A DNA stretch of 64,000 bases, from contig JAPPFW010000009.1 of assembly GCA_028821575.1 (NCBI GenBank), forward strand, positions 18,169 to 82,168, written 5' to 3'. The translations under genes and the position numbers were made by a program. A model generated the notes under the pieces. That model was not told the origin of the DNA, searched no databases, and saw only the letters and a program-made list of their open reading frames with translations. Source of the DNA: a bacterium. Its GTDB lineage: Bacteria > Actinomycetota > Acidimicrobiia > Spongiisociales > Spongiisociaceae. Positions 1 through 64,000 of the stretch are shown piece after piece. Each line of letters begins with the position of its first letter. Position 1 is the stretch's first letter.

Positions 1-2
1 GC

Positions 3-614
3 TGGATAGAACAGGGCGGGACCATTGCCGGCCAGGATCAGTTCAACAACAACGACGCTTCGATCGCGAGCCAGGTCACCAGGATCAACGCTCTTTCCGA
101 GCCGCCGGAGATCATCGCTCTCTGCTCCTTCCCGCCGGGAGGTGCGGTAGCCACGAAGCAACTACGTGACGGAGGCGTGGACGCCCCAATCGTAAGCAAC
201 AACGGATTCGACGGGGATTTCTGGTACAAGGACTCGATGCCGGACCTCACCGCTTTCTACTACACGTCGCCGGTCTCATTCTGGGGGGATGATCCGAGCC
301 CTGAAGTCGGGGAGTTCCTCCGCAAGTATCTCGATCGGCACGGACAGCCCCAAGCTGTCAGCGCGATCGGTGCGTACGCGGCGGTGTACGCGCTGGCCGA
401 AGCGATAGAAGAAGCGGGTACAACCGATGGCGAAGCCGTTACCGAGATACTTGAGCAGTTCGATGGAAGGAACGTCGGTGGCCTGAACGTCACGTTCTCA
501 TCCGACCTGCACATCGACAAGGACCGAGAGTTGCGGATCCTCGAACTCGATGCAGGGGCGCACCGGATCGTGTCGATTCGCTCCGCCAAGGTCCAACCAC
601 CACTGTTCGGGTAG
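3..614 (+). CDS. Branched-chain amino-acid ABC transporter substrate-binding protein, C-terminal part (5' truncated by window edge)
   Basis: Open frame continues upstream of the ORF-track start (WIEQGGTIAGQDQFNNNDASIASQVTRINALSEPPEIIALCSFPPGG...); periplasmic-binding-protein type C-terminus; adjacent to LivG/LivM/LivF/LivH genes. Confidence 0.75.
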   Translation, partial: WIEQGGTIAGQDQFNNNDASIASQVTRINALSEPPEIIALCSFPPGGAVATKQLRDGGVDAPIVSNNGFDGDFWYKDSMPDLTAFYYTSPVSFWGDDPSPEVGEFLRKYLDRHGQPQAVSAIGAYAAVYALAEAIEEAGTTDGEAVTEILEQFDGRNVGGLNVTFSSDLHIDKDRELRILELDAGAHRIVSIRSAKVQPPLFG

Positions 615-753
615 GGGACTCAGGACCATACGGGGTGAGCCCGGCGGGCTCTGGGGCCGCCGGGCTCACCCCGGGTAGATGCGTGCACGCGGGGCGACGC
701 ACACCCCCGGAACGCTGCGTCCTGCCGTGTCGCCGCGCAGTAGAGTCGGACGG

Positions 754-1494
754 CTACGTTCCTTGCCCGGAAAGACCCGACCGAGCATGAGCGGCCTTGG
801 CTGCGGAGATGATCTCGTCAAGGGTCCCAAGGCGCTTGTGATAGTCCATGAAGTTGTCGACCCAACGCAGGAACCGGTATTGCCCGTTCGCGACCGCAGG
901 GTGCGAAGCGTCCCGGGATAGCACAACCAGGTCTCCGTTCGGTTCGGTGAGGTATTCGCATGCCTCAGGTACGTGGAGGCCTGCATCTACCAGCAGCCCG
1001 TCGGCCGACCCATCGATAACCCGAGTTGCTCCCTCGTCGTTGTCCGGCACCGGCACATAACGAGCCTTCGGGAACCGCTGCCTGATGATGTCTTCCTGCA
1101 GGGCACCCGCGACTGCGGCCAGCCGGCGCGCGCCCCGCAGCCAGGCCACCCCCCCTCCGGCCGACTCCCTGCGCACGAGCACGACACCCTCATACTCCAG
1201 GAGCACGCCATCGCTGAACATCACGGATAGGGCCCGGCTGGGAAGGTTGGTGTGCTTCATCAGGAGGTGGACCCTACCGTCTACGAGGGCATCGAGTTGG
1301 TCGTCCCACTCCAGGACGACGAACTCGACCTGGACTCCCAACTCCTCGGCCATGAGCCGCCCTACCCGGCCGACCACACCGTCAGGTTCTCCAGTGTCAG
1401 GATTGATGAACTGCTCGAATGTGAGGTCCCAACGGGCGGCCACCCGCAACTCACCCCGGCGGAGGATCTCTTCCAGGACGCAGTGGTCAGACAT
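754..1494 (-). CDS. Solute-binding family 3-like protein without evident signal peptide
   Basis: MSDHCVLEEILRRGELRVAARWDLTFEQFINPDTGEPDGVVGRVGRLMAEELGVQVEFVVLEWDDQLDAL resembles SBP_bac_3 N-termini; start chosen at internal Met (ORF opens at 1545). Confidence 0.65.
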   Translation of the reverse strand: MSDHCVLEEILRRGELRVAARWDLTFEQFINPDTGEPDGVVGRVGRLMAEELGVQVEFVVLEWDDQLDALVDGRVHLLMKHTNLPSRALSVMFSDGVLLEYEGVVLVRRESAGGGVAWLRGARRLAAVAGALQEDIIRQRFPKARYVPVPDNDEGATRVIDGSADGLLVDAGLHVPEACEYLTEPNGDLVVLSRDASHPAVANGQYRFLRWVDNFMDYHKRLGTLDEIISAAKAAHARSGLSGQGT

Positions 1495-2551
1495 GATCGG
1501 CGTTCTCCTCCCTCGGGTCTCGATCCATCCCGATGATGCAGACACACTCGCCTCCGTTACGGGTCGGGGTGGAGAAGATCATAAGAACCCATCCGGCCAG
1601 CGGGCTCTTCACCACGGTCCGCGGCAAGCCAAACCGGTCGAGGAAGGTTCCGAGCGGCGTCCCGTGCCTCACCCGCTGGCCGGGTTCCACATCCCGCACG
1701 AAGTAGCCGGCGGAGTCCGCCGTCACCACGTACATTCCGTAAACGTCGGTCTGCCGGTCGTTGAACACGGGTTCCCCCGGATACATGCCCATGTGCCTCA
1801 TGAAGTTGAGGAAGCCTCGCAACTCCAGATCCACCAGCTCCGGATCGAAGCGGCCGGCCCCTCCCACTTCGAGTTGGATGGACGGTATGCCGTGCAGTGA
1901 AGCGTGACCGATGTTGTTACGGGCTACTTTGAGGCCGGTCCACACGTTGCTTCCGTCCTCACTCGTACCGGAGAGTTCGTCGATGCCTGCACCCATGATG
2001 TTCCGGAATTCGATGTCGAAGAGAGAGGCGAGGCGGCGGCTGCTCTTGTCCGTCTCCGGGTTCCCGAGCTCGGGGACGACTACGTGGAGCGGTATCTCTT
2101 CGTAATGATCCCCACTGTGGAGATCCATGTAGGTCGAACTGCGCTCGATTATCTCGATCCCGATCGTCGCTGCGACCTGGGATCCGATCGAACCGAAGGG
2201 ATCTCCGGGGAACGACTGGTTTATGTTGACGCCGTCGATCGGAAGGTAGAAGGACATTCTCAACTCAAGGGCTCTCGGATTGGCGCACACCACCCCGATG
2301 AAATCCCCGCTGAGCTTCTCCACATCGATCGTGGACGCGAGTCTTGGAACCGCGACCTGTCCGGTGAACTCGCCTGCGTGGACTCCCGCGGTCATCGCCA
2401 ACGTGGGTCCCGGACTCTTGCCCCGAACTACCCATACAGGAACCGTGAGCGGTCCGGCCACCGTCTCCGCTACGACGAGGTCACACGTGTAGCGCTCGGG
2501 ACGCGAGGCGGGAACCTCATCAAGCGATTCCAGGACACCAAGGTCTCTCAT
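1487..2551 (-). CDS. Succinylglutamate desuccinylase/aspartoacylase family protein
   Basis: AMTAGVHAGEFTGQVAVPRLA Zn-peptidase-like motif (GxHxGE), MDLHSGD, C-terminal GYFVRDVEPGQRVRHGTPLGTFLD barrel. Confidence 0.75.
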   Translation of the reverse strand: MRDLGVLESLDEVPASRPERYTCDLVVAETVAGPLTVPVWVVRGKSPGPTLAMTAGVHAGEFTGQVAVPRLASTIDVEKLSGDFIGVVCANPRALELRMSFYLPIDGVNINQSFPGDPFGSIGSQVAATIGIEIIERSSTYMDLHSGDHYEEIPLHVVVPELGNPETDKSSRRLASLFDIEFRNIMGAGIDELSGTSEDGSNVWTGLKVARNNIGHASLHGIPSIQLEVGGAGRFDPELVDLELRGFLNFMRHMGMYPGEPVFNDRQTDVYGMYVVTADSAGYFVRDVEPGQRVRHGTPLGTFLDRFGLPRTVVKSPLAGWVLMIFSTPTRNGGECVCIIGMDRDPREENADHV

Positions 2552-2654
2552 TGCGTTCTCCCCTCGATCAAAGCCCTTCCTATGCCGTGTTCAGCAGGCA
2601 GATCCGGTCTCCGCTCGGTCCGGCGGTCGGAGGTGACGGCGGTCGCCGCGACCG

Positions 2655-3410
2655 TCATTGTGCACCCAGGTAGGCGGCGATGACGTCGCTATTGGTTCTA
2701 ACCTCGTCGGGACTACCGATCGTCAAGGTCCTGCCGTGGTCGAGTACCTGTACGGTGTCGCAGACCTGCATGACCACTTGCATATCGTGCTCTATCAGGA
2801 CGATACCGATGTTCCAACGGCGCCGGGCCTCGTCGATGAGGCGCGCTAGATCCGAACTCTCCGCGTCGTTCAGACCTGCCGCCGGCTCATCGAGGAGCAG
2901 GTAGTCGGGTTGGGCGGCCAGAGCCCGGAGGAACCCGATCCTCCGCTCGTCCCCCAACGGAAGGGTCGAGGCGCGCCTGTCTGCCTTGTCGGCGAGCCCC
3001 AGTGATTCGAGCAACTCGCCAGCCGCACTGCGGGCCTGACGCTGGCTCATCCGGTTGCGGGCCAGAGCCCCGAGCTGGATGTTCTCGGAAGCTGTCAGTT
3101 CGCCGAACACGCGCATGCCTTGGAACGTGCGGACGAGACCCGCACGAGCGATGTGGTGTGGGGAGAGACCCGTGAGGTCCTTGCCCTCCAGCGTGACCGT
3201 ACCCGCCTCGGACACCTGGAACCCGCTCATGACATTGACCAGGGTCGTCTTGCCGGCTCCGTTCGGTCCGATCAGTCCCAGGATGTGGCCCCGGCCGACG
3301 CGCAGGTCCACGCGGTCGAGCGCTTGGAGACCTTCAAACCTGACCGAGACCCCACGAGAGACCAGGCCCGCGTCGTGCGTCCCTCCACTGAGGAACGGTC
3401 CTGCGGTCAT
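2655..3410 (-). CDS. Branched-chain amino-acid ABC transporter ATP-binding protein (LivG-like)
   Basis: Walker A GPNGAGKTT, Walker B YLLLDEPAAGLN, LivG-type C-terminus. Confidence 0.9.
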   Translation of the reverse strand: MTAGPFLSGGTHDAGLVSRGVSVRFEGLQALDRVDLRVGRGHILGLIGPNGAGKTTLVNVMSGFQVSEAGTVTLEGKDLTGLSPHHIARAGLVRTFQGMRVFGELTASENIQLGALARNRMSQRQARSAAGELLESLGLADKADRRASTLPLGDERRIGFLRALAAQPDYLLLDEPAAGLNDAESSDLARLIDEARRRWNIGIVLIEHDMQVVMQVCDTVQVLDHGRTLTIGSPDEVRTNSDVIAAYLGAQ

Positions 3411-5320
3411 GAGCCATCGTCCAGTCCGGGAAGGCCCCCCAAGTAGGCATCGGCGAGATCCCGATCGGCGCGCAAGCGGTCACTGGATCCGTGCCCGACG
3501 ATCCTCCCGGTCTGGAGCACGTACCCTCTATCAGCGAGTTCCAACGCCAACTCCGCGTTCTGCTCGACTATCAGCATGGTGACCCCCTCCCTCTTGAGGT
3601 CACCGAGGATGCCGAAGACCGTCGCTGTGAGGACCGGTGCCAGCCCCAACGAGGGTTCATCAAGGAGAAGCAGGCGGGGACGCGCCATCAGTGCCCGGGC
3701 TACCGCCAGTTGCTGCTGCTCGCCACCGGATAGTGTGCCGGCGCTGCCGCGGTAGTAACGCCTCAGAACCGGGAAGCGGTCCAGGATTGACTCGAGATCA
3801 GCCTCGATGCCCTCCTTCGATCGCCGCGCAGCTGCTCCGAGGCGAAGGTTCTCGGCAACCGTGAGGCTTCCGAGTATCCGCCGGCCTTCCGGAACGAGGC
3901 CGATACCGGATCGGGCGACCCGGTCCGGAGCCATGCCGAGGATGCTCCGCCCGTCGAGGAGTATGTCTCCTCCGGTCACGTGCAGGAAGCCCAGTATCGC
4001 CCTGAGTATCGTGGTCTTCCCGGCGCCGTTGGGTCCGAGCAGGGCAACGACCTCACCGCTGTCCACCGAGAGTTCGATTCCTCGGATTGCTTTGAGTTCC
4101 CCGTAACCACCCGACAGTTGCGAGACCGCCAGCAGGGGACCGGAGTCACCGGTTGTCGCGGTTGTCGAACCGGTGGACGAGGGGCGGGAGGATCCGTGGG
4201 GACGGACCCAGTCGCCGACCGACTGCCAGACCGGCCGTGCAGCCACGCGAACATCGCCGCGTGCCGGCTCGGCGCTCGATCCGATCCTGAGTCTCGCCTT
4301 GACCCACGCGCTCATGCGGGCGACGGTGTTCCAGGTGAGCTCCACACCGTTCGTTATACCGCGGGGCCGGATAAGGAGCACCACGACCAGTACCACTGCC
4401 ACCCCTACCTGTTGGAGGCCGCGGACGGGCGGAACCCGGATGATGCCGAGTGCTATGCCGTCCTCCACCTGCCGAAGCAGGAGGCTGAGCAGGGACAGGA
4501 GAACGGCCCCTGTGAACGCACCGGTGAGGCTGAGCCGTCCCCCGACTACCAGCATTGCAATAGCCAGGAAGGTGGCGGAAACGAAGAAAGCAGACGGGTT
4601 GAAGGTGCCGAAGGCCAGGGCGAACAGTCCCCCGGCCACCCCCGTGACGGCTGCGCTCAGCACGAATGAGACGAGCCGTTCCCAGGAAATACCTATCCCC
4701 AGAGCGCGGGCTGCGTCCTCGTCATCGCGCGAACCGCGCAGGCGCAGGCAGAGACGGGTCTGCTGGAAGAGCCACGCCGTGACAATCGCCAGGATCGCCC
4801 AAGCGGCTGTGCTGGGCAAGGTTGCAGCCCGCGGTACTCCGGCCAGTCCCGTGGACCCGCCGGTCACGGACTCCCAGTTGGATGCGACGTTGAAGGTGAT
4901 GTTCAGGAAGGCGAAGGTACCCAGCGAGGCCACGATTCCAGACAGTTGCATAAGGGGGGTTCCGATCAGAACGGCTACCAGCGCAGCGACAAGCGCTCCT
5001 ACCGCAACAGCTAGGTGAGCGGGAAGGGTGATCCCCGGAAGGGACGGAAAGAGCGCCGACTTTGTGGACTCGGGAATCACGAGGATGGCGGTCGCATAAG
5101 CCCCGATGGCCATGAACCCTATGTGCCCGAAGGAGAAGACTCCGGAGTTACCGATGAAGACATACATGCCCACAACAAGAATCGCGCTGATCAGAGCGCT
5201 CAGCACCGAAGTGCGCACGGCGTTGGATGCTACGGCTCCGTACCCTGCCAGGAGAACCACCCCTGCACTTAGAACCAGGGGCGCAAAGTGTGCTCGCGCA
5301 ACCAGCGCCGTGCGTCTCAT
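3407..5320 (-). CDS. Fused Liv ABC transporter permease (LivM-like) and ATP-binding protein (LivF-like)
   Basis: N-terminal ~330 aa LivM-type membrane domain (GNSGVFSFGHIGFMAIGAY), C-terminal ~240 aa LivF ATPase (GPNGAGKTTILRAILGF, LSGGEQQQLAVARALMARPRLLLLDEPSLGLAP) in one continuous frame. Confidence 0.9.
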   Translation of the reverse strand: MRRTALVARAHFAPLVLSAGVVLLAGYGAVASNAVRTSVLSALISAILVVGMYVFIGNSGVFSFGHIGFMAIGAYATAILVIPESTKSALFPSLPGITLPAHLAVAVGALVAALVAVLIGTPLMQLSGIVASLGTFAFLNITFNVASNWESVTGGSTGLAGVPRAATLPSTAAWAILAIVTAWLFQQTRLCLRLRGSRDDEDAARALGIGISWERLVSFVLSAAVTGVAGGLFALAFGTFNPSAFFVSATFLAIAMLVVGGRLSLTGAFTGAVLLSLLSLLLRQVEDGIALGIIRVPPVRGLQQVGVAVVLVVVLLIRPRGITNGVELTWNTVARMSAWVKARLRIGSSAEPARGDVRVAARPVWQSVGDWVRPHGSSRPSSTGSTTATTGDSGPLLAVSQLSGGYGELKAIRGIELSVDSGEVVALLGPNGAGKTTILRAILGFLHVTGGDILLDGRSILGMAPDRVARSGIGLVPEGRRILGSLTVAENLRLGAAARRSKEGIEADLESILDRFPVLRRYYRGSAGTLSGGEQQQLAVARALMARPRLLLLDEPSLGLAPVLTATVFGILGDLKREGVTMLIVEQNAELALELADRGYVLQTGRIVGHGSSDRLRADRDLADAYLGGLPGLDDGS

Positions 5321-5323
5321 TGG

Positions 5324-6208
5324 CTAAACGGTACGGTTCTGGAGTCGGGCACCCATTATGCCGTCCGGCTTAGCTACGAGGATGATCACGACGACAAGAA
5401 ACACCAGAGCATCTCTGAAAGACCGGAGTCCGAGCGGAAGTCCGGCCTGAAGGGCTACCGAGGTCGCCCCGAGCAGGTACGCGCCGAGAACCGATCCGGG
5501 CAGGCTGCCCAGTCCTCCGATGATCACCGCGATGAAGGCGGCCAGTACCGGCGTCAGACCGATTGCGGGATGGACAAGACCGGTCTGAGCCGAGAAGAGA
5601 ATCGCCCCAACCCCGGCTAGGACACCGCTGATCGCGAAGGCCCCGGCGATCACCCGGTTTGCGTTTATGCCCAGGATGCGCGCCACGAAGAAGTCCTCAG
5701 CCGCTGCCCTCATCTGGAGTCCGAACACTGTACGGCTGAGAAACATAACCAGCGACAGCAACAGCACCGCCGTCACTCCGATGGAGACGAGGTCCAACCG
5801 GCGGACAGCGATGTCACCGATGACTATCCGGCCTCGTAAGCCTTCGAGAATACCGACGCTGCGCGGAAGCGCGCCCACCGTTACGACCGCAAGGCTCTGC
5901 AGGAAGAAGCTCACCGCGAAGGACGTCACGAGAAGCGTCTCGATCGCCGCACCCCGAACACGACGGAAGGCAACCCGCTCGGTGGCGAGCGCCAGAAGCA
6001 CCACGATGAACACTGCCGCGCCGATACGTATTGCGGTGTTCGGGACGGTGATGAACACCAGCACGTAGCCACCTGCCATTACGAGTTCGCCATGAGCGAA
6101 GTTGATCAAACTCATCACGCCGAAAAGCAACCCAACCCCTAACGCGAAGAGCGCGTAGACACTCCCTAGGCTGAGCGCGTCAAGAACAAGTTGCACAAGA
6201 TCAGCCAT
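5324..6208 (-). CDS. Branched-chain amino-acid ABC transporter permease (LivH-like)
   Basis: LGSVYALFALGVGLLFGVMSLINFAHGELVMAGGY; hydrophobic; in Liv operon. Confidence 0.9.
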   Translation of the reverse strand: MADLVQLVLDALSLGSVYALFALGVGLLFGVMSLINFAHGELVMAGGYVLVFITVPNTAIRIGAAVFIVVLLALATERVAFRRVRGAAIETLLVTSFAVSFFLQSLAVVTVGALPRSVGILEGLRGRIVIGDIAVRRLDLVSIGVTAVLLLSLVMFLSRTVFGLQMRAAAEDFFVARILGINANRVIAGAFAISGVLAGVGAILFSAQTGLVHPAIGLTPVLAAFIAVIIGGLGSLPGSVLGAYLLGATSVALQAGLPLGLRSFRDALVFLVVVIILVAKPDGIMGARLQNRTV

Positions 6209-6350
6209 GGCTCACCAACGATTGGCAACGTGGGAAACCATACGGGGCCAAAACCTACCATACGGAGGCGCGGGATCTCTCTGACTTTGCCGACGTCACG
6301 CGGCTAAAGGGAGGTTTGCAGCCTCATTGGTGTCTGGCAGAAGAAGTATA

Positions 6351-6790
6351 TTAAGTTTGTCTACAGTGTAGTAGGGGTCTTAGTCTCGAGAGGTCTTAGT
6401 TACAAAGATGGTACCCTAGACGGCGGCTCTTGTCGATAATCAGATTGAGTGCTTCGGTAGGTCCGTTGGTAGCGCCCGTACGGTGATAGTTGGGCGTCCC
6501 TTCCTTTCGGGTCCGCAGCGACCACGACAGCCGATTCGGCTCCAGGCACACCAACTTCGTTGGCCCAGGCGCGGAACGCTTGAAGCCGCTTCCGAGCGGC
6601 TTGGAGGCTCGGCGGCGCACCCGGCCCGGAGGGGTTCTTTGGCCAACATGCCCAGGCGACTCGTCGTAGAGGTCACGTTCGGGGTGTGCCGAGGGCGGCC
6701 CGGATGTCCGATTACGTCCGGGCCGGTGCATTGAAGGACTTGAGTTACGACCTGGTACCCCAACCGGATCATGTGCAAAGGGGTCCACGT
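6351..6790 (-). pseudogene. Degenerate ISL3-type transposase remnant (C-terminal part)
   Basis: Reverse strand in shifting frames: TWTPLHMIRLGYQVVTQV, VIGHPGRPR, ARKRLQAFRAWANEVGVP, YHRTGATNGPTEALNLIIDKSRRLGYHLCN[stop]DLSRLRPLLHC; matches the ISL3 C-terminal pattern (DPFHVVRL..., GHRG, TGASNGPTEA.NL..K..KR.GFGFR...RLRLLLHC) with one in-frame stop and at least two frameshifts. Confidence 0.7.
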
Positions 6791-7482
6791 CACCGGAGGC
6801 CGGGCCAGAAGACCAACTCCCGCGTTTCAGGGTAGCGGCGGCACTGGGTGAACTGTCGGGGAAGGCCCGTGTAGTCACCGGTCGAGACAGCTTCAACCAA
6901 CTGTGTAACATCGAACCGATGCCCTCGATCACACCCATTCACCCAGACGAGCGGGTAGCGTAACCCATATGAGCAGAGTCCGCCCCCATGGGCGCCCACC
7001 CCCCACATATCCCGCCGGTCGCCGGTGCGCCACCGAGAACTGCACGGCGCGCCTGTCCATTTACAACCCGACCGACCACTGCCGCCTCCACTCCCCACTC
7101 CGCTACCCGCTGAAACGGAACCGCCGAGGCTGGTAAGGCCATCGCCGCGTAACCGCTGTCGGCGGCGGGTCGAGGCCACGAGTCCTCTCAGAAGTCGGGG
7201 GTTGCGAGGCGAGCACTCGGTCGGTGACGTACGGGCTTCGCTACGAGACTTGCAGCTGGAACGATCAGTCTCTGTTTCCACTCCAAACGGCATTCCTACT
7301 GCGGGCTTCGTCCGGTGATGGGAGCGGAGTAGTGGGGGCCTTCGAACAGCCGGGATCATGCCGGCTGCTCGCCGGATGACGCGGGATTAGCCGGGCCGCC
7401 GGCGTTAGCATCGCTGAGTCATGATCGGTGGATCCACGAGCGTCAGCCACCGCCCGGCGGGAGCCCGGTAGGGACTCCGGTA

Positions 7483-9717
7483 GTGCTCGCCCTCCTCACC
7501 GACTTCGTTTCGAGTCGCCGCGGCAAATGGATAACGGTCGCGGTGTGGCTGATCGCTGCCGGCTCGTTGATCTCGCAGCTGCCCATGCTGGCGGATGCCA
7601 ACGAGAACGAGCAGGCGCTGTTCCTGCCGAGGGATGCCGAGGCCACCCGGGCGTACCGCCTCGCCCAGGAGCGTTTCCCGGCGAGCGGGACTCCGGTGTT
7701 GGTGGTGTTCCGGCAGCCTGAAGGTCTCGGGCCTGACGCCTATGAGGCTGCGGCTGAGTTGGCGGCCTGGCTTACCGGCCCGTCGGCGCCCGGGAGCGTG
7801 GGGCAGGTCCTCAGCCCCGACGCTGCAGCCGGGCAGCGGACCGGGCTGGTGTCTCCTGACGGCACCACCATGTACGTGTTCGTGGAAGTCGTCGGGGAGC
7901 CGGCCGAGCAGGCCTTTCGCGACACGGTCGAGTCCATCAGGGACCGATCGGCGACGTTCCGACTCCCGGGCGTCGAGATAGCCGCGGGCGGACCCGGCGG
8001 CCTAATCGTCGACCTGGTGGGGGTGTTCGCGCAGATCGACACGCTACTACTGCTGGTGACGGTCCTGCTGGTGATGGTGCTGCTGATAGTCATCTATCGC
8101 TCTCCGATCATGGCCGCCATCCCCTTGCTGGGCGTCGGACTCGTCTTCCAGATGGCCGGAGCCATAGCTGCCTGGTACGCGCTGCGTTACGGGATACCGA
8201 TCTCCGGGCAGACGACCGGCATCATGACAGTGGTTCTGTTCGGAACGGGCACCGACTACGTGCTGTTCGTCTCCGCGCGTTTCCGGGAGGAGTTGACCCG
8301 CCACGCTGACCGTCACGAGGCGATGAAAGCCACCATGCGCGGGGTCGGTGGCGCCGTCGCGTCGGCGGGGGCGACGATCCTGGTCGCCTGCGCTGCGCTG
8401 GGGCTCGCGACGCTGCGGTCCTACCAGGCGCTCGGCCCCGTCATCGCGCTGTCCGTGGGCTTGATGATGCTGGCCGCCGTGACGCTCATCCCGGCAGTGT
8501 TGACGATCTTCGGCAGGCTCGCCTTCTGGCCCTGGCAGCCCCGGATGGCTACCAGGTCGGCGCCGCAGGTCGACTGGCAGCGCAGCATCTACGGCAGGGT
8601 CGGCGCGGTGGTCCTTAGGAGGCCGGGCGTTACTCTCGCCGTTACCGGGGCGGCCCTCGCGGTGCTGGTCGCAGGCTTGCTGCCATACCGCGAGAACTAC
8701 GACCAACTCGAGAGCCTGCCCGGCAACGCGGAGTCCGTCCGCAGCTTCGAGTTGTTGCGGGGTGGGTTCCCGGCAGGCGAACTCTCGCCTACGCAGCTCT
8801 ACGTTTCGTTGCCCCCTGGCGCCGACGCGGGCGATCCCGACTCACTCGATACGTTCGACGGGCTCACACTCGCACTCGCCGGCCACCCCGCCGTCGCCGA
8901 CGCCTCAGGTCCGAGCAGACCGGTCGGTGCCAGGGGTCCCGACGCCTCCCTGCTGCCCCCTGCCTTGGTGCAGCGGTTCGTCTCGGCCGATGGAAGTGCG
9001 GGCCGTATCGACATAGTGCTCGAAGGTGAACCCTTCTCCGGAGAAGCCCTCGATGTCGTGCCCGAGTTGCGCGCCCTCGCCCGCATGGAAGCGTCGGAGC
9101 TAGGCCTGCCCGAGGGGAGCGTCCTGATAGGAGGGGACACGGCCGAGGCATACGACACGAGAAGGTCGGGCGGTCGTGACTCGCGGACGGTGCTCCCACT
9201 GATCCTCCTCGCCATCGGGGTGGTCCTGGCCTTGCTGCTTCGCTCGCTGATCGCGCCCCTCTACCTCATGGTCACGATCGCTTTCACCTACTTTGCGACT
9301 CTCGGCCTCGTGGTGGTGGCGTTCGTCGTTTTCGCGGGCCACGCCGGGATCGGTCCGTCGGTCCCGTTCTTCCTCTTCGTGTTCCTCAACGCGTTGAGCG
9401 TCGACTACAACATCTACCTGATGTCGCGCATCCGGGAGGAGGCAAGGAGAATCCCGCTCCGGAAGGCGACCCACTATGCATTGGCGCGCACCGGGCCGGT
9501 CATCACCTCCGCAGGGCTCATCCTCGCCGGCACATTCTCCGCGCTGATGACCCTGCCGCTGCAGGACCTGTTGCAGCTCGGATTCGGTGTAGCGATCGGA
9601 GTGCTGATGGACACGTTCATCACCCGCACCCTCATAGTCCCGTCGCTGGTCTCCCTGCTGGCCCGATGGAACTGGTGGCCCTCCCGGATCAGCGCTCCGA
9701 ACCCAGGGGAGGATTGA
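7483..9717 (+). CDS. MMPL/RND family transporter
   Basis: 744 aa, duplicated TM blocks, GTGTDYVLFVSARFREEL and LSVDYNIYLMSRIREE MMPL motifs. Confidence 0.9.
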   Translation: MLALLTDFVSSRRGKWITVAVWLIAAGSLISQLPMLADANENEQALFLPRDAEATRAYRLAQERFPASGTPVLVVFRQPEGLGPDAYEAAAELAAWLTGPSAPGSVGQVLSPDAAAGQRTGLVSPDGTTMYVFVEVVGEPAEQAFRDTVESIRDRSATFRLPGVEIAAGGPGGLIVDLVGVFAQIDTLLLLVTVLLVMVLLIVIYRSPIMAAIPLLGVGLVFQMAGAIAAWYALRYGIPISGQTTGIMTVVLFGTGTDYVLFVSARFREELTRHADRHEAMKATMRGVGGAVASAGATILVACAALGLATLRSYQALGPVIALSVGLMMLAAVTLIPAVLTIFGRLAFWPWQPRMATRSAPQVDWQRSIYGRVGAVVLRRPGVTLAVTGAALAVLVAGLLPYRENYDQLESLPGNAESVRSFELLRGGFPAGELSPTQLYVSLPPGADAGDPDSLDTFDGLTLALAGHPAVADASGPSRPVGARGPDASLLPPALVQRFVSADGSAGRIDIVLEGEPFSGEALDVVPELRALARMEASELGLPEGSVLIGGDTAEAYDTRRSGGRDSRTVLPLILLAIGVVLALLLRSLIAPLYLMVTIAFTYFATLGLVVVAFVVFAGHAGIGPSVPFFLFVFLNALSVDYNIYLMSRIREEARRIPLRKATHYALARTGPVITSAGLILAGTFSALMTLPLQDLLQLGFGVAIGVLMDTFITRTLIVPSLVSLLARWNWWPSRISAPNPGED

Positions 9718-9782
9718 CAGCGGAACAAGCCTCCGCAGCCATGTAATGATTGGCGGTCTGTGCCAAGGGATTCTGCCTAGCC

Positions 9783-9838
9783 GTCAGTGGTCGTCTACCG
9801 CCTCACGGACCACAAGCCACCATCCACCATCCACCAGA
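9783..9838. repeat. Heptad repeat between MMPL and antiporter genes
   Basis: GTCAGTG GTCGTCT ACCGCCT CACGGAC CACAAGC CACCATC CACCATC CACCAGA. Confidence 0.7.
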
Positions 9839-9877
9839 TCGGCGATGACTCGGGGCAGACGCTGTATCGTTGCCCGG

Positions 9878-12118
9878 ATGGTGGTTACTGTTCTCGCGGC
9901 GACCGAGCCGGGGGGGTTCTCTCTTCTCGACGAGCACCAGTTGCTTGTCTTCCTCGTGCAGTTGGCGTTGCTGGTGGGTACTGCCCGTCTCGTCGGGGGT
10001 ATCGCCAACAAGCTACGCCAGCCTCCTGTGGTCGGCCAGATCATCGCCGGGGTGCTGATCGGTCCCAGCGTGCTGGGCCAGTTGTATCCGGACACCTTCG
10101 AGTGGCTCTTCTCCGATGGCACGGTCGGCTCGGTGGTGTACGGGCTGGCGTGGCTGGCCGTGATCATGGTGCTGGTGGTGATCGGCTACGAGACCGACCT
10201 CGGGATCATCATGCGCCTCCGGCGGGCCGCCGTCAACGTCTCCGCCGGAGCCTTCCTGGCCCCGTTCGTGGTGGTGGGGCTGGTCGCCCTGCTGACGCCT
10301 TCCTCGTTCATCGGGGATGCCGGTAGGGGCCTGTACGCTGCATTCATGGCGCTGGCCTTGTCGGTGGCAGCCCTGCCGGTCGTCGCCAAGATACTGCTCG
10401 ACCTGGGATTGCTGCGGCGCAACTTCGGTCAGGTGACCCTGGCCGTGAGCATGACGATGGACTCGGTGGGGTGGCTGATCCTCGCCGGGCTGGCCGGGAT
10501 GGCCCGCGAAGGTTTCAGTCCCTCGGACCTGCTCACCTCCCTCGGAGGCCTAGTCCTCTTCGTGGCGTTGGCGGCCACCCTGGGGCGCTGGATGCTCAAC
10601 CAGGCGATGCGCCTGGCGCTGCGGCAGGGACGGAACGTGCGGGCAGGCCTCACGGTCAGCCTGGTAGCCGCCCTGGCAGGTGGCGCCGTGACCCACGTTC
10701 TGGGTCTCGAGGCCATCCTCGGGGCCTTCATCGTCGGGATCATCCTCGCGACCCTTCGGTATCAACTCGGTGCTGTGCGGCATGTCCTCGAGACTGTGAC
10801 CGACTCGTTCTTCGCTCCCATCTTCTTCGCCTTCAGCGGCCTCCGGGTCGACATCTCGCTGATTGCGAGCCCCGGCGCGGTGATCTGGACGGTCGTGCTC
10901 ATCGTCCTGGCGGTGGCCGCCAAGGTGTTCGGAACCGTGGTGGCCGCCCGCCGCTCCGGTCTCGGCTTCCGTGAGAGCCTGGCCCTGGGGTCGGGGCTGT
11001 CGGCGCTGGGCGCCATGGGGATCGTGGTCGCCTTGGTGGGCCTGAGCCTCGGGGTCCTGAGCGACACCGGCTACACCGTCATAGTGCTGGCTGCGATCGT
11101 CACCTCGCTCGTCGCTCCGATCATGCTGAAGGCAGCGGTGCGGGGCATGGAAGCTGCAGAGGAGGAGCGCTCCCGGCTGGAGTCCGAGGCCATCCGATCC
11201 CAGGCGCAGATCCTGGGATCGCAGAGGATCCTCCTCCCCACCCGCGGAGGAGCCAACAGCGTGTACGCGGCCAACCAGGTCAAGACCCTGTTCCCGGACG
11301 CCGAAATCACGGTGCTGGCGGTGGTTGCCGGCCGCGCCGACTGGCGGAAACGGATGACCGGGGTCGGCGCCCAAGAGGACGCGGGCCCGGACGAGGTGAT
11401 GCGGACGCTCGGATCGGACCGGCACCGGTTGATCAGTCGCCGACGGTCGGACCCCGCAGAGGCGATCATCCAGGAGGCCGATCTCGGTTACGACCTGGTG
11501 GTTCTGGGGGCCACCGAGCCTACCGACGAAAGCGAGGTGTTCTCATCGGTGATCGACCGGGTGCTGGCGAGACTCGAATTGCCGACCCTCATCTTCCGCT
11601 ACCCGACTCCCGGGGAGCCCGATTCGGTCACCGGCGCCGCCACCCTCGACGTGAACAGGGTGCTCCTGTCCGTGGAGTCGAACCGGGCCTCCCGCGCCGC
11701 CGAGGAGGTCGCCTACTCCCTAGCCGCTCACAACGACGGGTTGGTGCTCGCCCTGCACCTGATCGCCGAGTCGGCCGGCGGATCCTTCTACGTGGACCTG
11801 TTGAGCGGCTCCCCGAATCAGAGGGCGGGCCTGGAGTTGGTGGAGGAATCGGTGGCGTTCGGGGAGCGGCTGGGGGCGAGGGTCGACGCCAACGTCAAGC
11901 CGGCGATGCAACCCGCCGGGGACCTGGTGAGTGCGGCCAACACCGGAAACTGGGACCTGCTGGTGATGGGCGCTACCAACCGCCCGCTCAGCAGGCGCCC
12001 CTTTTTCGGGTACAACATGTCCCACGTCCTCAAACATGTCACGATTCCCATGGTCGTGGTCGCCATACCCGACATCGTGTCCCGCTACGCGGCGACCGGA
12101 TCCCAGGACCAAGCCTGA
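9878..12118 (+). CDS. Cation:proton antiporter (CPA2-type) with C-terminal tandem universal stress protein-like domains
   Basis: GIANKLRQPPVVGQIIAGVLIGPSVLG exchanger motif; C-terminal segments RILLPTRGG...VVLGATEPTDESEVFSSVIDRVL and VLLSVESNRASRAAEEVAYSLA...LLVMGATNRPLSRRPFFGYNMSHVL are Usp-like. Confidence 0.85.
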   Translation: MVVTVLAATEPGGFSLLDEHQLLVFLVQLALLVGTARLVGGIANKLRQPPVVGQIIAGVLIGPSVLGQLYPDTFEWLFSDGTVGSVVYGLAWLAVIMVLVVIGYETDLGIIMRLRRAAVNVSAGAFLAPFVVVGLVALLTPSSFIGDAGRGLYAAFMALALSVAALPVVAKILLDLGLLRRNFGQVTLAVSMTMDSVGWLILAGLAGMAREGFSPSDLLTSLGGLVLFVALAATLGRWMLNQAMRLALRQGRNVRAGLTVSLVAALAGGAVTHVLGLEAILGAFIVGIILATLRYQLGAVRHVLETVTDSFFAPIFFAFSGLRVDISLIASPGAVIWTVVLIVLAVAAKVFGTVVAARRSGLGFRESLALGSGLSALGAMGIVVALVGLSLGVLSDTGYTVIVLAAIVTSLVAPIMLKAAVRGMEAAEEERSRLESEAIRSQAQILGSQRILLPTRGGANSVYAANQVKTLFPDAEITVLAVVAGRADWRKRMTGVGAQEDAGPDEVMRTLGSDRHRLISRRRSDPAEAIIQEADLGYDLVVLGATEPTDESEVFSSVIDRVLARLELPTLIFRYPTPGEPDSVTGAATLDVNRVLLSVESNRASRAAEEVAYSLAAHNDGLVLALHLIAESAGGSFYVDLLSGSPNQRAGLELVEESVAFGERLGARVDANVKPAMQPAGDLVSAANTGNWDLLVMGATNRPLSRRPFFGYNMSHVLKHVTIPMVVVAIPDIVSRYAATGSQDQA

Positions 12119-12180
12119 CAGGCGGCCACCGGCTCCGATACGCGTCGATAGAATGCCAAGGTCAGCCTGGCAGCTGGCAG

Positions 12181-12262
12181 GCGGGTGTGGCGGAATGGTA
12201 GACGCGCCAGGTTTAGGTCCTGGTGGGCACAGCCCGTGGGGGTTCGAGTCCCTCCACCCGCA
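12181..12262 (+). tRNA. tRNA-Leu (anticodon TAG)
   Basis: GCGGGTG/CACCCGC acceptor stem, anticodon stem-loop CCAGG-TTTAGGT-CCTGG, variable arm, GGTTCGAGTCC T-arm. Confidence 0.95.
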
Positions 12263-12265
12263 CCG

Positions 12266-12305
12266 GGCCGGAACCTGTCCGGCCACTCACCACCGACCGG
12301 GTGGT
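12266..12305. terminator. Two tandem perfect hairpins between tRNA-Leu and a convergent gene; putative bidirectional terminator
   Basis: GGCCGG-aacctgt-CCGGCC (12266-12284) and ACCACC-gaccg-GGTGGT (12289-12305), immediately before the convergent stop codon at 12307. Confidence 0.4.
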
Positions 12306-12306
12306 C

Positions 12307-13926
12307 TCACTGGAACGAGACGAAGACCGGCACCGGGGTGAGTTCCAGTACCTGCTCGGGCGTCGCAGTGGGGAAGTCCTCGTCGTAGAAATTCTTCCAA
12401 CCCCAGCGGAAGCCACGCTCCTCGGTGCCCTTCGTGAGCACGTTCCAGGTGTTGTACTTGGCCCCCAAACTACCCTGGCCGTCCATCTGGATCACCATCG
12501 CCAACTCCGGGGGCGTCTCGATCAGTTCCCGGTTGGTGATCATGGAGAACCGGAACTGGTGGACTATCAGCAGCTTCTGCGGCAGACTCTCCTCCTGCAC
12601 AATTCCGGCCAGCCACGCCACCACCTCGTTGATCTCCTCGGCGTCGACGGTTCCTATCTGGCGCAGGTGGACCTCGTTGGGCCTGAGCCGCCACTCGGGA
12701 TCGAGGGCCAGGCCCACATGGGGCAGGCGCAGGAACTCCTCGTAATACTTGGCCTGGGTGAGGAAGTGGGTCCGGCCGGGCTGTAGGTCGAGCACCACGT
12801 AGACATCGTTGGCCGCCGCCGTCTCTATCCAGGGGCGTATCACGTCCCGGTCGGTCTCGGCGGAGTAGTCGCCGTCCCTCCCGGCCCCCGCGGACGCAAC
12901 CGTGGCGATGATCTCGAAGGTGGGAAGGATCAGGGCGCCGTCCGCCTCGTAGCCGGCCGCTATCTCAGCGAGCCTCTCCACTCCTTCTTCGGGGCCCTGC
13001 TCCCCCAGGACCCCCAGCGCTGATGTCACGGGGTGCCCGTAGATGGCGATCAGGCGCCTGGAGAAGTCCTCGCCGAACATCAGCAGCCCGCCTCCCGGTA
13101 TCTCGTCGCCACGCCGGACCACATCCAACTGCCAGGCCGTATCCGGGTCGAAGTACGACATCAGGCGCAACTCCCCGGCCCCGGCGATCAACTGCCGGGC
13201 CTCTGCGGGGAGTGCTCGGAAGTCGGGCTCGGCGACTACCAGGCCGACTCCGAGTTTGGCGGCCAGGATGGCCACCGGACCCACCGCGGCGTCCGGATCG
13301 AGCAGCCAGACCTCTTCCGACTCAGGGGCATGACCGATGAGAACCGCGTCCGGATCGACCTCCAGGAACCGCACGTCGTATTCGAAGAGCGTCTGCTCGA
13401 TGCCCTCATCGAGGCCGGCCACGAGCACGGTGTCAGGCGCCAAGCGCCGCAGTTCGGTCATCAGGAAACCCATGAACCAGTCGCCCACCAGGAGCAAAGG
13501 ACCGTCGAGACCTGCGGCAGCCAGGGTTGCCGCGGCCTGCCCGTCCGATGCCGGGGCCAACCCGACCTGGGCGGCGCACTCATAGATCGCTCTCGACAGG
13601 GCGACCGCGCCCGCTACCGGATCCCCCGCCGGCATGCGGAGGTCCGGCGGCACCGACGGCGTGCAGTCGCGGGGTGGCGTCGTGGTCGTCGTCGTGGTGG
13701 GAACGGTGGTGGTGGTCGTCGATGGCTCGGCGCTGGTCGTGGGAGGCTCGACGGCGGCCGTCGTGGGAGCCCGGGTGCCGGTAGTCAGTGATGCCTCGGT
13801 GGCGGTCGAGGGGGTGGACGTAGCGGGGGCATCCTCATCCGAGACCGCGGTACTGGAGCAGGAAAGCAAGACGAGCAGACAGACCGCTACCGGCAGGAAC
13901 GGCCGTCGTACGGCAACCATCCCCAT
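12307..13926 (-). CDS. Putative secreted lipoprotein of unknown function with Thr/Pro-rich linker
   Basis: Signal peptide with lipobox-like LLVLLSC, then PTTTTTTTPPRDC linker and a ~400 aa globular domain; start chosen at MGMVAVRR. Confidence 0.7.
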   Translation of the reverse strand: MGMVAVRRPFLPVAVCLLVLLSCSSTAVSDEDAPATSTPSTATEASLTTGTRAPTTAAVEPPTTSAEPSTTTTTVPTTTTTTTPPRDCTPSVPPDLRMPAGDPVAGAVALSRAIYECAAQVGLAPASDGQAAATLAAAGLDGPLLLVGDWFMGFLMTELRRLAPDTVLVAGLDEGIEQTLFEYDVRFLEVDPDAVLIGHAPESEEVWLLDPDAAVGPVAILAAKLGVGLVVAEPDFRALPAEARQLIAGAGELRLMSYFDPDTAWQLDVVRRGDEIPGGGLLMFGEDFSRRLIAIYGHPVTSALGVLGEQGPEEGVERLAEIAAGYEADGALILPTFEIIATVASAGAGRDGDYSAETDRDVIRPWIETAAANDVYVVLDLQPGRTHFLTQAKYYEEFLRLPHVGLALDPEWRLRPNEVHLRQIGTVDAEEINEVVAWLAGIVQEESLPQKLLIVHQFRFSMITNRELIETPPELAMVIQMDGQGSLGAKYNTWNVLTKGTEERGFRWGWKNFYDEDFPTATPEQVLELTPVPVFVSFQ

Positions 13927-14045
13927 CACCGGCCGAGAAACCCGTACATAGCGGTTAGCCGCCACCCAGCACCATTCGCACCAGGTGCTCGACAGCAAGC
14001 AAACCCTGCCGGAATCATCTCAGCACCCTCCTAAACTGTGCCCTA

Positions 14046-14119
14046 CGGGCTGTGGCGCAGCTTGGCAGCGCGCCTGCTTTGGGAGCAGGAGGTCGTCGGT
14101 TCGAATCCGACCAGCCCGA
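14046..14119 (+). tRNA. tRNA-Pro (anticodon TGG)
   Basis: CGGGCTG/CAGCCCG acceptor, CCTGC-TTTGGGA-GCAGG anticodon arm, TTCGAATC T-loop. Confidence 0.95.
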
Positions 14120-14317
14120 CCGGCCCGCTAGGTCTCCGAGCCGCAGCGTATATCGAGCGAGCCCCGAGTCCGGTGATTTCCTCCCGCCGCCGGCGTTCGA
14201 TCGCCCCCGCTCCGTCCCGCCGACAGTCGCGGCAGGCGACTCCCGCCCGCATGGGAAGACCGCGTGGCGCACGAGGGTTCTGACAGGTCCGGCGCCGATG
14301 TAATATGGGATGGACCG

Positions 14318-14388
<71 letters not shown>

Positions 14389-14439
14389 CTGACGGGTGAG
14401 TCCTGGACCGGGCTCCCGCAGAGCGGAGGGCCGTGATGA

Positions 14440-14512
14440 GCCCCCGTAGCTCAGAGGACAGAGCAGGAGCCTTCTAAGCTCTTGGTCGGAGGTTCGAATC
14501 CTTCCGGGGGCG
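14440..14512 (+). tRNA. tRNA-Arg (anticodon TCT)
   Basis: GCCCCCG/CGGGGGC acceptor, CTTCTAA anticodon loop, GGTTCGAATCC T-arm. Confidence 0.95.
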
Positions 14513-14583
14513 CGCCACGATCGGTACGGATCCGTATCTGGCGAATCCGCATTACAAGGAGCCGGGCGTGATGCCCGGCGCAC

Positions 14584-14659
14584 GGTGGCCGTAGCTCAGC
14601 TTGGTTAGAGCGCCTGGTTGTGGTCCAGGAGGTCGGGGGTTCGAGTCCCCTCGGTCACC
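14584..14659 (+). tRNA. tRNA-His (anticodon GTG)
   Basis: GTGGCCG/CGGTCAC acceptor with extra G(-1), CCTGG-TTGTGGT-CCAGG anticodon arm. Confidence 0.95.
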
Positions 14660-14714
14660 CCGGTGCCGCGTCGGACGGCGCCCGGTCCCTTGGCCGCCAT
14701 GATTGAGGAGTCCA

Positions 14715-16091
14715 GTGCCCGTCACCGTCACCGAGTTAAGCCCGTTCGAGCGGAAGCTCACGATCAGATTCGAAGGAACCCCCCTGGATCGCGCCGAGGC
14801 GCGAGCCGCGCGACGAATCTCGCAGTATGTCGACATCAACGGGTTCCGCCGTGGGCGAGCCCCCCGGAGGATGGTCGAGAACGTGGTGGGGAAGGAACGG
14901 ATCCGCAACGACGCCATCGAGAACCTGCTCGAGGACCAATTGCCCTCGACGTTGATGGACACTGGCCTGGCGCCGGCGGTCACCCCCACGGTGGACGCGG
15001 TGCGGGACATCGGCCGAGGCGTGGAAGTGGACGTGCGGGTCAGCCTCTGGCCGATGCTCGACAGCGCACCCTCCTACCGCGGCCGGGAGTTCGAACTCGA
15101 CGATGAGGGCCCGGCCGCCGACGAGGCCGCCGTACAGGCCCATCTCGACCAGTACCGAGACCAGTTCGCCGAACTCGAGACCGTGGAGAGGACCGCCGCG
15201 GGTGGCGACTACGTGGCCATCGACCTGCACTCCTCCTACGGCGGCCGTCCGTTGGAAGCGGTGTCCGTCTCCGACTTCCTGTACGAGGTCGGGTCCGATG
15301 TCCTCCTCGAGGGCCTCGGCGACCGGCTGGTGGGCGCCTCCGCGGGCGACATCGTGCAGTTCGACACCCGGTTGCGTTTCGAGGCGGGAGGACTTGCCGC
15401 CGGCACGGAGATTGAAGCCCGGGTACTGGTCAAGGAGGTGAAGGAGAAGCGACTTCCAGACCTCGACGACGAGTGGGCATCCGACTTCACGGAGTTCGAC
15501 ACCGTCGCGGAGTTGAGCGACGACATCGCCCACCGTCTCGAGGACACCCGGCTCAACGTGCTACGCACCAGGTTCGAGAACATCGTGATGGCCAAACTCA
15601 TGGATGAGATCGAGGTGGACATCCCGGGCGCGGTCAGGGACGCCACGGCCGCCCGGATGTACGAGCGGTTGCATTCCAGGCTCCAGGACGGGGGGCTATC
15701 CATCGACGAGTACCTCGAAGCCGCCCAGGAGGATCGTGAGACCCTCGGCGAACGGCTCCGGGAGCAGGCCACCGGCCGGATCCGCAGCCAGGTACTGCTC
15801 GACGCCATAGCTGCGGACGCCGGTCTCGAAGTCGAGGACGCAGAGCTTCGCGAGGCGTACGATCGGGCGGCCACCGAGCTCGGGGAGAACGCCGATGAGA
15901 TCGCCGAGCGGCTGGCGGGGAGTGTGCAGGAAATGAACCTGATGGGTGATATCCTCCGCTCTAAGGCGCTGGCAACGTTGATGCGTGGCGCAGTAGCAAC
16001 CGACCGCGACGGGAACGTGGTGGACCTCCGTTACGAGGACCAGGACGGGACCGAGGTCGTGGAAGCCGAGACCGACCAAGGAGACCAGTGA
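14715..16091 (+). CDS. tig: Trigger factor
   Basis: [20 protein letters not shown]-terminus, [17 protein letters not shown] ribosome-binding motif, followed by clpP-clpX; GTG start at 14715 preferred. Confidence 0.9.
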
Positions 16092-16750
16092 CCGCCATAC
16101 CATCACCCGAGTCGACCACCGCGGGCGGTCTCTCCCCCAGCAACTACCTCGTCCCGACGGTGGTGGAGTCGACCAGTAGGGGAGAGCGGGCCTTCGACAT
16201 CTACTCCCGCCTCCTGAAGGACCGGATCATCTTCCTGGGGACTGCCATCGACGACGCGGTGGCGAATCTGGTGATGGCCCAACTCCTCCACCTGGAGTCC
16301 GAGGATCCCGACCGTGACGTGAACCTCTACATCAACTCACCGGGCGGCGAGATCACCAGCCTCTTCGCCATCTACGACACCATCCAGTACATCAAGCCCG
16401 ACGTCAGCACCGTGTGCATGGGGATGGCGGCATCAGCAGCCGCCGTGATCCTGGCCGGCGGAACCAAGGGGAAGCGCTTCGCCCTGCCCCACGCCCGCGT
16501 CATGCTCCACCAGCCTCACGGCGGCGCCAGGGGCCAGGCCGCCGACATCGAGATCCAGGCTCGGCTCATCGTCCAGATGCGCGAGCAACTCAACCAGATC
16601 CTCTCACACCACACCGGCCAAGACTACGAGAAGGTGGCGAACGACACCGACCGCGACTTCTGGATGCTGGCCGATCAAGCGGTCGAGTACGGGATCGTCG
16701 ACGACGTCCTCAGCCGCAGGGAACTGGCCGCGGTGCCGGGGGGGATATAG
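16088..16750 (+). CDS. clpP: ATP-dependent Clp protease proteolytic subunit
   Basis: [41 protein letters not shown] catalytic motifs. Confidence 0.97.
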
Positions 16751-16753
16751 GTC

Positions 16754-18022
16754 GTGGCCATCAAGTACGGCGAGGGGAGCGAACTCCTCAAGTGCAGCTT
16801 CTGCGGCCACTCCCAGAAACAGGTCAAGAAGCTCATCGCCGGCCCCGGCGTCTACATATGCGACGAGTGCGTCCTCCTGTGCACCGAGATCCTCGACGAC
16901 GAGTTCGCCGGCGCCCACACCGAGAGGGTCAAGGAACTGCCGAAGCCGGCCGAGGTGTTCGACTTCCTCGACGACTACGTGATCGGCCAGGACCGGGCCA
17001 AGAAAGCCCTGGCAGTGGCGGTCTACAACCACTACAAGCGGGTCCGGGCAACCTCCCCGCGCAAGGACGACGTGGAGTTGTCCAAGTCGAACATCCTGCT
17101 GATCGGCCCCACCGGCTGCGGTAAGACGCTCCTGGCGCAGACACTGGCCCGAATGCTCAACGTTCCGTTCGCGATCGCCGACGCCACCGCTCTCACGGAA
17201 GCGGGATACGTCGGCGAGGACGTGGAGAACATCCTGCTGAAACTCATCCAGGCGGCCGATTACGATGTCAAGCGCGCCGAGCAGGGCATCATCTACATAG
17301 ACGAGATAGACAAGATCGCGCGCAAGGCCGAGAACCCTTCCATCACCCGCGACGTGTCCGGGGAGGGAGTCCAGCAGGCCCTGCTGAAGATCCTCGAGGG
17401 GACCGTCGCCTCGGTGCCCCCACAGGGAGGTCGCAAGCACCCTCACCAGGAGTTCATCCAGATCGACACGACCGATGTGCTGTTCATCTGCGGTGGAGCG
17501 TTCGCGGGCCTCGAGAAGGTGATCGGGCGCCGGGTGGGCAACCGTATCGTCGGATTCGGCGCCGACATCCGTGCTCGAGCCGAACGCCCCAAGGACGATC
17601 TGCTGGCGGAGGTCCTGCCGGACGACCTGATCAAGTACGGGCTCATTCCGGAGTTCATCGGCCGGCTGCCGATGGTGGCCACGGTCGACTCTCTCGATCG
17701 CGAAGCCCTGATCCGCATTCTGCAGGAGCCTCGCAACGCGCTCGTCAAGCAGTACGTGAGGATCCTCGAACTCGACGAGGTCGAGTTGGTATTCGAGCCC
17801 GGCGCGATCGAGGCGATCGCCGACCAGGCGATGCTGCGCGGTACCGGCGCGCGGGGTCTGAGGGCCATCATGGAGGAGGTCCTGCTCGACACCATGTACG
17901 AACTCCCGTCCCGCCCCGATGTCGGACGGGTGGTGATCGACCGGCGGGTCGTGGAGGAGAAGGTCAATCCGAACCTCCTCCCGCTGCGAGAGGTGGAGAA
18001 ACGTCGTGAGAGGAGCGCCTAG
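16754..18022 (+). CDS. clpX: ATP-dependent Clp protease ATP-binding subunit ClpX
   Basis: Zinc finger [41 protein letters not shown]. Confidence 0.98.
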
Positions 18023-18063
18023 CGGCCGGTTCTCACCCTGAACCGGATCTGGCAGGAGCCGAA

Positions 18064-20709
18064 ATGGAGACCGCCCCCACCGGCCCACTCGCAGGAAGTT
18101 ACGACCCGGCGCTCGTAGAGGCCCGCTGGTACCCGGTCTGGGAGGAGTCCGGCGCCTTCAAACCGGAGGTCAACCCGGACGGTGAACCGTTTGCCATCGT
18201 GATCCCACCCCCCAACGTGACCGGGGTGTTGCACATCGGCCATGCTCTCGACCACTCCATCCAGGACGCCATCATCCGGCGCAAGCGCATGCAGGGATAC
18301 GCGGCGCTGTGGCTACCCGGGACCGACCACGCCGGGATAGCCACCCAGATGGTCGTGGAGCGGGAACTGGCCGACGAGGGGCTCACCCGGCACCAGCTGG
18401 GACGGTCCGCGTTCGTCGAGCAGGTGTGGCAATGGAAACGGCGCTCCGGTGGCGCGATCACCCAGCAGATGCGGGCCCTCGGAGACTCATGCGACTGGAC
18501 CAGGGAACGGTTCACCCTCGACGAGGGCCTGTCGGCTGCGGTCCGCGAGGTGTTCGTGGCCCTCTACGAGAGGGGCCTCATCTATCGCGGCCACCGGATC
18601 ATCAACTGGTCACCCGGACTCATGACAGCCATCTCCGACATCGAGGTCGAGTACGAGGAGGTGGAAGGCCAGATGGTTCACATCACCTATCCCTTCTCGA
18701 GCCCCGACCCCGACGCCCGCGACGGCATAACTGTGGCCACCACACGTGCCGAGACGATGCTGGGGGACACGGGAGTGGCGGTCCACCCCCACGACGAGCG
18801 CTACCGGGACCTTGTCGGTCGGACCGTGCGCCTGCCTCTCATGGATCGCGACATCCCGATCGTGGCGGACGAGGCTGTGGATCCGACCTTCGGCACCGGA
18901 GCCGTCAAGGTGACCCCCGCCCACGACCCGCTCGACTTCGAGATCGCGATGAGAACCGGACTCTCGCCGGTCGAGGTGATCGGCCCCGACGGCAGCATGA
19001 CCGAAGCCGCCGGCCGGTTCGCCGGCCTGGACCGGTTCGAAGCCAGGGAGAGGGTCGTCGAGGCGCTCCGACAGGGCGGCTACCTGGACCGGATCGAGGA
19101 ATACGTCCACACCGTCGGGCACTGCTCGCGGAGCGGGGTCGTCGTCGAACCCCTCCTGTCGCGCCAATGGTTCGTCAGGGTGGGCAAGCTGATCGGTCCG
19201 GCTGTGGATGCGGTCCGAAGCGACGAGTGCCGTTTCGTCCCCAAGCGCTGGGAGAAGAACTACTTCCACTGGATGGAGAACCTGCAGGACTGGTGCATCA
19301 GCCGCCAACTCTGGTGGGGTCATCGGATTCCCGCCTGGTACTGCGATCTCGACGGCGCGGTGACGGTGGCGAGGAAGCGGCCCCAGGGCTGCTCCGAGTG
19401 CGGTTCGGAGGACCTGCGCGCCGACGAGGACGTGCTCGACACCTGGTTCAGTTCCGCCCTGTGGCCCTTCTCCACGCTCGGGTGGCCCGGCGACTCCCCG
19501 GATCTGGCCCGCTTCTACCCGACCGACGTGCTCGTTACGGGCTACGACATCATCTTCTTCTGGGTGGCCCGCATGCTGAAGATGGGACTCGAGTTCGTGG
19601 GCGACGTGCCTTTCCGGGAGATCGTGATCCATGGACTGGTGCGGGCGTCGGACGGTCGCAAGATGTCGAAGTCTCTCAACAACATCGTCGACCCCTTGGA
19701 GATGATCGACTCCTACGGCGCCGACGCCTTGCGTCTCAGCTTGCTGCAGTCGGCTTCTCCCGGCCACGACGTCCCCTTCGACGTCAAATGGGTGGACGCC
19801 GCCCGGCGTTTCGGCAACAAGCTCTGGAACGCCGTCAAGTTCGCCCTCATCCACATCGAGAGCGGGAGCGTCCCCGCGACCGGCGGCTACCCCCAGGCGC
19901 CCGGACCCGTCGACTGCTGGGTCCTCGCCCGGCTCGGCGAGGTCGCAGCCGAGACCGACGCCCTCCTGGACCGCCACCGCCTGTCCGACGCCTACTCGAA
20001 GCTGTACTCCTTCGCCTGGTCCGAGGTGTTCGACTGGTATCTAGAGATGTCCAAGCCGACGCTCGCAGGTGGCGGATCCGGCGCTCGCGCTGCTCGCCGG
20101 ACGCTAGGCGTCGTGCTCCGCGACCTGCTCAAGCTCTTCCATCCGGCGATTCCCTTTCTCACCGAGGAACTCCACAGCCACCTGGTGGGGGACACCCTTC
20201 TGATCACCTCATCCTGGCCCGAGGTCCCGCACTACGCGGCGCCGCCGGGGATGGAGAACCTCCAGGGCCTGGTCTCGGGACTCCGCCGCTTCCGTGCCTC
20301 CCACGGTCTCGGGGCCCGCCGGGACCTTGCCCCCGTCATTCACGACCCCGGCGGTGTCTGGGAAGATTGGTGGGAACGCCAGGTGAAGGCTCTCGCGTCG
20401 AGCACCCCCAAGCTCGGAGAACCGCCGGAGGGCGGCGGTCACATGAGGGTGGTGGCCGGAACCGTCCACGCCTACATACCCGTGGCCGGCCTGGTGGACG
20501 TCGAAGGGGAGAGGGCACGCCTCGCCGGCCGCGTCGAGAAGGTCGAGGCGGACCTGCGGCGGGCCGAGCGGAAGCTCTCGAACCCCTCCTTCCGCGAGCG
20601 AGCCCCCACCGAGATCGTCGCCAAGGAAGAGGCGAAAGCCGCCGACGCCCGCAGGTCGCTGGAGGCGCTGGCCGAGCAGATGGACTCGCTTCCGGTGGCT
20701 GGTGGCTAG
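18064..20709 (+). CDS. valS: Valyl-tRNA synthetase
   Basis: PPPNVTGVLHIGHAL, GRKMSKSLNNIVDPLEMI; class I aaRS. Confidence 0.97.
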   Translation: METAPTGPLAGSYDPALVEARWYPVWEESGAFKPEVNPDGEPFAIVIPPPNVTGVLHIGHALDHSIQDAIIRRKRMQGYAALWLPGTDHAGIATQMVVERELADEGLTRHQLGRSAFVEQVWQWKRRSGGAITQQMRALGDSCDWTRERFTLDEGLSAAVREVFVALYERGLIYRGHRIINWSPGLMTAISDIEVEYEEVEGQMVHITYPFSSPDPDARDGITVATTRAETMLGDTGVAVHPHDERYRDLVGRTVRLPLMDRDIPIVADEAVDPTFGTGAVKVTPAHDPLDFEIAMRTGLSPVEVIGPDGSMTEAAGRFAGLDRFEARERVVEALRQGGYLDRIEEYVHTVGHCSRSGVVVEPLLSRQWFVRVGKLIGPAVDAVRSDECRFVPKRWEKNYFHWMENLQDWCISRQLWWGHRIPAWYCDLDGAVTVARKRPQGCSECGSEDLRADEDVLDTWFSSALWPFSTLGWPGDSPDLARFYPTDVLVTGYDIIFFWVARMLKMGLEFVGDVPFREIVIHGLVRASDGRKMSKSLNNIVDPLEMIDSYGADALRLSLLQSASPGHDVPFDVKWVDAARRFGNKLWNAVKFALIHIESGSVPATGGYPQAPGPVDCWVLARLGEVAAETDALLDRHRLSDAYSKLYSFAWSEVFDWYLEMSKPTLAGGGSGARAARRTLGVVLRDLLKLFHPAIPFLTEELHSHLVGDTLLITSSWPEVPHYAAPPGMENLQGLVSGLRRFRASHGLGARRDLAPVIHDPGGVWEDWWERQVKALASSTPKLGEPPEGGGHMRVVAGTVHAYIPVAGLVDVEGERARLAGRVEKVEADLRRAERKLSNPSFRERAPTEIVAKEEAKAADARRSLEALAEQMDSLPVAGG

Positions 20710-20756
20710 TGGCTTGTGGCTGTTGAAGACCACTGACCACTGACCACTGACCACTA
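20694..20756. repeat. Inverted heptad array (4 x NGTGGCT, 7-nt spacer, 4 x ACCACTN)
   Basis: GGTGGCT GGTGGCT AGTGGCT TGTGGCT GTTGAAG ACCACTG ACCACTG ACCACTG ACCACTA, exact 7-bp register; overlaps valS stop codon. Confidence 0.9.
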
Positions 20757-20758
20757 CG

Positions 20759-22069
20759 ATGTCCTCTCGTGATTGTCGCTTGAACTACGACGAAGCGGTC
20801 GCCTTCCTGGATCGCCATATCGAGCTCGGATGGAAGCCTGGGCTGGAGCGCATACGGCGTCTCGTGGAGATCATGGGTTCTCCGCACCTCGGGTATCCGG
20901 CCATCCACGTCGCCGGCACAAACGGCAAGACCACCACCACCCGCGCCGCTGCCTCCATCGTGGACTGCCTGGGCCTCAGGACCGGGACCTACACCTCGCC
21001 GCACCTGCAACGGATAGAGGAACGCTTCACCGTCGGCGGTGAGATCGCCAAACCCGAGGACTTCGCCCAGGCCGTGTCAGACGTCGCGCCGTTCGTGGAC
21101 CTCCTGGAGCGGGAGCGGGGAGAGCGCGCCACCTACTTCGAGCTCACCACCGCGGCCGCCTTCGCCTACTTCGCCAACGAGGCGGTGGATGCCGCAGTCG
21201 TGGAGGTGGGGATGGGAGGCCGGCTCGACGCCACCAACATCCTGGACGCCGGCGTGGCCGTGCTCACCGGGGTCTCGATCGATCATGCCGAGTACCTGGG
21301 GGACACGCCAGCGGAGATCGCGGGTGAGAAACTCGAGATCGTCAAGCCGGGGAGTGTCCTCGTCACCGGGCACCTCGACCGGGATGTGGCCGCGGTCGCA
21401 GATCGCAAGACCGCCGCGACGGGTGTGCACCGGTACTCTCTGGGGCGCGACTTTCGTGTTGAAGACCTCCGGATGTCGGTCGGCGGCTGGGCATTCGACC
21501 TCGACGGTGTCCACGGCTATTACGAGGATCTCTACCTGCCGCTGCACGGGCGCCATCAGGTGGCCAACGCCGCGATCGCGGTGGTGGCCGTGGAGCAACT
21601 CCTGGGCCGACCTCTCGCTCTGGACGCCGTCCAGGAGGGTCTGGCCGCGGTGCGCGTGCCCGCCCGCATCGAAGTGGTGGCCCGCTCGCCCCTGGTCGTG
21701 ATCGACGGGGCCCACAACCCGGAGTCCTGCCAGGCGCTTGCCCGAACACTGCTCGAGGAACTGCCCCCGGTGGCATGGACCCTGGTGATCGGAGCCTTCC
21801 GCGACAAGGACATCACCGCCATGCTGGTCCCCTTCGCGGGTCTCGCCGCCAAGGTGATCGCGACCGCGGTCGACCACGACCGGGCGACCCGGCCCGACGA
21901 TCTCGTGAGGCTCATCGACCGGGTGCTGCCCGGGGTGCCGGTCTCGTCCGCCGCCGATGTGGCCCGGGCCTTGGACATCGCGCGGAGTTGGACCGCGGAG
22001 GACGAGGCCATCCTGGTGGCCGGCTCTCTGTACGTGGCCGGTGAAGCCCGGTCGTGTCTCGTGTCTTAG
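20759..22069 (+). CDS. folC: Folylpolyglutamate synthase/dihydrofolate synthase
   Basis: HVAGTNGKTTTTRAAASI, VVEVGMGGRLDATNIL, VIDGAHNPESCQALA. Confidence 0.93.
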   Translation: MSSRDCRLNYDEAVAFLDRHIELGWKPGLERIRRLVEIMGSPHLGYPAIHVAGTNGKTTTTRAAASIVDCLGLRTGTYTSPHLQRIEERFTVGGEIAKPEDFAQAVSDVAPFVDLLERERGERATYFELTTAAAFAYFANEAVDAAVVEVGMGGRLDATNILDAGVAVLTGVSIDHAEYLGDTPAEIAGEKLEIVKPGSVLVTGHLDRDVAAVADRKTAATGVHRYSLGRDFRVEDLRMSVGGWAFDLDGVHGYYEDLYLPLHGRHQVANAAIAVVAVEQLLGRPLALDAVQEGLAAVRVPARIEVVARSPLVVIDGAHNPESCQALARTLLEELPPVAWTLVIGAFRDKDITAMLVPFAGLAAKVIATAVDHDRATRPDDLVRLIDRVLPGVPVSSAADVARALDIARSWTAEDEAILVAGSLYVAGEARSCLVS

Positions 22070-22199
22070 GAGGAAGCCGAGGAGGGACGGATCCTGCCGG
22101 CTCCCCCGTCGCCGGACGCCTGGGCTACAACGTGGTCGGCGAACGAATACGTCCTGTACGGGTCTCGGTGCCTCCCCGGTGTCACGTCTCCTGGACTCT

Positions 22200-22475
22200 C
22201 ACAGTTACCCGGAACGTACCGACCGTCCCGCCAGGCAACCCCGCGGACCAAGAACGCGAAAAACCCCCGAACGGACCCGTCCGGCGGGCCCACCCCCGAC
22301 CGCCACCTCCGAAGTCTCCGAACGCGTCCCGCCATCCCCCGCAAGGAGTCGGCTCCCACAACATGATCCCTGCCCCGGTCCGATCGGCACCGCACACGGA
22401 CCGTTGGTGTCTGCGGCTACTTACCAGCATGCAACGGGACCGTGACACGGACAACCCCCTCGGTACGCCGCCTCG
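22200..22475 (+). repeat. Diverged dispersed non-coding repeat, copy A (inverted relative to copy B at ~38185-38455)
   Basis: Shares AAGAACGCGAAAA, GGGCCCACCCCC(G)ACCGCCACCTCC, CATGATCCCT, CCGTTGGTG...CGGCTACTTACCAG(C/T)ATGCAACGG with the reverse complement of 38185-38455, in the same order. Confidence 0.8.
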
Positions 22476-22770
22476 GTCCCCGAAAGCGCCGTGAGCGGAC
22501 CGGGATGCCGATCGATGGACCTCGCGGTGCGCTTGCCCAGCGAGCCGGAGAGATCGGGACACCGGAGAGGCTGACCACCCGTGCAGCGGGCTTCGCGGAC
22601 AACCGACCACCTCTTCTACCAGGCGATCTTCCCAGCAGAGAACCCCGTTAGGTAGTTCTTCGGGTCTCTCCTAGAATGCGTCCCAGGCTTCCGTTGCTCG
22701 CGTGAACGCCCGGGGGGACGCACTCGCCTCCGGCACCGCTCACTGACCGAATAGGGAGGAACGCCTGAGG

Positions 22771-23175
22771 ATGCCCCACCAGAGCACTTTCATAATGGTC
22801 AAGCCGGACGGCGTCCGGCGCGGTCTCGTAGGGGAGGTGATCGCACGATTCGAGGCCAAGGGATTGTCGCTCGAACGTATGGAGCTCACGGTCCCCAGCG
22901 GGGAGGTCGCTGCACGGCACTACGCCGAGCACCGGCAGAAGTCCTTCTACGCCGGGCTCATCGACTTCATCACCTCCGGACCGGTGGTTGCCATGCAGTG
23001 GTCGGGGGAGTCCGCCGTGACGGTGGCCCGGACCATGATCGGGAGCACCGATCCGGTCGGCGCACCACCCGGAACGATCAGGGGCGACTTCGGACTCGAC
23101 GTGCAGGAGAACATCGTGCACGGGTCGGACAGCCCCGATAGCGCTGCGCGGGAACTCGCGATATGGTTCGGTTAG
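22771..23175 (+). CDS. ndk: Nucleoside diphosphate kinase
   Basis: STFIMVKPDGVRRGLVGEVIARFE; NIVHGSDSPDSAARELAIWF active-site motif. Confidence 0.97.
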   Translation: MPHQSTFIMVKPDGVRRGLVGEVIARFEAKGLSLERMELTVPSGEVAARHYAEHRQKSFYAGLIDFITSGPVVAMQWSGESAVTVARTMIGSTDPVGAPPGTIRGDFGLDVQENIVHGSDSPDSAARELAIWFG

Positions 23176-23267
23176 CCGGTGAGCGCCGCGGATAAGTATC
23201 TCTCCTGGATGGGTCATGCCTCCGGACCGGCTAGAATCAATGTGCACCGTTTACCCGGGGTCTAGAC

Positions 23268-24299
23268 ATGCCCGATAATTTCTTCACTATCGCGGGCCAG
23301 GACATGGCTGTGGATCTCGGGACCGCCAACACCCTCGTGTACGTGCGGAACCGGGGTGTCGTGCTGAACGAGCCGTCGGTGGTCGCGATCAACACGCACA
23401 CGAACGAGGCCTTGGCCGTGGGTATGGACGCCAAGCGCATGATCGGCCGAACCCCCTCCTACGTGAAGGCGATCCGGCCCCTCCGCGACGGGGTGATCGC
23501 CGACTTCGACATCACCGAACGGATGCTGCGGTATTTCATTCAGCGGGTTCACAGGCGCCGCTGGGCGAAGCCGAGGATCGTCATCTGCGTACCTTCGGGA
23601 ATCACCGGGGTCGAGCGGCGAGCCGTCGAGGAGGCCGCCTATCACGCCGGAGCGCGCAGAGCCTTCACCGTCGACGAACCGATGGCGGCCGCCATCGGCT
23701 GCGCGCTACCCGTCAACGAACCGATCGGGTCGATGGTGGTCGATATCGGGGGAGGCACCACCGAGGTCGCGGTGATCGCTCTCGGCGGCATCGTCGTGTC
23801 GAAGAGCATCCGGGTGGGCGGCGACGAGATGGACGAGCGGATCGTCGAGTGGGTGAAGAAGGAACACAACCTCCTGCTGGGCTTGCGGACCGCCGAGCAG
23901 ATCAAGATGACCATCGGCTCGGCATACCCCTTCCAGGACGAGCCGAGCGCCGAGGTTCGTGGCCGGGACCTCATGTCCGGGCTGCCGAAGACAATCCTCA
24001 TCAGTGCGTCCGAGGTTCGCACGGCGATCGAGGAGCCGGTGTCGGCGATAGTCGATGCCGTGCGGGTGACCCTCGACAACACGCCCCCCGAGCTGGCGGC
24101 GGACCTGATGGACATCGGCATCGTCCTCACCGGGGGCGGCGCTCTGCTGAAGGCACTGACACACCGCATTGCATTCGAGACGGGGATGATGGTGAGCACC
24201 GCCGAACGTCCGCTCCAGTCCGTCGTGATCGGGTCGGGGAAGTGTCTCGAGGAGTATGACGTGCTGCACACGGTTCTCGACTCGTCCGGTCGTCCCTGA
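23268..24299 (+). CDS. mreB: Rod shape-determining protein MreB
   Basis: MAVDLGTANTLVYVRNRGVVLNEPSVVAI; DIGGGTTEVAVI. Confidence 0.97.
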   Translation: MPDNFFTIAGQDMAVDLGTANTLVYVRNRGVVLNEPSVVAINTHTNEALAVGMDAKRMIGRTPSYVKAIRPLRDGVIADFDITERMLRYFIQRVHRRRWAKPRIVICVPSGITGVERRAVEEAAYHAGARRAFTVDEPMAAAIGCALPVNEPIGSMVVDIGGGTTEVAVIALGGIVVSKSIRVGGDEMDERIVEWVKKEHNLLLGLRTAEQIKMTIGSAYPFQDEPSAEVRGRDLMSGLPKTILISASEVRTAIEEPVSAIVDAVRVTLDNTPPELAADLMDIGIVLTGGGALLKALTHRIAFETGMMVSTAERPLQSVVIGSGKCLEEYDVLHTVLDSSGRP

Positions 24300-24392
24300 C
24301 GGGATGCCGGACCGTAGCCGTCGCCGGCTACCGGGAATCCACAGGACCTCCCCCCGCCGCTGGTCGACCCCGGACATCTCCAGCCCGCGCCC

Positions 24393-25400
24393 GTGAGATC
24401 ACGGTACGGATCCGCGCGCCGGGGCATGGGCGCGGCCGCCTCCGGGCACTCGATCGCCAGACAAAGGTCATCGCGGATCGAGACCGACCGGTCAGCATAT
24501 GTTGCGATCGGGTTGCTGATCGTATCCCTGCTGCTGATGACATACGACATCCGGTCCTCCAACCGCGGGATCGGCACAACCCTGCGCAACGCGGCGCAAT
24601 ACATCGTTGCTCCCGTACAGGCCGGGGCCAATGCGGTGGTGACGCCGCTGGTCGACTTCACCGACGGGGTCGCCAATCTTGCGGGTCTCCGGGACGAGAA
24701 CGAACGGCTCAGGATCCGCATCGGGGAGCTGGAGCGGGAGGTGGTTCGCGTCGGACACCTCGAGGAACAGGTCGATCAACTCAACGTGCTGCTTGGCCTG
24801 CGTCTCGAGGACAACCTGCACGAGCTGGCCGTGAACGCGGAGGTCACCGGTCGGGGAGGCACGCTGGACCCGACCATGCTCATCGATCGGGGAACCGACG
24901 ACGGCGTGCACCCCGGCCAGCCGGTTCTGGACGGCAAGGGTGCCTTGATAGGCGTCGTCTCCGAGGCTAGCGAGCAGACCGCGACGGTGATCCCGATCAC
25001 ATCCCGCAAGGCGCCCGGGGTGACGGTCCGGCTGGCCAACGGACGGAGAGGGATAGTGGAGGGCGAGGGCACCGACGCCCTGTCCCTGACGATCCTCAAT
25101 GCGCGGTTCCCGGTTCGCAAGGGCGAGCTTCTCACAACTTTCGGCCCCTACGGCGAGTCCGTATCGTATCCGAAAGGTCTCGACGTCGGGCTGGTTGCCG
25201 ACTCGGCTTCACCCCGCTCCGGCGTCCTCAGCGTCGACGTGGATCCCATCGGCGACATCGAGGACGTCGAGTTCGTGGTGGTGATCCCCTGGCCTCCCGC
25301 CCCGGACCAGCTCGAGGACGAGGCCGAGATTCCCGCCACCTTCGAGGACCCGCTCCCGGGGGATCCATCCACCGGGAGCGAGGAGGAGGGCGGCCAGTGA
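24393..25400 (+). CDS. mreC: Rod shape-determining protein MreC
   Basis: N-terminal TM, coiled coil LRDENERLRIRIGELEREV, between mreB and mreD. Confidence 0.9.
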   Translation: MRSRYGSARRGMGAAASGHSIARQRSSRIETDRSAYVAIGLLIVSLLLMTYDIRSSNRGIGTTLRNAAQYIVAPVQAGANAVVTPLVDFTDGVANLAGLRDENERLRIRIGELEREVVRVGHLEEQVDQLNVLLGLRLEDNLHELAVNAEVTGRGGTLDPTMLIDRGTDDGVHPGQPVLDGKGALIGVVSEASEQTATVIPITSRKAPGVTVRLANGRRGIVEGEGTDALSLTILNARFPVRKGELLTTFGPYGESVSYPKGLDVGLVADSASPRSGVLSVDVDPIGDIEDVEFVVVIPWPPAPDQLEDEAEIPATFEDPLPGDPSTGSEEEGGQ

Positions 25401-25918
25401 CCGTATGGCACCTTGTCGTCTCGCTGACCCTGGTACTCGTGGCCGTGCTGGTGCAGACCACCATATTCCGCGCGGTCCGCCCGTTCGACGTGAGTCCCGA
25501 CATCCTGCTGCTGATGGTGATCGCCTGCGGGCAATGGCTGAAGCCGGAGGCGGCCGTCCTGCTGGGGTTCGTCGGAGGCCTGATGCTCGACCTGTTCGGA
25601 ACAGCGCCGCTAGGACTCCATGCGCTGGCCTACACGCTGGCAGCGTACGCAACCGTGAGGGTGGGCGACCGTTTCAACTACGGGCTGTATTTCGCCGTCT
25701 CGGCAGTCGGCGGGATCACGTTCGTCGGGATCGCCACCGTGGCCCTGATCGGCACGCTCTTCGGCGAGGGCACACTGGCGTCTCCGGGGATCGTCAGGAC
25801 CCTGGTGCTCGTGCCGGCGTACAACACGGTCCTGGCTCTCGCCGTGCTCCCGATGACCACCTGGCTGTACGGAACCCGCCTGGCACCCAGGTACTCCCGG
25901 CCCGGAACGCCGATATGA
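25397..25918 (+). CDS. mreD: Rod shape-determining protein MreD
   Basis: Small hydrophobic protein FVGGLMLDLFGTAPLGLHALAYTLAAY directly after mreC. Confidence 0.85.
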   Translation: MTVWHLVVSLTLVLVAVLVQTTIFRAVRPFDVSPDILLLMVIACGQWLKPEAAVLLGFVGGLMLDLFGTAPLGLHALAYTLAAYATVRVGDRFNYGLYFAVSAVGGITFVGIATVALIGTLFGEGTLASPGIVRTLVLVPAYNTVLALAVLPMTTWLYGTRLAPRYSRPGTPI

Positions 25919-25979
25919 GACGTCCACGGCCCCGCTGTCGCCGCATCCGGCGTCGAACGCGCCGGCCACGGATAACCCG

Positions 25980-27929
25980 ATGAAGCCGACTCTGAGGGTG
26001 GGACTGCTGGCCATTCTGTTCACTGCAGGCTTCACGGTCCTGTTCATCAGGCTCTGGTTCGTCCAGCTGGCGGTGGGACCGGAATGGGCCCGCCAGGCCG
26101 ACCAGAACATCGTTCGGGTCGAATCGATCGCGGCGCCCAGGGGCAACATCGTGGACCGGAACGGGATACTGCTGGCCACGTCGCGCCCCCAACTCGTCCT
26201 GGAGGTCGATCGGGCCGAGCTGCCGATCGAGGTCGAGAACGACGTCATCCAGCGGCTGGCGGCCATCCTCGACGTGTCGCCGGTGGAGGTGAGGGGCCAG
26301 GTCGAACGGGCCCGGTCCGGCGAGGTGGCTCTGCTGACCGAGTTCCAGATCGACACCGACACGGCATACCTGGTGATGGAGCAACGTCGCAGCCTTCCCG
26401 GCGTTACCGTGAAGGCGCTCCCGGTCCGCGGGTATCTCCGCGGGCAGTTGATGGGACACGTTCTCGGCCACATCGGGCTACCCTCGGCCGCCGACCTGGA
26501 GAGGCTCCCGCAGATGGACGCCAACACGCCCATAGGGAAGCTGGGCGTCGAGCGGGAGTACGACGACTTCCTCCAGGGCACGCCCGGCAAGGTCGCCTAC
26601 CGGATCAACGCCCAGGGCGACGTCCTCGACGTGGTTGGCGATCCCGTGGAGCCGCTCCAGGGCGCGACGCTGCGGTTGACCCTCGACATACCCATCCAGG
26701 AGGCGGTGGAGGAGATACTCGTCGAGGCCATCGAGCTGTCCAACACCCTGAAGGACGAGCGGGAGCCGACCGACCCGGGTCGTATCCCGGGGCCGGCGGA
26801 GAGAGCGGCGGCTCTGGTGATGGAGGTTGAGACCGGGGCGATCCTCGCGATGGCCTCCTACCCGACGTTCGAACCCGAGTCGTTCGTCGGGGGCATCGAC
26901 ATCGAGACGTTCGATGAGCTGTCCAGCCGCCAGGCCTTCAACAACCTGGTCATCCAGGGCCTCAAGCCCCCGGCGTCCACCTTCAAGACGATCACCTACG
27001 TGACCGCCCTCGAAGAGGGGATCTTCCCCGAGGGAGTGTCCTCCCCCGACGAGGTGATCCAGTGTTCACCCCAACTCGAAGCCGACTTCGTCGATCGCTC
27101 CCAGCTCGTCTGGCGCAACTGGACCTACCCCGAGGCGGACGGATACCAGGATCTGCACGATGCGATCCGGCGTTCCTGCAACATCTACTTCTGGGAGATA
27201 GCCCTCTCCATATGGCACACCTACAAGCTCACAGAGCAGGAGGGAATGGTCCAGGACTGGGCACGGAGCCTCGGCCTGGGAAGGGCCACCCAGGTGGACC
27301 TTCCCTTCGAGAACGAAGGAATCCTGGGAGACCGGCAACTGTTCGAGGAGTGGCGGGAGAGCCAGCCCTGGCGGGTTCGCCGCGAGGGCTGGTTGGGAGG
27401 CGACCTCATGAACCTGGTGGTCGGCCAGGGACCGATCCTCGCCACACCCATACAGATGGCCGTGGCGTATGCCTCGGCTGTCAACGGCGGAACCGTCTAC
27501 CAACCTCGGGTAGCCGACCGTCTCGAGTCCGCGGACGGCCAGGTGATCCGCACGATGGAGCCCCGTGTGTTGCGTACACTCGACATGCATGCGGACACGG
27601 TGGAGAGTCTGCGGACGGACCTGGCCTCCGTGGTCAGCGGCGGGACGGCCCGGAGAGCCTTCGCCAACATGGGGCCCGTTGCCGGGCAGATCGGCGGCAA
27701 GACGGGCACAGCCCAGGCCTTTACCGACCAGGACGGGACCTTCCACGACTCCACGGCCTGGTTCATAGGGGTGGCCCCCATCGACGACCCGATGTGGGTG
27801 GTGGCCGTAATGGTCGACGAGGGCGGATCCGGAGGGGCGGTCGCAGCCCCCGCAGCCCGGGCTATCTTCCAGTACCTCTTGGGCGATCCGGTGACCGCCT
27901 TGGAGGCCGGCGAGGACACGGAGCGTTAG
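25980..27929 (+). CDS. mrdA: Penicillin-binding protein 2
   Basis: APRGNIVDRNG; SxxK in PPASTFK, SCN, GGKTGTAQ motifs; between mreD and rodA. Confidence 0.95.
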   Translation: MKPTLRVGLLAILFTAGFTVLFIRLWFVQLAVGPEWARQADQNIVRVESIAAPRGNIVDRNGILLATSRPQLVLEVDRAELPIEVENDVIQRLAAILDVSPVEVRGQVERARSGEVALLTEFQIDTDTAYLVMEQRRSLPGVTVKALPVRGYLRGQLMGHVLGHIGLPSAADLERLPQMDANTPIGKLGVEREYDDFLQGTPGKVAYRINAQGDVLDVVGDPVEPLQGATLRLTLDIPIQEAVEEILVEAIELSNTLKDEREPTDPGRIPGPAERAAALVMEVETGAILAMASYPTFEPESFVGGIDIETFDELSSRQAFNNLVIQGLKPPASTFKTITYVTALEEGIFPEGVSSPDEVIQCSPQLEADFVDRSQLVWRNWTYPEADGYQDLHDAIRRSCNIYFWEIALSIWHTYKLTEQEGMVQDWARSLGLGRATQVDLPFENEGILGDRQLFEEWRESQPWRVRREGWLGGDLMNLVVGQGPILATPIQMAVAYASAVNGGTVYQPRVADRLESADGQVIRTMEPRVLRTLDMHADTVESLRTDLASVVSGGTARRAFANMGPVAGQIGGKTGTAQAFTDQDGTFHDSTAWFIGVAPIDDPMWVVAVMVDEGGSGGAVAAPAARAIFQYLLGDPVTALEAGEDTER

Positions 27930-27975
27930 GAGGGCGCGGGCAGATGAACGGAGGGACAGTCAGGGCGGAGAGCCG

Positions 27976-29145
27976 ATGGCGGTTGTAAGTCGCACTTGGG
28001 AAGGCGTAGGCGGGCTCTTCCGGGACCGCCCCAAACCCACGCCCGACGTGGTCATGTTCCTCCTGATGGCCGGCCTCATGGCCCTCAGCGGGATCATGGT
28101 CTACTCGGCCACCTTCGTGCGGCTGGAGGCTGAGATAGGGGATCCCTCAGCAGCAATGCGGCGGCAATTTGTATTCGCAGGTCTGGCCCTGGCCGCGTTC
28201 ATCGGCGGATCGCTGTTCGACTACCGCCATTACCGGCGCCTGCTGATTCCGATCTACGTGTCGACGGTCGTCCTGCTGGTGGCGGTCCTGTTCTTTCCAC
28301 CGCACCAGGGCGCCTCCCGGTGGATCCCGATAGGACCCTTCCAGTTCCAGCCCTCCGAGTTCGCCAAGGTTGCCCTGGTGGTCGTCCTGGCCGCGTTCCT
28401 GGCTGCCGAGTCGGAGCGCAGGCTCAAATGGAGGCGCCTGGGGCTGGCGCTGCTGCTCACCGCCATTCCCGGCTACCTGATCTTCCGGCAGCCCGACCTG
28501 GGGACGATGCTGGTGATCGGTTTCATCGCCGTCGGGATGCTGTTCGTGGCCGGAACCGGCATCAAGCAGGTATTGGTGCTGCTGATCGCCGGTGTGGCCG
28601 GTGTCGTAGCCGTGTTCCAACTCGACGTGTTGCGCAACTACCAGATGCAACGACTCGCCGGCTACTTCGACCAGACCTACGACCTCCAGGGCGTCAACTG
28701 GAACCTCTACCAGTCGCAGATCGCCATCGGGTCGGGCCAACTGTTCGGTCGAGGCCTTTTCCAGGGGACCCAGACGAGGCTCAGCTTCATCCCGTCGCAG
28801 ACCACCGACTTCATCTTCACCACGGTGGGGGAGCAGTTCGGGTTCATCGGCGGCTCGGCGGTGCTCATCGTCTACTCGATCCTGGTCTGGCGTGTCCTGA
28901 TGGTGGCCGCCGGAGCACCCAGCCGGTTCGGCGTCCTCATCGCCGTGGGAATGGCCTCCCTGCTCTCCTTCCACATCTTCGTCAACGTCGGGATGACGAT
29001 CGGGCTGGTACCGGTGACCGGCCTGCCGCTGCCATTCCTGAGCGCCGGGGGTTCGGCGATGATCGCGATGGCGGGCGGCCTGGGCATCGTGAACTCCGTG
29101 TGGCGCTCCCGGACGCCGGTGGGAGAGTTCCAGCAACTGCGCTAG
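27976..29145 (+). CDS. rodA: Rod shape-determining protein RodA (SEDS family)
   Basis: SRWIPIGPFQFQPSEFAKVALV; TGLPLPFLSAGGSAMIAMAGGLGIV. Confidence 0.95.
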   Translation: MAVVSRTWEGVGGLFRDRPKPTPDVVMFLLMAGLMALSGIMVYSATFVRLEAEIGDPSAAMRRQFVFAGLALAAFIGGSLFDYRHYRRLLIPIYVSTVVLLVAVLFFPPHQGASRWIPIGPFQFQPSEFAKVALVVVLAAFLAAESERRLKWRRLGLALLLTAIPGYLIFRQPDLGTMLVIGFIAVGMLFVAGTGIKQVLVLLIAGVAGVVAVFQLDVLRNYQMQRLAGYFDQTYDLQGVNWNLYQSQIAIGSGQLFGRGLFQGTQTRLSFIPSQTTDFIFTTVGEQFGFIGGSAVLIVYSILVWRVLMVAAGAPSRFGVLIAVGMASLLSFHIFVNVGMTIGLVPVTGLPLPFLSAGGSAMIAMAGGLGIVNSVWRSRTPVGEFQQLR

Positions 29146-29674
29146 GTCCGGAGGCGGGACCCTGGCACCGCCCTATCCAAAGATCATCAGTCCCGGAGCG
29201 GGCTGCTAGGCTGTTCTAGACCGCTCGCGCGGTCTGCTATGAGCCTGGCCCGCGATGACCGCCTTGTCCATGCTTGGAGGCCTACTCCGATTCATCGCTG
29301 GATGCGGCGCACGCCCGGCAACACGAGAAACTGTGGAACACGAAGACCTGTGAGCACCCAGAACGGCCCCGACCAGCGTGACGCATCGTCGCTAACTCGC
29401 GTCTGTACGGGCGGCATAGTCGGATTCACATACGCGGAACCTGCTACAGCAGCGGGACCCGGCGTGGAGTGCAGGCTCAGCAAAACCGTCCGGAGCGAGT
29501 CCGGACCACCGGGTACAAGTAGAAGGAACCGCGCTGACGGGCGACCGAGTCCGGCAAATGCACCCAGAGTGCATGAAGGCAGGTCTGGCGGCTCGTGTCT
29601 CGCCGCTCCATCACCCATCGGACCTCCGAGGGTTTCCCGCGCGGCCACCACACTCACGCAAGGAGTTAGAACGT

Positions 29675-31219
29675 ATGCCTTTATTTCGGCGCAGAACAGC
29701 CGAAGTACTTCGCCGCGGAGTCGGCAACGAATCCACCGAAGAGCGGACTACCAGGAAGATCGGCGGTAGGACGGTCAAGGTCCGGAGAGTACGGGAGCTT
29801 CCCTCCCCCAAGTCTCCGGCCAAGGCAGGGGGATCCGCCAGCCGCAGGAAGAAGAAGTCGCCGGACCGTCAGAGGAGCAAGCACAAGCAGGGTCCTCCCA
29901 GACACCGGAGGGAACACAAGACCGTTGTTCCCCTGCCCCTGGCCGGTCGCAAGCAGATGCTGGTCAGGGTGTTGCCGCACCAGACTCAGGTGGTCGTCCT
30001 GGAAGGTCCGCTGCTGGTGGAGCACTACGTTCACCGGTCCGACCAGGAGACCCTGGTGGGCAACATATACGTCGGCAAGGTCCGGAGCGTGCTCCCCGGC
30101 CTAGAAGCGGCCTTCGTCGACATCGGCACCGAGAAGAACGGCGTCATCTATGCCGGAGATCTGAACTCCGGGCGTCGCACCCATGGACGCGGCCCGCGGA
30201 TCGAGCAGCTTCTCAAGCAGGGCCAGCGTCTGCTGGTGCAGGTCGACAAGGATGCGATGGGTGGGAAGGGTCCCCGCCTGACCAGCCAGGTGACCCTTCC
30301 GGGCCGCCACCTGGTCCTGTCCCCGTCCAACAACATGATGGGTATCTCGCGGCGGCTGCCGCAGAAGGAACGTGCCCGCCTCCGCCAGATCATCGAGACG
30401 CAGAAGCCCGACAAGTTCGGGGTCATCGTTCGCACTGCGGCCGCGGGGGCCTCCAAGGCTGAAATCGCGTCCGAGATCGAGCGGCTCGTCTCCCGTTGGC
30501 GGAAGATCGAGGAGAGCAGGAAGGGAGGTTCGGCGCCGCGGGTCGTTCACAAGGAGCCGAGCCTGCTGATCCGCGTTATCCGGGAGCACTTCACTCAGGA
30601 GTTCAGGAGGCTCCTGATCGATGACCATGATGCTTACCAGGCGCTGCTCAAGTACCTAAGAGAGGTGGCGCCGAGCCTCGTTTCGAAGGTGCACTTCAGC
30701 GAGGAACGCGACCAGACCTTGTTCGCGCGGTTCCAGGTCGACGATCAACTGCGGCGGGCGATGGATCGCAAGGTCTGGCTCCCCTCCGGCGGGCACCTGG
30801 TGATCGATCGCACCGAGGCTCTGACGGCGGTCGATGTGAACACCGGAAAGTTCGTCGGCAAGCAGAACCTCGAGGATACGGTACTGCACAACAACCTGGA
30901 GGCCGCCGAGGAGATCGCACGCCAGTTGAGACTGCGCGACATCGGCGGGATCATCGTGATCGACTTCATCGACATGGAGATCAAGCGGAACCGCGAGGAG
31001 GTCCTGACCCGGCTTCGCAGTGCTCTCGCCCGTGACAAGACCACCACCCAGGTTCACTCCGTGTCGAGTCTCGGTCTGGTGGAGATGACCCGCAAGAACG
31101 TGTCGAGTGGGCTGGTGGAGGCATTCTCCGACTCCTGCCCGACCTGTGACGGGAGGGGTCTCGTCCTCCACGAGATGGCGGCCACGGCGGGAACCCCGAT
31201 CAGCAGGGTGGGTAGCTAG
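29675..31219 (+). CDS. Ribonuclease E/G family protein
   Basis: GNIYVGKVRSVLPGLEAAFVDIGTEKNGVIY S1 region, ALTAVDVNTGKFVGKQNLEDTVLHNNLEAAEEIARQLRLRDIGGIIVIDFIDM, CPTCDGRG; AAGGAG upstream of ATG 29675. Confidence 0.93.
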   Translation: MPLFRRRTAEVLRRGVGNESTEERTTRKIGGRTVKVRRVRELPSPKSPAKAGGSASRRKKKSPDRQRSKHKQGPPRHRREHKTVVPLPLAGRKQMLVRVLPHQTQVVVLEGPLLVEHYVHRSDQETLVGNIYVGKVRSVLPGLEAAFVDIGTEKNGVIYAGDLNSGRRTHGRGPRIEQLLKQGQRLLVQVDKDAMGGKGPRLTSQVTLPGRHLVLSPSNNMMGISRRLPQKERARLRQIIETQKPDKFGVIVRTAAAGASKAEIASEIERLVSRWRKIEESRKGGSAPRVVHKEPSLLIRVIREHFTQEFRRLLIDDHDAYQALLKYLREVAPSLVSKVHFSEERDQTLFARFQVDDQLRRAMDRKVWLPSGGHLVIDRTEALTAVDVNTGKFVGKQNLEDTVLHNNLEAAEEIARQLRLRDIGGIIVIDFIDMEIKRNREEVLTRLRSALARDKTTTQVHSVSSLGLVEMTRKNVSSGLVEAFSDSCPTCDGRGLVLHEMAATAGTPISRVGS

Positions 31220-31420
31220 CCGCGCAGGACCGGTTGGCGCGACCGCAGGGATCGTGACGTATGGGAAACGGAAGGGAAAGGCTGGATCCTTGCCGGACCG
31301 GGCCGTCCTGCTTTGGACCATCGACGCGGTTCGGTTATGTTGTCTCCGGATCGGCAGGCTGCTGGATTACGGCCCGTCACTCTCCTAGACTTCCCTCCGG
31401 CGAAAGGGCTCGGGTCTGAC

Positions 31421-31732
31421 ATGTACGCAATCATCCGCTCCGGCGGCAAGCAGGCGAGGGTTTCGGCCGGAGACGTCCTCGATGTCGAACTGCTCAGGGA
31501 CGCCGACGGCCACGTGACCTTCACGCCCTTGCTCGTGGTCGATGACGACGGTACTGCCGTCACGGACAAGGCGACACTCGATAGCCTGCCGGTCACCGCC
31601 CGAGTGTTGGGCGAGGTGAGAGGCCACAAGATCGACATCTTCAAGTACAAGAACAAGACCGGTTACCGCCGGCGGAAGGGGCACCGTCAGCGTTACACGC
31701 GGCTCGAGATCGTACGGATCGGTTCGGCATAG
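31421..31732 (+). CDS. rplU: 50S ribosomal protein L21
   Basis: [39 protein letters not shown]. Confidence 0.96.
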
Positions 31733-31748
31733 CCCTAGGGAGGCCAGG

Positions 31749-31997
31749 ATGTCCAAGACAAAAGGCGGAGGCTCGACCAAGAACGGGCGCGATTCGCAGG
31801 CGAAGCGGCTCGGTCCGAAGGTTTTCGACGGCCAGTACATCAACGCCGGGACCATCCTCGTGCGCCAGCGGGGGACGCGCATCCACCCCGGAGACAACGT
31901 CGGTCGGGGAGGCGACGACACGCTCTTCGCCCTCAAGGAGGGAACGGTCAAGTACCACATGCGGCACGGTCGCCGGAGGGTGAGCATCCTCAGCTAG
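31749..31997 (+). CDS. rpmA: 50S ribosomal protein L27
   Basis: [48 protein letters not shown]. Confidence 0.97.
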
Positions 31998-32050
31998 TAG
32001 TTGCTGGTTGGTAACCGCCAGTAGTATCCACTACCAATTCAGACTACCGG
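31995..32050. repeat. Degenerate heptad repeat between rpmA and obgE
   Basis: TAGTAGT TGCTGGT TGGTAAC CGCCAGT AGTATCC ACTACCA ATTCAGA CTACCGG; begins at the rpmA stop codon. Confidence 0.5.
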
Positions 32051-32079
32051 CTGATACCTATCGACCAAGGACTGGCGCC

Positions 32080-33339
32080 GTGTTCGTAGACCATGTCCGC
32101 GTACATCTCCGCTCTGGTAACGGCGGGGCGGGAGCGGTGTCGTTCGTCAAGGAAGGAAGGCGGCCCCGGGGGAAACCGGCCGGCGGCTCGGGTGGACGCG
32201 GCGGCAGGGTGATAGTCGCGGCCGATCACCACAGGGCAACGTTGCAAACCTACCGGCGCCGGCCCCATCGTACGGCCGGGAGCGGAACCCATGGATCATC
32301 CGACCTGCGCCACGGCCGGCGGGGCGAGGACCTGATCGTCAAGGTACCGCCGGGAACCGTGGTCTTCGACGACCACGGCACCCTGCTCGCCGACCTCGTG
32401 GAGCATGGACAGCGGGTGGTAGTGCTGGAGGGAGGCCGTGGTGGCAGGGGCAACGCAGCACTCGTCAGCCCCCGCAACCGCGCGCCGACCTTCTGCGAGC
32501 AAGGAGAGTACGGGGAGCGGAGTTCATTCACCTTCGAGATGAAGCTCGTCGCCGACGCGGCACTGATCGGCTTTCCGAACGCCGGGAAGTCCACTCTCAT
32601 CTCCCGGGTATCGGCTGCCCGACCCAAGATCGCCGACTACCCGTTCACCACCCTGGAACCGAATCTCGGGGTGGTGGTGATCGGCGACCGGGAGTTCGTG
32701 CTGGCCGACGTACCCGGCCTGATCGAAGGCGCCGCCGAGGGGAAGGGTCTCGGTCACGAGTTCCTCCGGCACTGCGAGCGAGCGAAGGTGCTGGTAGTGC
32801 TGGTGGATCCCTCCCCACTCCAGGAACTGGCGCCGGAACACCAGTACGAGGTCCTGCGCCGCGAACTTAGGGCTCATGACCCGGAGTTGGCCAACCGGCC
32901 CCGGCTCGTGGCGGTGACCAAGGCGGACCTGGGCATCGAGGACTCGGTCCTGGGCGGCCTGCGCCGGGCGGTTCCCGACATCATGGTGGTGAGTTCCGTT
33001 TCGGGGACCGGCATGAAGGAGTTGCTCCACCGTATCGCCGACGCCGTCGAACTCGCCGACCGGGACAAGGCGGGCGGCGAGGGCTTCGTCCTGCACCGAC
33101 CACTCGGTCCGGCGTTTTCGATCAGGCGGGTCGACGACACGTGGATCGTGGCGGGGCGCGATGCAGAGCGAGCGGTAGCCTTGAACGATCTCACCGTACC
33201 GGAGGCCGCCGGTCTGGCCGCCCGGCGCCTCGCGCGCCTGGGTGTAGATGGCGCCCTCCGCCGGGCGGGGGCTCGGGAGGGGGATGAGGTCCGGATAGGC
33301 GATCACTTATTCGAGTTCTGGGAGTCCGAGGATGGCTGA
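32080..33339 (+). CDS. obgE: GTPase ObgE/CgtA
   Basis: VFVDHVRVHLRSGNGGAGAVSFVKEGRRPRGKPAGGSGGRGG Obg fold; GFPNAGKSTLI; GTG start at 32080. Confidence 0.96.
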   Translation: MFVDHVRVHLRSGNGGAGAVSFVKEGRRPRGKPAGGSGGRGGRVIVAADHHRATLQTYRRRPHRTAGSGTHGSSDLRHGRRGEDLIVKVPPGTVVFDDHGTLLADLVEHGQRVVVLEGGRGGRGNAALVSPRNRAPTFCEQGEYGERSSFTFEMKLVADAALIGFPNAGKSTLISRVSAARPKIADYPFTTLEPNLGVVVIGDREFVLADVPGLIEGAAEGKGLGHEFLRHCERAKVLVVLVDPSPLQELAPEHQYEVLRRELRAHDPELANRPRLVAVTKADLGIEDSVLGGLRRAVPDIMVVSSVSGTGMKELLHRIADAVELADRDKAGGEGFVLHRPLGPAFSIRRVDDTWIVAGRDAERAVALNDLTVPEAAGLAARRLARLGVDGALRRAGAREGDEVRIGDHLFEFWESEDG

Positions 33340-34450
33340 CATCCGGCCCGGCCGCCGCAAGCCCCCCAGCAGGATGCCGATCGTGCTGAAAGTAGGCTCT
33401 TCCAGTCTCACCCTGCCGGACGGCGGGATCGACGACGACGCCATCCTCAGGGTCACCGAGCAGGTCGGCACGCTGTGGGATGCCGGATTCCCCACCGTCC
33501 TGGTCTCGTCCGGCGCGGTAGCGGCGGGATCGGCCGTACTGGGCCGGCGGCCCCGTGACACCACCGGGCTGCAGGTAGCCGCCGCGGTGGGCCAGACGCT
33601 GCTCATGGCCCGCTACAACCGCGCCTTCGGCGCGTTGGGACTCACGGTCGGCCAGGTGCTGATAACCCTGGACATCCTGTCCATGCGTTCCCAGTACCTC
33701 CACGCCCGAGGGGCCCTTCAGCGGATGCTCGAGAACTCCATCGTGCCGATCGTCAACGAGAACGACACAGTGGCCGTCGAAGAGTTGAAGATGGGGGACA
33801 ACGACCGCGTGGCCGCCATCGTCTCGCACCTGGTGGGAGCCGGGATGCTGGTGATTCTCACCGACACGGATGGCCTCTACTCGGCGGATCCTCGCTCCGG
33901 CGAGGGCGAACCGATCTCGGTCATCCGGCACAGCGATCCGTTGCTGGACCGGCTAGCTCCGGGAACCGCCGGTCCCATCGGGTCGGGAGGGGTGGGAACC
34001 AAGATAGAGGCCGCCCGCATGGCAGCCTGGTCCGGGATCCCCACCGTCATCGCCCGCTCGGATCGTACCGGCGTGATAGACACCATCATCCGAGGCGGGG
34101 AGACAGGCACGTACGTGGCACCCGGTGACACCAAGCTGTCGGCCTGGAAGCTGTGGTTGGCCTTCGGGCAGCAACCCAGCGGCACGCTCCGGATTGATGA
34201 CGGTGCCGTGCGGGCCCTGGCGCGCCGGGGCGGCTCGCTACTGCCGGTGGGCGTCACCGGAGTGGACGGCGAATTCCCGGCGGAAGCTTCGGTGGAGGTC
34301 AGGAGCCGCACGGGCGTGCTGGTGGGGAAGGGTTTGGTGACGAGCGACTCGGACCAGGTCAGGGAACGGATGGGTAAGCGCAGCACGGATACGGGGATCC
34401 CCTCCGAGGTGATCCATCGCGATCGGTTGGTCGTCCTGCTGGACGGCTGA
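33332..34450 (+). CDS. proB: Glutamate 5-kinase
   Basis: VLKVGSSSLT, VSSGAVAAG, NENDTVAVEELKMGDNDRVAAIVS, C-terminal PUA domain. Confidence 0.95.
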   Translation: MADIRPGRRKPPSRMPIVLKVGSSSLTLPDGGIDDDAILRVTEQVGTLWDAGFPTVLVSSGAVAAGSAVLGRRPRDTTGLQVAAAVGQTLLMARYNRAFGALGLTVGQVLITLDILSMRSQYLHARGALQRMLENSIVPIVNENDTVAVEELKMGDNDRVAAIVSHLVGAGMLVILTDTDGLYSADPRSGEGEPISVIRHSDPLLDRLAPGTAGPIGSGGVGTKIEAARMAAWSGIPTVIARSDRTGVIDTIIRGGETGTYVAPGDTKLSAWKLWLAFGQQPSGTLRIDDGAVRALARRGGSLLPVGVTGVDGEFPAEASVEVRSRTGVLVGKGLVTSDSDQVRERMGKRSTDTGIPSEVIHRDRLVVLLDG

Positions 34451-34463
34451 CCCTCGGGGCCTC

Positions 34464-35969
34464 CTACCGGCGCCAGAGAGACCGGGTGAAGAGCAGGAGT
34501 ACCGGGAAGAGCTCTAGGCGCCCGGCGATCATCAGCAGCGAGAGCAGCCACTTACCGGGCCACGTCAGGGCGGAATAGTTGCCGGTCGGCCCGAACTCAC
34601 CGAGCGCCGGGCCGAAGTTGCTGAGAGCGCTGGCGGTGGCCGATGCGGCTTCCACGAGGCCGAGTTCGGGCCCGAATATGGCGCCCAGGAAGCCCAGCAG
34701 GAAAGTACCTGTCATGAACAGGAACATGAAGAAGAGGAAGAACGACTGGACACTCTGCACGATGGGCTCGTGCACCCGCTTCGAACCGAACCTGATCAAG
34801 AAGATCCCGCGAGGGTGGATGAGGCGCCTCAGGTCGGCCGCCGCCGCCCTGACCAGCACACCCATGCGGTAGATCTTGATGCCGCCGGTGGTCGATCCCG
34901 CCATACCGCCCAGGAACATCAGGCCGACCACGAACAGTTGGAGAGCCGGTATCCAAGCGCCGAAGTCAGCGGTCGCGTATCCGGTGCCGGTGACCAGGGA
35001 CATAGATGTGAAGACCGAGTCGCGGATGACGTCGGCTGCAGGCGCCTGCCCCCACAGGCTCAGGATCATGACCAGGCTGGCGACCGCCACGATCCCCGTG
35101 AACAACCTGAACTCGGCGTTCTTGAGGTACCGGCCGGGATCCCGCACGGCTCGGAAATGCAGCGCGAATGAGGTTCCGGAGATCAACATGAAGACGATCA
35201 CCACCCACTGCACGTAGGGGCTGAAACCGTCGATGGAGGTGGCTTCGGTGCTGAACCCGCCGGTGGCCATGTTGGTGAAGGAGTGGTTGATGGCCTGGAA
35301 GAGCGTCATGTCCCCCGCCCATAGGAGGAGCATCTCCACCAGCGTCAACAAGGCGTAGATGTACCACAGCCTCTTGGCGGTTTCCCGGAAGCGAGGCGTT
35401 AGACGATCGGGTTCGGGCCCGGGCGACTCGGCCCGAGCCAGCTGTACCCCGCCGGTTCCGAGCAGGGGGAGGACGGCCAGCGACAGGACGATCACGCCCA
35501 TGCCGCCCAGCCACTGGGTGGTGGACCTCCACATGACGATGCCGCGGGGCATTGCGGCCGGATCGGGGATCAAGGTGGCGCCGGTGGTGGTGAAGCCGGA
35601 CACGGTCTCGAAGAATGCGTCGGTGAGGTTGTCGATGGTTCCGGTCAGCAGGTACGGGAGCATCCCGAAGCATGCCATGGCGAACCAGGCGAGGCCTACC
35701 GAGGCGAACCCCTCCTTCGTGGTGACGGTCCCGGGACGACCCATCACCCGCCAGCCGAACAGTCCGGCCAGGATCGTGAGTACCCCCGACAACGTGATCC
35801 AGGCGGCAACTTCCTGTTCCCGGTAGATGAGCGCGGTGACCGCTGCCGGAAACATGGCGGTCCCGGCCGCCACCACCACGGCTCCGATCACGTAGAAGAG
35901 CCGGCGGAAGGTGGAACCCGGCCGTCGCAGGAAGAACCGCGACCCGGTCGGAAGGTCGCGGTCGCTCAC
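34464..35969 (-). CDS. Trk-type potassium uptake membrane protein TrkH
   Basis: FFETVSGFTTTGATLI, FQAINHSFTNMATGGFST, SMSLVTGTGYATADF, GGMAGSTTGGIK. Confidence 0.95.
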   Translation of the reverse strand: MSDRDLPTGSRFFLRRPGSTFRRLFYVIGAVVVAAGTAMFPAAVTALIYREQEVAAWITLSGVLTILAGLFGWRVMGRPGTVTTKEGFASVGLAWFAMACFGMLPYLLTGTIDNLTDAFFETVSGFTTTGATLIPDPAAMPRGIVMWRSTTQWLGGMGVIVLSLAVLPLLGTGGVQLARAESPGPEPDRLTPRFRETAKRLWYIYALLTLVEMLLLWAGDMTLFQAINHSFTNMATGGFSTEATSIDGFSPYVQWVVIVFMLISGTSFALHFRAVRDPGRYLKNAEFRLFTGIVAVASLVMILSLWGQAPAADVIRDSVFTSMSLVTGTGYATADFGAWIPALQLFVVGLMFLGGMAGSTTGGIKIYRMGVLVRAAAADLRRLIHPRGIFLIRFGSKRVHEPIVQSVQSFFLFFMFLFMTGTFLLGFLGAIFGPELGLVEAASATASALSNFGPALGEFGPTGNYSALTWPGKWLLSLLMIAGRLELFPVLLLFTRSLWRR

Positions 35970-36003
35970 CGGCGGATACCCCTGCTCGGGCTCCCGGACC
36001 GTC

Positions 36004-37335
36004 TCACGTAGTGAACAAGGATTCGACTCTGGCCATTGCGGTCGGGATGGTGAAGATGATCAGGTGATCGTGAGCCCTGATGGACGTCACACCCGACGGG
36101 ACGAAGGAACTGTCGCCTCTCAGAATACCCCCGATCACCGCTCCCGAGGGCAGGGGCAACTCCAGCAGCGTGCGGCCCACCGCCTCCGAATCGGGTTCTA
36201 CCTCGATCTCGATCACCTCGGCATCCGTGTCGGAGAAGGTGGCAACCGAATAGATGTTTCCTCGCCGAACGAAGCGCAGTATCTGGGCCGCGGCGGCCAG
36301 CCTGGTCGATACGGTCGTGTCAACGCCTATCCCGGCCAGGAGTCCCACGTAGCTCATCCTGGTCACGCGCGTGATGGTCGTGGAGGCGCCCAGAGCCTTC
36401 GCGACCAACGATCCGATCAGGTTCATCGAGTCGATTCCGGTGAGCGCCACCACCGCGTCGCCCTGATCGATCCCTAGGTCGTTGTACACCTCCGGGTCGG
36501 TCGGATCACCGGCGATCACGAGGGCCGACGGATGCCGCTCCGCTACATCGCGGCAGCGACCCATATCAGGATCGACGACCACTATGGGAAGGCGTATCTC
36601 GACGAGTTGGTCGGCTGTCAAGCGCGCCACCCGGGTCGTTCCGATGATCAGGGCCCGCCTTATCTTGGGTCCGTGTATCCCGATGAGGGTCTTCGCCCGG
36701 TCGACGTTGTGACTCCGCACCATCAGGAGGAGGTGGTCCCCCTCCCGAATCGTCGTGTCACCATGGGCCACGATCGTGATGCCGTTGCGAACTACGGCGA
36801 TCGCCAGCCACCGGAACTCGGTGAAGCGGCCGCGTATTCTCCTCAGCGGGATGCCGAGGAGCGGGGAGAGCGCGGTCGCGGTACCGCCCACGAGGGCGAG
36901 CTGCCCTCCTCCGAACTCGATCAACTCGGACACTCCCGACTCGCTCACCAGCGCTGCTATCTCGTTGGCGGCCGACTCGACCGGATCGATCACGAAGTCG
37001 ACGGCGAGACCCTCCAAGCCGTCCTTCAACCCTGGATCCTGGACGCGTGCCACGGTGCGCGGAACGCCCATCTTCGTGGCGGTATGACAGGCGATGATGT
37101 TGGCGCCATCGCTGGTCGAGACGGCCAGCAGGAGATCGGCTTCATCGGCGCCCGCTTCCGCCAGAATGGATGCGCTGGCGCCGTTGCCGGTAATCACCAA
37201 AGCGTCCAAGCGGTCCCGTATCTCCGCGGCGCGCTTGGGATTGATCTCGATGACCACGACGTCCTGGCCTTCCAGTGACAGGCGCTCGGCGATGTAACCG
37301 CCGATCGCGCCTGCACCAACGATGATGATTCGCAT
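36004..37335 (-). CDS. trkA: Trk system potassium uptake protein TrkA
   Basis: MRIIIVGAGAIGGYIAERLSLEGQDVVVIE; duplicated RCK_N/TrkA_C. Confidence 0.95.
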   Translation of the reverse strand: MRIIIVGAGAIGGYIAERLSLEGQDVVVIEINPKRAAEIRDRLDALVITGNGASASILAEAGADEADLLLAVSTSDGANIIACHTATKMGVPRTVARVQDPGLKDGLEGLAVDFVIDPVESAANEIAALVSESGVSELIEFGGGQLALVGGTATALSPLLGIPLRRIRGRFTEFRWLAIAVVRNGITIVAHGDTTIREGDHLLLMVRSHNVDRAKTLIGIHGPKIRRALIIGTTRVARLTADQLVEIRLPIVVVDPDMGRCRDVAERHPSALVIAGDPTDPEVYNDLGIDQGDAVVALTGIDSMNLIGSLVAKALGASTTITRVTRMSYVGLLAGIGVDTTVSTRLAAAAQILRFVRRGNIYSVATFSDTDAEVIEIEVEPDSEAVGRTLLELPLPSGAVIGGILRGDSSFVPSGVTSIRAHDHLIIFTIPTAMARVESLFTT

Positions 37336-37484
37336 CCTGAGTGACCTCGTCTAACGCGAAAGAATGGCCCGGGTTCCCAGGTTAGTTCAGACCAGGCGCT
37401 GATCGATAGCAACGGCAGCCGCCCGGAGATCGGCCCCCACAGACCCCTTGGCAAGACCGAGCGGGCGGGTTACCTTTCGGCGGT

Positions 37485-38093
37485 GTGCGGCTGAGCCCGA
37501 GCGGCAGTAGACCGGGCGAGGCCGTGGCGGCGCTGATCTGTTCGGCACGGCGACGGGAGGCAGGGAGTGGCTCTGTGCCTGCATTCCGCATGACGATCCT
37601 GGGCATCCTCGTCGCGCTACCGATGTCGGTGGGCCAGTTCCCGGCTGCGTTCGCGGCGGCCGGAGAAGGGAACCGGTCCTGCGTGGGTCTCGATCCACCC
37701 AGCGATGGCGTGGTCACCCACCGGTTCGAACCCGGGCCCGGATACGAGGGCCACTGGGGAATCGACTATTTCGGCGACTCGGACGGATACGCCGACGCGG
37801 CTGCCAGGGGCCGCGTTGCCTTCGCTGGCGAGGTCGTCGGCAACCTGGTGGTCAGCATCGATCACGGTGGAGGGTTGGTGACGAGCTACTCGTACCTGGG
37901 CGAGCCCACGGTTACACGAGGCCAACGGGTCGAGCGCGGTACGCGGCTGGGACACCTGAGTCCGGGACCCATACACGACGACCTGCACTTCTCGGTACGA
38001 ATCGAGGGGGCCTACGTCGATCCGGAGACCGTGCTGGGCTGCCAGCCGCGCAGTCCATCGATGGGTCTCCGCCTGGTGCCGGTCGACCCTTAG
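37485..38093 (+). CDS. M23-type (LytM/DUPLEX-fold) secreted peptidase-like protein
   Basis: HRFEPGPGYEGHWGIDYFGDSDGYADAAARGRVAFAGEVVGNLVVSIDHGGGLVTSYSYL...DDLHFSVRIEGAYVDP. Confidence 0.8.
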   Translation: MRLSPSGSRPGEAVAALICSARRREAGSGSVPAFRMTILGILVALPMSVGQFPAAFAAAGEGNRSCVGLDPPSDGVVTHRFEPGPGYEGHWGIDYFGDSDGYADAAARGRVAFAGEVVGNLVVSIDHGGGLVTSYSYLGEPTVTRGQRVERGTRLGHLSPGPIHDDLHFSVRIEGAYVDPETVLGCQPRSPSMGLRLVPVDP

Positions 38094-38184
38094 AAGGTTG
38101 TCGGGTCTTAAGTTCCGAGCGGTCCAGGTTCGGCTCCGTCCGAGAACGGCACACCCTCCCCTCGCAACCCTCGGAGGTTCCAAG

Positions 38185-38455
38185 CCTCCCGGCACGAGAG
38201 GTTTGCCCTTGTCACAGTGCCGTTGCATACTGGTAAGTAGCCGTAACCACCAACGGTTCGAATGCGGTACCGGACGGACCGGGTAGGGATCATGCAGCCG
38301 GAGCCAACCCATTAGGGGACGGCAGGACGCGTCCGGGATTCAAGGAGGTGGCGGTGGGGGTGGGCCCAGTGTAGAAGTCCTGTCCTACGATTTTCGCGTT
38401 CTCCCGGTTCGTTTGCTCCCGCTCGCCGGGTTGTCGGCATCTTCCGGTACAGATG
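38185..38455 (-). repeat. Diverged dispersed non-coding repeat, copy B (inverted relative to copy A at ~22200-22475)
   Basis: Reverse complement shares collinear blocks with 22200-22475 (see copy A). Confidence 0.8.
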
Positions 38456-38550
38456 ACAACTCCTGTATCAGGTAATGGAGGCTTCGATGACTCGATGCCG
38501 GGTAGGACGAGCACAGCCACGAACGGGACGGGGCTTCGAGCGGTAGCCTC

Positions 38551-39156
38551 TTGCGCATGCGGATCGGCCTGCTCGGAGGAACGTTCGATCCACCCCATGT
38601 CGCCCACATGGTGGTGGCCGAAGCCGCGTTCAGACAGCTGGAACTCGACCACGTCACGTTCCTACCCGCCGGCATCCCTTGGCAGAAAGCTGGAACACCG
38701 GTGACAGCTGCCCGACACCGATGGGGGATGACACTCGCCACCACCTCGGACATCCCCTATCTGGAGGCTGACAACAGCGAGATCGCTCGCTCCGGATACT
38801 CGTACACGATTGACACCCTCATCGAGCTGGAGGGGGTGATACCAACCTTGATCCTGGGAGCGGATGCAGCAGCCCGCATCCGGTCATGGCACCGGTCCGA
38901 GGAGGTGCTGGAACGGGCCCGCATCGCGGTCGCTCCCCGAACCGGAACAGCTCGAACTGCCGTGGAAGAGGCGGTCGGTGGGTCGCTCGACTGGCTGGAG
39001 ATTCCGGCCCTGGCCATCTCGGGCACTGAACTCCGGAGACGGGCCGCCGCCGGACACAGCCTGCGGTTCCTGGTCCGCGAGCCGGTCCGCAGCTACATCC
39101 TCGCCCACCGCCTATACATGCCATCGAGGGCATCACAGCGGATTGACCGCCAATAG
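38551..39156 (+). CDS. nadD: Nicotinate-nucleotide adenylyltransferase
   Basis: IGLLGGTFDPPHVAHMVVAEAAF; ISGTELRRRAAAGHSLRFLV. Confidence 0.95.
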   Translation: MRMRIGLLGGTFDPPHVAHMVVAEAAFRQLELDHVTFLPAGIPWQKAGTPVTAARHRWGMTLATTSDIPYLEADNSEIARSGYSYTIDTLIELEGVIPTLILGADAAARIRSWHRSEEVLERARIAVAPRTGTARTAVEEAVGGSLDWLEIPALAISGTELRRRAAAGHSLRFLVREPVRSYILAHRLYMPSRASQRIDRQ

Positions 39157-39212
39157 GAAGCCCACGTCACTATGCTGGATGTGTCAGCCAGACAGATGTC
39201 GACCAGGAACAG

Positions 39213-39620
39213 GTGAGCATCACAGACCGGCAACCAGCGGGCACAGCCATGATCGACCTCCCGCCGGAGGAGTTGGCATCGGTTGCCGCGGATGCGATGG
39301 ACGGCAAGCAGGGACGCGACATCGTCATTCTCGACATGGGCGACCTCCTCGGAATCGTCGACACCTTCGTCATCGCGTCGGGCGCCTCCAAGCGGCAGGT
39401 ACGGACCCTCGCCGAGGAGGTGGACGGGGAGCTCGAGCGGTACGGTCGGACACCTCTCCGCCTCGAGGGCATGGATACCGCAGAGTGGGTTCTGCTCGAC
39501 TACGGCGATCTGACGGTGCATATCTTCCAGCCGGCGGCGCGCGACCTCTACTCTCTCGAACGGCTCTGGGGTGACGCTCCTCGAGTCTCCTGGGCCCCGC
39601 CCCGGGGCGCTGACGGGTAG
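39213..39620 (+). CDS. rsfS: Ribosomal silencing factor RsfS
   Basis: VILDMGDLLGIVDTFVIASGASKRQVRTLAEEV; EWVLLDYGDLTVHIFQPAARDLYSLERLWGDAP. Confidence 0.95.
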   Translation: MSITDRQPAGTAMIDLPPEELASVAADAMDGKQGRDIVILDMGDLLGIVDTFVIASGASKRQVRTLAEEVDGELERYGRTPLRLEGMDTAEWVLLDYGDLTVHIFQPAARDLYSLERLWGDAPRVSWAPPRGADG

Positions 39621-39743
39621 GCATCCACTGGCTGAGGACACGCTGACCACCTGACGCCTCCTGGCCGTGCTTCGACCCCTGCAGAGTTGGTAGACTGGGT
39701 TTAGCGCGCCATCGTTCCGTAGGAATCTCCGGTGGGCGTGCAT

Positions 39744-39816
39744 GGGGCTGTAGCTCAGCTGGCAGAGCGCTTGCATGGCATGCAAGAGGTCACGGGTTCA
39801 AATCCCGTCAGCTCCA
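39744..39816 (+). tRNA. tRNA-Ala (anticodon GGC)
   Basis: GGGGCTG/CAGCTCC acceptor, CTTGC-ATGGCAT-GCAAG anticodon arm, GGGTTCAAATCCC T-arm. Confidence 0.95.
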
Positions 39817-40598
39817 CTCTCGGTTACCGGGCGCGCTTCATGTCCTCCCGCGTGACCGCCTGCCGGGTTCATTGCGTAAGTCGTGGCATCCCCGACGAAC
39901 GCCTCGAACAACCCGGCCTCCTCCTCGGGCTCGAGCATCTCCGGATGCCACTGCACCGCCAGCAGCGGCCAGGCCGGGTCGGTGCTCTCGACCGCCTCGA
40001 TGGCACCGCACGGAGTCTGCCCCACCACGCCCAACCCGGGAGCGACCCGGGAGATGGCCTGGTGATGGAGGGAGTTGACCTGTCGCTCGGTCGTGCCGTA
40101 GATCGACGCCAGGCGGCTGCCGGACAGCAGGCGAACCGGGTGCCGATGGGCGTTGCGTTGATCGGGCTCCGGGGCGGGCGTCGGGTGTTCGGAGTCCGAA
40201 TCCGAGAGCATGTGCTGGTGGAGTTCGCCACCGAGAGCGACGTTCACCGCCTGCAGACCCCGACATATCGCCAGTACGGGCATCCTTCTCCTGTGCGCCT
40301 CCAGAAGCAGAGCGATGTCACGGCTGTCGTCGGGCCCGTAGACCCCCACGCTGGCGGTCTTCGCCTGCCCGTACAGGACCGGGTTGAGGTCCCTTCCGCC
40401 TGTAACAACCAAGCCGGCCACCCCGTCCAGCACGCGGCGTGCGTCCCCAGGATGCATTCGTCCCACCATCAACTGGGCAGCCCCTGCCCGGTCGAGCGCA
40501 TCCGCGTACGTCCCGAGCAACGTATGGATTTCGACGCCACGCCCCAGATAGGTGTCCAGGACCCTCATCGACGTGGTGACCGCCACCATGGGTCGCAA
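39798..40598 (-). CDS. Gamma-glutamyl-gamma-aminobutyrate hydrolase family protein (peptidase C26)
   Basis: VDGVAGLVVTGGRDLNPVLYG, MPVLAICRGLQAVNVALGGELHQHM, VNSLHHQAI, AVQWHPEM. Confidence 0.92.
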   Translation of the reverse strand: MRPMVAVTTSMRVLDTYLGRGVEIHTLLGTYADALDRAGAAQLMVGRMHPGDARRVLDGVAGLVVTGGRDLNPVLYGQAKTASVGVYGPDDSRDIALLLEAHRRRMPVLAICRGLQAVNVALGGELHQHMLSDSDSEHPTPAPEPDQRNAHRHPVRLLSGSRLASIYGTTERQVNSLHHQAISRVAPGLGVVGQTPCGAIEAVESTDPAWPLLAVQWHPEMLEPEEEAGLFEAFVGDATTYAMNPAGGHAGGHEARPVTESGADGI

Positions 40599-40719
40599 CT
40601 GTCATTCCTCCGCTTGACTCCGCCCGACCGGAACAGTACCTGCCCGTCGGCGGGACCGCGACGTGACCGATCGCGGCGAGGCGATCACGAGGGTCCGGCG
40701 CTGCGATAGGATCACCGCC

Positions 40720-43442
<2,723 letters not shown>

Positions 43443-43458
<16 letters not shown>

Positions 43459-43484
43459 CGGCTAGATACAACCACCAACCACTA
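43443..43484. repeat. Inverted heptad array at leuS/permease convergence
   Basis: AGTAGTT GGCGGTT AGCGGCT AGATACA ACCACCA ACCACTA, exact 7-bp register; contains the stop codons of both convergent genes. Confidence 0.85.
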
Positions 43485-44687
43485 GAACTCCGCTGAACGG
43501 AACGCCTCCCGTAGCTTCACACGCCGCTGGTACTTGAACACGCCCCCGGCGTAGACCCGGCCCGCGGCCCTGATGAGCCACCAGCCGAAGCCGACCGTCA
43601 GTGCCGCGGCCAGGAACTGTTCCCAGGCAGCAACCGAGTCGGACACCGCCCGGACCGGTATCACGAAGGGAGCTGTCATGGGTACGAGGGATAGCACTAC
43701 GGAGAGGAGGGCGTCCGGGTGGTTGCCCACATAGAGGATCCCGACCAGGTAGCCGACGAGGGCGACCATCGTCATCGGGAAGGCGGCGTTCTGTGCATCT
43801 TCGGGTCGGGAGGTGACAGCACCCACCGCCGCGTACGCGACCGCGTAGACGGCGTATCCCAGGACGAACCAGACGAGCAGGGTGGCCAGCAAGGCGGCAT
43901 CCACCTCCTGGATCAGGTCTGGGCCGAAGACGAGGCGGATTCCCAGGACCAGCCCGCCGGCGACGACGCCGAACTGCAGGAGTCCGAGGATTCCAACCCC
44001 CACGATCTTGCCCGAGAGCAGGTGCCAGGGTCGGACGGCCGCCAGCAGTACCTCGACCACCCGGCTGGTCTTCTCCTCAGTCACGCCCAGCAGGACCCAG
44101 GATCCGGTCATCATGATGGCCATGAAGAGAAGCACTAGCGCTGCCTGCCCGATCAGGAACTGGCGGACCTCCGAGTTCTCGCCGGACTCCGGGATGGCCC
44201 GGGTAACCTCGACTACCTGACCGGTGAGGAGTTCGACCACCCGGTCCGTGGCCTCGCCCGACGCCACCATCTCCTCCAGCCGGGCACGGAGCGCGCCCTG
44301 CTGCACCAGCCTCTCCAATTGCGTGCCCGCCGACTCCCCGACAACCAACTCGGTGTCCTCGACCAGCAGCGCATCGATCTGCTCTTCGGCCAGGGCCCTG
44401 GTCCCATCCTCACGATCGTCGAAGGACGACGCCTCGATGATCCCCGTCCGGCCCGAGTCCTCGAGCACCGAGCGCGCCGCTTCGACGGTCCTCGACCCAT
44501 CGTCGCCCACCAGGCCGAGCCGGTAGGTGGGGACTTCGTCGGCGCCGCCGTCCAACAGCGCGGGTACGGCGAACCCGGCGCCGATCAGAAGGGCCAGGAT
44601 CAGCCAGCTGACCAGGTACGACTTGCTGAGGCCCCTCTCGCGAAGTTCGCGTACGGTTACCAGACCGATCGCACGCATACCGTTCAT
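43482..44687 (-). CDS. ABC transporter permease (ABC-2/NatB-like)
   Basis: N- and C-terminal TM segments; GSWVLLGVTEEKTSRVVEVLLAAVRPWHLLSGKIVGVGILGLLQ. Confidence 0.9.
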   Translation of the reverse strand: MNGMRAIGLVTVRELRERGLSKSYLVSWLILALLIGAGFAVPALLDGGADEVPTYRLGLVGDDGSRTVEAARSVLEDSGRTGIIEASSFDDREDGTRALAEEQIDALLVEDTELVVGESAGTQLERLVQQGALRARLEEMVASGEATDRVVELLTGQVVEVTRAIPESGENSEVRQFLIGQAALVLLFMAIMMTGSWVLLGVTEEKTSRVVEVLLAAVRPWHLLSGKIVGVGILGLLQFGVVAGGLVLGIRLVFGPDLIQEVDAALLATLLVWFVLGYAVYAVAYAAVGAVTSRPEDAQNAAFPMTMVALVGYLVGILYVGNHPDALLSVVLSLVPMTAPFVIPVRAVSDSVAAWEQFLAAALTVGFGWWLIRAAGRVYAGGVFKYQRRVKLREAFRSAEF

Positions 44688-45571
44688 CCGGCGACGGCCT
44701 CCTTGAAGAGGTCGGACAGAGTCGGGGGCCGGTAGGTGAACTCCCGTATCGGTACCCTCTCCGGCACCAGACCGAAGAGCTCGTGAACGTCGGCCTCCGC
44801 GGGTACGAGTACCGTGTGCCGGCTGCCCCGGGACTGCAGGAGTTCCGCGCCGGGAATGCGCTCAAGGAACCCTGCCGTGCTGTCCGTGTCCAGTTCCAAG
44901 CGCCGGTACCTGGCCTGATCCTTGAGCGATTTGACATCACCGGCCAGCACCACCCGTCCCCGGTTGATGATCGCCACGTCGTCGCACAGGTCCTCCACCA
45001 GATCCAGTTGATGGCTAGAGAACAGGACCGCTGCCCCCGACCGGGCGCTTTGTCGCAGGATACGGGCCATGTCCTCCACGCCCAGTGGGTCCAAGCCGCT
45101 GAACGGTTCGTCGAGGACCAGGACTTCCGGGTCGTGGATCAGGGATGCGGCCAACTGGACCCTCTGCTGGTTGCCGTGGGACAGTTCCTCCAGCCTGGAC
45201 TCGGCCCGGTCCTCTAGACCCATCTTCCCGAGCCAGCGATCAGCTGCCTCGGACGCCCGCTTCCTGTCCAGACCGTGCAGGCGTCCCAGGTACGTCAGCT
45301 GCGCGCGGACCTTCATCCGGGGATACAGCCCGCGCGCCTCGGGCATGTATCCGAAGCGGCGCCGGACTTCCGGTCCGACCGGCCTCCCGTTCCACGCCAC
45401 GCCACCTTCATCAAGGCGCAACAGCCCGAAGATCGCTCGCATCGCACTGGTCTTTCCGGCGCCGTTGGGCCCGAGAAACCCCACCATGCGCCCGGACCTC
45501 ACCGCGAGGTGGCAACCGTCGAGGGCCACGACCTCGTCGTAACGCTTTCTGAGCCCTACCAGTTCCAGCAA
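44684..45571 (-). CDS. ABC transporter ATP-binding protein (NatA-like)
   Basis: LVGLRKRYDEVVALDGCHLAV, GFLGPNGAGKTSAMRAIFGLL, VLVLDEPFSGLDPLGVEDMARIL; TTG start at 45571 preferred over ORF-track start inside repeat sequence. Confidence 0.9.
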   Translation of the reverse strand: MLELVGLRKRYDEVVALDGCHLAVRSGRMVGFLGPNGAGKTSAMRAIFGLLRLDEGGVAWNGRPVGPEVRRRFGYMPEARGLYPRMKVRAQLTYLGRLHGLDRKRASEAADRWLGKMGLEDRAESRLEELSHGNQQRVQLAASLIHDPEVLVLDEPFSGLDPLGVEDMARILRQSARSGAAVLFSSHQLDLVEDLCDDVAIINRGRVVLAGDVKSLKDQARYRRLELDTDSTAGFLERIPGAELLQSRGSRHTVLVPAEADVHELFGLVPERVPIREFTYRPPTLSDLFKEAVAG

Positions 45572-45602
45572 CCCGATTCCCGCCTCGCCTGTCTCCCAGG
45601 GT

Positions 45603-45679
45603 AGTGGCTTGTGACTCGTGGCTCGTGGCTGGTGCCAGAGGCAGGTGTTGGGTGTTGGGTGTTGGGTCTCTGGTGTTAG
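45603..45679. repeat. Heptad repeat array (11 units)
   Basis: AGTGGCT TGTGACT CGTGGCT CGTGGCT GGTGCCA GAGGCAG GTGTTGG GTGTTGG GTGTTGG GTCTCTG GTGTTAG. Confidence 0.85.
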
Positions 45680-45984
45680 GGGGATGGCGGGAGACGAGTG
45701 TCCTCGGTTGCCTCGAGCTCGGTCGTCAAGTGTCCGTCCCGTATCAGATACCAGGTGGCCGTTGCCCACGAAGCCGTGACCCGTCTCACTACCAATCGAA
45801 GGTTGGTCCAGCCACCATCCACCAGAAGCAGGACTTACAGGGACGGAGAACGTTGCCGCCCCGCCCCCCTAATACGTAACACCTAGTACCCAACACCTGA
45901 CTGGCACCATCGACCAAGCCCCTTCTCCGCCGGTCCACCTTCTGATACAAGGTCGTTCGAGAGGCCTACTCAGAAAGGCGAGAG

Positions 45985-46611
45985 ATGCCCGAAGCGCCCG
46001 ATCCGGCCGGAACAGCCCTTTTGCCCTTGGGTACCTTCCCGCGGCGGGTGGCCTCGGTAGTGGGCACCGCAATCGCTCTGGCAGTGGCCTTCGCCTACTG
46101 GCACCGACCTCAGCCGCCACCCACCAGTTCCGTTCCTCCCGCAACAACGTCCGTTGCAACAGCGGCTCCCACCCGCATCGTCTACTTGACCGTCCACGTG
46201 TCCGGGGCCGTGTCCCACCCTGGGCTGGTAACAGTTGCGGAGGGGGGACGGGTAGCGAACGCACTGGTAGCCGCAGGCGGCGTTCGACCAGGTGGGGAAT
46301 TGGGGAGCATCAACCTCGCCGCCTTTTTGACGGACGGGATGCACATCGTCGTTCCATGGATCGGCGACGGTCTTGCGGCCGGGCCCGGCGACCCCTCCGG
46401 GAGTTCTCCGGGCTTCCCAGTCGACGTCAACAGCGCGGGGGTGGAGCGCCTGACCGATCTCCCCGGCGTGGGTCAGGTTCTGGCCACCCGGATCCTCACC
46501 TATCGGGATACCCACGGACCTTTCGAGACCCTGGAGGACCTGCTTGACGTGCCGGGCATCGGGGAGGGGAGGCTTGCCGGCCTCCGTGACTACGCGGTGG
46601 TGAAACGATAG
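45985..46611 (+). CDS. ComEA-like helix-hairpin-helix DNA-binding competence protein
   Basis: N-terminal TM, SLBB-like VHVSGAVSHPGLVTVAEGGRVANALVAAGG, HhH pair VDVNSAGVERLTDLPGVGQVLATRIL...LLDVPGIGEGRLAGLRDY. Confidence 0.92.
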   Translation: MPEAPDPAGTALLPLGTFPRRVASVVGTAIALAVAFAYWHRPQPPPTSSVPPATTSVATAAPTRIVYLTVHVSGAVSHPGLVTVAEGGRVANALVAAGGVRPGGELGSINLAAFLTDGMHIVVPWIGDGLAAGPGDPSGSSPGFPVDVNSAGVERLTDLPGVGQVLATRILTYRDTHGPFETLEDLLDVPGIGEGRLAGLRDYAVVKR

Positions 46612-46667
46612 GGAGGCTTCCGGATCCCCGAGCCCGCCTGTACCTGGCGGGAGCGGCGGCCATCTGG

Positions 46668-48764
46668 TTGGGGATCGCTGCCGGCGTGCAGGCTCCGTGG
46701 GGACCGGCGTTGGGGATCACCGTGTTCGGCCTGGCCCTGGCCACCAGAAGATGGAACACCGCCCTGGTTGTCGGACTGGCCGCAGTGGGGATGGTCAGTG
46801 GTGCGTTCCTCGCCTCCCGCACCGAGCGGGCGCTCCAGGTGGACCTTCCCACCGGTGAGGTGGAACTCCTGGTGGAGGTGCTTTCCGGAGGGGGTGGCAC
46901 CTCGGGTGATGGCTGGGCCAGAGCCCGGGTCCTGGCGGTGGTGGACCGCGATCGGATCCGATCCTGGAAGGGTCCTGCCGGCTGGCTCCGCGGGGACGTA
47001 TCCGACTGGCGCCGCACGACCCGCTGGTGGGTACGGACGGTTATGGAGCCGATCACCGAGCCGTCCCCGCGAACGGTCCCGACCAGTTACCCGGCCTGGT
47101 CAGGGAATGTGTCGAGCGCCCGGCCGGCGGGAGTGGCTGGAGGCTGGATCGGTGCGAGGATCGTCGCAGTCCGCAGGCTCGTCATCGAACGGCTGAGGCC
47201 CGACCAGGATCCCGGACGAGCCCTTCTGGCCGGGTTCCTACTGGGCGACACGTCGCGGCTGAGCGAGACCGATGACGAATCGATGCGCCGCGCCGGGCTG
47301 TCCCACTTCGTCGCAGTATCCGGGAGCAACGTCGCGCTCTTCCTCGGCGCCCTCTTCGTGATCGCCGGACCGCTCGGGTGGAGTTCGCGACGTCGGGCGG
47401 TTCTCGGCCTCGCAGGACTGGCCTTCTTCGTGGTCCTGATAGGTCCGGACGCGTCGGTGCTCAGGGCAGCCGTGATGGCAGGGTTGGTGCTGCTGGCTCG
47501 ACCCTTCGGACTCCGGCCCGACACCTGGACGGTCATAGCCGCAGGAGTCGGCCTGTTGCTGCTGGCTGCTCCCGAACTCGCCTTCAGCTTGGCCTTCCAA
47601 CTCTCTGTCGCAGCCACGATGGGAGTCCTGGTCGGAACCGGGTGGTTCGGCCAACTCCGACCGGAGTGGCTACGGGTGTCCCTCGGGGCTTCCTGCGGCG
47701 CCCAATTGGCAGTCGCCCCAATACTCCTGATGAGTTTCGGATCCGTCCCTCTCTGGTCGCCCCTCGCCAATCTCGTCGCCGCTCCCCTGGTTGTCGTTTC
47801 CACCGGTCTCGGGGCTGCCGGGTCGGTCATGGGCGCCGACCTGCTGGTCGCTGTGGGAGCGGTATCCGCCCGCGCCGTGCTGGCCATCGCCCACCTGGTG
47901 GCTCGTCTGCCCCAGGTCGGATGGGCCGTCTGCACGTTCCTGGCTGCCATGGGCCTCGCATCGACGCGGTCGCGACTGCGACCGGCGGCTGTCATCGCCG
48001 CGGGGATCGTTACAGCCGCGGTTACGCTGCTCGCCACTCCCCATGCACTCGGGGACCCCGTATCGAGGCCGGCTTTCGTGGCCTTGGACATCGGCCAGGG
48101 CGACGCCCTCCTGCTCCTCGGTGAGGGGGGAGAGACGGTCCTGATCGACGGGGGTAGCAGCGGACTGGGAATACGGGACGGGTTGGCAAGGTTCGGAATC
48201 AGGGCCATCGACCTGCTGGTCGTCTCCCATGCTCATCACGACCACTACGGGGGACTGGACGCAGTGATCGGCACCGTTCCCATCGGGGCCATGTGGTACG
48301 CGCCCTTTCCCGGTCAGGGACCACGGTTCCTCAGCCTTGTCGAGGATGCATCCGGCGCTACGCACATCCTGACTCCGGGACTCGGGCGGTACCGGGTAGG
48401 TTCGATCGGCCTCGAGGTCATAGGCCCGATCCGCCGCTACGCATCCCTTAACGACCAGTCCATGGTCGTGGTGGCCACGCTGGGCGGGATGCGCGTCCTC
48501 CTCTCCGGCGACATCGAGCGGATAGCCCAGCGCGAGATCGAACCGCCCCGGGTGGACATTCTCAAGGTTCCCCATCAGGGCGCGGCCACATCGGATCCGG
48601 GCTGGCTGGTCGCCACCGGAGCCTCCACCGCGGTGGTGAGCGTCGGTCCGAATCGATTCGGACATCCGTCCCCGCGACTGCTCGCACAACTGGACAGCGC
48701 CGGCATGGAGGTCAGGCGCACCGACCTCGAGGGTGATGTCGTTATTCGAGCGGGTTCCCGGTAA
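46668..48764 (+). CDS. ComEC/Rec2 family competence protein (start uncertain; homology-like sequence extends slightly upstream)
   Basis: Competence domain TM block (LSHFVAVSGSNVALFLGALFVIAGP) plus metallo-beta-lactamase motif LLVVSHAHHDHYGGLDAVI. Confidence 0.93.
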   Translation: MGIAAGVQAPWGPALGITVFGLALATRRWNTALVVGLAAVGMVSGAFLASRTERALQVDLPTGEVELLVEVLSGGGGTSGDGWARARVLAVVDRDRIRSWKGPAGWLRGDVSDWRRTTRWWVRTVMEPITEPSPRTVPTSYPAWSGNVSSARPAGVAGGWIGARIVAVRRLVIERLRPDQDPGRALLAGFLLGDTSRLSETDDESMRRAGLSHFVAVSGSNVALFLGALFVIAGPLGWSSRRRAVLGLAGLAFFVVLIGPDASVLRAAVMAGLVLLARPFGLRPDTWTVIAAGVGLLLLAAPELAFSLAFQLSVAATMGVLVGTGWFGQLRPEWLRVSLGASCGAQLAVAPILLMSFGSVPLWSPLANLVAAPLVVVSTGLGAAGSVMGADLLVAVGAVSARAVLAIAHLVARLPQVGWAVCTFLAAMGLASTRSRLRPAAVIAAGIVTAAVTLLATPHALGDPVSRPAFVALDIGQGDALLLLGEGGETVLIDGGSSGLGIRDGLARFGIRAIDLLVVSHAHHDHYGGLDAVIGTVPIGAMWYAPFPGQGPRFLSLVEDASGATHILTPGLGRYRVGSIGLEVIGPIRRYASLNDQSMVVVATLGGMRVLLSGDIERIAQREIEPPRVDILKVPHQGAATSDPGWLVATGASTAVVSVGPNRFGHPSPRLLAQLDSAGMEVRRTDLEGDVVIRAGSR

Positions 48765-48942
48765 GGCCCTTCCCGGTCCGACCGCACTACCATCTCCGAC
48801 CGTGGGTAACCGGGGTAAAGGACGTCCATGAAAGGCCCGCCGACTACCAGAACCACGAACGGTGGACACGTGAATCGATGTCCATGAGGACTGTGCAACC
48901 GTCCGCGAACCATGGGCGCCGGGCGCCGGGCCACGGACTGCC

Positions 48943-49650
48943 GTGAAGATTCTCGTGACCGGATCCGCCAGGGGTCTGGGCAGGCACCTCGCCGTGGATC
49001 TCGGTCTCGAAGGTCACGAAGTGATCGTCCATTACCGATCGAGCCGCAACGCGGCCCGCTCCGCGGTAGCAGCCATCCGCGAGGGGGGTGGCCGTGCCCA
49101 CTTCGTGGGCGCCGATGTGACCGCACCGGCGGAGGTGGAGGCCATGGCCGACGTGATCCGGGCCGAGGTCGGCGGCCTCGACGCTCTGGTCAACAACGTC
49201 GGGCAGTTCATCCTCAAGCGCCTCGACGATCTCACCGTGCAGGAGTGGGATACCCAGATAGCATCCACCGTCTCGGCCACCTACTACGTGACGCGGGCCA
49301 TGCTCCCCATGCTGCGAGACGGCGGGGGGAGGATCATCAACATATCCGACTCGGGAGCCGACCGGCTCTCGGCCCGACCGCGCAGCCTTCCCTACTACGT
49401 CGGCAAGACCGGGGTTCTGATCGTCACCAGGACGATGGCGGTGACCGAGGCCCGGTACGGCATAACGGTCAATGCCGTCCTACCCGGGGCTCTGGAGAAC
49501 TCCGACCCGTCGCCCGGAGTCGCGCAGATCCCGGCGCGCCGGCACGGGAGGTTCGAGGATGTCTCGGCAGCGGTCAGGTTCCTGCTCGGCGATCAGACCG
49601 ACTACATCAGCGGGTCGTTCATCCAGGTAGGAGGAGGCTGGAACCTTTGA
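48943..49650 (+). CDS. SDR family NAD(P)-dependent oxidoreductase
   Basis: ILVTGSARGLGRHLAVDLGLEGHEVIVHYRSS; NNVG; YYVGKTGV catalytic YxxxK; ISGSFIQVGGGWNL; GTG start. Confidence 0.92.
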   Translation: MKILVTGSARGLGRHLAVDLGLEGHEVIVHYRSSRNAARSAVAAIREGGGRAHFVGADVTAPAEVEAMADVIRAEVGGLDALVNNVGQFILKRLDDLTVQEWDTQIASTVSATYYVTRAMLPMLRDGGGRIINISDSGADRLSARPRSLPYYVGKTGVLIVTRTMAVTEARYGITVNAVLPGALENSDPSPGVAQIPARRHGRFEDVSAAVRFLLGDQTDYISGSFIQVGGGWNL

Positions 49651-50636
49651 AGAGCCTCGTTCACATCAGCGGACCGAGAGAACCGGGGCCGGGGGAGCGC
49701 AAACACATGCTGGACCGGGCCGCCGAGGTATTCGCTTCGGCCGGGATCACGCCGGGCGACATCGTGCGGATCCATGTGCCCGGCCGTGGTCAGTCGGAAG
49801 CGGGGGATGCGACCATCAGGCCCGAGGTGGAACCGGTCGTTCCTGCCCTGCAATCCGGTTCCCTGTTCGGCGGTCGTACTGGCGTGATGGTGAACGACGC
49901 CCACCTCCTCCGGGCCTCGGAGGCCACAGCCGTCGCGGACCTGCTCTCCCAGCCGCCCGCCGCCGGCCGCCAGGTCGTATTCGTATCGACTGGGAGGTTG
50001 CCTGCGCCCCTTGGCGCATACATCAAGAAGAACGGGCAGTCGGTGCCGATCCGGAAGCTCCGGGAGCGTGACGCCCTGGACTGGATCCGTCGTGCAGCTC
50101 GGGAGCGGCGGCTACGGCTGCCGGGGAAGGCCGCTGAGGCCCTGGTTGAACGGTTCGGGTCCGACATAGAGGCATTGGGCCAGGCGCTGGAACAACTGAT
50201 GATGTCCAGGGAGTCGATCACAGCTGAGTCGATCCGCGACCGCTTCCGCAACCGTCCCGAAGAGCCCATCTGGCACTTCACCGACGCGCTGGCCGGCGGC
50301 CAGGTGGACGAGGCACTGCGCAGGTTGCACGACCTGCTCACCCATACCCATCCCCTGTTCCTGCTCGCGGCCATCGAGAACGACCTGCGCAGAAGGTCAC
50401 TCGCGTCGGCGGCGCCTGACATCGAGACCTTGGCGAAATGGCTCGGGTCTAAACCGGATGCGTTCCCCACCCGCAAGACGTGGCAAGCAGGGAAGAGCAT
50501 GAGCGGCGACAACCTGAGCCGGGCGCTGGACGCGGTTCGGCGTGCGGACGCCACCCTGAAGACATTTCCCGAGGAGACCCACTTGGTGACCTTGGAACGG
50601 CTCACGGTCTCCCTCTGCTACTGGTACCGCAGGTGA
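49647..50636 (+). CDS. holA: DNA polymerase III subunit delta
   Basis: LQSGSLFGGRTGVMVNDAHLL; WIRRAARERRLRLPGKAAEALVERFGSDIEALGQALEQLM; precedes rpsT; TTG start at 49647 inferred. Confidence 0.85.
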   Translation: MKSLVHISGPREPGPGERKHMLDRAAEVFASAGITPGDIVRIHVPGRGQSEAGDATIRPEVEPVVPALQSGSLFGGRTGVMVNDAHLLRASEATAVADLLSQPPAAGRQVVFVSTGRLPAPLGAYIKKNGQSVPIRKLRERDALDWIRRAARERRLRLPGKAAEALVERFGSDIEALGQALEQLMMSRESITAESIRDRFRNRPEEPIWHFTDALAGGQVDEALRRLHDLLTHTHPLFLLAAIENDLRRRSLASAAPDIETLAKWLGSKPDAFPTRKTWQAGKSMSGDNLSRALDAVRRADATLKTFPEETHLVTLERLTVSLCYWYRR

Positions 50637-50640
50637 CCGC

Positions 50641-50698
50641 GGTCAGTGCTCAGTGGTCAGTGGTCGCCTAACACGAAGACCAACCGCCTAACACCTAG
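50641..50698. repeat. Heptad repeat array between convergent holA and rpsT
   Basis: GGTCAGT GCTCAGT GGTCAGT GGTCGCC TAACACG AAGACCA ACCGCCT AACACCT AG; includes rpsT stop (CTA on + strand). Confidence 0.8.
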
Positions 50699-50970
50699 AT
50701 CGAGTTCTGTGACGCCTCGCTGACCCGGCGGACCAGCTTGCGCTTCCTACGGGCTGCGGTGTTCTTCTTCAGCACACCCTTGGCGGCGGCTTGGTCGATG
50801 CGCTTCTGTGCCAGCCGCAGGGCTTCGGCCGCCGCGGTCTCATCACCCTGCTGGGCCGCCGACACAGCGCTCTTGGCACGGGTCTTCAACTCCGACCGTA
50901 GGGACTTGTTACGAGCGGTCCGTACGACCGTCTGACGGTTGCGCTTGTCCTGAGATTTGTTGTGTGCCAT
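50695..50970 (-). CDS. rpsT: 30S ribosomal protein S20
   Basis: MAHNKSQDKRNRQTVVRTARNKSLRSELKTRAKSAVSAA...KKNTAARRKRKLVRRV. Confidence 0.96.
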   Translation of the reverse strand: MAHNKSQDKRNRQTVVRTARNKSLRSELKTRAKSAVSAAQQGDETAAAEALRLAQKRIDQAAAKGVLKKNTAARRKRKLVRRVSEASQNSI

Positions 50971-51141
50971 CCTGTGAACCCGGGATAAGGCCGGCCCGAA
51001 CAGGCACCGGCTACGGAAAGCCCCCGAAAACCCGTTCGGGAGCCGCTCAAGGCTAACAGGCCGGCGAGGCGACTCCAACGCAGGTCTCGATCGGCTACCA
51101 CCGACCGGCGTCAACGCTCCCCATCCATATATGATGACCCC

Positions 51142-52155
51142 ATGCTGGACGATCGAAAATCCAGGGTGCTCCGGATCCTCGTCGAGGAACACGTGCGTAC
51201 CGGTGAACCGGTAAGTTCTCGCGCGATCCTCCAATATGGCCACCTCGGCGTGTCGGCCGCAACCGTGCGAAACGAACTAGCCATCCTCGAAGCGGAGGGC
51301 TACGCCGTGCAACCGCACACGTCCGCCGGTCGGATCCCGACCGCACACGCCTACCGCTACTACGTCGACCAGTTGATCCGGCCAAGCCGGTTCCCGAACG
51401 CGTCGGCCCGCGTGTCCGAGTTCTTCGCATCGGTCCACAACGAGTTGGGCCGGCTACTCAAGGCGACTTCTTCACTTCTCAGCGAGATCACCCACTACCC
51501 CTCCGTGGTCACGGGTCCCGGCCTCTCCCAGGAGACCGTACGGGCGATCCACCTGGTCCAGATCAGGGTGGACGCGGTGGTCATGGTGGTGGTAACCCAG
51601 GGTGGAAGGGTCTCGAAGTCCCTACTCAACCTCCCTAACCCAGTCGGCGCAGCGGAGGTCGAGGATGCCGAACTCTTCCTGCGGCGCCACCACATCGGCC
51701 AGAGCATGCCCCAAGGGCTCGGTCGGGACCAGGTCCCAGCCGGTGAGATCGGTAGCGGCGCGGAAACGATCATCCGGCAGGCCACGGAAGCTCTGGGTAG
51801 GGCGGGTTCCACCGATCGTGAACTGTATGTGGGACCTGCCAGTTGCCTGACCGACGCGTGGGGGGAGATCTCGAAGGTTCGCGGCGTTCTCGAGGTACTC
51901 GAACGCGAGGCCGCGCTATTCGAGGTGATGGCGCACCTTCCGGAAGGCACCGAGGTGCGGATCGGACGAGAACTGGGAATCGATTCGACTACCGACATCT
52001 CGCTGGTCTCGAGTAGCTACGGCGGCGACCAGGGGGGGCCGCAGGGGCGGATCGGCGTTCTGGGCCCGATGAGGATGGACTACGGACGGACGATCTCCGT
52101 CGTGGAGGAGATCAGCGGAGGCTTGGGGGAGAGCCTCGGGAGTGCTGAGGCGTGA
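51142..52155 (+). CDS. hrcA: Heat-inducible transcription repressor HrcA
   Basis: MLDDRKSRVLRILVEEHVRTGEPVSSRAILQYGHLGVSAATVRNELAILEAEGYAVQPHTSAGRIPTAHAYRYYVDQL. Confidence 0.97.
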   Translation: MLDDRKSRVLRILVEEHVRTGEPVSSRAILQYGHLGVSAATVRNELAILEAEGYAVQPHTSAGRIPTAHAYRYYVDQLIRPSRFPNASARVSEFFASVHNELGRLLKATSSLLSEITHYPSVVTGPGLSQETVRAIHLVQIRVDAVVMVVVTQGGRVSKSLLNLPNPVGAAEVEDAELFLRRHHIGQSMPQGLGRDQVPAGEIGSGAETIIRQATEALGRAGSTDRELYVGPASCLTDAWGEISKVRGVLEVLEREAALFEVMAHLPEGTEVRIGRELGIDSTTDISLVSSSYGGDQGGPQGRIGVLGPMRMDYGRTISVVEEISGGLGESLGSAEA

Positions 52156-52255
52156 TCCCCTCCCTCGCTCGCCGACCGTGCCCTTACCCTGCTAGCAAGG
52201 GAAGGGATCACGTTCGGAGAAGCGGCCGGGCGGGTATGCGCGGCGTCGCCTGACC

Positions 52256-53329
52256 GTGGCAGACCATTACGAAGTCCTAGGGGTCGACAGGGACGCTACG
52301 CCCGGAGAGATCAAGAGGGCGTTCCGGCGCCTGGCACGCGCCACGCATCCCGACGCCAATCCCGACGATCCGCGTGCAGAGGCGAGGTTCCGCCAGGTGG
52401 CCGAGGCGTACGAGGTCCTATCGGATCCGGAGAAGCGCGCCCGTTACGATCGCGGTGACGACCTCGACCTGAGCGGGCTGTTCCATGGCGCGGGGTCGTT
52501 CGATGACCTGCTCCGCTCGGTGTTCGGAGACGGCGGCCTGTTCGGCGCCGGAATGTTCGGCGGAGGCGTGAGGGATCCGGCCAACGGACGGGGCCACGAC
52601 ATCCGGGTACAGCTCTCCGTCGACCTCAAGGAAGCGGCGTTCGGAGCGGAACGGAACGTGAGATTCCGGGCGGCAGTGGCATGCGGGACATGCTCCGGCT
52701 CGGGTGCGCGCTCAGGATCCGGAACCCGGGCCTGCAATATCTGCGCGGGAACAGGCCAGGTCAGGATGGCCCGCAGGAGCGCGTTCGGCTCCCTGATGAC
52801 CGTGACCACATGCAGCGCCTGCCGGGGCGCCGGATCGGTCATCGCCGACCCATGTGCCGACTGCCGGGGGGAAGGCGTCACCGAAGGCGAGAAGAGGGTC
52901 ACCGTCGAGATTCCGGCCGGAGTCACCGCCGACAGCCGCCTCCGGAAGATCGGTGACGGCGAAGCCGGCAGGCGGGGGAGCCCGTCCGGGGACCTGTACA
53001 TCGAACTCGCGGTGCAACCACACCCGACCTTCACCCGGCACGGCGACGACCTGATGTACGAACTGCCGATCGGTATGGCGGCGGCGGCCCTCGGGACGGA
53101 GGCCGACGTACCGCTGTTGGAGGGCGGCTCCGAACGCGTGAAGGTTCCCGCCGGTACCCAGCACGGGCAGGTGATCAGGGTGAGGAACAGGGGGAGCGGA
53201 CGCCTCAGGCGTCGGGGCCGCGGCGATCTGCTCGTCATGGTGGGAATCGACATACCGACCAGACTGAGCCGGGCGGAGCGGAAGATCCTACGCCGGTACG
53301 CCGAGGCTCGAGGTGAGAACGTACTATGA
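52256..53329 (+). CDS. dnaJ: Chaperone protein DnaJ
   Basis: J-domain DHYEVLGVDRDATPGEIKRAFRRLARATHPDAN, CxxCxGxG zinc repeats; GTG start. Confidence 0.96.
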   Translation: MADHYEVLGVDRDATPGEIKRAFRRLARATHPDANPDDPRAEARFRQVAEAYEVLSDPEKRARYDRGDDLDLSGLFHGAGSFDDLLRSVFGDGGLFGAGMFGGGVRDPANGRGHDIRVQLSVDLKEAAFGAERNVRFRAAVACGTCSGSGARSGSGTRACNICAGTGQVRMARRSAFGSLMTVTTCSACRGAGSVIADPCADCRGEGVTEGEKRVTVEIPAGVTADSRLRKIGDGEAGRRGSPSGDLYIELAVQPHPTFTRHGDDLMYELPIGMAAAALGTEADVPLLEGGSERVKVPAGTQHGQVIRVRNRGSGRLRRRGRGDLLVMVGIDIPTRLSRAERKILRRYAEARGENVL

Positions 53330-53526
53330 AGTGGGTGGGACACCCCACAGCGGTTCCCCGCACGGCGGCTGTAGCGGAGCCGATCGTGCCGGGCCCACTC
53401 GCTTCCGGTGTGCTCTCGGCCACCCGGGACCGTTCGCGCAGCGCGCCCGGTGTCCGGGGATCACCGATCGCGGTCTCGCGAACAGCGATCGGTCCGAGCC
53501 ACTGCGCGTCCATCATGGGACACTGA
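53326..53526 (+). CDS. Small hypothetical ORF (66 aa) coupled between dnaJ and phoH
   Basis: ATGA overlap with dnaJ stop and TGATG overlap with phoH start; no recognised family. Confidence 0.3.
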   Translation: MKWVGHPTAVPRTAAVAEPIVPGPLASGVLSATRDRSRSAPGVRGSPIAVSRTAIGPSHCASIMGH

Positions 53527-54500
53527 TGGGCCCCGTCGCCTCGCGTCTCCTCCTGCACGTTCCGGGCGCGGGACTGATGCTCGACCTGCTCGGGGAGCGT
53601 GACTGTCACCTGAGGAAGGTGGAGGCCGCCTATCCGGAGGCTGTCATCGTGGCACGCGGTAACGAGATCACTTTCGGCGGCGAGGAGCGGTCTGCCGCCA
53701 ACGCCTTCAAGGCGGTTGAAGAGTTGCTGATGCTGATCCAGCAAGGTGTCAGCCTCGAACCCCAGGCTGTGGACCGGGTGATCGAGATGGTCAACGCATC
53801 GGTTCCCTCACCGAGCGGGGTACTCGGGACGGGGATCCAGGTCGGGCGAGGCAAGGTCATACGGCCCAAGACCGTCGGCCAACTCCGCTACGTCGAAGCC
53901 ATACGCGATCACACCCTGGTGTTCGGGATCGGTCCCGCCGGCACCGGGAAGACCTACCTGGCCATGGCAGCAGCCGTGGAGGCTCTCACCGCGGGCAAGG
54001 TAAGGAGGATCGTCCTCACGAGGCCGGCCGTGGAGGCGGGCGAACGCCTCGGATTCCTGCCGGGTGACCTAGAGGCCAAGTTCAACCCCTATCTGCGCCC
54101 TCTCTACGACGCTCTATACGAGATGCTGGGATCGGACGACGTAGCGGCCTACAGCGAGAAGGGAGCCATCGAGATAGCACCTCTCGCCTACATGAGGGGC
54201 CGGACGCTCAACGACGCGGTCGTGGTGCTTGACGAGGCCCAGAACACCTCGCGGGCACAGATGAAGATGTTCTTGACCAGGCTCGGGTTCAACTCGAAGA
54301 TGATCATCACCGGCGACGTCACCCAGGTGGACCTGCCCAGGGAGCGCCACTCCGGCCTGAAGCACGCGGAGTCCATACTTCGTAACGTTCGAGACGTGGC
54401 GGTCGTCCGGCTGACGGCCGCAGACGTGATCCGTCATCGAATCGTCGCCGCCATTGTCCAGGCCTACGAAGCAGCCGGGGCGGCGCGGGAGAGGCGATGA
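53526..54500 (+). CDS. PhoH family ATPase
   Basis: TLVFGIGPAGTGKTYLAMAAAVEAL; VVVLDEAQNTSRAQMKMFLTRLGFNSKMIITGDVTQVDLPR; start chosen at ATG 53526. Confidence 0.95.
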   Translation: MGPVASRLLLHVPGAGLMLDLLGERDCHLRKVEAAYPEAVIVARGNEITFGGEERSAANAFKAVEELLMLIQQGVSLEPQAVDRVIEMVNASVPSPSGVLGTGIQVGRGKVIRPKTVGQLRYVEAIRDHTLVFGIGPAGTGKTYLAMAAAVEALTAGKVRRIVLTRPAVEAGERLGFLPGDLEAKFNPYLRPLYDALYEMLGSDDVAAYSEKGAIEIAPLAYMRGRTLNDAVVVLDEAQNTSRAQMKMFLTRLGFNSKMIITGDVTQVDLPRERHSGLKHAESILRNVRDVAVVRLTAADVIRHRIVAAIVQAYEAAGAARERR

Positions 54501-57109
54501 GCCCCAAGGTCCGATTCCTGATCAGGGGAGTGTTCCTCCTGGCCACGGTCGCCCTCTCCTGGGGTGCCCTGCTGATCGGGCAGCAATCCGTGGAGGTGAC
54601 GGTCGGCGAGCCTTCTCCCGAGACGTTCATCGCCGAGACCCCATTCCGAATCGAGGACGTCGAAGCGACCGAAGAGAAGCGACAGGAGGCGAGGGCGGCA
54701 GTCGATTCCGAATACAAGACCGACGACGCGATCGACGCGCTGGTGGTGGAGAACATCCTAGGGTTCTTCGCGTCCGTGAGGACCGCCACCGCGGACCAGC
54801 GAGCCGCGCCACTCCCGGTCGTCACGACCAGCAGCACGATCCCGCCCCCAACCACGAGCGCGCCCACCACCACACTTCCTGCCACCACGACCTCCATAGC
54901 CGCAGAGGCCACGACCACAGTGCCCGGATTCGTGGAGGGCCAGGAGCCCGCCGAGACGACCACCACGCCGCCGACCACGGTACCGCCTACGACCGTCCCC
55001 GAGGTCCCGAGAACCTCCGGTGTAACCGGCCAGGTGCTGATCGGAACCGGCGGAGACGGCGTGCTGGTCCCAAGGGATCAGGGGCTCGGTGACATACGAT
55101 TGGTGGCGTACGACTCGACGGGTGCGCAGTTCGTGGACCGGACGCTGAACAGCGGGCGTTTCTCGTTCACGGGCATGGCTGCCGGACCGGCCACGATCCT
55201 GGTGGATACGGAGTCGGTACCGCAGCGACTCACCGCGCACGAGGACCTCCTCCTGCGAGAGGTCGTCCTGGTCAGCGAGCGAGAACTGGAACTCGAGGCG
55301 CTCCGGATGGAGCCGGTGGTCGTCTCGCAGGACATCCAGGTCGCCAACTTGCGCGGTGCCGGCTACTCGCTCTCGGACACCACCATCCAGTTGCTGGTCA
55401 GGATCGCCACCGGCGACGTGGTGCGCGAGATACTCGGACAGGCGCCCTGGCTTCCGTCGATCGAGCAGGATGTCGTCCGCCTTGCTACCGAAACACTCGA
55501 CGCCGGGATCCTCAGCGAGGACCTTCTCGGGGTGAAGAGAGACATCCGATCCCGCACCATCCTGATTCCGATCCCCGATGTCGACTCGGCCGCATGGGAG
55601 GCCGTGTCACCGGTGGTCTACGAAGTCGCCGCAGAGTTCCTGGCTGCCAACAAGTCCCTCGACGACGTAGCGATGGCCACCAGCAGAGACGAGGCGGCCG
55701 AGCAGGTGGAAGCGGAGCAGATCGAGTACCCGGCAGGCACGATAATCGTCGAGCAGGGCGAGGAGATAACCGAACAGATAGAGCGGGCTCTGGAGGCCGG
55801 AGCACTGCTCGGTCTCAAGACTCCCCACCGTGTGGCCCTCGCCCTCGCCGCCCTGTTCATAGTCGGCCTGATCATGCTGTACGTCTACCGCTTCCAGGCA
55901 TCGGTGTGGGCCTCGATGCGCAGGATCGCCCTGCTGGGGCTCCTGATCACCCTCTCGGCCCTGGCCGCCCGGGGAGTGGCGGTCTTCGTGGATACCAACC
56001 CGGCGATCGGATACCTGGTTCCGGCCGCGGCGTTCGGCCTGATGACCGCGATACTGTTCGACGCCCGCACTGCGGTGCTGATGGCAGTGGCGGTCGGTTC
56101 GATGACGGCCGTCGCCACTACCGATCCCGGCTACACCCTCTTCGCGGTCCTGTCCACCCTGGCCCCGGTGCCGTTCGTATCATCCATCTCGGCGCGTCGC
56201 GACCTGCGCCGGGCGGCGCTGTACATCGTCGTCATCTCGGCTGCTCTTGCTTCGGTGATCGCATGGTTCTTCCACGAGAACCTGCCCATCTACGAGGCGG
56301 CGGCCTTCGCGCTGGGGAACGGCGCCATCTCGTGGCTGATAGGGAGTTCGCTGCTGTCGGTTCTCGAGATCATGTTCGACATCACCACCTCCCTGCGCCT
56401 GCTCGACCTGACGGACCGCAACCATCCCGCCCTCCGCTTGCTGGAGCAGAAGGCGATCGGTTCATTCAACCATTCCCTGATGGTGGGAACCCTCGCCGAC
56501 CGCGCCGCGCGGGCGGTGGATGCCAATCCGCTACTGGCCCGGGCCGCCGCCTACTACCACGACCTGGGAAAGACCGAGAACCCGCAGTTCTTCATCGAGA
56601 ACCAGTTCGGTATCCAGAACCCCCACGACCAGATGGCGCCGGAACGCTCTGCCGACGTGATCCGCCGTCATGTACTGGACGGGATCACCCTGGCCCGGAA
56701 GTTCCGCATCCCCGGTGAGGTCGCGGAGTCGGTGATCACTCACCACGGCGACGGAATCATGCACTTCTTCTACAACCGGGCGAAGGAACGCTACGGGCCC
56801 GACGCAGTGGACATGGAGGACTACCGTCACGCGGGGCGCAAACCGGTCCGCAAGGAGATGGCCATCGTCATGATGGCCGACTCGGTCGAGGGCGCGTGCC
56901 GCGCAGTGTTCCAGAACGAGGAGCCCTCCCCGGAGCGGATCGAACAACTGGTGGAGCGGGTGGTGAGCGAGAAGGTGAGCGACGGGCAACTGTCGGCGTC
57001 CCACCTCACGCTGGGAGACCTGACCAGCGCCAAGGCCGCCATGGTGGATGCCCTGGTCGGCCACTACCACCAACGTATTCCCTATCCCAATTTCCCCGAC
57101 GCCGAGTGA
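54497..57109 (+). CDS. 7TM-HD (PgpH-like) HDIG domain phosphohydrolase with Thr/Pro-rich and Cna-B-like extracellular insertion
   Basis: LEQKAIGSFNHSLMVGTLADRAARAVDANPLLARAAAYYHDLGKTENPQFFIENQ HD motif, C-terminal TM bundle, phoH-ybeY context. Confidence 0.92.
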   Translation: MSPKVRFLIRGVFLLATVALSWGALLIGQQSVEVTVGEPSPETFIAETPFRIEDVEATEEKRQEARAAVDSEYKTDDAIDALVVENILGFFASVRTATADQRAAPLPVVTTSSTIPPPTTSAPTTTLPATTTSIAAEATTTVPGFVEGQEPAETTTTPPTTVPPTTVPEVPRTSGVTGQVLIGTGGDGVLVPRDQGLGDIRLVAYDSTGAQFVDRTLNSGRFSFTGMAAGPATILVDTESVPQRLTAHEDLLLREVVLVSERELELEALRMEPVVVSQDIQVANLRGAGYSLSDTTIQLLVRIATGDVVREILGQAPWLPSIEQDVVRLATETLDAGILSEDLLGVKRDIRSRTILIPIPDVDSAAWEAVSPVVYEVAAEFLAANKSLDDVAMATSRDEAAEQVEAEQIEYPAGTIIVEQGEEITEQIERALEAGALLGLKTPHRVALALAALFIVGLIMLYVYRFQASVWASMRRIALLGLLITLSALAARGVAVFVDTNPAIGYLVPAAAFGLMTAILFDARTAVLMAVAVGSMTAVATTDPGYTLFAVLSTLAPVPFVSSISARRDLRRAALYIVVISAALASVIAWFFHENLPIYEAAAFALGNGAISWLIGSSLLSVLEIMFDITTSLRLLDLTDRNHPALRLLEQKAIGSFNHSLMVGTLADRAARAVDANPLLARAAAYYHDLGKTENPQFFIENQFGIQNPHDQMAPERSADVIRRHVLDGITLARKFRIPGEVAESVITHHGDGIMHFFYNRAKERYGPDAVDMEDYRHAGRKPVRKEMAIVMMADSVEGACRAVFQNEEPSPERIEQLVERVVSEKVSDGQLSASHLTLGDLTSAKAAMVDALVGHYHQRIPYPNFPDAE

Positions 57110-57155
57110 TTGTCGCTCGATACCCCCGTCTACTCAGGTAGGGTGAGGACAGCCC

Positions 57156-57626
57156 GTGGACATCTACATGGAAGACGAGCAGGACGTCCCCTTATCGATC
57201 GAGCCGCTCCGGCGGCTGGCTCGTATCGTGCTGGAAGAGGAACGGCTTCCACACGGGACCGAGGTCGGCATCATGTTCGTGACCGACGAGACCATGGCGC
57301 GGTACAACCGCCGGTTCCTCGGAAAGGATGGACCGACCGACGTATTGGCCCTGCCCCTCGCGCCTGGTGGATACGAAGCCTCGAGAGCGGACAGCGCAAC
57401 CGCCGGCGGGGTTCCCTTCGGCCTCGGCGACATATTCGTGGCGCCCCGGTTCGTGCATCGGCAAGCCAGGGACCACGGCTCGGATCCCGAGGACGAGATT
57501 TCGCTCATGATCACGCACGGGTTGCTCCACCTGGTCGGTTACGACCATGAATCCGAGCCCGAGGCGGTGGTGATGGAGGAGCGGGAGCGCTCCTTGCTGG
57601 CATTGGTGGGAGTCGAGCGTCGATGA
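57156..57626 (+). CDS. ybeY: Endoribonuclease YbeY
   Basis: LSLMITHGLLHLVGYDHESEPE-type HGxLHLxGYDH motif; GDIFVAP; GTG start. Confidence 0.95.
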   Translation: MDIYMEDEQDVPLSIEPLRRLARIVLEEERLPHGTEVGIMFVTDETMARYNRRFLGKDGPTDVLALPLAPGGYEASRADSATAGGVPFGLGDIFVAPRFVHRQARDHGSDPEDEISLMITHGLLHLVGYDHESEPEAVVMEERERSLLALVGVERR

Positions 57627-58819
57627 TCGAGCTGGCATGGGGTATCTCGTGCGGAGTGCTGATCCTGGCGGCCGCCCTCCGGGTCGCGGGTGCCTCGCTC
57701 GTCCGGACGCCGCGAGCCGACGCGTTACACGACGCCGCCGACGGCGTACCGGGCGCGGTGAGCGTGGCCGAGTTGCTCGAGGACCGGGCCAGCATCCAGC
57801 CGTCAATCTCCCTGATCCACTCCGCACTGCTGGTGGCTTCCGCGCTGAGCGCCGCATGGGCCATCGCCACCCTATCGAGCGGCTGGATACTGGTCACCGC
57901 GCTGATCCTCACCGGCGTGGCTCTCGTCGTGTTCGGGGAGTGGCTACCGCGATCCCTCGGGCGTGAACGCCCGCGGGTCATCGCCTACCGGTTGGCTCGC
58001 CTACTCCGCGTGGCCGTCAGGGCGGGCGAGCGCGCGGTCGACCTGATATACGACGAAGAGGACGACGTCAACTCGGGTGCCGATGCGAACGGAGACCACG
58101 ACGCCTCCGATCGCGAGGAGATACGGATGATCTCGTCCGTACTGGAGTTCTCCTACGCCATCGTGAGGGAGGTCATGACCCCGCGCACCGACATGGTGAC
58201 CCTCGGCGCCGACCTCACCACGACCGAGGCCCTTGACCTGATCCTCGAGTACGGATTCTCAAGGGTGCCGGTAACAGGGCGGGGAGCGGACGACATCGTG
58301 GGTCTGGTGTATGCCAAGGACCTGCTCCACCTGGTGGGAGAACCCGCCGAGGCCACGCCCCTCGCCGAGATCATCAGACCGCCCTACTTCGTGCCCGAGA
58401 CAAAACCTGTCCGAGACCTGCTCAGGGAGATGCAGTCGTCGCAGTTCCACATGGCGGTCGCAGTGGACGAGTTCGGCGGAACCGCCGGCCTGGTCACGAT
58501 CGAGGACCTCATCGAGGAACTCGTGGGAGAGATCGTGGATGAGTACGACACCGAACCGCCCATGGTGGAGCCCCTCGAGGCGGGTGTCTTCCTGGTGGAT
58601 GCTCGTCTCCCGGTGGACGACCTAGCCGGCCTGCTCGACACCCACCTTCCGGACGGCGAATGGGACACGGTAGGCGGCCTGGTGCTCGGTCTGGCCGGGA
58701 GGGTTCCGATCGTCGGTGAGCGATTCGAGTTCGACGGCGCTGTCCTGATCCCCGAACGCGTGCAGGGTCGGCGCGTGGAGAGGGTCCGGGTCAGTCACCT
58801 GGTGGGCACCCAGAGATGA
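57623..58819 (+). CDS. CNNM/CBS/transporter-associated domain protein (CorC/hemolysin family)
   Basis: VREVMTPRTDMVTLGADLTTTEALDLILEYGFSRVPV; FHMAVAVDEFGGTAGLVTIEDLIEELVGEI. Confidence 0.93.
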   Translation: MIELAWGISCGVLILAAALRVAGASLVRTPRADALHDAADGVPGAVSVAELLEDRASIQPSISLIHSALLVASALSAAWAIATLSSGWILVTALILTGVALVVFGEWLPRSLGRERPRVIAYRLARLLRVAVRAGERAVDLIYDEEDDVNSGADANGDHDASDREEIRMISSVLEFSYAIVREVMTPRTDMVTLGADLTTTEALDLILEYGFSRVPVTGRGADDIVGLVYAKDLLHLVGEPAEATPLAEIIRPPYFVPETKPVRDLLREMQSSQFHMAVAVDEFGGTAGLVTIEDLIEELVGEIVDEYDTEPPMVEPLEAGVFLVDARLPVDDLAGLLDTHLPDGEWDTVGGLVLGLAGRVPIVGERFEFDGAVLIPERVQGRRVERVRVSHLVGTQR

Positions 58820-58836
58820 TCCGCCCCGGTTGATGG

Positions 58837-59727
58837 ATGAAGACGGGCTTCGCGGCCGTGGTCGGCCGCCCCAACGTCGGCAAGTCGACTCTCATCAACG
58901 GCTTGGTGGGTAGCAAGGTATCGATCACCTCCAAGCGTCCTCAGACCACCCGCCTGGTGGCACGCGGGATACTGACCATCGAGGGTCCGGATGGGGGAGC
59001 CCAGATAGTCCTGATCGACACTCCCGGGCTTCACCGCCCGCGCACCGCGTTGGGAGAGCGCCTCAACTCGATCGCCTACAGGAGCCTCGTCGAGGCCGAT
59101 TGCTTCCTCTTCGTCATCGAGGCTACCGGCAAGGTTGGTCCCGGTGACCGCCGGATCGCAGAACGCCTTATCAGGATCGGCCCGGCCGACAAGGTGATTG
59201 TGATCGTGAACAAGATCGACCTGGTCCGTAAGGGCCGCGTAGCAGAGCGCCTGAGCGAAGCCGCTCCGTGGGACTTCGGAGCCTACGTGCCGGTTTCGGC
59301 ATTGACCGGCGACGGCCTCGACCGCGTAGTCGGCGAACTGGTGCCCCGCCTACCCGAAGGGCCTGCGCACTATCCGGCGGGCACGAGCACGGACCAGCCG
59401 GAGGAGGTGCTGGTGGCCGAAACGGTGCGCGAGAAGTTGCTCGCCGTGATGCGTGATGAGCTTCCCCACTCGGTGGCGGTCAAGACCGAGACCATCGAGC
59501 GACGGAAAGGCGGCTCGATCCGGATCGAGGCCTCCATCTACGTGGAGCGCCTCTCCCAGAAGGGAATCGTCATCGGTGCCGGCGGATCGATGATCCGCCA
59601 GGTGGGAACTGAGGCCCGCCTGGACCTCGAGAAGACCCTCGCCGGCCCGGTGTACCTCGACCTTCGAGTTAAGGTCGAGAAGGACTGGCAACGTTACCCC
59701 GACCGGATAAGACGGCTGGGCCTCTAG
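58837..59727 (+). CDS. era: GTPase Era
   Basis: AVVGRPNVGKSTLINGLVGSKVSITSKRPQTTRLVARGIL; C-terminal KH domain GAGGSMIRQVG. Confidence 0.97.
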   Translation: MKTGFAAVVGRPNVGKSTLINGLVGSKVSITSKRPQTTRLVARGILTIEGPDGGAQIVLIDTPGLHRPRTALGERLNSIAYRSLVEADCFLFVIEATGKVGPGDRRIAERLIRIGPADKVIVIVNKIDLVRKGRVAERLSEAAPWDFGAYVPVSALTGDGLDRVVGELVPRLPEGPAHYPAGTSTDQPEEVLVAETVREKLLAVMRDELPHSVAVKTETIERRKGGSIRIEASIYVERLSQKGIVIGAGGSMIRQVGTEARLDLEKTLAGPVYLDLRVKVEKDWQRYPDRIRRLGL

Positions 59728-59808
59728 TCAGGTGTTAGGTGTTAGGTGGTAGTGGATGAAGGTGATATTCAAGAGACGACCAGCCGCTAGCCGCTAACCA
59801 CCAGCCGG
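59725..59808. repeat. Inverted heptad array between convergent era and PCD genes
   Basis: TAGTCAG GTGTTAG GTGTTAG GTGGTAG TGGATGA AGGTGAT ATTCAAG AGACGAC CAGCCGC TAGCCGC TAACCAC CAGCCGG, exact 7-bp register. Confidence 0.85.
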
Positions 59809-60074
59809 TCGATGCGTGCGGCTAGCGTCGTGTCCTTTTGGGTGAGACCTCCCTGGTCATGGGTGGTGAGCGATATCGTCACCCGGTTGTAGCGGATGTC
59901 GATGTCAGGATGGTGAAAGGCCTTCTCGGCCAGCACCCCCACCGACGCCACGAAGCCGATCGACCTCGCGAAGTCGCCGAACCGGTAGGTCTTGCTGATG
60001 GTTTCCCCCGAGAGTTCCCACCCGGAGTGGGAAGCCAGGAACTCCCGGCGGTCGGATTCATCGAGTAGGGCCAC
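59787..60074 (-). CDS. 4a-hydroxytetrahydrobiopterin dehydratase (pterin-4a-carbinolamine dehydratase)
   Basis: SGETISKTYRFGDFARSIGFVASVGVLAEKAFHHPDIDIRYNRVTISLTTHDQGGLTQKD. Confidence 0.93.
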   Translation of the reverse strand: MALLDESDRREFLASHSGWELSGETISKTYRFGDFARSIGFVASVGVLAEKAFHHPDIDIRYNRVTISLTTHDQGGLTQKDTTLAARIDRLVVSG

Positions 60075-60152
60075 GGCCTCACCCTACCCTCGGAACTCGC
60101 CCCGCCGGGTACCCTGCCGGATGATGTCCACAGTCCTGCGCCTCGGCCGACG

Positions 60153-60881
60153 ATGACGCTCCGGCGTGACCAGGGAATCGTCCTCCGCGGCTACCCGTTC
60201 GGAGAGGCAGACCGGATCGTTCTCCTGATCAGCCCCAACCACGGGTTGGTAAGGGCGGTGGCCAAGGGTGTCCGCAGGACGAAGAGTCGCTTCGGGGGTC
60301 GCCTGGAACCCCTCACCCACGTTGATCTCGTGCTCTTCCAGGGGCGTAACCTTGCCACCATCACACAGGTCTCCGTCATAGAGCCCTTCCCGCGGCTACG
60401 CGGCGATCTCGACGCGGTGCTGGTCGCGGGGACCATGGCGGAGGCGATCAGCAAGGTGATCGTGGAAGGTGAGCCTTCCCACCGGCTCTTCCTGCTCCTG
60501 CAGAGGGGACTGCAGGCGCTCGAGCACGGCGCCGGGGGCCTGGACCTGGTCGCCTCCTTCCTTCTCAAGCTGATGGATGCCCTCGGACAGGCCCCGGCCC
60601 TGCGCCACTGCGCCGCCTGTGGCCGGAAGAACGCCCTGGACCGGTTCAGCCTGGTGGGAGGGGGACTCGTTTGCAGCACATGCGACATCGGGGGAACGTT
60701 TCGACTGCGCGAGGGACTCACACTGCACCTGGCCCGGCTGTCCGATGCCGACTTCCTCGACCTCAAGGAACCCGACAGCGACCTGGCGGCGGATGCAGTG
60801 GGCCTGGCCAGGCGTTTCGTCGAGTTCCACATCGAGGTGGGCCTAGCCGGACTCGCCTACAGCAACATCAAAGGGGTATGA
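60153..60881 (+). CDS. recO: DNA repair protein RecO
   Basis: RDQGIVLRGYPFGEADRIVLLIS...GLVRAVAKGVRRTKSRFGGRLEPL; CAACGRKNALDRFSLVGGGLVCSTC zinc motif. Confidence 0.95.
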   Translation: MTLRRDQGIVLRGYPFGEADRIVLLISPNHGLVRAVAKGVRRTKSRFGGRLEPLTHVDLVLFQGRNLATITQVSVIEPFPRLRGDLDAVLVAGTMAEAISKVIVEGEPSHRLFLLLQRGLQALEHGAGGLDLVASFLLKLMDALGQAPALRHCAACGRKNALDRFSLVGGGLVCSTCDIGGTFRLREGLTLHLARLSDADFLDLKEPDSDLAADAVGLARRFVEFHIEVGLAGLAYSNIKGV

Positions 60882-61672
60882 CCATGGGCACCGAGGAAAC
60901 CGTAGCCCGCCTCGACCTGACCAGGGTGGACCCGGATCGGATCCCGGCCCATCTCGGTCTCATCATGGACGGTAACGGCAGGTGGGCGACCGAGCGCAAC
61001 CTGCCCAGGACCGCCGGACATGCGGCAGGGGAGGCCGTTCTCTTCGAATGCGTGGAAGGAGCGCTGGCGGTCGGACTGCGCTGGCTGTCCGCCTACACGT
61101 TCTCCACCGAGAACTGGACCCGCTCGCCCGACGAGGTCTCCTTCCTGATGTGGTTCAACGAGGACATCCTGTTGCGCCGCCTCGACTCACTGGACGGGAT
61201 GGGCGTGAGGCTGCACTTCGCCGGAGACCTGGCCGATGAGCGCATTCCGGAACGCAACCGGCGCCATATGCGCGACGCGGTTGCCCGCACTCGCGACAAC
61301 GAGCGGCTCGCCCTCGTCCTGGCCTTCAACTACGGAGGCCGGGCCGAGATCATGAGAGCCGTCCAGATCCTCGCAGCCGAGGTGGCCGCCGGTCACCGGA
61401 ATGCGTGCGCCATCAGGGAACGCGACCTGGCCGGTCACTTCTACGTACCCGGCATGCCCGACCCGGATGTGATCGTGCGGACTTCAGGGGAGATGCGGAT
61501 CTCGAACTTCCTATTGTGGGGGAGCGCCTATGCCGAGTTGGTCTTCACCGACACCCTATGGCCCGACTTCGGCGCGCAGGATCTGGTGGACGCCATCATC
61601 GAGTTCCAGATGCGGGGACGGCGGTTCGGAGGGGCGGTGTCGCCCGGCAGTCCTGAGGAGACCGATGGGTAA
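60878..61672 (+). CDS. uppS: Isoprenyl transferase (undecaprenyl diphosphate synthase family)
   Basis: [82 protein letters not shown]. Confidence 0.95.
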
Positions 61673-61716
61673 CCGGGGTCGGTTACCATCCCTGCGCCTC
61701 GCCTAGGAGCCCGCCG

Positions 61717-63045
61717 ATGCCGGAACCCACCTTCGCCACGATCGTAAACCTGGCCAAGAAACGCGGGTTCGTCTTCCAGGCGTCCGAAATATACGGGGGA
61801 CTCCGTTCTGCTTACGACTACGGACCACTCGGCGTCGCCCTGCTGCGCAACGTGAAAGAGGCCTGGTGGAGATCCATGGTCCGGTCGAGGGACGACGTGG
61901 TCGGGCTGGACTCGGCCATCATCCAGTCGCCGCTGGTGTGGGAGGCGTCGGGTCATGTCTCCCAGTTCCACGATCCACTGGTCGAGTGCACCTCCTGCCA
62001 TAGCCGGCACCGGCTGGACAAACTCGAAGACCAGTCCCGGTGCCCGAAATGTGGCACCCGGGAGTCCTTCACCGAGGCGCGGGACTTCAATCTAATGTTC
62101 CGGACCCACATGGGTCCGGTGGCGGGCGAGGGGAACCTCGTCTACCTGCGTCCCGAAACTGCGCAGGGCATCTTCACGAACTTCGAGAACGTCCGGAGGG
62201 TCATGCGTCGCAAGCTGCCGTTCGGTATAGCCCAGGTCGGCAAGTCGTTCCGCAACGAGATCACGCCCGGCCAGTTCGTCTTCCGCACGCGCGAGTTCGA
62301 GCAGATGGAGATGGAGTTCTTCACGCATCCCGACGAGGCGGACCAATGGTTCGAATACTGGATCGACGAGCGCCGAGCCTGGTACCTGGACCTGGGTATG
62401 CGCTCCGACAACCTCCGGTTGAGGTCCCATCAGGGCGACGAACTCGCCCACTACGCGGTGGGCACCTACGACGTGGAATACCGCTTCCCGTGGGGATGGG
62501 ACGAACTGGAGGGGATCGCCAACCGTACCGACTTCGACCTCCGCATGCACTCGGAGCACTCCGGCAAGGACCTCCGCTACTTCGATCAGGCGGCAGGAGA
62601 GCGGTTCTACCCGTACGTGATCGAACCGGCCGCCGGCGCCACCAGGGCCGCCTTCGCGTTCCTGATCGATGCCTACGACGAGGAGATCGTCAGGGGCGCC
62701 ACCAGGGCGGTCCTGCGCATCGATTCGAGGCTCGCGCCCATCAAGGTGGCGGTCCTCCCGCTTTCCCGCAAGCCCGACCTGGTCGAGGTTACCGGAAGGG
62801 TTGCTTCCTTGCTCCGGCCCCGATGGGACATCGAGGTCGACGTAACCCAGGCGATCGGTAGGCGGTACCGGCGGCAGGACGAGATCGGAACCCCGCTCTG
62901 CGTGACCGTCGACTTCCGGACCCTCGACGACCGCGCGGTTACGGTCCGGGACAGGGATACGATGGCTCAGGACCGGGTGTCGATCGACCGGCTGGTCGGC
63001 TACCTGGCAGACCGTCTGGCGGACAGCCCGAGAACGGGAGCGTGA
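61717..63045 (+). CDS. glyS: Glycyl-tRNA synthetase (class II, alpha2 type)
   Basis: [76 protein letters not shown]. Confidence 0.97.
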
Positions 63046-63899
63046 AGGTGAGAAGAGTAGGGATAGCCATCGGGATATTGCTGGTTCTGGTGGTCGCGGG
63101 CCTCGCCTACGTCTGGTTCTCAGGGGGAAGCGGGGAGCCGAGCACCGAGGTCACCGCCCCGCCCGTGACCACGGCCGCCCCGACCCAGTCGGACAGCAGC
63201 GAAGAGGGAGAAGCAGCAGCGGAAGAGGAAGGGCCACCGGCTCCGGCGGACACCGTGGCCGAGGAGCCCGGCACCACCGCTGGGACCGCGACCACGACGT
63301 CGGCCGTCGCCACATCTCCGTCCACGACCCAGGCCACGGACCGGGACGAGGAGGCCACGGCCGTCGTGTACCGCATTGACAAGGCCGAGTCGTCGGTCCG
63401 CTTCGAGATCGACGAGATCCTGAACGGTAGTCCCAAGCGGGTCGTCGGTACCACCAGCGAGGTGGCCGGCGAGATCCTGATCGACTTCGACAACCCGCCC
63501 GCCTCCAGCCTCGGCGCAGTCGTGATCAACGTCCGTACCCTCGAGACCGACTCCAGCTTCCGCGACCGGGCGATGCGAGGTCCCATACTCGGCTCAGCCA
63601 GGGACGAGAACGAGTTCGCCACGTTCGAACCAACGGACATCACAGGTCTTCCGGACCGGGTGACCGTAGGAGATCGCGTATCTCTGACTGTGGTGGGCGA
63701 CTTCACATTGAGCGGTGTGACCCTACCCGTCGAGTTCTCCGTCGAGGCGGTGGTCGGCTCAACCGAGCGCATCGAGGTGAGCGGCGTAGCGACCGTGCTC
63801 CGGTCGGACTTCGGTCTAACGGTCCCAGATGTACCGAGCGTGAGCGACGTAGCCGACGAAGTGACCCTCGCCATCGAGTTGGTGGCAGTGGTGGGTTAG
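63042..63899 (+). CDS. Membrane-anchored YceI family protein
   Basis: N-terminal TM, Thr/Glu linker, then [18 protein letters not shown]...[30 protein letters not shown]...[18 protein letters not shown]. Confidence 0.85.
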
Positions 63900-63940
63900 A
63901 GGGTCAGGTCCAAGGTGCCAGGTGCGAGTAGGTGCTAGTT
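63878..63940. repeat. Heptad repeat overlapping the 3' end of the YceI gene
   Basis: GTTGGTG GCAGTGG TGGGTTA GAGGGTC AGGTCCA AGGTGCC AGGTGCG AGTAGGT GCTAGTT. Confidence 0.65.
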
Positions 63941-64000
63941 AGACACACTCATACTGGAATTGCCCCGTTTGGTGGGGGGTCGCTGCGACGATCGGGGTGG

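What the first reader, a model, noticed from the sequence alone, without database searches (positions are those of the whole stretch)
9783..63940. A family of intergenic 7-bp-period repeats (heptads built on GTGG / CCAC cores) recurs throughout the window
Seen directly: at 9783-9838, 20694-20756, 31995-32050, 43443-43484, 45603-45679 (with relatives at 45801-45827 and 45875-45909), 50641-50698, 59725-59808 and 63878-63940, non-coding DNA breaks cleanly into consecutive 7-mers (e.g. GTGGCTA, GTGGTCA, GTGTTAG, ACCACTG, CCACCAT). Units differ between sites but keep the 7-bp frame, even through the central spacers. The sites sit almost exclusively at gene 3' ends. Conceptually they resemble the heptameric STRR repeats of cyanobacteria (established), but here most have inverted arms. 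Function as transcript-end, terminator or recombination elements is inference.
Basis: partly seen in the sequence, partly recalled or inferred. Interest (0 to 1): 0.8.

Follow-up and report, generated by a model that had tools for sequence, protein, structure and literature searches.

The report
Inward-facing seven-base repeats between genes
Non-coding gaps in this uncultured actinobacterial (Acidimicrobiia) genome hold strictly seven-base tandem repeats in two inward-facing arms; they look like copies of a spreading repeat family that grows and shrinks seven bases at a time, not ordinary transcription terminators, and similar arrays turn up in other bacteria and phages.

Summary
In 358 kb of this Acidimicrobiia MAG not chosen for repeats, non-coding DNA holds 24 period-7 arrays, against 0-4 at every other non-harmonic period and 0.3 in shuffles. 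Each listed window site peaks at lag 7; four are individually weak. Units differ between sites but share a degenerate heptad, RGTKGYY, in inward-facing arms (GT->CA 15 of 15). Arrays favour gene 3' ends (68% vs 46% expected) and convergent gaps. Stops beside them are TAG in 63% of genes (32% elsewhere), often inside the array.

The interpretation changes. In a sister genus the same architecture is a dispersed repeat, (GCTAGTT)n-TTTATRTTGGATTA-(ACTGACC)n, with 14-64 copies per genome in nine of ten members. Unit numbers vary at orthologous sites and presence is polymorphic between strains ~97-98% identical. The host genome has 31 copies, its congener one, other families almost none; the window's valS site aligns to it without a gap. 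No hairpin selection, U-tract or target duplication was found, and similar arrays fill gaps between co-directional phage tail genes, so termination is unlikely. Best reading: a selfish, non-autonomous, slippage-prone dispersed repeat, copying machinery unknown. New variant of known heptameric repeats.

The parts
9804..9837 (-). CA-rich arm (CCACAAG/CCACCAT heptads = RGTKGYY on - strand); weak partner GTCAGTGGTC at 9783-9795
   Evidence: heptad profile 34.2 bits; TRF period 7 at 9817
20692..20725 (+). GT arm (GGTGGCT/AGTGGCT/TGTGGCT); contains the valS TAG stop at 20707-20709
   Evidence: 34.0 bits; lag-7 match 0.75 over the site
20722..20728 (.). core GTTGAAG between the arms; same core and right arm as a copy in sister-genus genome G007 (L195)
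20729..20756 (-). CA arm (ACCACTG)4
   Evidence: 32.6 bits; whole site 20705-20752 aligns gap-free to the sister-genus element model R1, 22.2 bits
31993..32050 (+). weak site between a short ORF and obgE: GT arm 31993-32012, degenerate CA side
   Evidence: 18.5 bits for 31993-32012; lag-7 shuffle p=0.007
43441..43485 (.). both arms between convergent leuS (stop 43456-43458) and an ABC permease gene; the 23-bp gap is all array
   Evidence: 19.1 and 20.6 bits; genes
45599..45682 (+). two GT arrays (GTGGCTC type and GGTGTTG type) in a divergent gap
   Evidence: 33.3 and 26.8 bits
45808..45825 (-). CA arm of the 45.6-45.9 kb block
   Evidence: 19.3 bits
45866..45901 (-). second CA arm of the block
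   Evidence: 22.5 bits
50631..50698 (.). site between convergent DNA polymerase III delta-like gene (end 50636) and ribosomal protein S20 gene; GT arm 50631-50666
   Evidence: 23.8 bits; genes
59727..59758 (+). GT arm (GTGTTAG) starting at the era stop
   Evidence: 26.7 bits
59770..59806 (-). CA arm (AGCCGCT), overlapping the end of the convergent pterin-4a-carbinolamine dehydratase gene
   Evidence: 26.8 bits
63878..63940 (+). weak heptad stretch over the end of a YceI-domain gene (TAG at 63897-63899)
   Evidence: lag-7 p=0.0035; below profile threshold

Best explanation
The sites are copies, many decayed or overgrown, of a dispersed non-autonomous repeat. Each copy has two arms of tandem 7-bp units that point inwards (RGTKGYY on each arm's own strand) around a short AT-rich core. 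New copies arise when core plus arms are copied into, or replace, the DNA at the ends of genes; the arm next to the gene often supplies its TAG stop. The arms then lengthen, shorten and homogenise in steps of one 7-bp unit, most simply by replication slippage, so each site acquires its own unit within the shared consensus. Copies persist where they do least harm: gene 3' ends and convergent gaps rather than divergent, promoter-bearing gaps. Shown: period, consensus, polarity, position, dispersed core, unit-number change, presence/absence polymorphism. Inferred: copying as the source of new sites, slippage as the source of unit change, and lack of a required host function. The copying enzyme is unknown.
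For: Period 7 dominates non-coding repeats. Shared consensus, 5.86 bits against 4.29 +/- 0.13 for shuffled units. Dispersed copies with one core: model R1 finds 31 in this genome, 14-64 in nine of ten sister-genus genomes, 1 in the congener, 0 in the other three family members; 6 of 247 class genomes match, all in one family. The window valS site fits R1 over 48 positions without gaps. (GGTGGCT)x3 occurs 82 times in this genome and nearly nowhere in 58 relatives. Left-arm unit counts at one orthologous site are 2, 9, 6 and 1 in four species. Presence/absence at orthologous convergent gaps: one site only in G014, another in G014, G010 and G008 but not in six others. Convergent gaps 22/55 vs 66/373 (p=5e-4), divergent 5/55 vs 88/373 (p=0.014).
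Against: No target-site duplication or clean insertion junction at the two polymorphic sites; the intergenic DNA looks replaced. No IS200/RAYT transposase in 25 genomes and no fit with reverse transcriptases. Many host-genome sites lack the recognisable core, so common descent of all window sites is not proven. Slippage alone does not explain why the step is always 7. A consensus constrained at some positions but not others hints at recognition by a protein.
Confidence: 0.5

Rival explanations
1. A protein-binding platform: a ribbon-helix-helix-type protein reads contiguous 7-bp subsites cooperatively in both arms, as omega/ParB of pSM19035 does on its parS heptads, and uses them to mark or insulate gene ends.
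For: Strict 7-bp step without gaps, degenerate but position-constrained consensus, inward polarity 15/15, core kept while arm length varies. Precedent: parS of pSM19035, 7-10 contiguous 7-bp repeats, at least four needed (PMC9499535).
Against: The omega consensus WATCACW is not this one; no candidate protein was identified; rapid loss, patchy distribution and unit numbers down to 1-2 argue against a required function.
Confidence: 0.2
2. Bidirectional terminators or 3'-end mRNA-stabilising hairpins: the arms pair in RNA.
For: 3'-end and convergent enrichment; some sites fold strongly, with about 6 of 7 bases paired per heptad (valS z=-4.6, L026 z=-8.0); some convergent gaps consist only of array.
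Against: Cognate arms pair no better than swapped arms (p=0.85); no TTTT after 69 CA arms; sister-genus element has no consensus fold; era and holA/rpsT sites not better than shuffled; the valS array lies about 28 bp before the likely folC start; arrays between co-directional phage tail genes.
Confidence: 0.12
3. Independent local slippage: each array was born on the spot from a chance seed, with no dispersal, because polymerase slippage favours 7-bp steps (the hypothesis cited in PMC4692102).
For: Period 7 recurs with different vocabularies in other families, Selenomonadales and phages.
Against: Chance seeds would not give one consensus, one polarity or a common core at dozens of loci.
Confidence: 0.12

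Closest known systems
Heptameric repeats of Xanthomonas (GGGAATC) and Nostoc (GGGGAYT), including cyanobacterial STRR-type repeats
   Same: 7-bp units, intergenic, near the 3' side of the upstream ORF (average 28 nt vs 160 nt downstream), rare between divergent genes, inverted forms exist, length varies between close relatives, function unknown (PMC4692102).
   Different: Those share one G-quadruplex-forming unit; here units vary around RGTKGYY without GGG tracts, arms are consistently inward-facing, and a core is shared between loci.
TAACTGA direct repeats of Beggiatoaceae, some cyanobacteria and Bacteroidetes
   Same: Abundant intergenic 7-bp direct repeats (PMC4679880).
   Different: One fixed unit, mostly pointing at start codons, nearly no inverted arrangement (1 of 170 sets).
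parS of plasmid pSM19035 (omega/ParB, ribbon-helix-helix)
   Same: Contiguous non-palindromic 7-bp sites in mixed orientation, four or more needed (PMC9499535).
   Different: Six sites at promoters of one plasmid, consensus WATCACW; here many chromosomal sites at gene ends and no known binder.
REP/BIME elements with RAYT
   Same: Dispersed, inward-symmetric, enriched at gene 3' ends (own knowledge).
   Different: No RAYT/Y1 transposase in 25 genomes, no conserved hairpin, arms are variable tandem arrays.

Membership tests
Heptameric simple sequence repeats / STRR (broad kind) | 7-bp unit in tandem, intergenic, many loci | tested here: met
Heptameric simple sequence repeats / STRR (broad kind) | copy number varies between related genomes | tested here: met
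   orthologous sites in the sister genus; not tested within the window's own species
GGGAATC / GGGGAYT G4 repeats | G-tract unit able to form quadruplexes | tested here: not met
   consensus RGTKGYY, no GGG tract
REP/BIME | RAYT (IS200-like Y1) gene in the genome | tested here: not met
   0 of 25 genomes, controls positive
MITE | target-site duplication and clean insertion at empty sites | tested here: not met
   two polymorphic sites, no duplication, flanks replaced
MITE | related autonomous transposon | not tested
   only Y1 and reverse transcriptase families were searched
Intrinsic terminator | stable hairpin followed by U-tract | tested here: not met
   0 of 69 followed by TTTT; pairing not site-specific
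omega-type parS | at least four contiguous 7-bp sites | tested here: inconclusive
   met at many sites, but others have 1-3 units
omega-type parS | consensus WATCACW | tested here: not met
omega-type parS | a cognate ribbon-helix-helix protein | not tested
   no search made

The most novel reading that the evidence does not exclude
A sequence-guided process, shared across bacterial phyla and phages, recognises 7-nt units and writes or copies a lineage-specific heptad vocabulary, typically as two inward-facing arms around a core, into non-coding gaps; period 7 reflects the ruler of an unknown enzyme or binding protein rather than polymerase slippage.
Probability: 0.1. Interest if true: 0.9.

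Novelty: new variant of a known kind. Interest (0 to 1): 0.6.

Why it matters
Why bacterial intergenic repeats so often have 7-bp units has been open since it was noticed in 2007 (as cited in PMC4692102). This family offers handles that the described ones lack: a shared degenerate consensus, a fixed polarity, a core that marks likely common descent, strains that differ in presence and unit number, and sister genomes with none. It also shows that such arrays should not be read as terminators merely because they sit at gene ends and can be drawn as hairpins.

Tried and rejected
All-frame stop-codon cassettes: 23 of 78 units carry a stop, 23.3 expected from shuffled units. Arm-to-arm compensatory pairing: no better than swapped arms by identity or RNA energy; a first duplexfold version gave implausible energies and was dropped. 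Reversed sequence as null for the heptad profile: invalid, because the motif nearly reads the same backwards. Assembly breaks at arrays: suggested by selected contigs, but only 1 of 20 unselected contig starts (a poly-C) and 0 of 8 ends. RAYT and reverse transcriptase as mobilisers. Core in IMG/VR contigs: 0 matches. Rfam: only tRNAs in the window. Resemblance of GCTGGTGG to E. coli Chi is from memory and was not tested.
Full report
What was checked. The window is part of a 100-contig, 4.14 Mb genome whose closest named relative by valyl-tRNA synthetase is an Acidimicrobiia MAG (62% identity). Most of the stretches were chosen because they matched a heptad query; the 20 stretches and the window were not, and I use those for unbiased counts. 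Genes were called with a simple codon-usage script; starts are approximate, stops reliable.

Period 7 is real and specific. In the unselected 358 kb, non-coding DNA holds 24 lag-7 segments at score >=12, against 0-4 at the other non-harmonic lags; block-shuffled non-coding DNA gives 0.3. In the first sample there were 62 at lag 7 against 2-6 at other non-harmonic lags, of which two are all-N contigs. The listed window sites all peak at lag 7. Two are weak (31995-32050, 63878-63940), and two short stretches are marginal alone.

Anatomy. Rotation-aligned units from unselected arrays share one consensus, RGTKGYY, with 5.86 bits against 4.29 +/- 0.13 (maximum 4.68) for composition-shuffled units. 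Every inverted pair of arms has the GT-rich arm first and the CA-rich arm second (15 of 15), so each arm carries RGTKGYY on its own strand, pointing inwards. Arms lie nearest a gene 3' end in 53 of 78 cases (46% expected, p=7e-5), and sites are over-represented in convergent gaps (22/55 vs 66/373, p=5e-4) and under-represented in divergent gaps (5/55 vs 88/373, p=0.014). Genes ending within 15 bp of an array stop with TAG in 37 of 59 cases, against 32% elsewhere (p=6e-6), and 24 of 59 stops lie wholly inside the array. In the window the leuS/ABC-permease, holA-like/rpsT and era/dehydratase convergent gaps (23-59 bp) consist largely of array.

A dispersed family. At the valS 3' end, congener G001, family member G002 and the sister genus g4 lack the array. 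But in g4 the folC-ndk gap carries (GTTGCTA)n-TTTATATTGGATTAGACC-(GACCACT)n in five species, with the same core and different unit numbers, and a DNA search showed the same core with both arms at many other loci. A sequence-only model of this element, R1, finds 31 copies in the window's genome, 14-64 in nine of ten g4 genomes, none in G006, one in G001, none in G002, G003 and G005, and almost none in other families apart from 13 weak matches in G027; in a wider class sample six of 247 genomes match at the stricter threshold, all in this family. The window's valS site matches R1 over 48 positions without a gap, and its core and right arm (GTTGAAGACCACTGACC) recur in G007. Valyl-tRNA synthetase loci of these genera are only about 78% identical in DNA, so such similarity in non-coding DNA needs copying, transfer or constraint.

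Turnover. Unit number changes fast: at one orthologous site the left arm has 2, 9, 6 and 1 units in G014, G008, G013 and G010, and at others 6 vs 3 or 5 vs 3. Presence is polymorphic: the L250 site has the element in G014 but not in G010 or G013 (97-98% identical at the valS locus); the L251 site has it in G014, G010 and G008 but not in six other genomes. At both sites the gap between convergent genes is replaced rather than cleanly interrupted, and I saw no target duplication. The exact heptad run (GGTGGCT)x3 occurs 82 times in the window's genome, 40 forward and 42 reverse, and is nearly absent from 58 relatives, so each lineage has its own vocabulary.

Is it a terminator? Some sites fold well, with about six of seven bases paired per heptad. 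But cognate arms pair no better than arms exchanged between sites (-22.0 vs -21.4 kcal/mol, p=0.85); the g4 element has a consensus energy of -0.17 kcal/mol; no CA arm of 69 is followed by TTTT. A search of IMG/VR for (GTGGTCA)n gave 42 stretches; 32 non-redundant ones hold 180 lag-7 arrays against 0-16 at other non-harmonic lags (this set was selected for at least one heptad array each). One of them, L323, carries phage tail and baseplate genes, and nearly every gap between its co-directional genes is an array such as (AGTAATC)n-AGTTTTTTGCTTTTTGCCTTT-(ACTGGCC)n. Terminators in each gap of a phage tail module are implausible (inference from how such operons usually work). I therefore rank termination low, without excluding it at single sites.

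How it probably works. The data fit a non-autonomous repeat that is copied as core plus arms and whose arms then change by whole heptads. Copying is inferred from the shared core and polymorphic presence; slippage is inferred from unit-number change and within-array homogeneity. Neither a RAYT-type transposase nor a reverse transcriptase follows its distribution, so the mobiliser is unknown. A protein with a 7-bp step, as omega/ParB on pSM19035 parS (PMC9499535), remains a serious alternative because the consensus is constrained at some positions only.

Known or new. Heptameric intergenic repeats are known: GGGAATC/GGGGAYT in Xanthomonas and Nostoc, near the 3' side of genes and rare in divergent gaps (PMC4692102), and TAACTGA in Beggiatoaceae (PMC4679880). 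The first paper also cites the over-representation of heptamers in bacteria and a polymerase-slippage hypothesis. I found no description of this composite architecture in the held papers, though that library lacks most subscription journals. I file it as a new variant of a known kind.

Limits. The genome is a MAG with 5.7% estimated contamination; relatives are unnamed handles; gene calls are approximate; the arm-pairing test rests on 15 sites; no isolate of the window's own species was available for strain comparison.

Noticed in passing
window 63941-64000: A second, longer dispersed repeat (CATACTGGAATTGCCCCGTTTGGTGGGGGGTCGCTGCGACGATCGGGG) starts right after the last heptad site; the same or very similar DNA sits at contig ends L155, L158 and L148, so it probably breaks the assembly.
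   Followed up: partly
L247 right flank (about 510-640): A repeat of about 130 bp beside a heptad element in the sister genus hits dozens of places across the g4 genomes searched; identity unknown.
   Followed up: no
L323 (IMG/VR 3300044824_000335): A phage tail-module contig in which nearly every gap between co-directional genes is an inward-facing heptad array with a T-rich core.
   Followed up: partly
L172 (G020) and L176 (G021): Other Acidimicrobiia families have dense period-7 arrays with different vocabularies (GGGCGGT, CCAAGAC; CAGCCAC, GATACGC), and in G021 the arm polarity relative to genes looks reversed.
   Followed up: partly
L122 614-671 and L085 2885-2922: Selenomonadales contigs also carry period-7 arrays, one with inverted arms (ACGGCTT ... 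CAGCTAT).
   Followed up: no
window 45571-46339: Two GT arms followed by two CA arms spread over 300 bp in a gap between divergent genes, as if two elements were nested or duplicated.
   Followed up: no
L218 (G000:C56:36-86): A near-perfect sister-genus-type copy (62 bits to R1) at the very start of a contig of the window's genome, although valS loci of the two genera are only about 78% identical; transfer or contamination possible.
   Followed up: no
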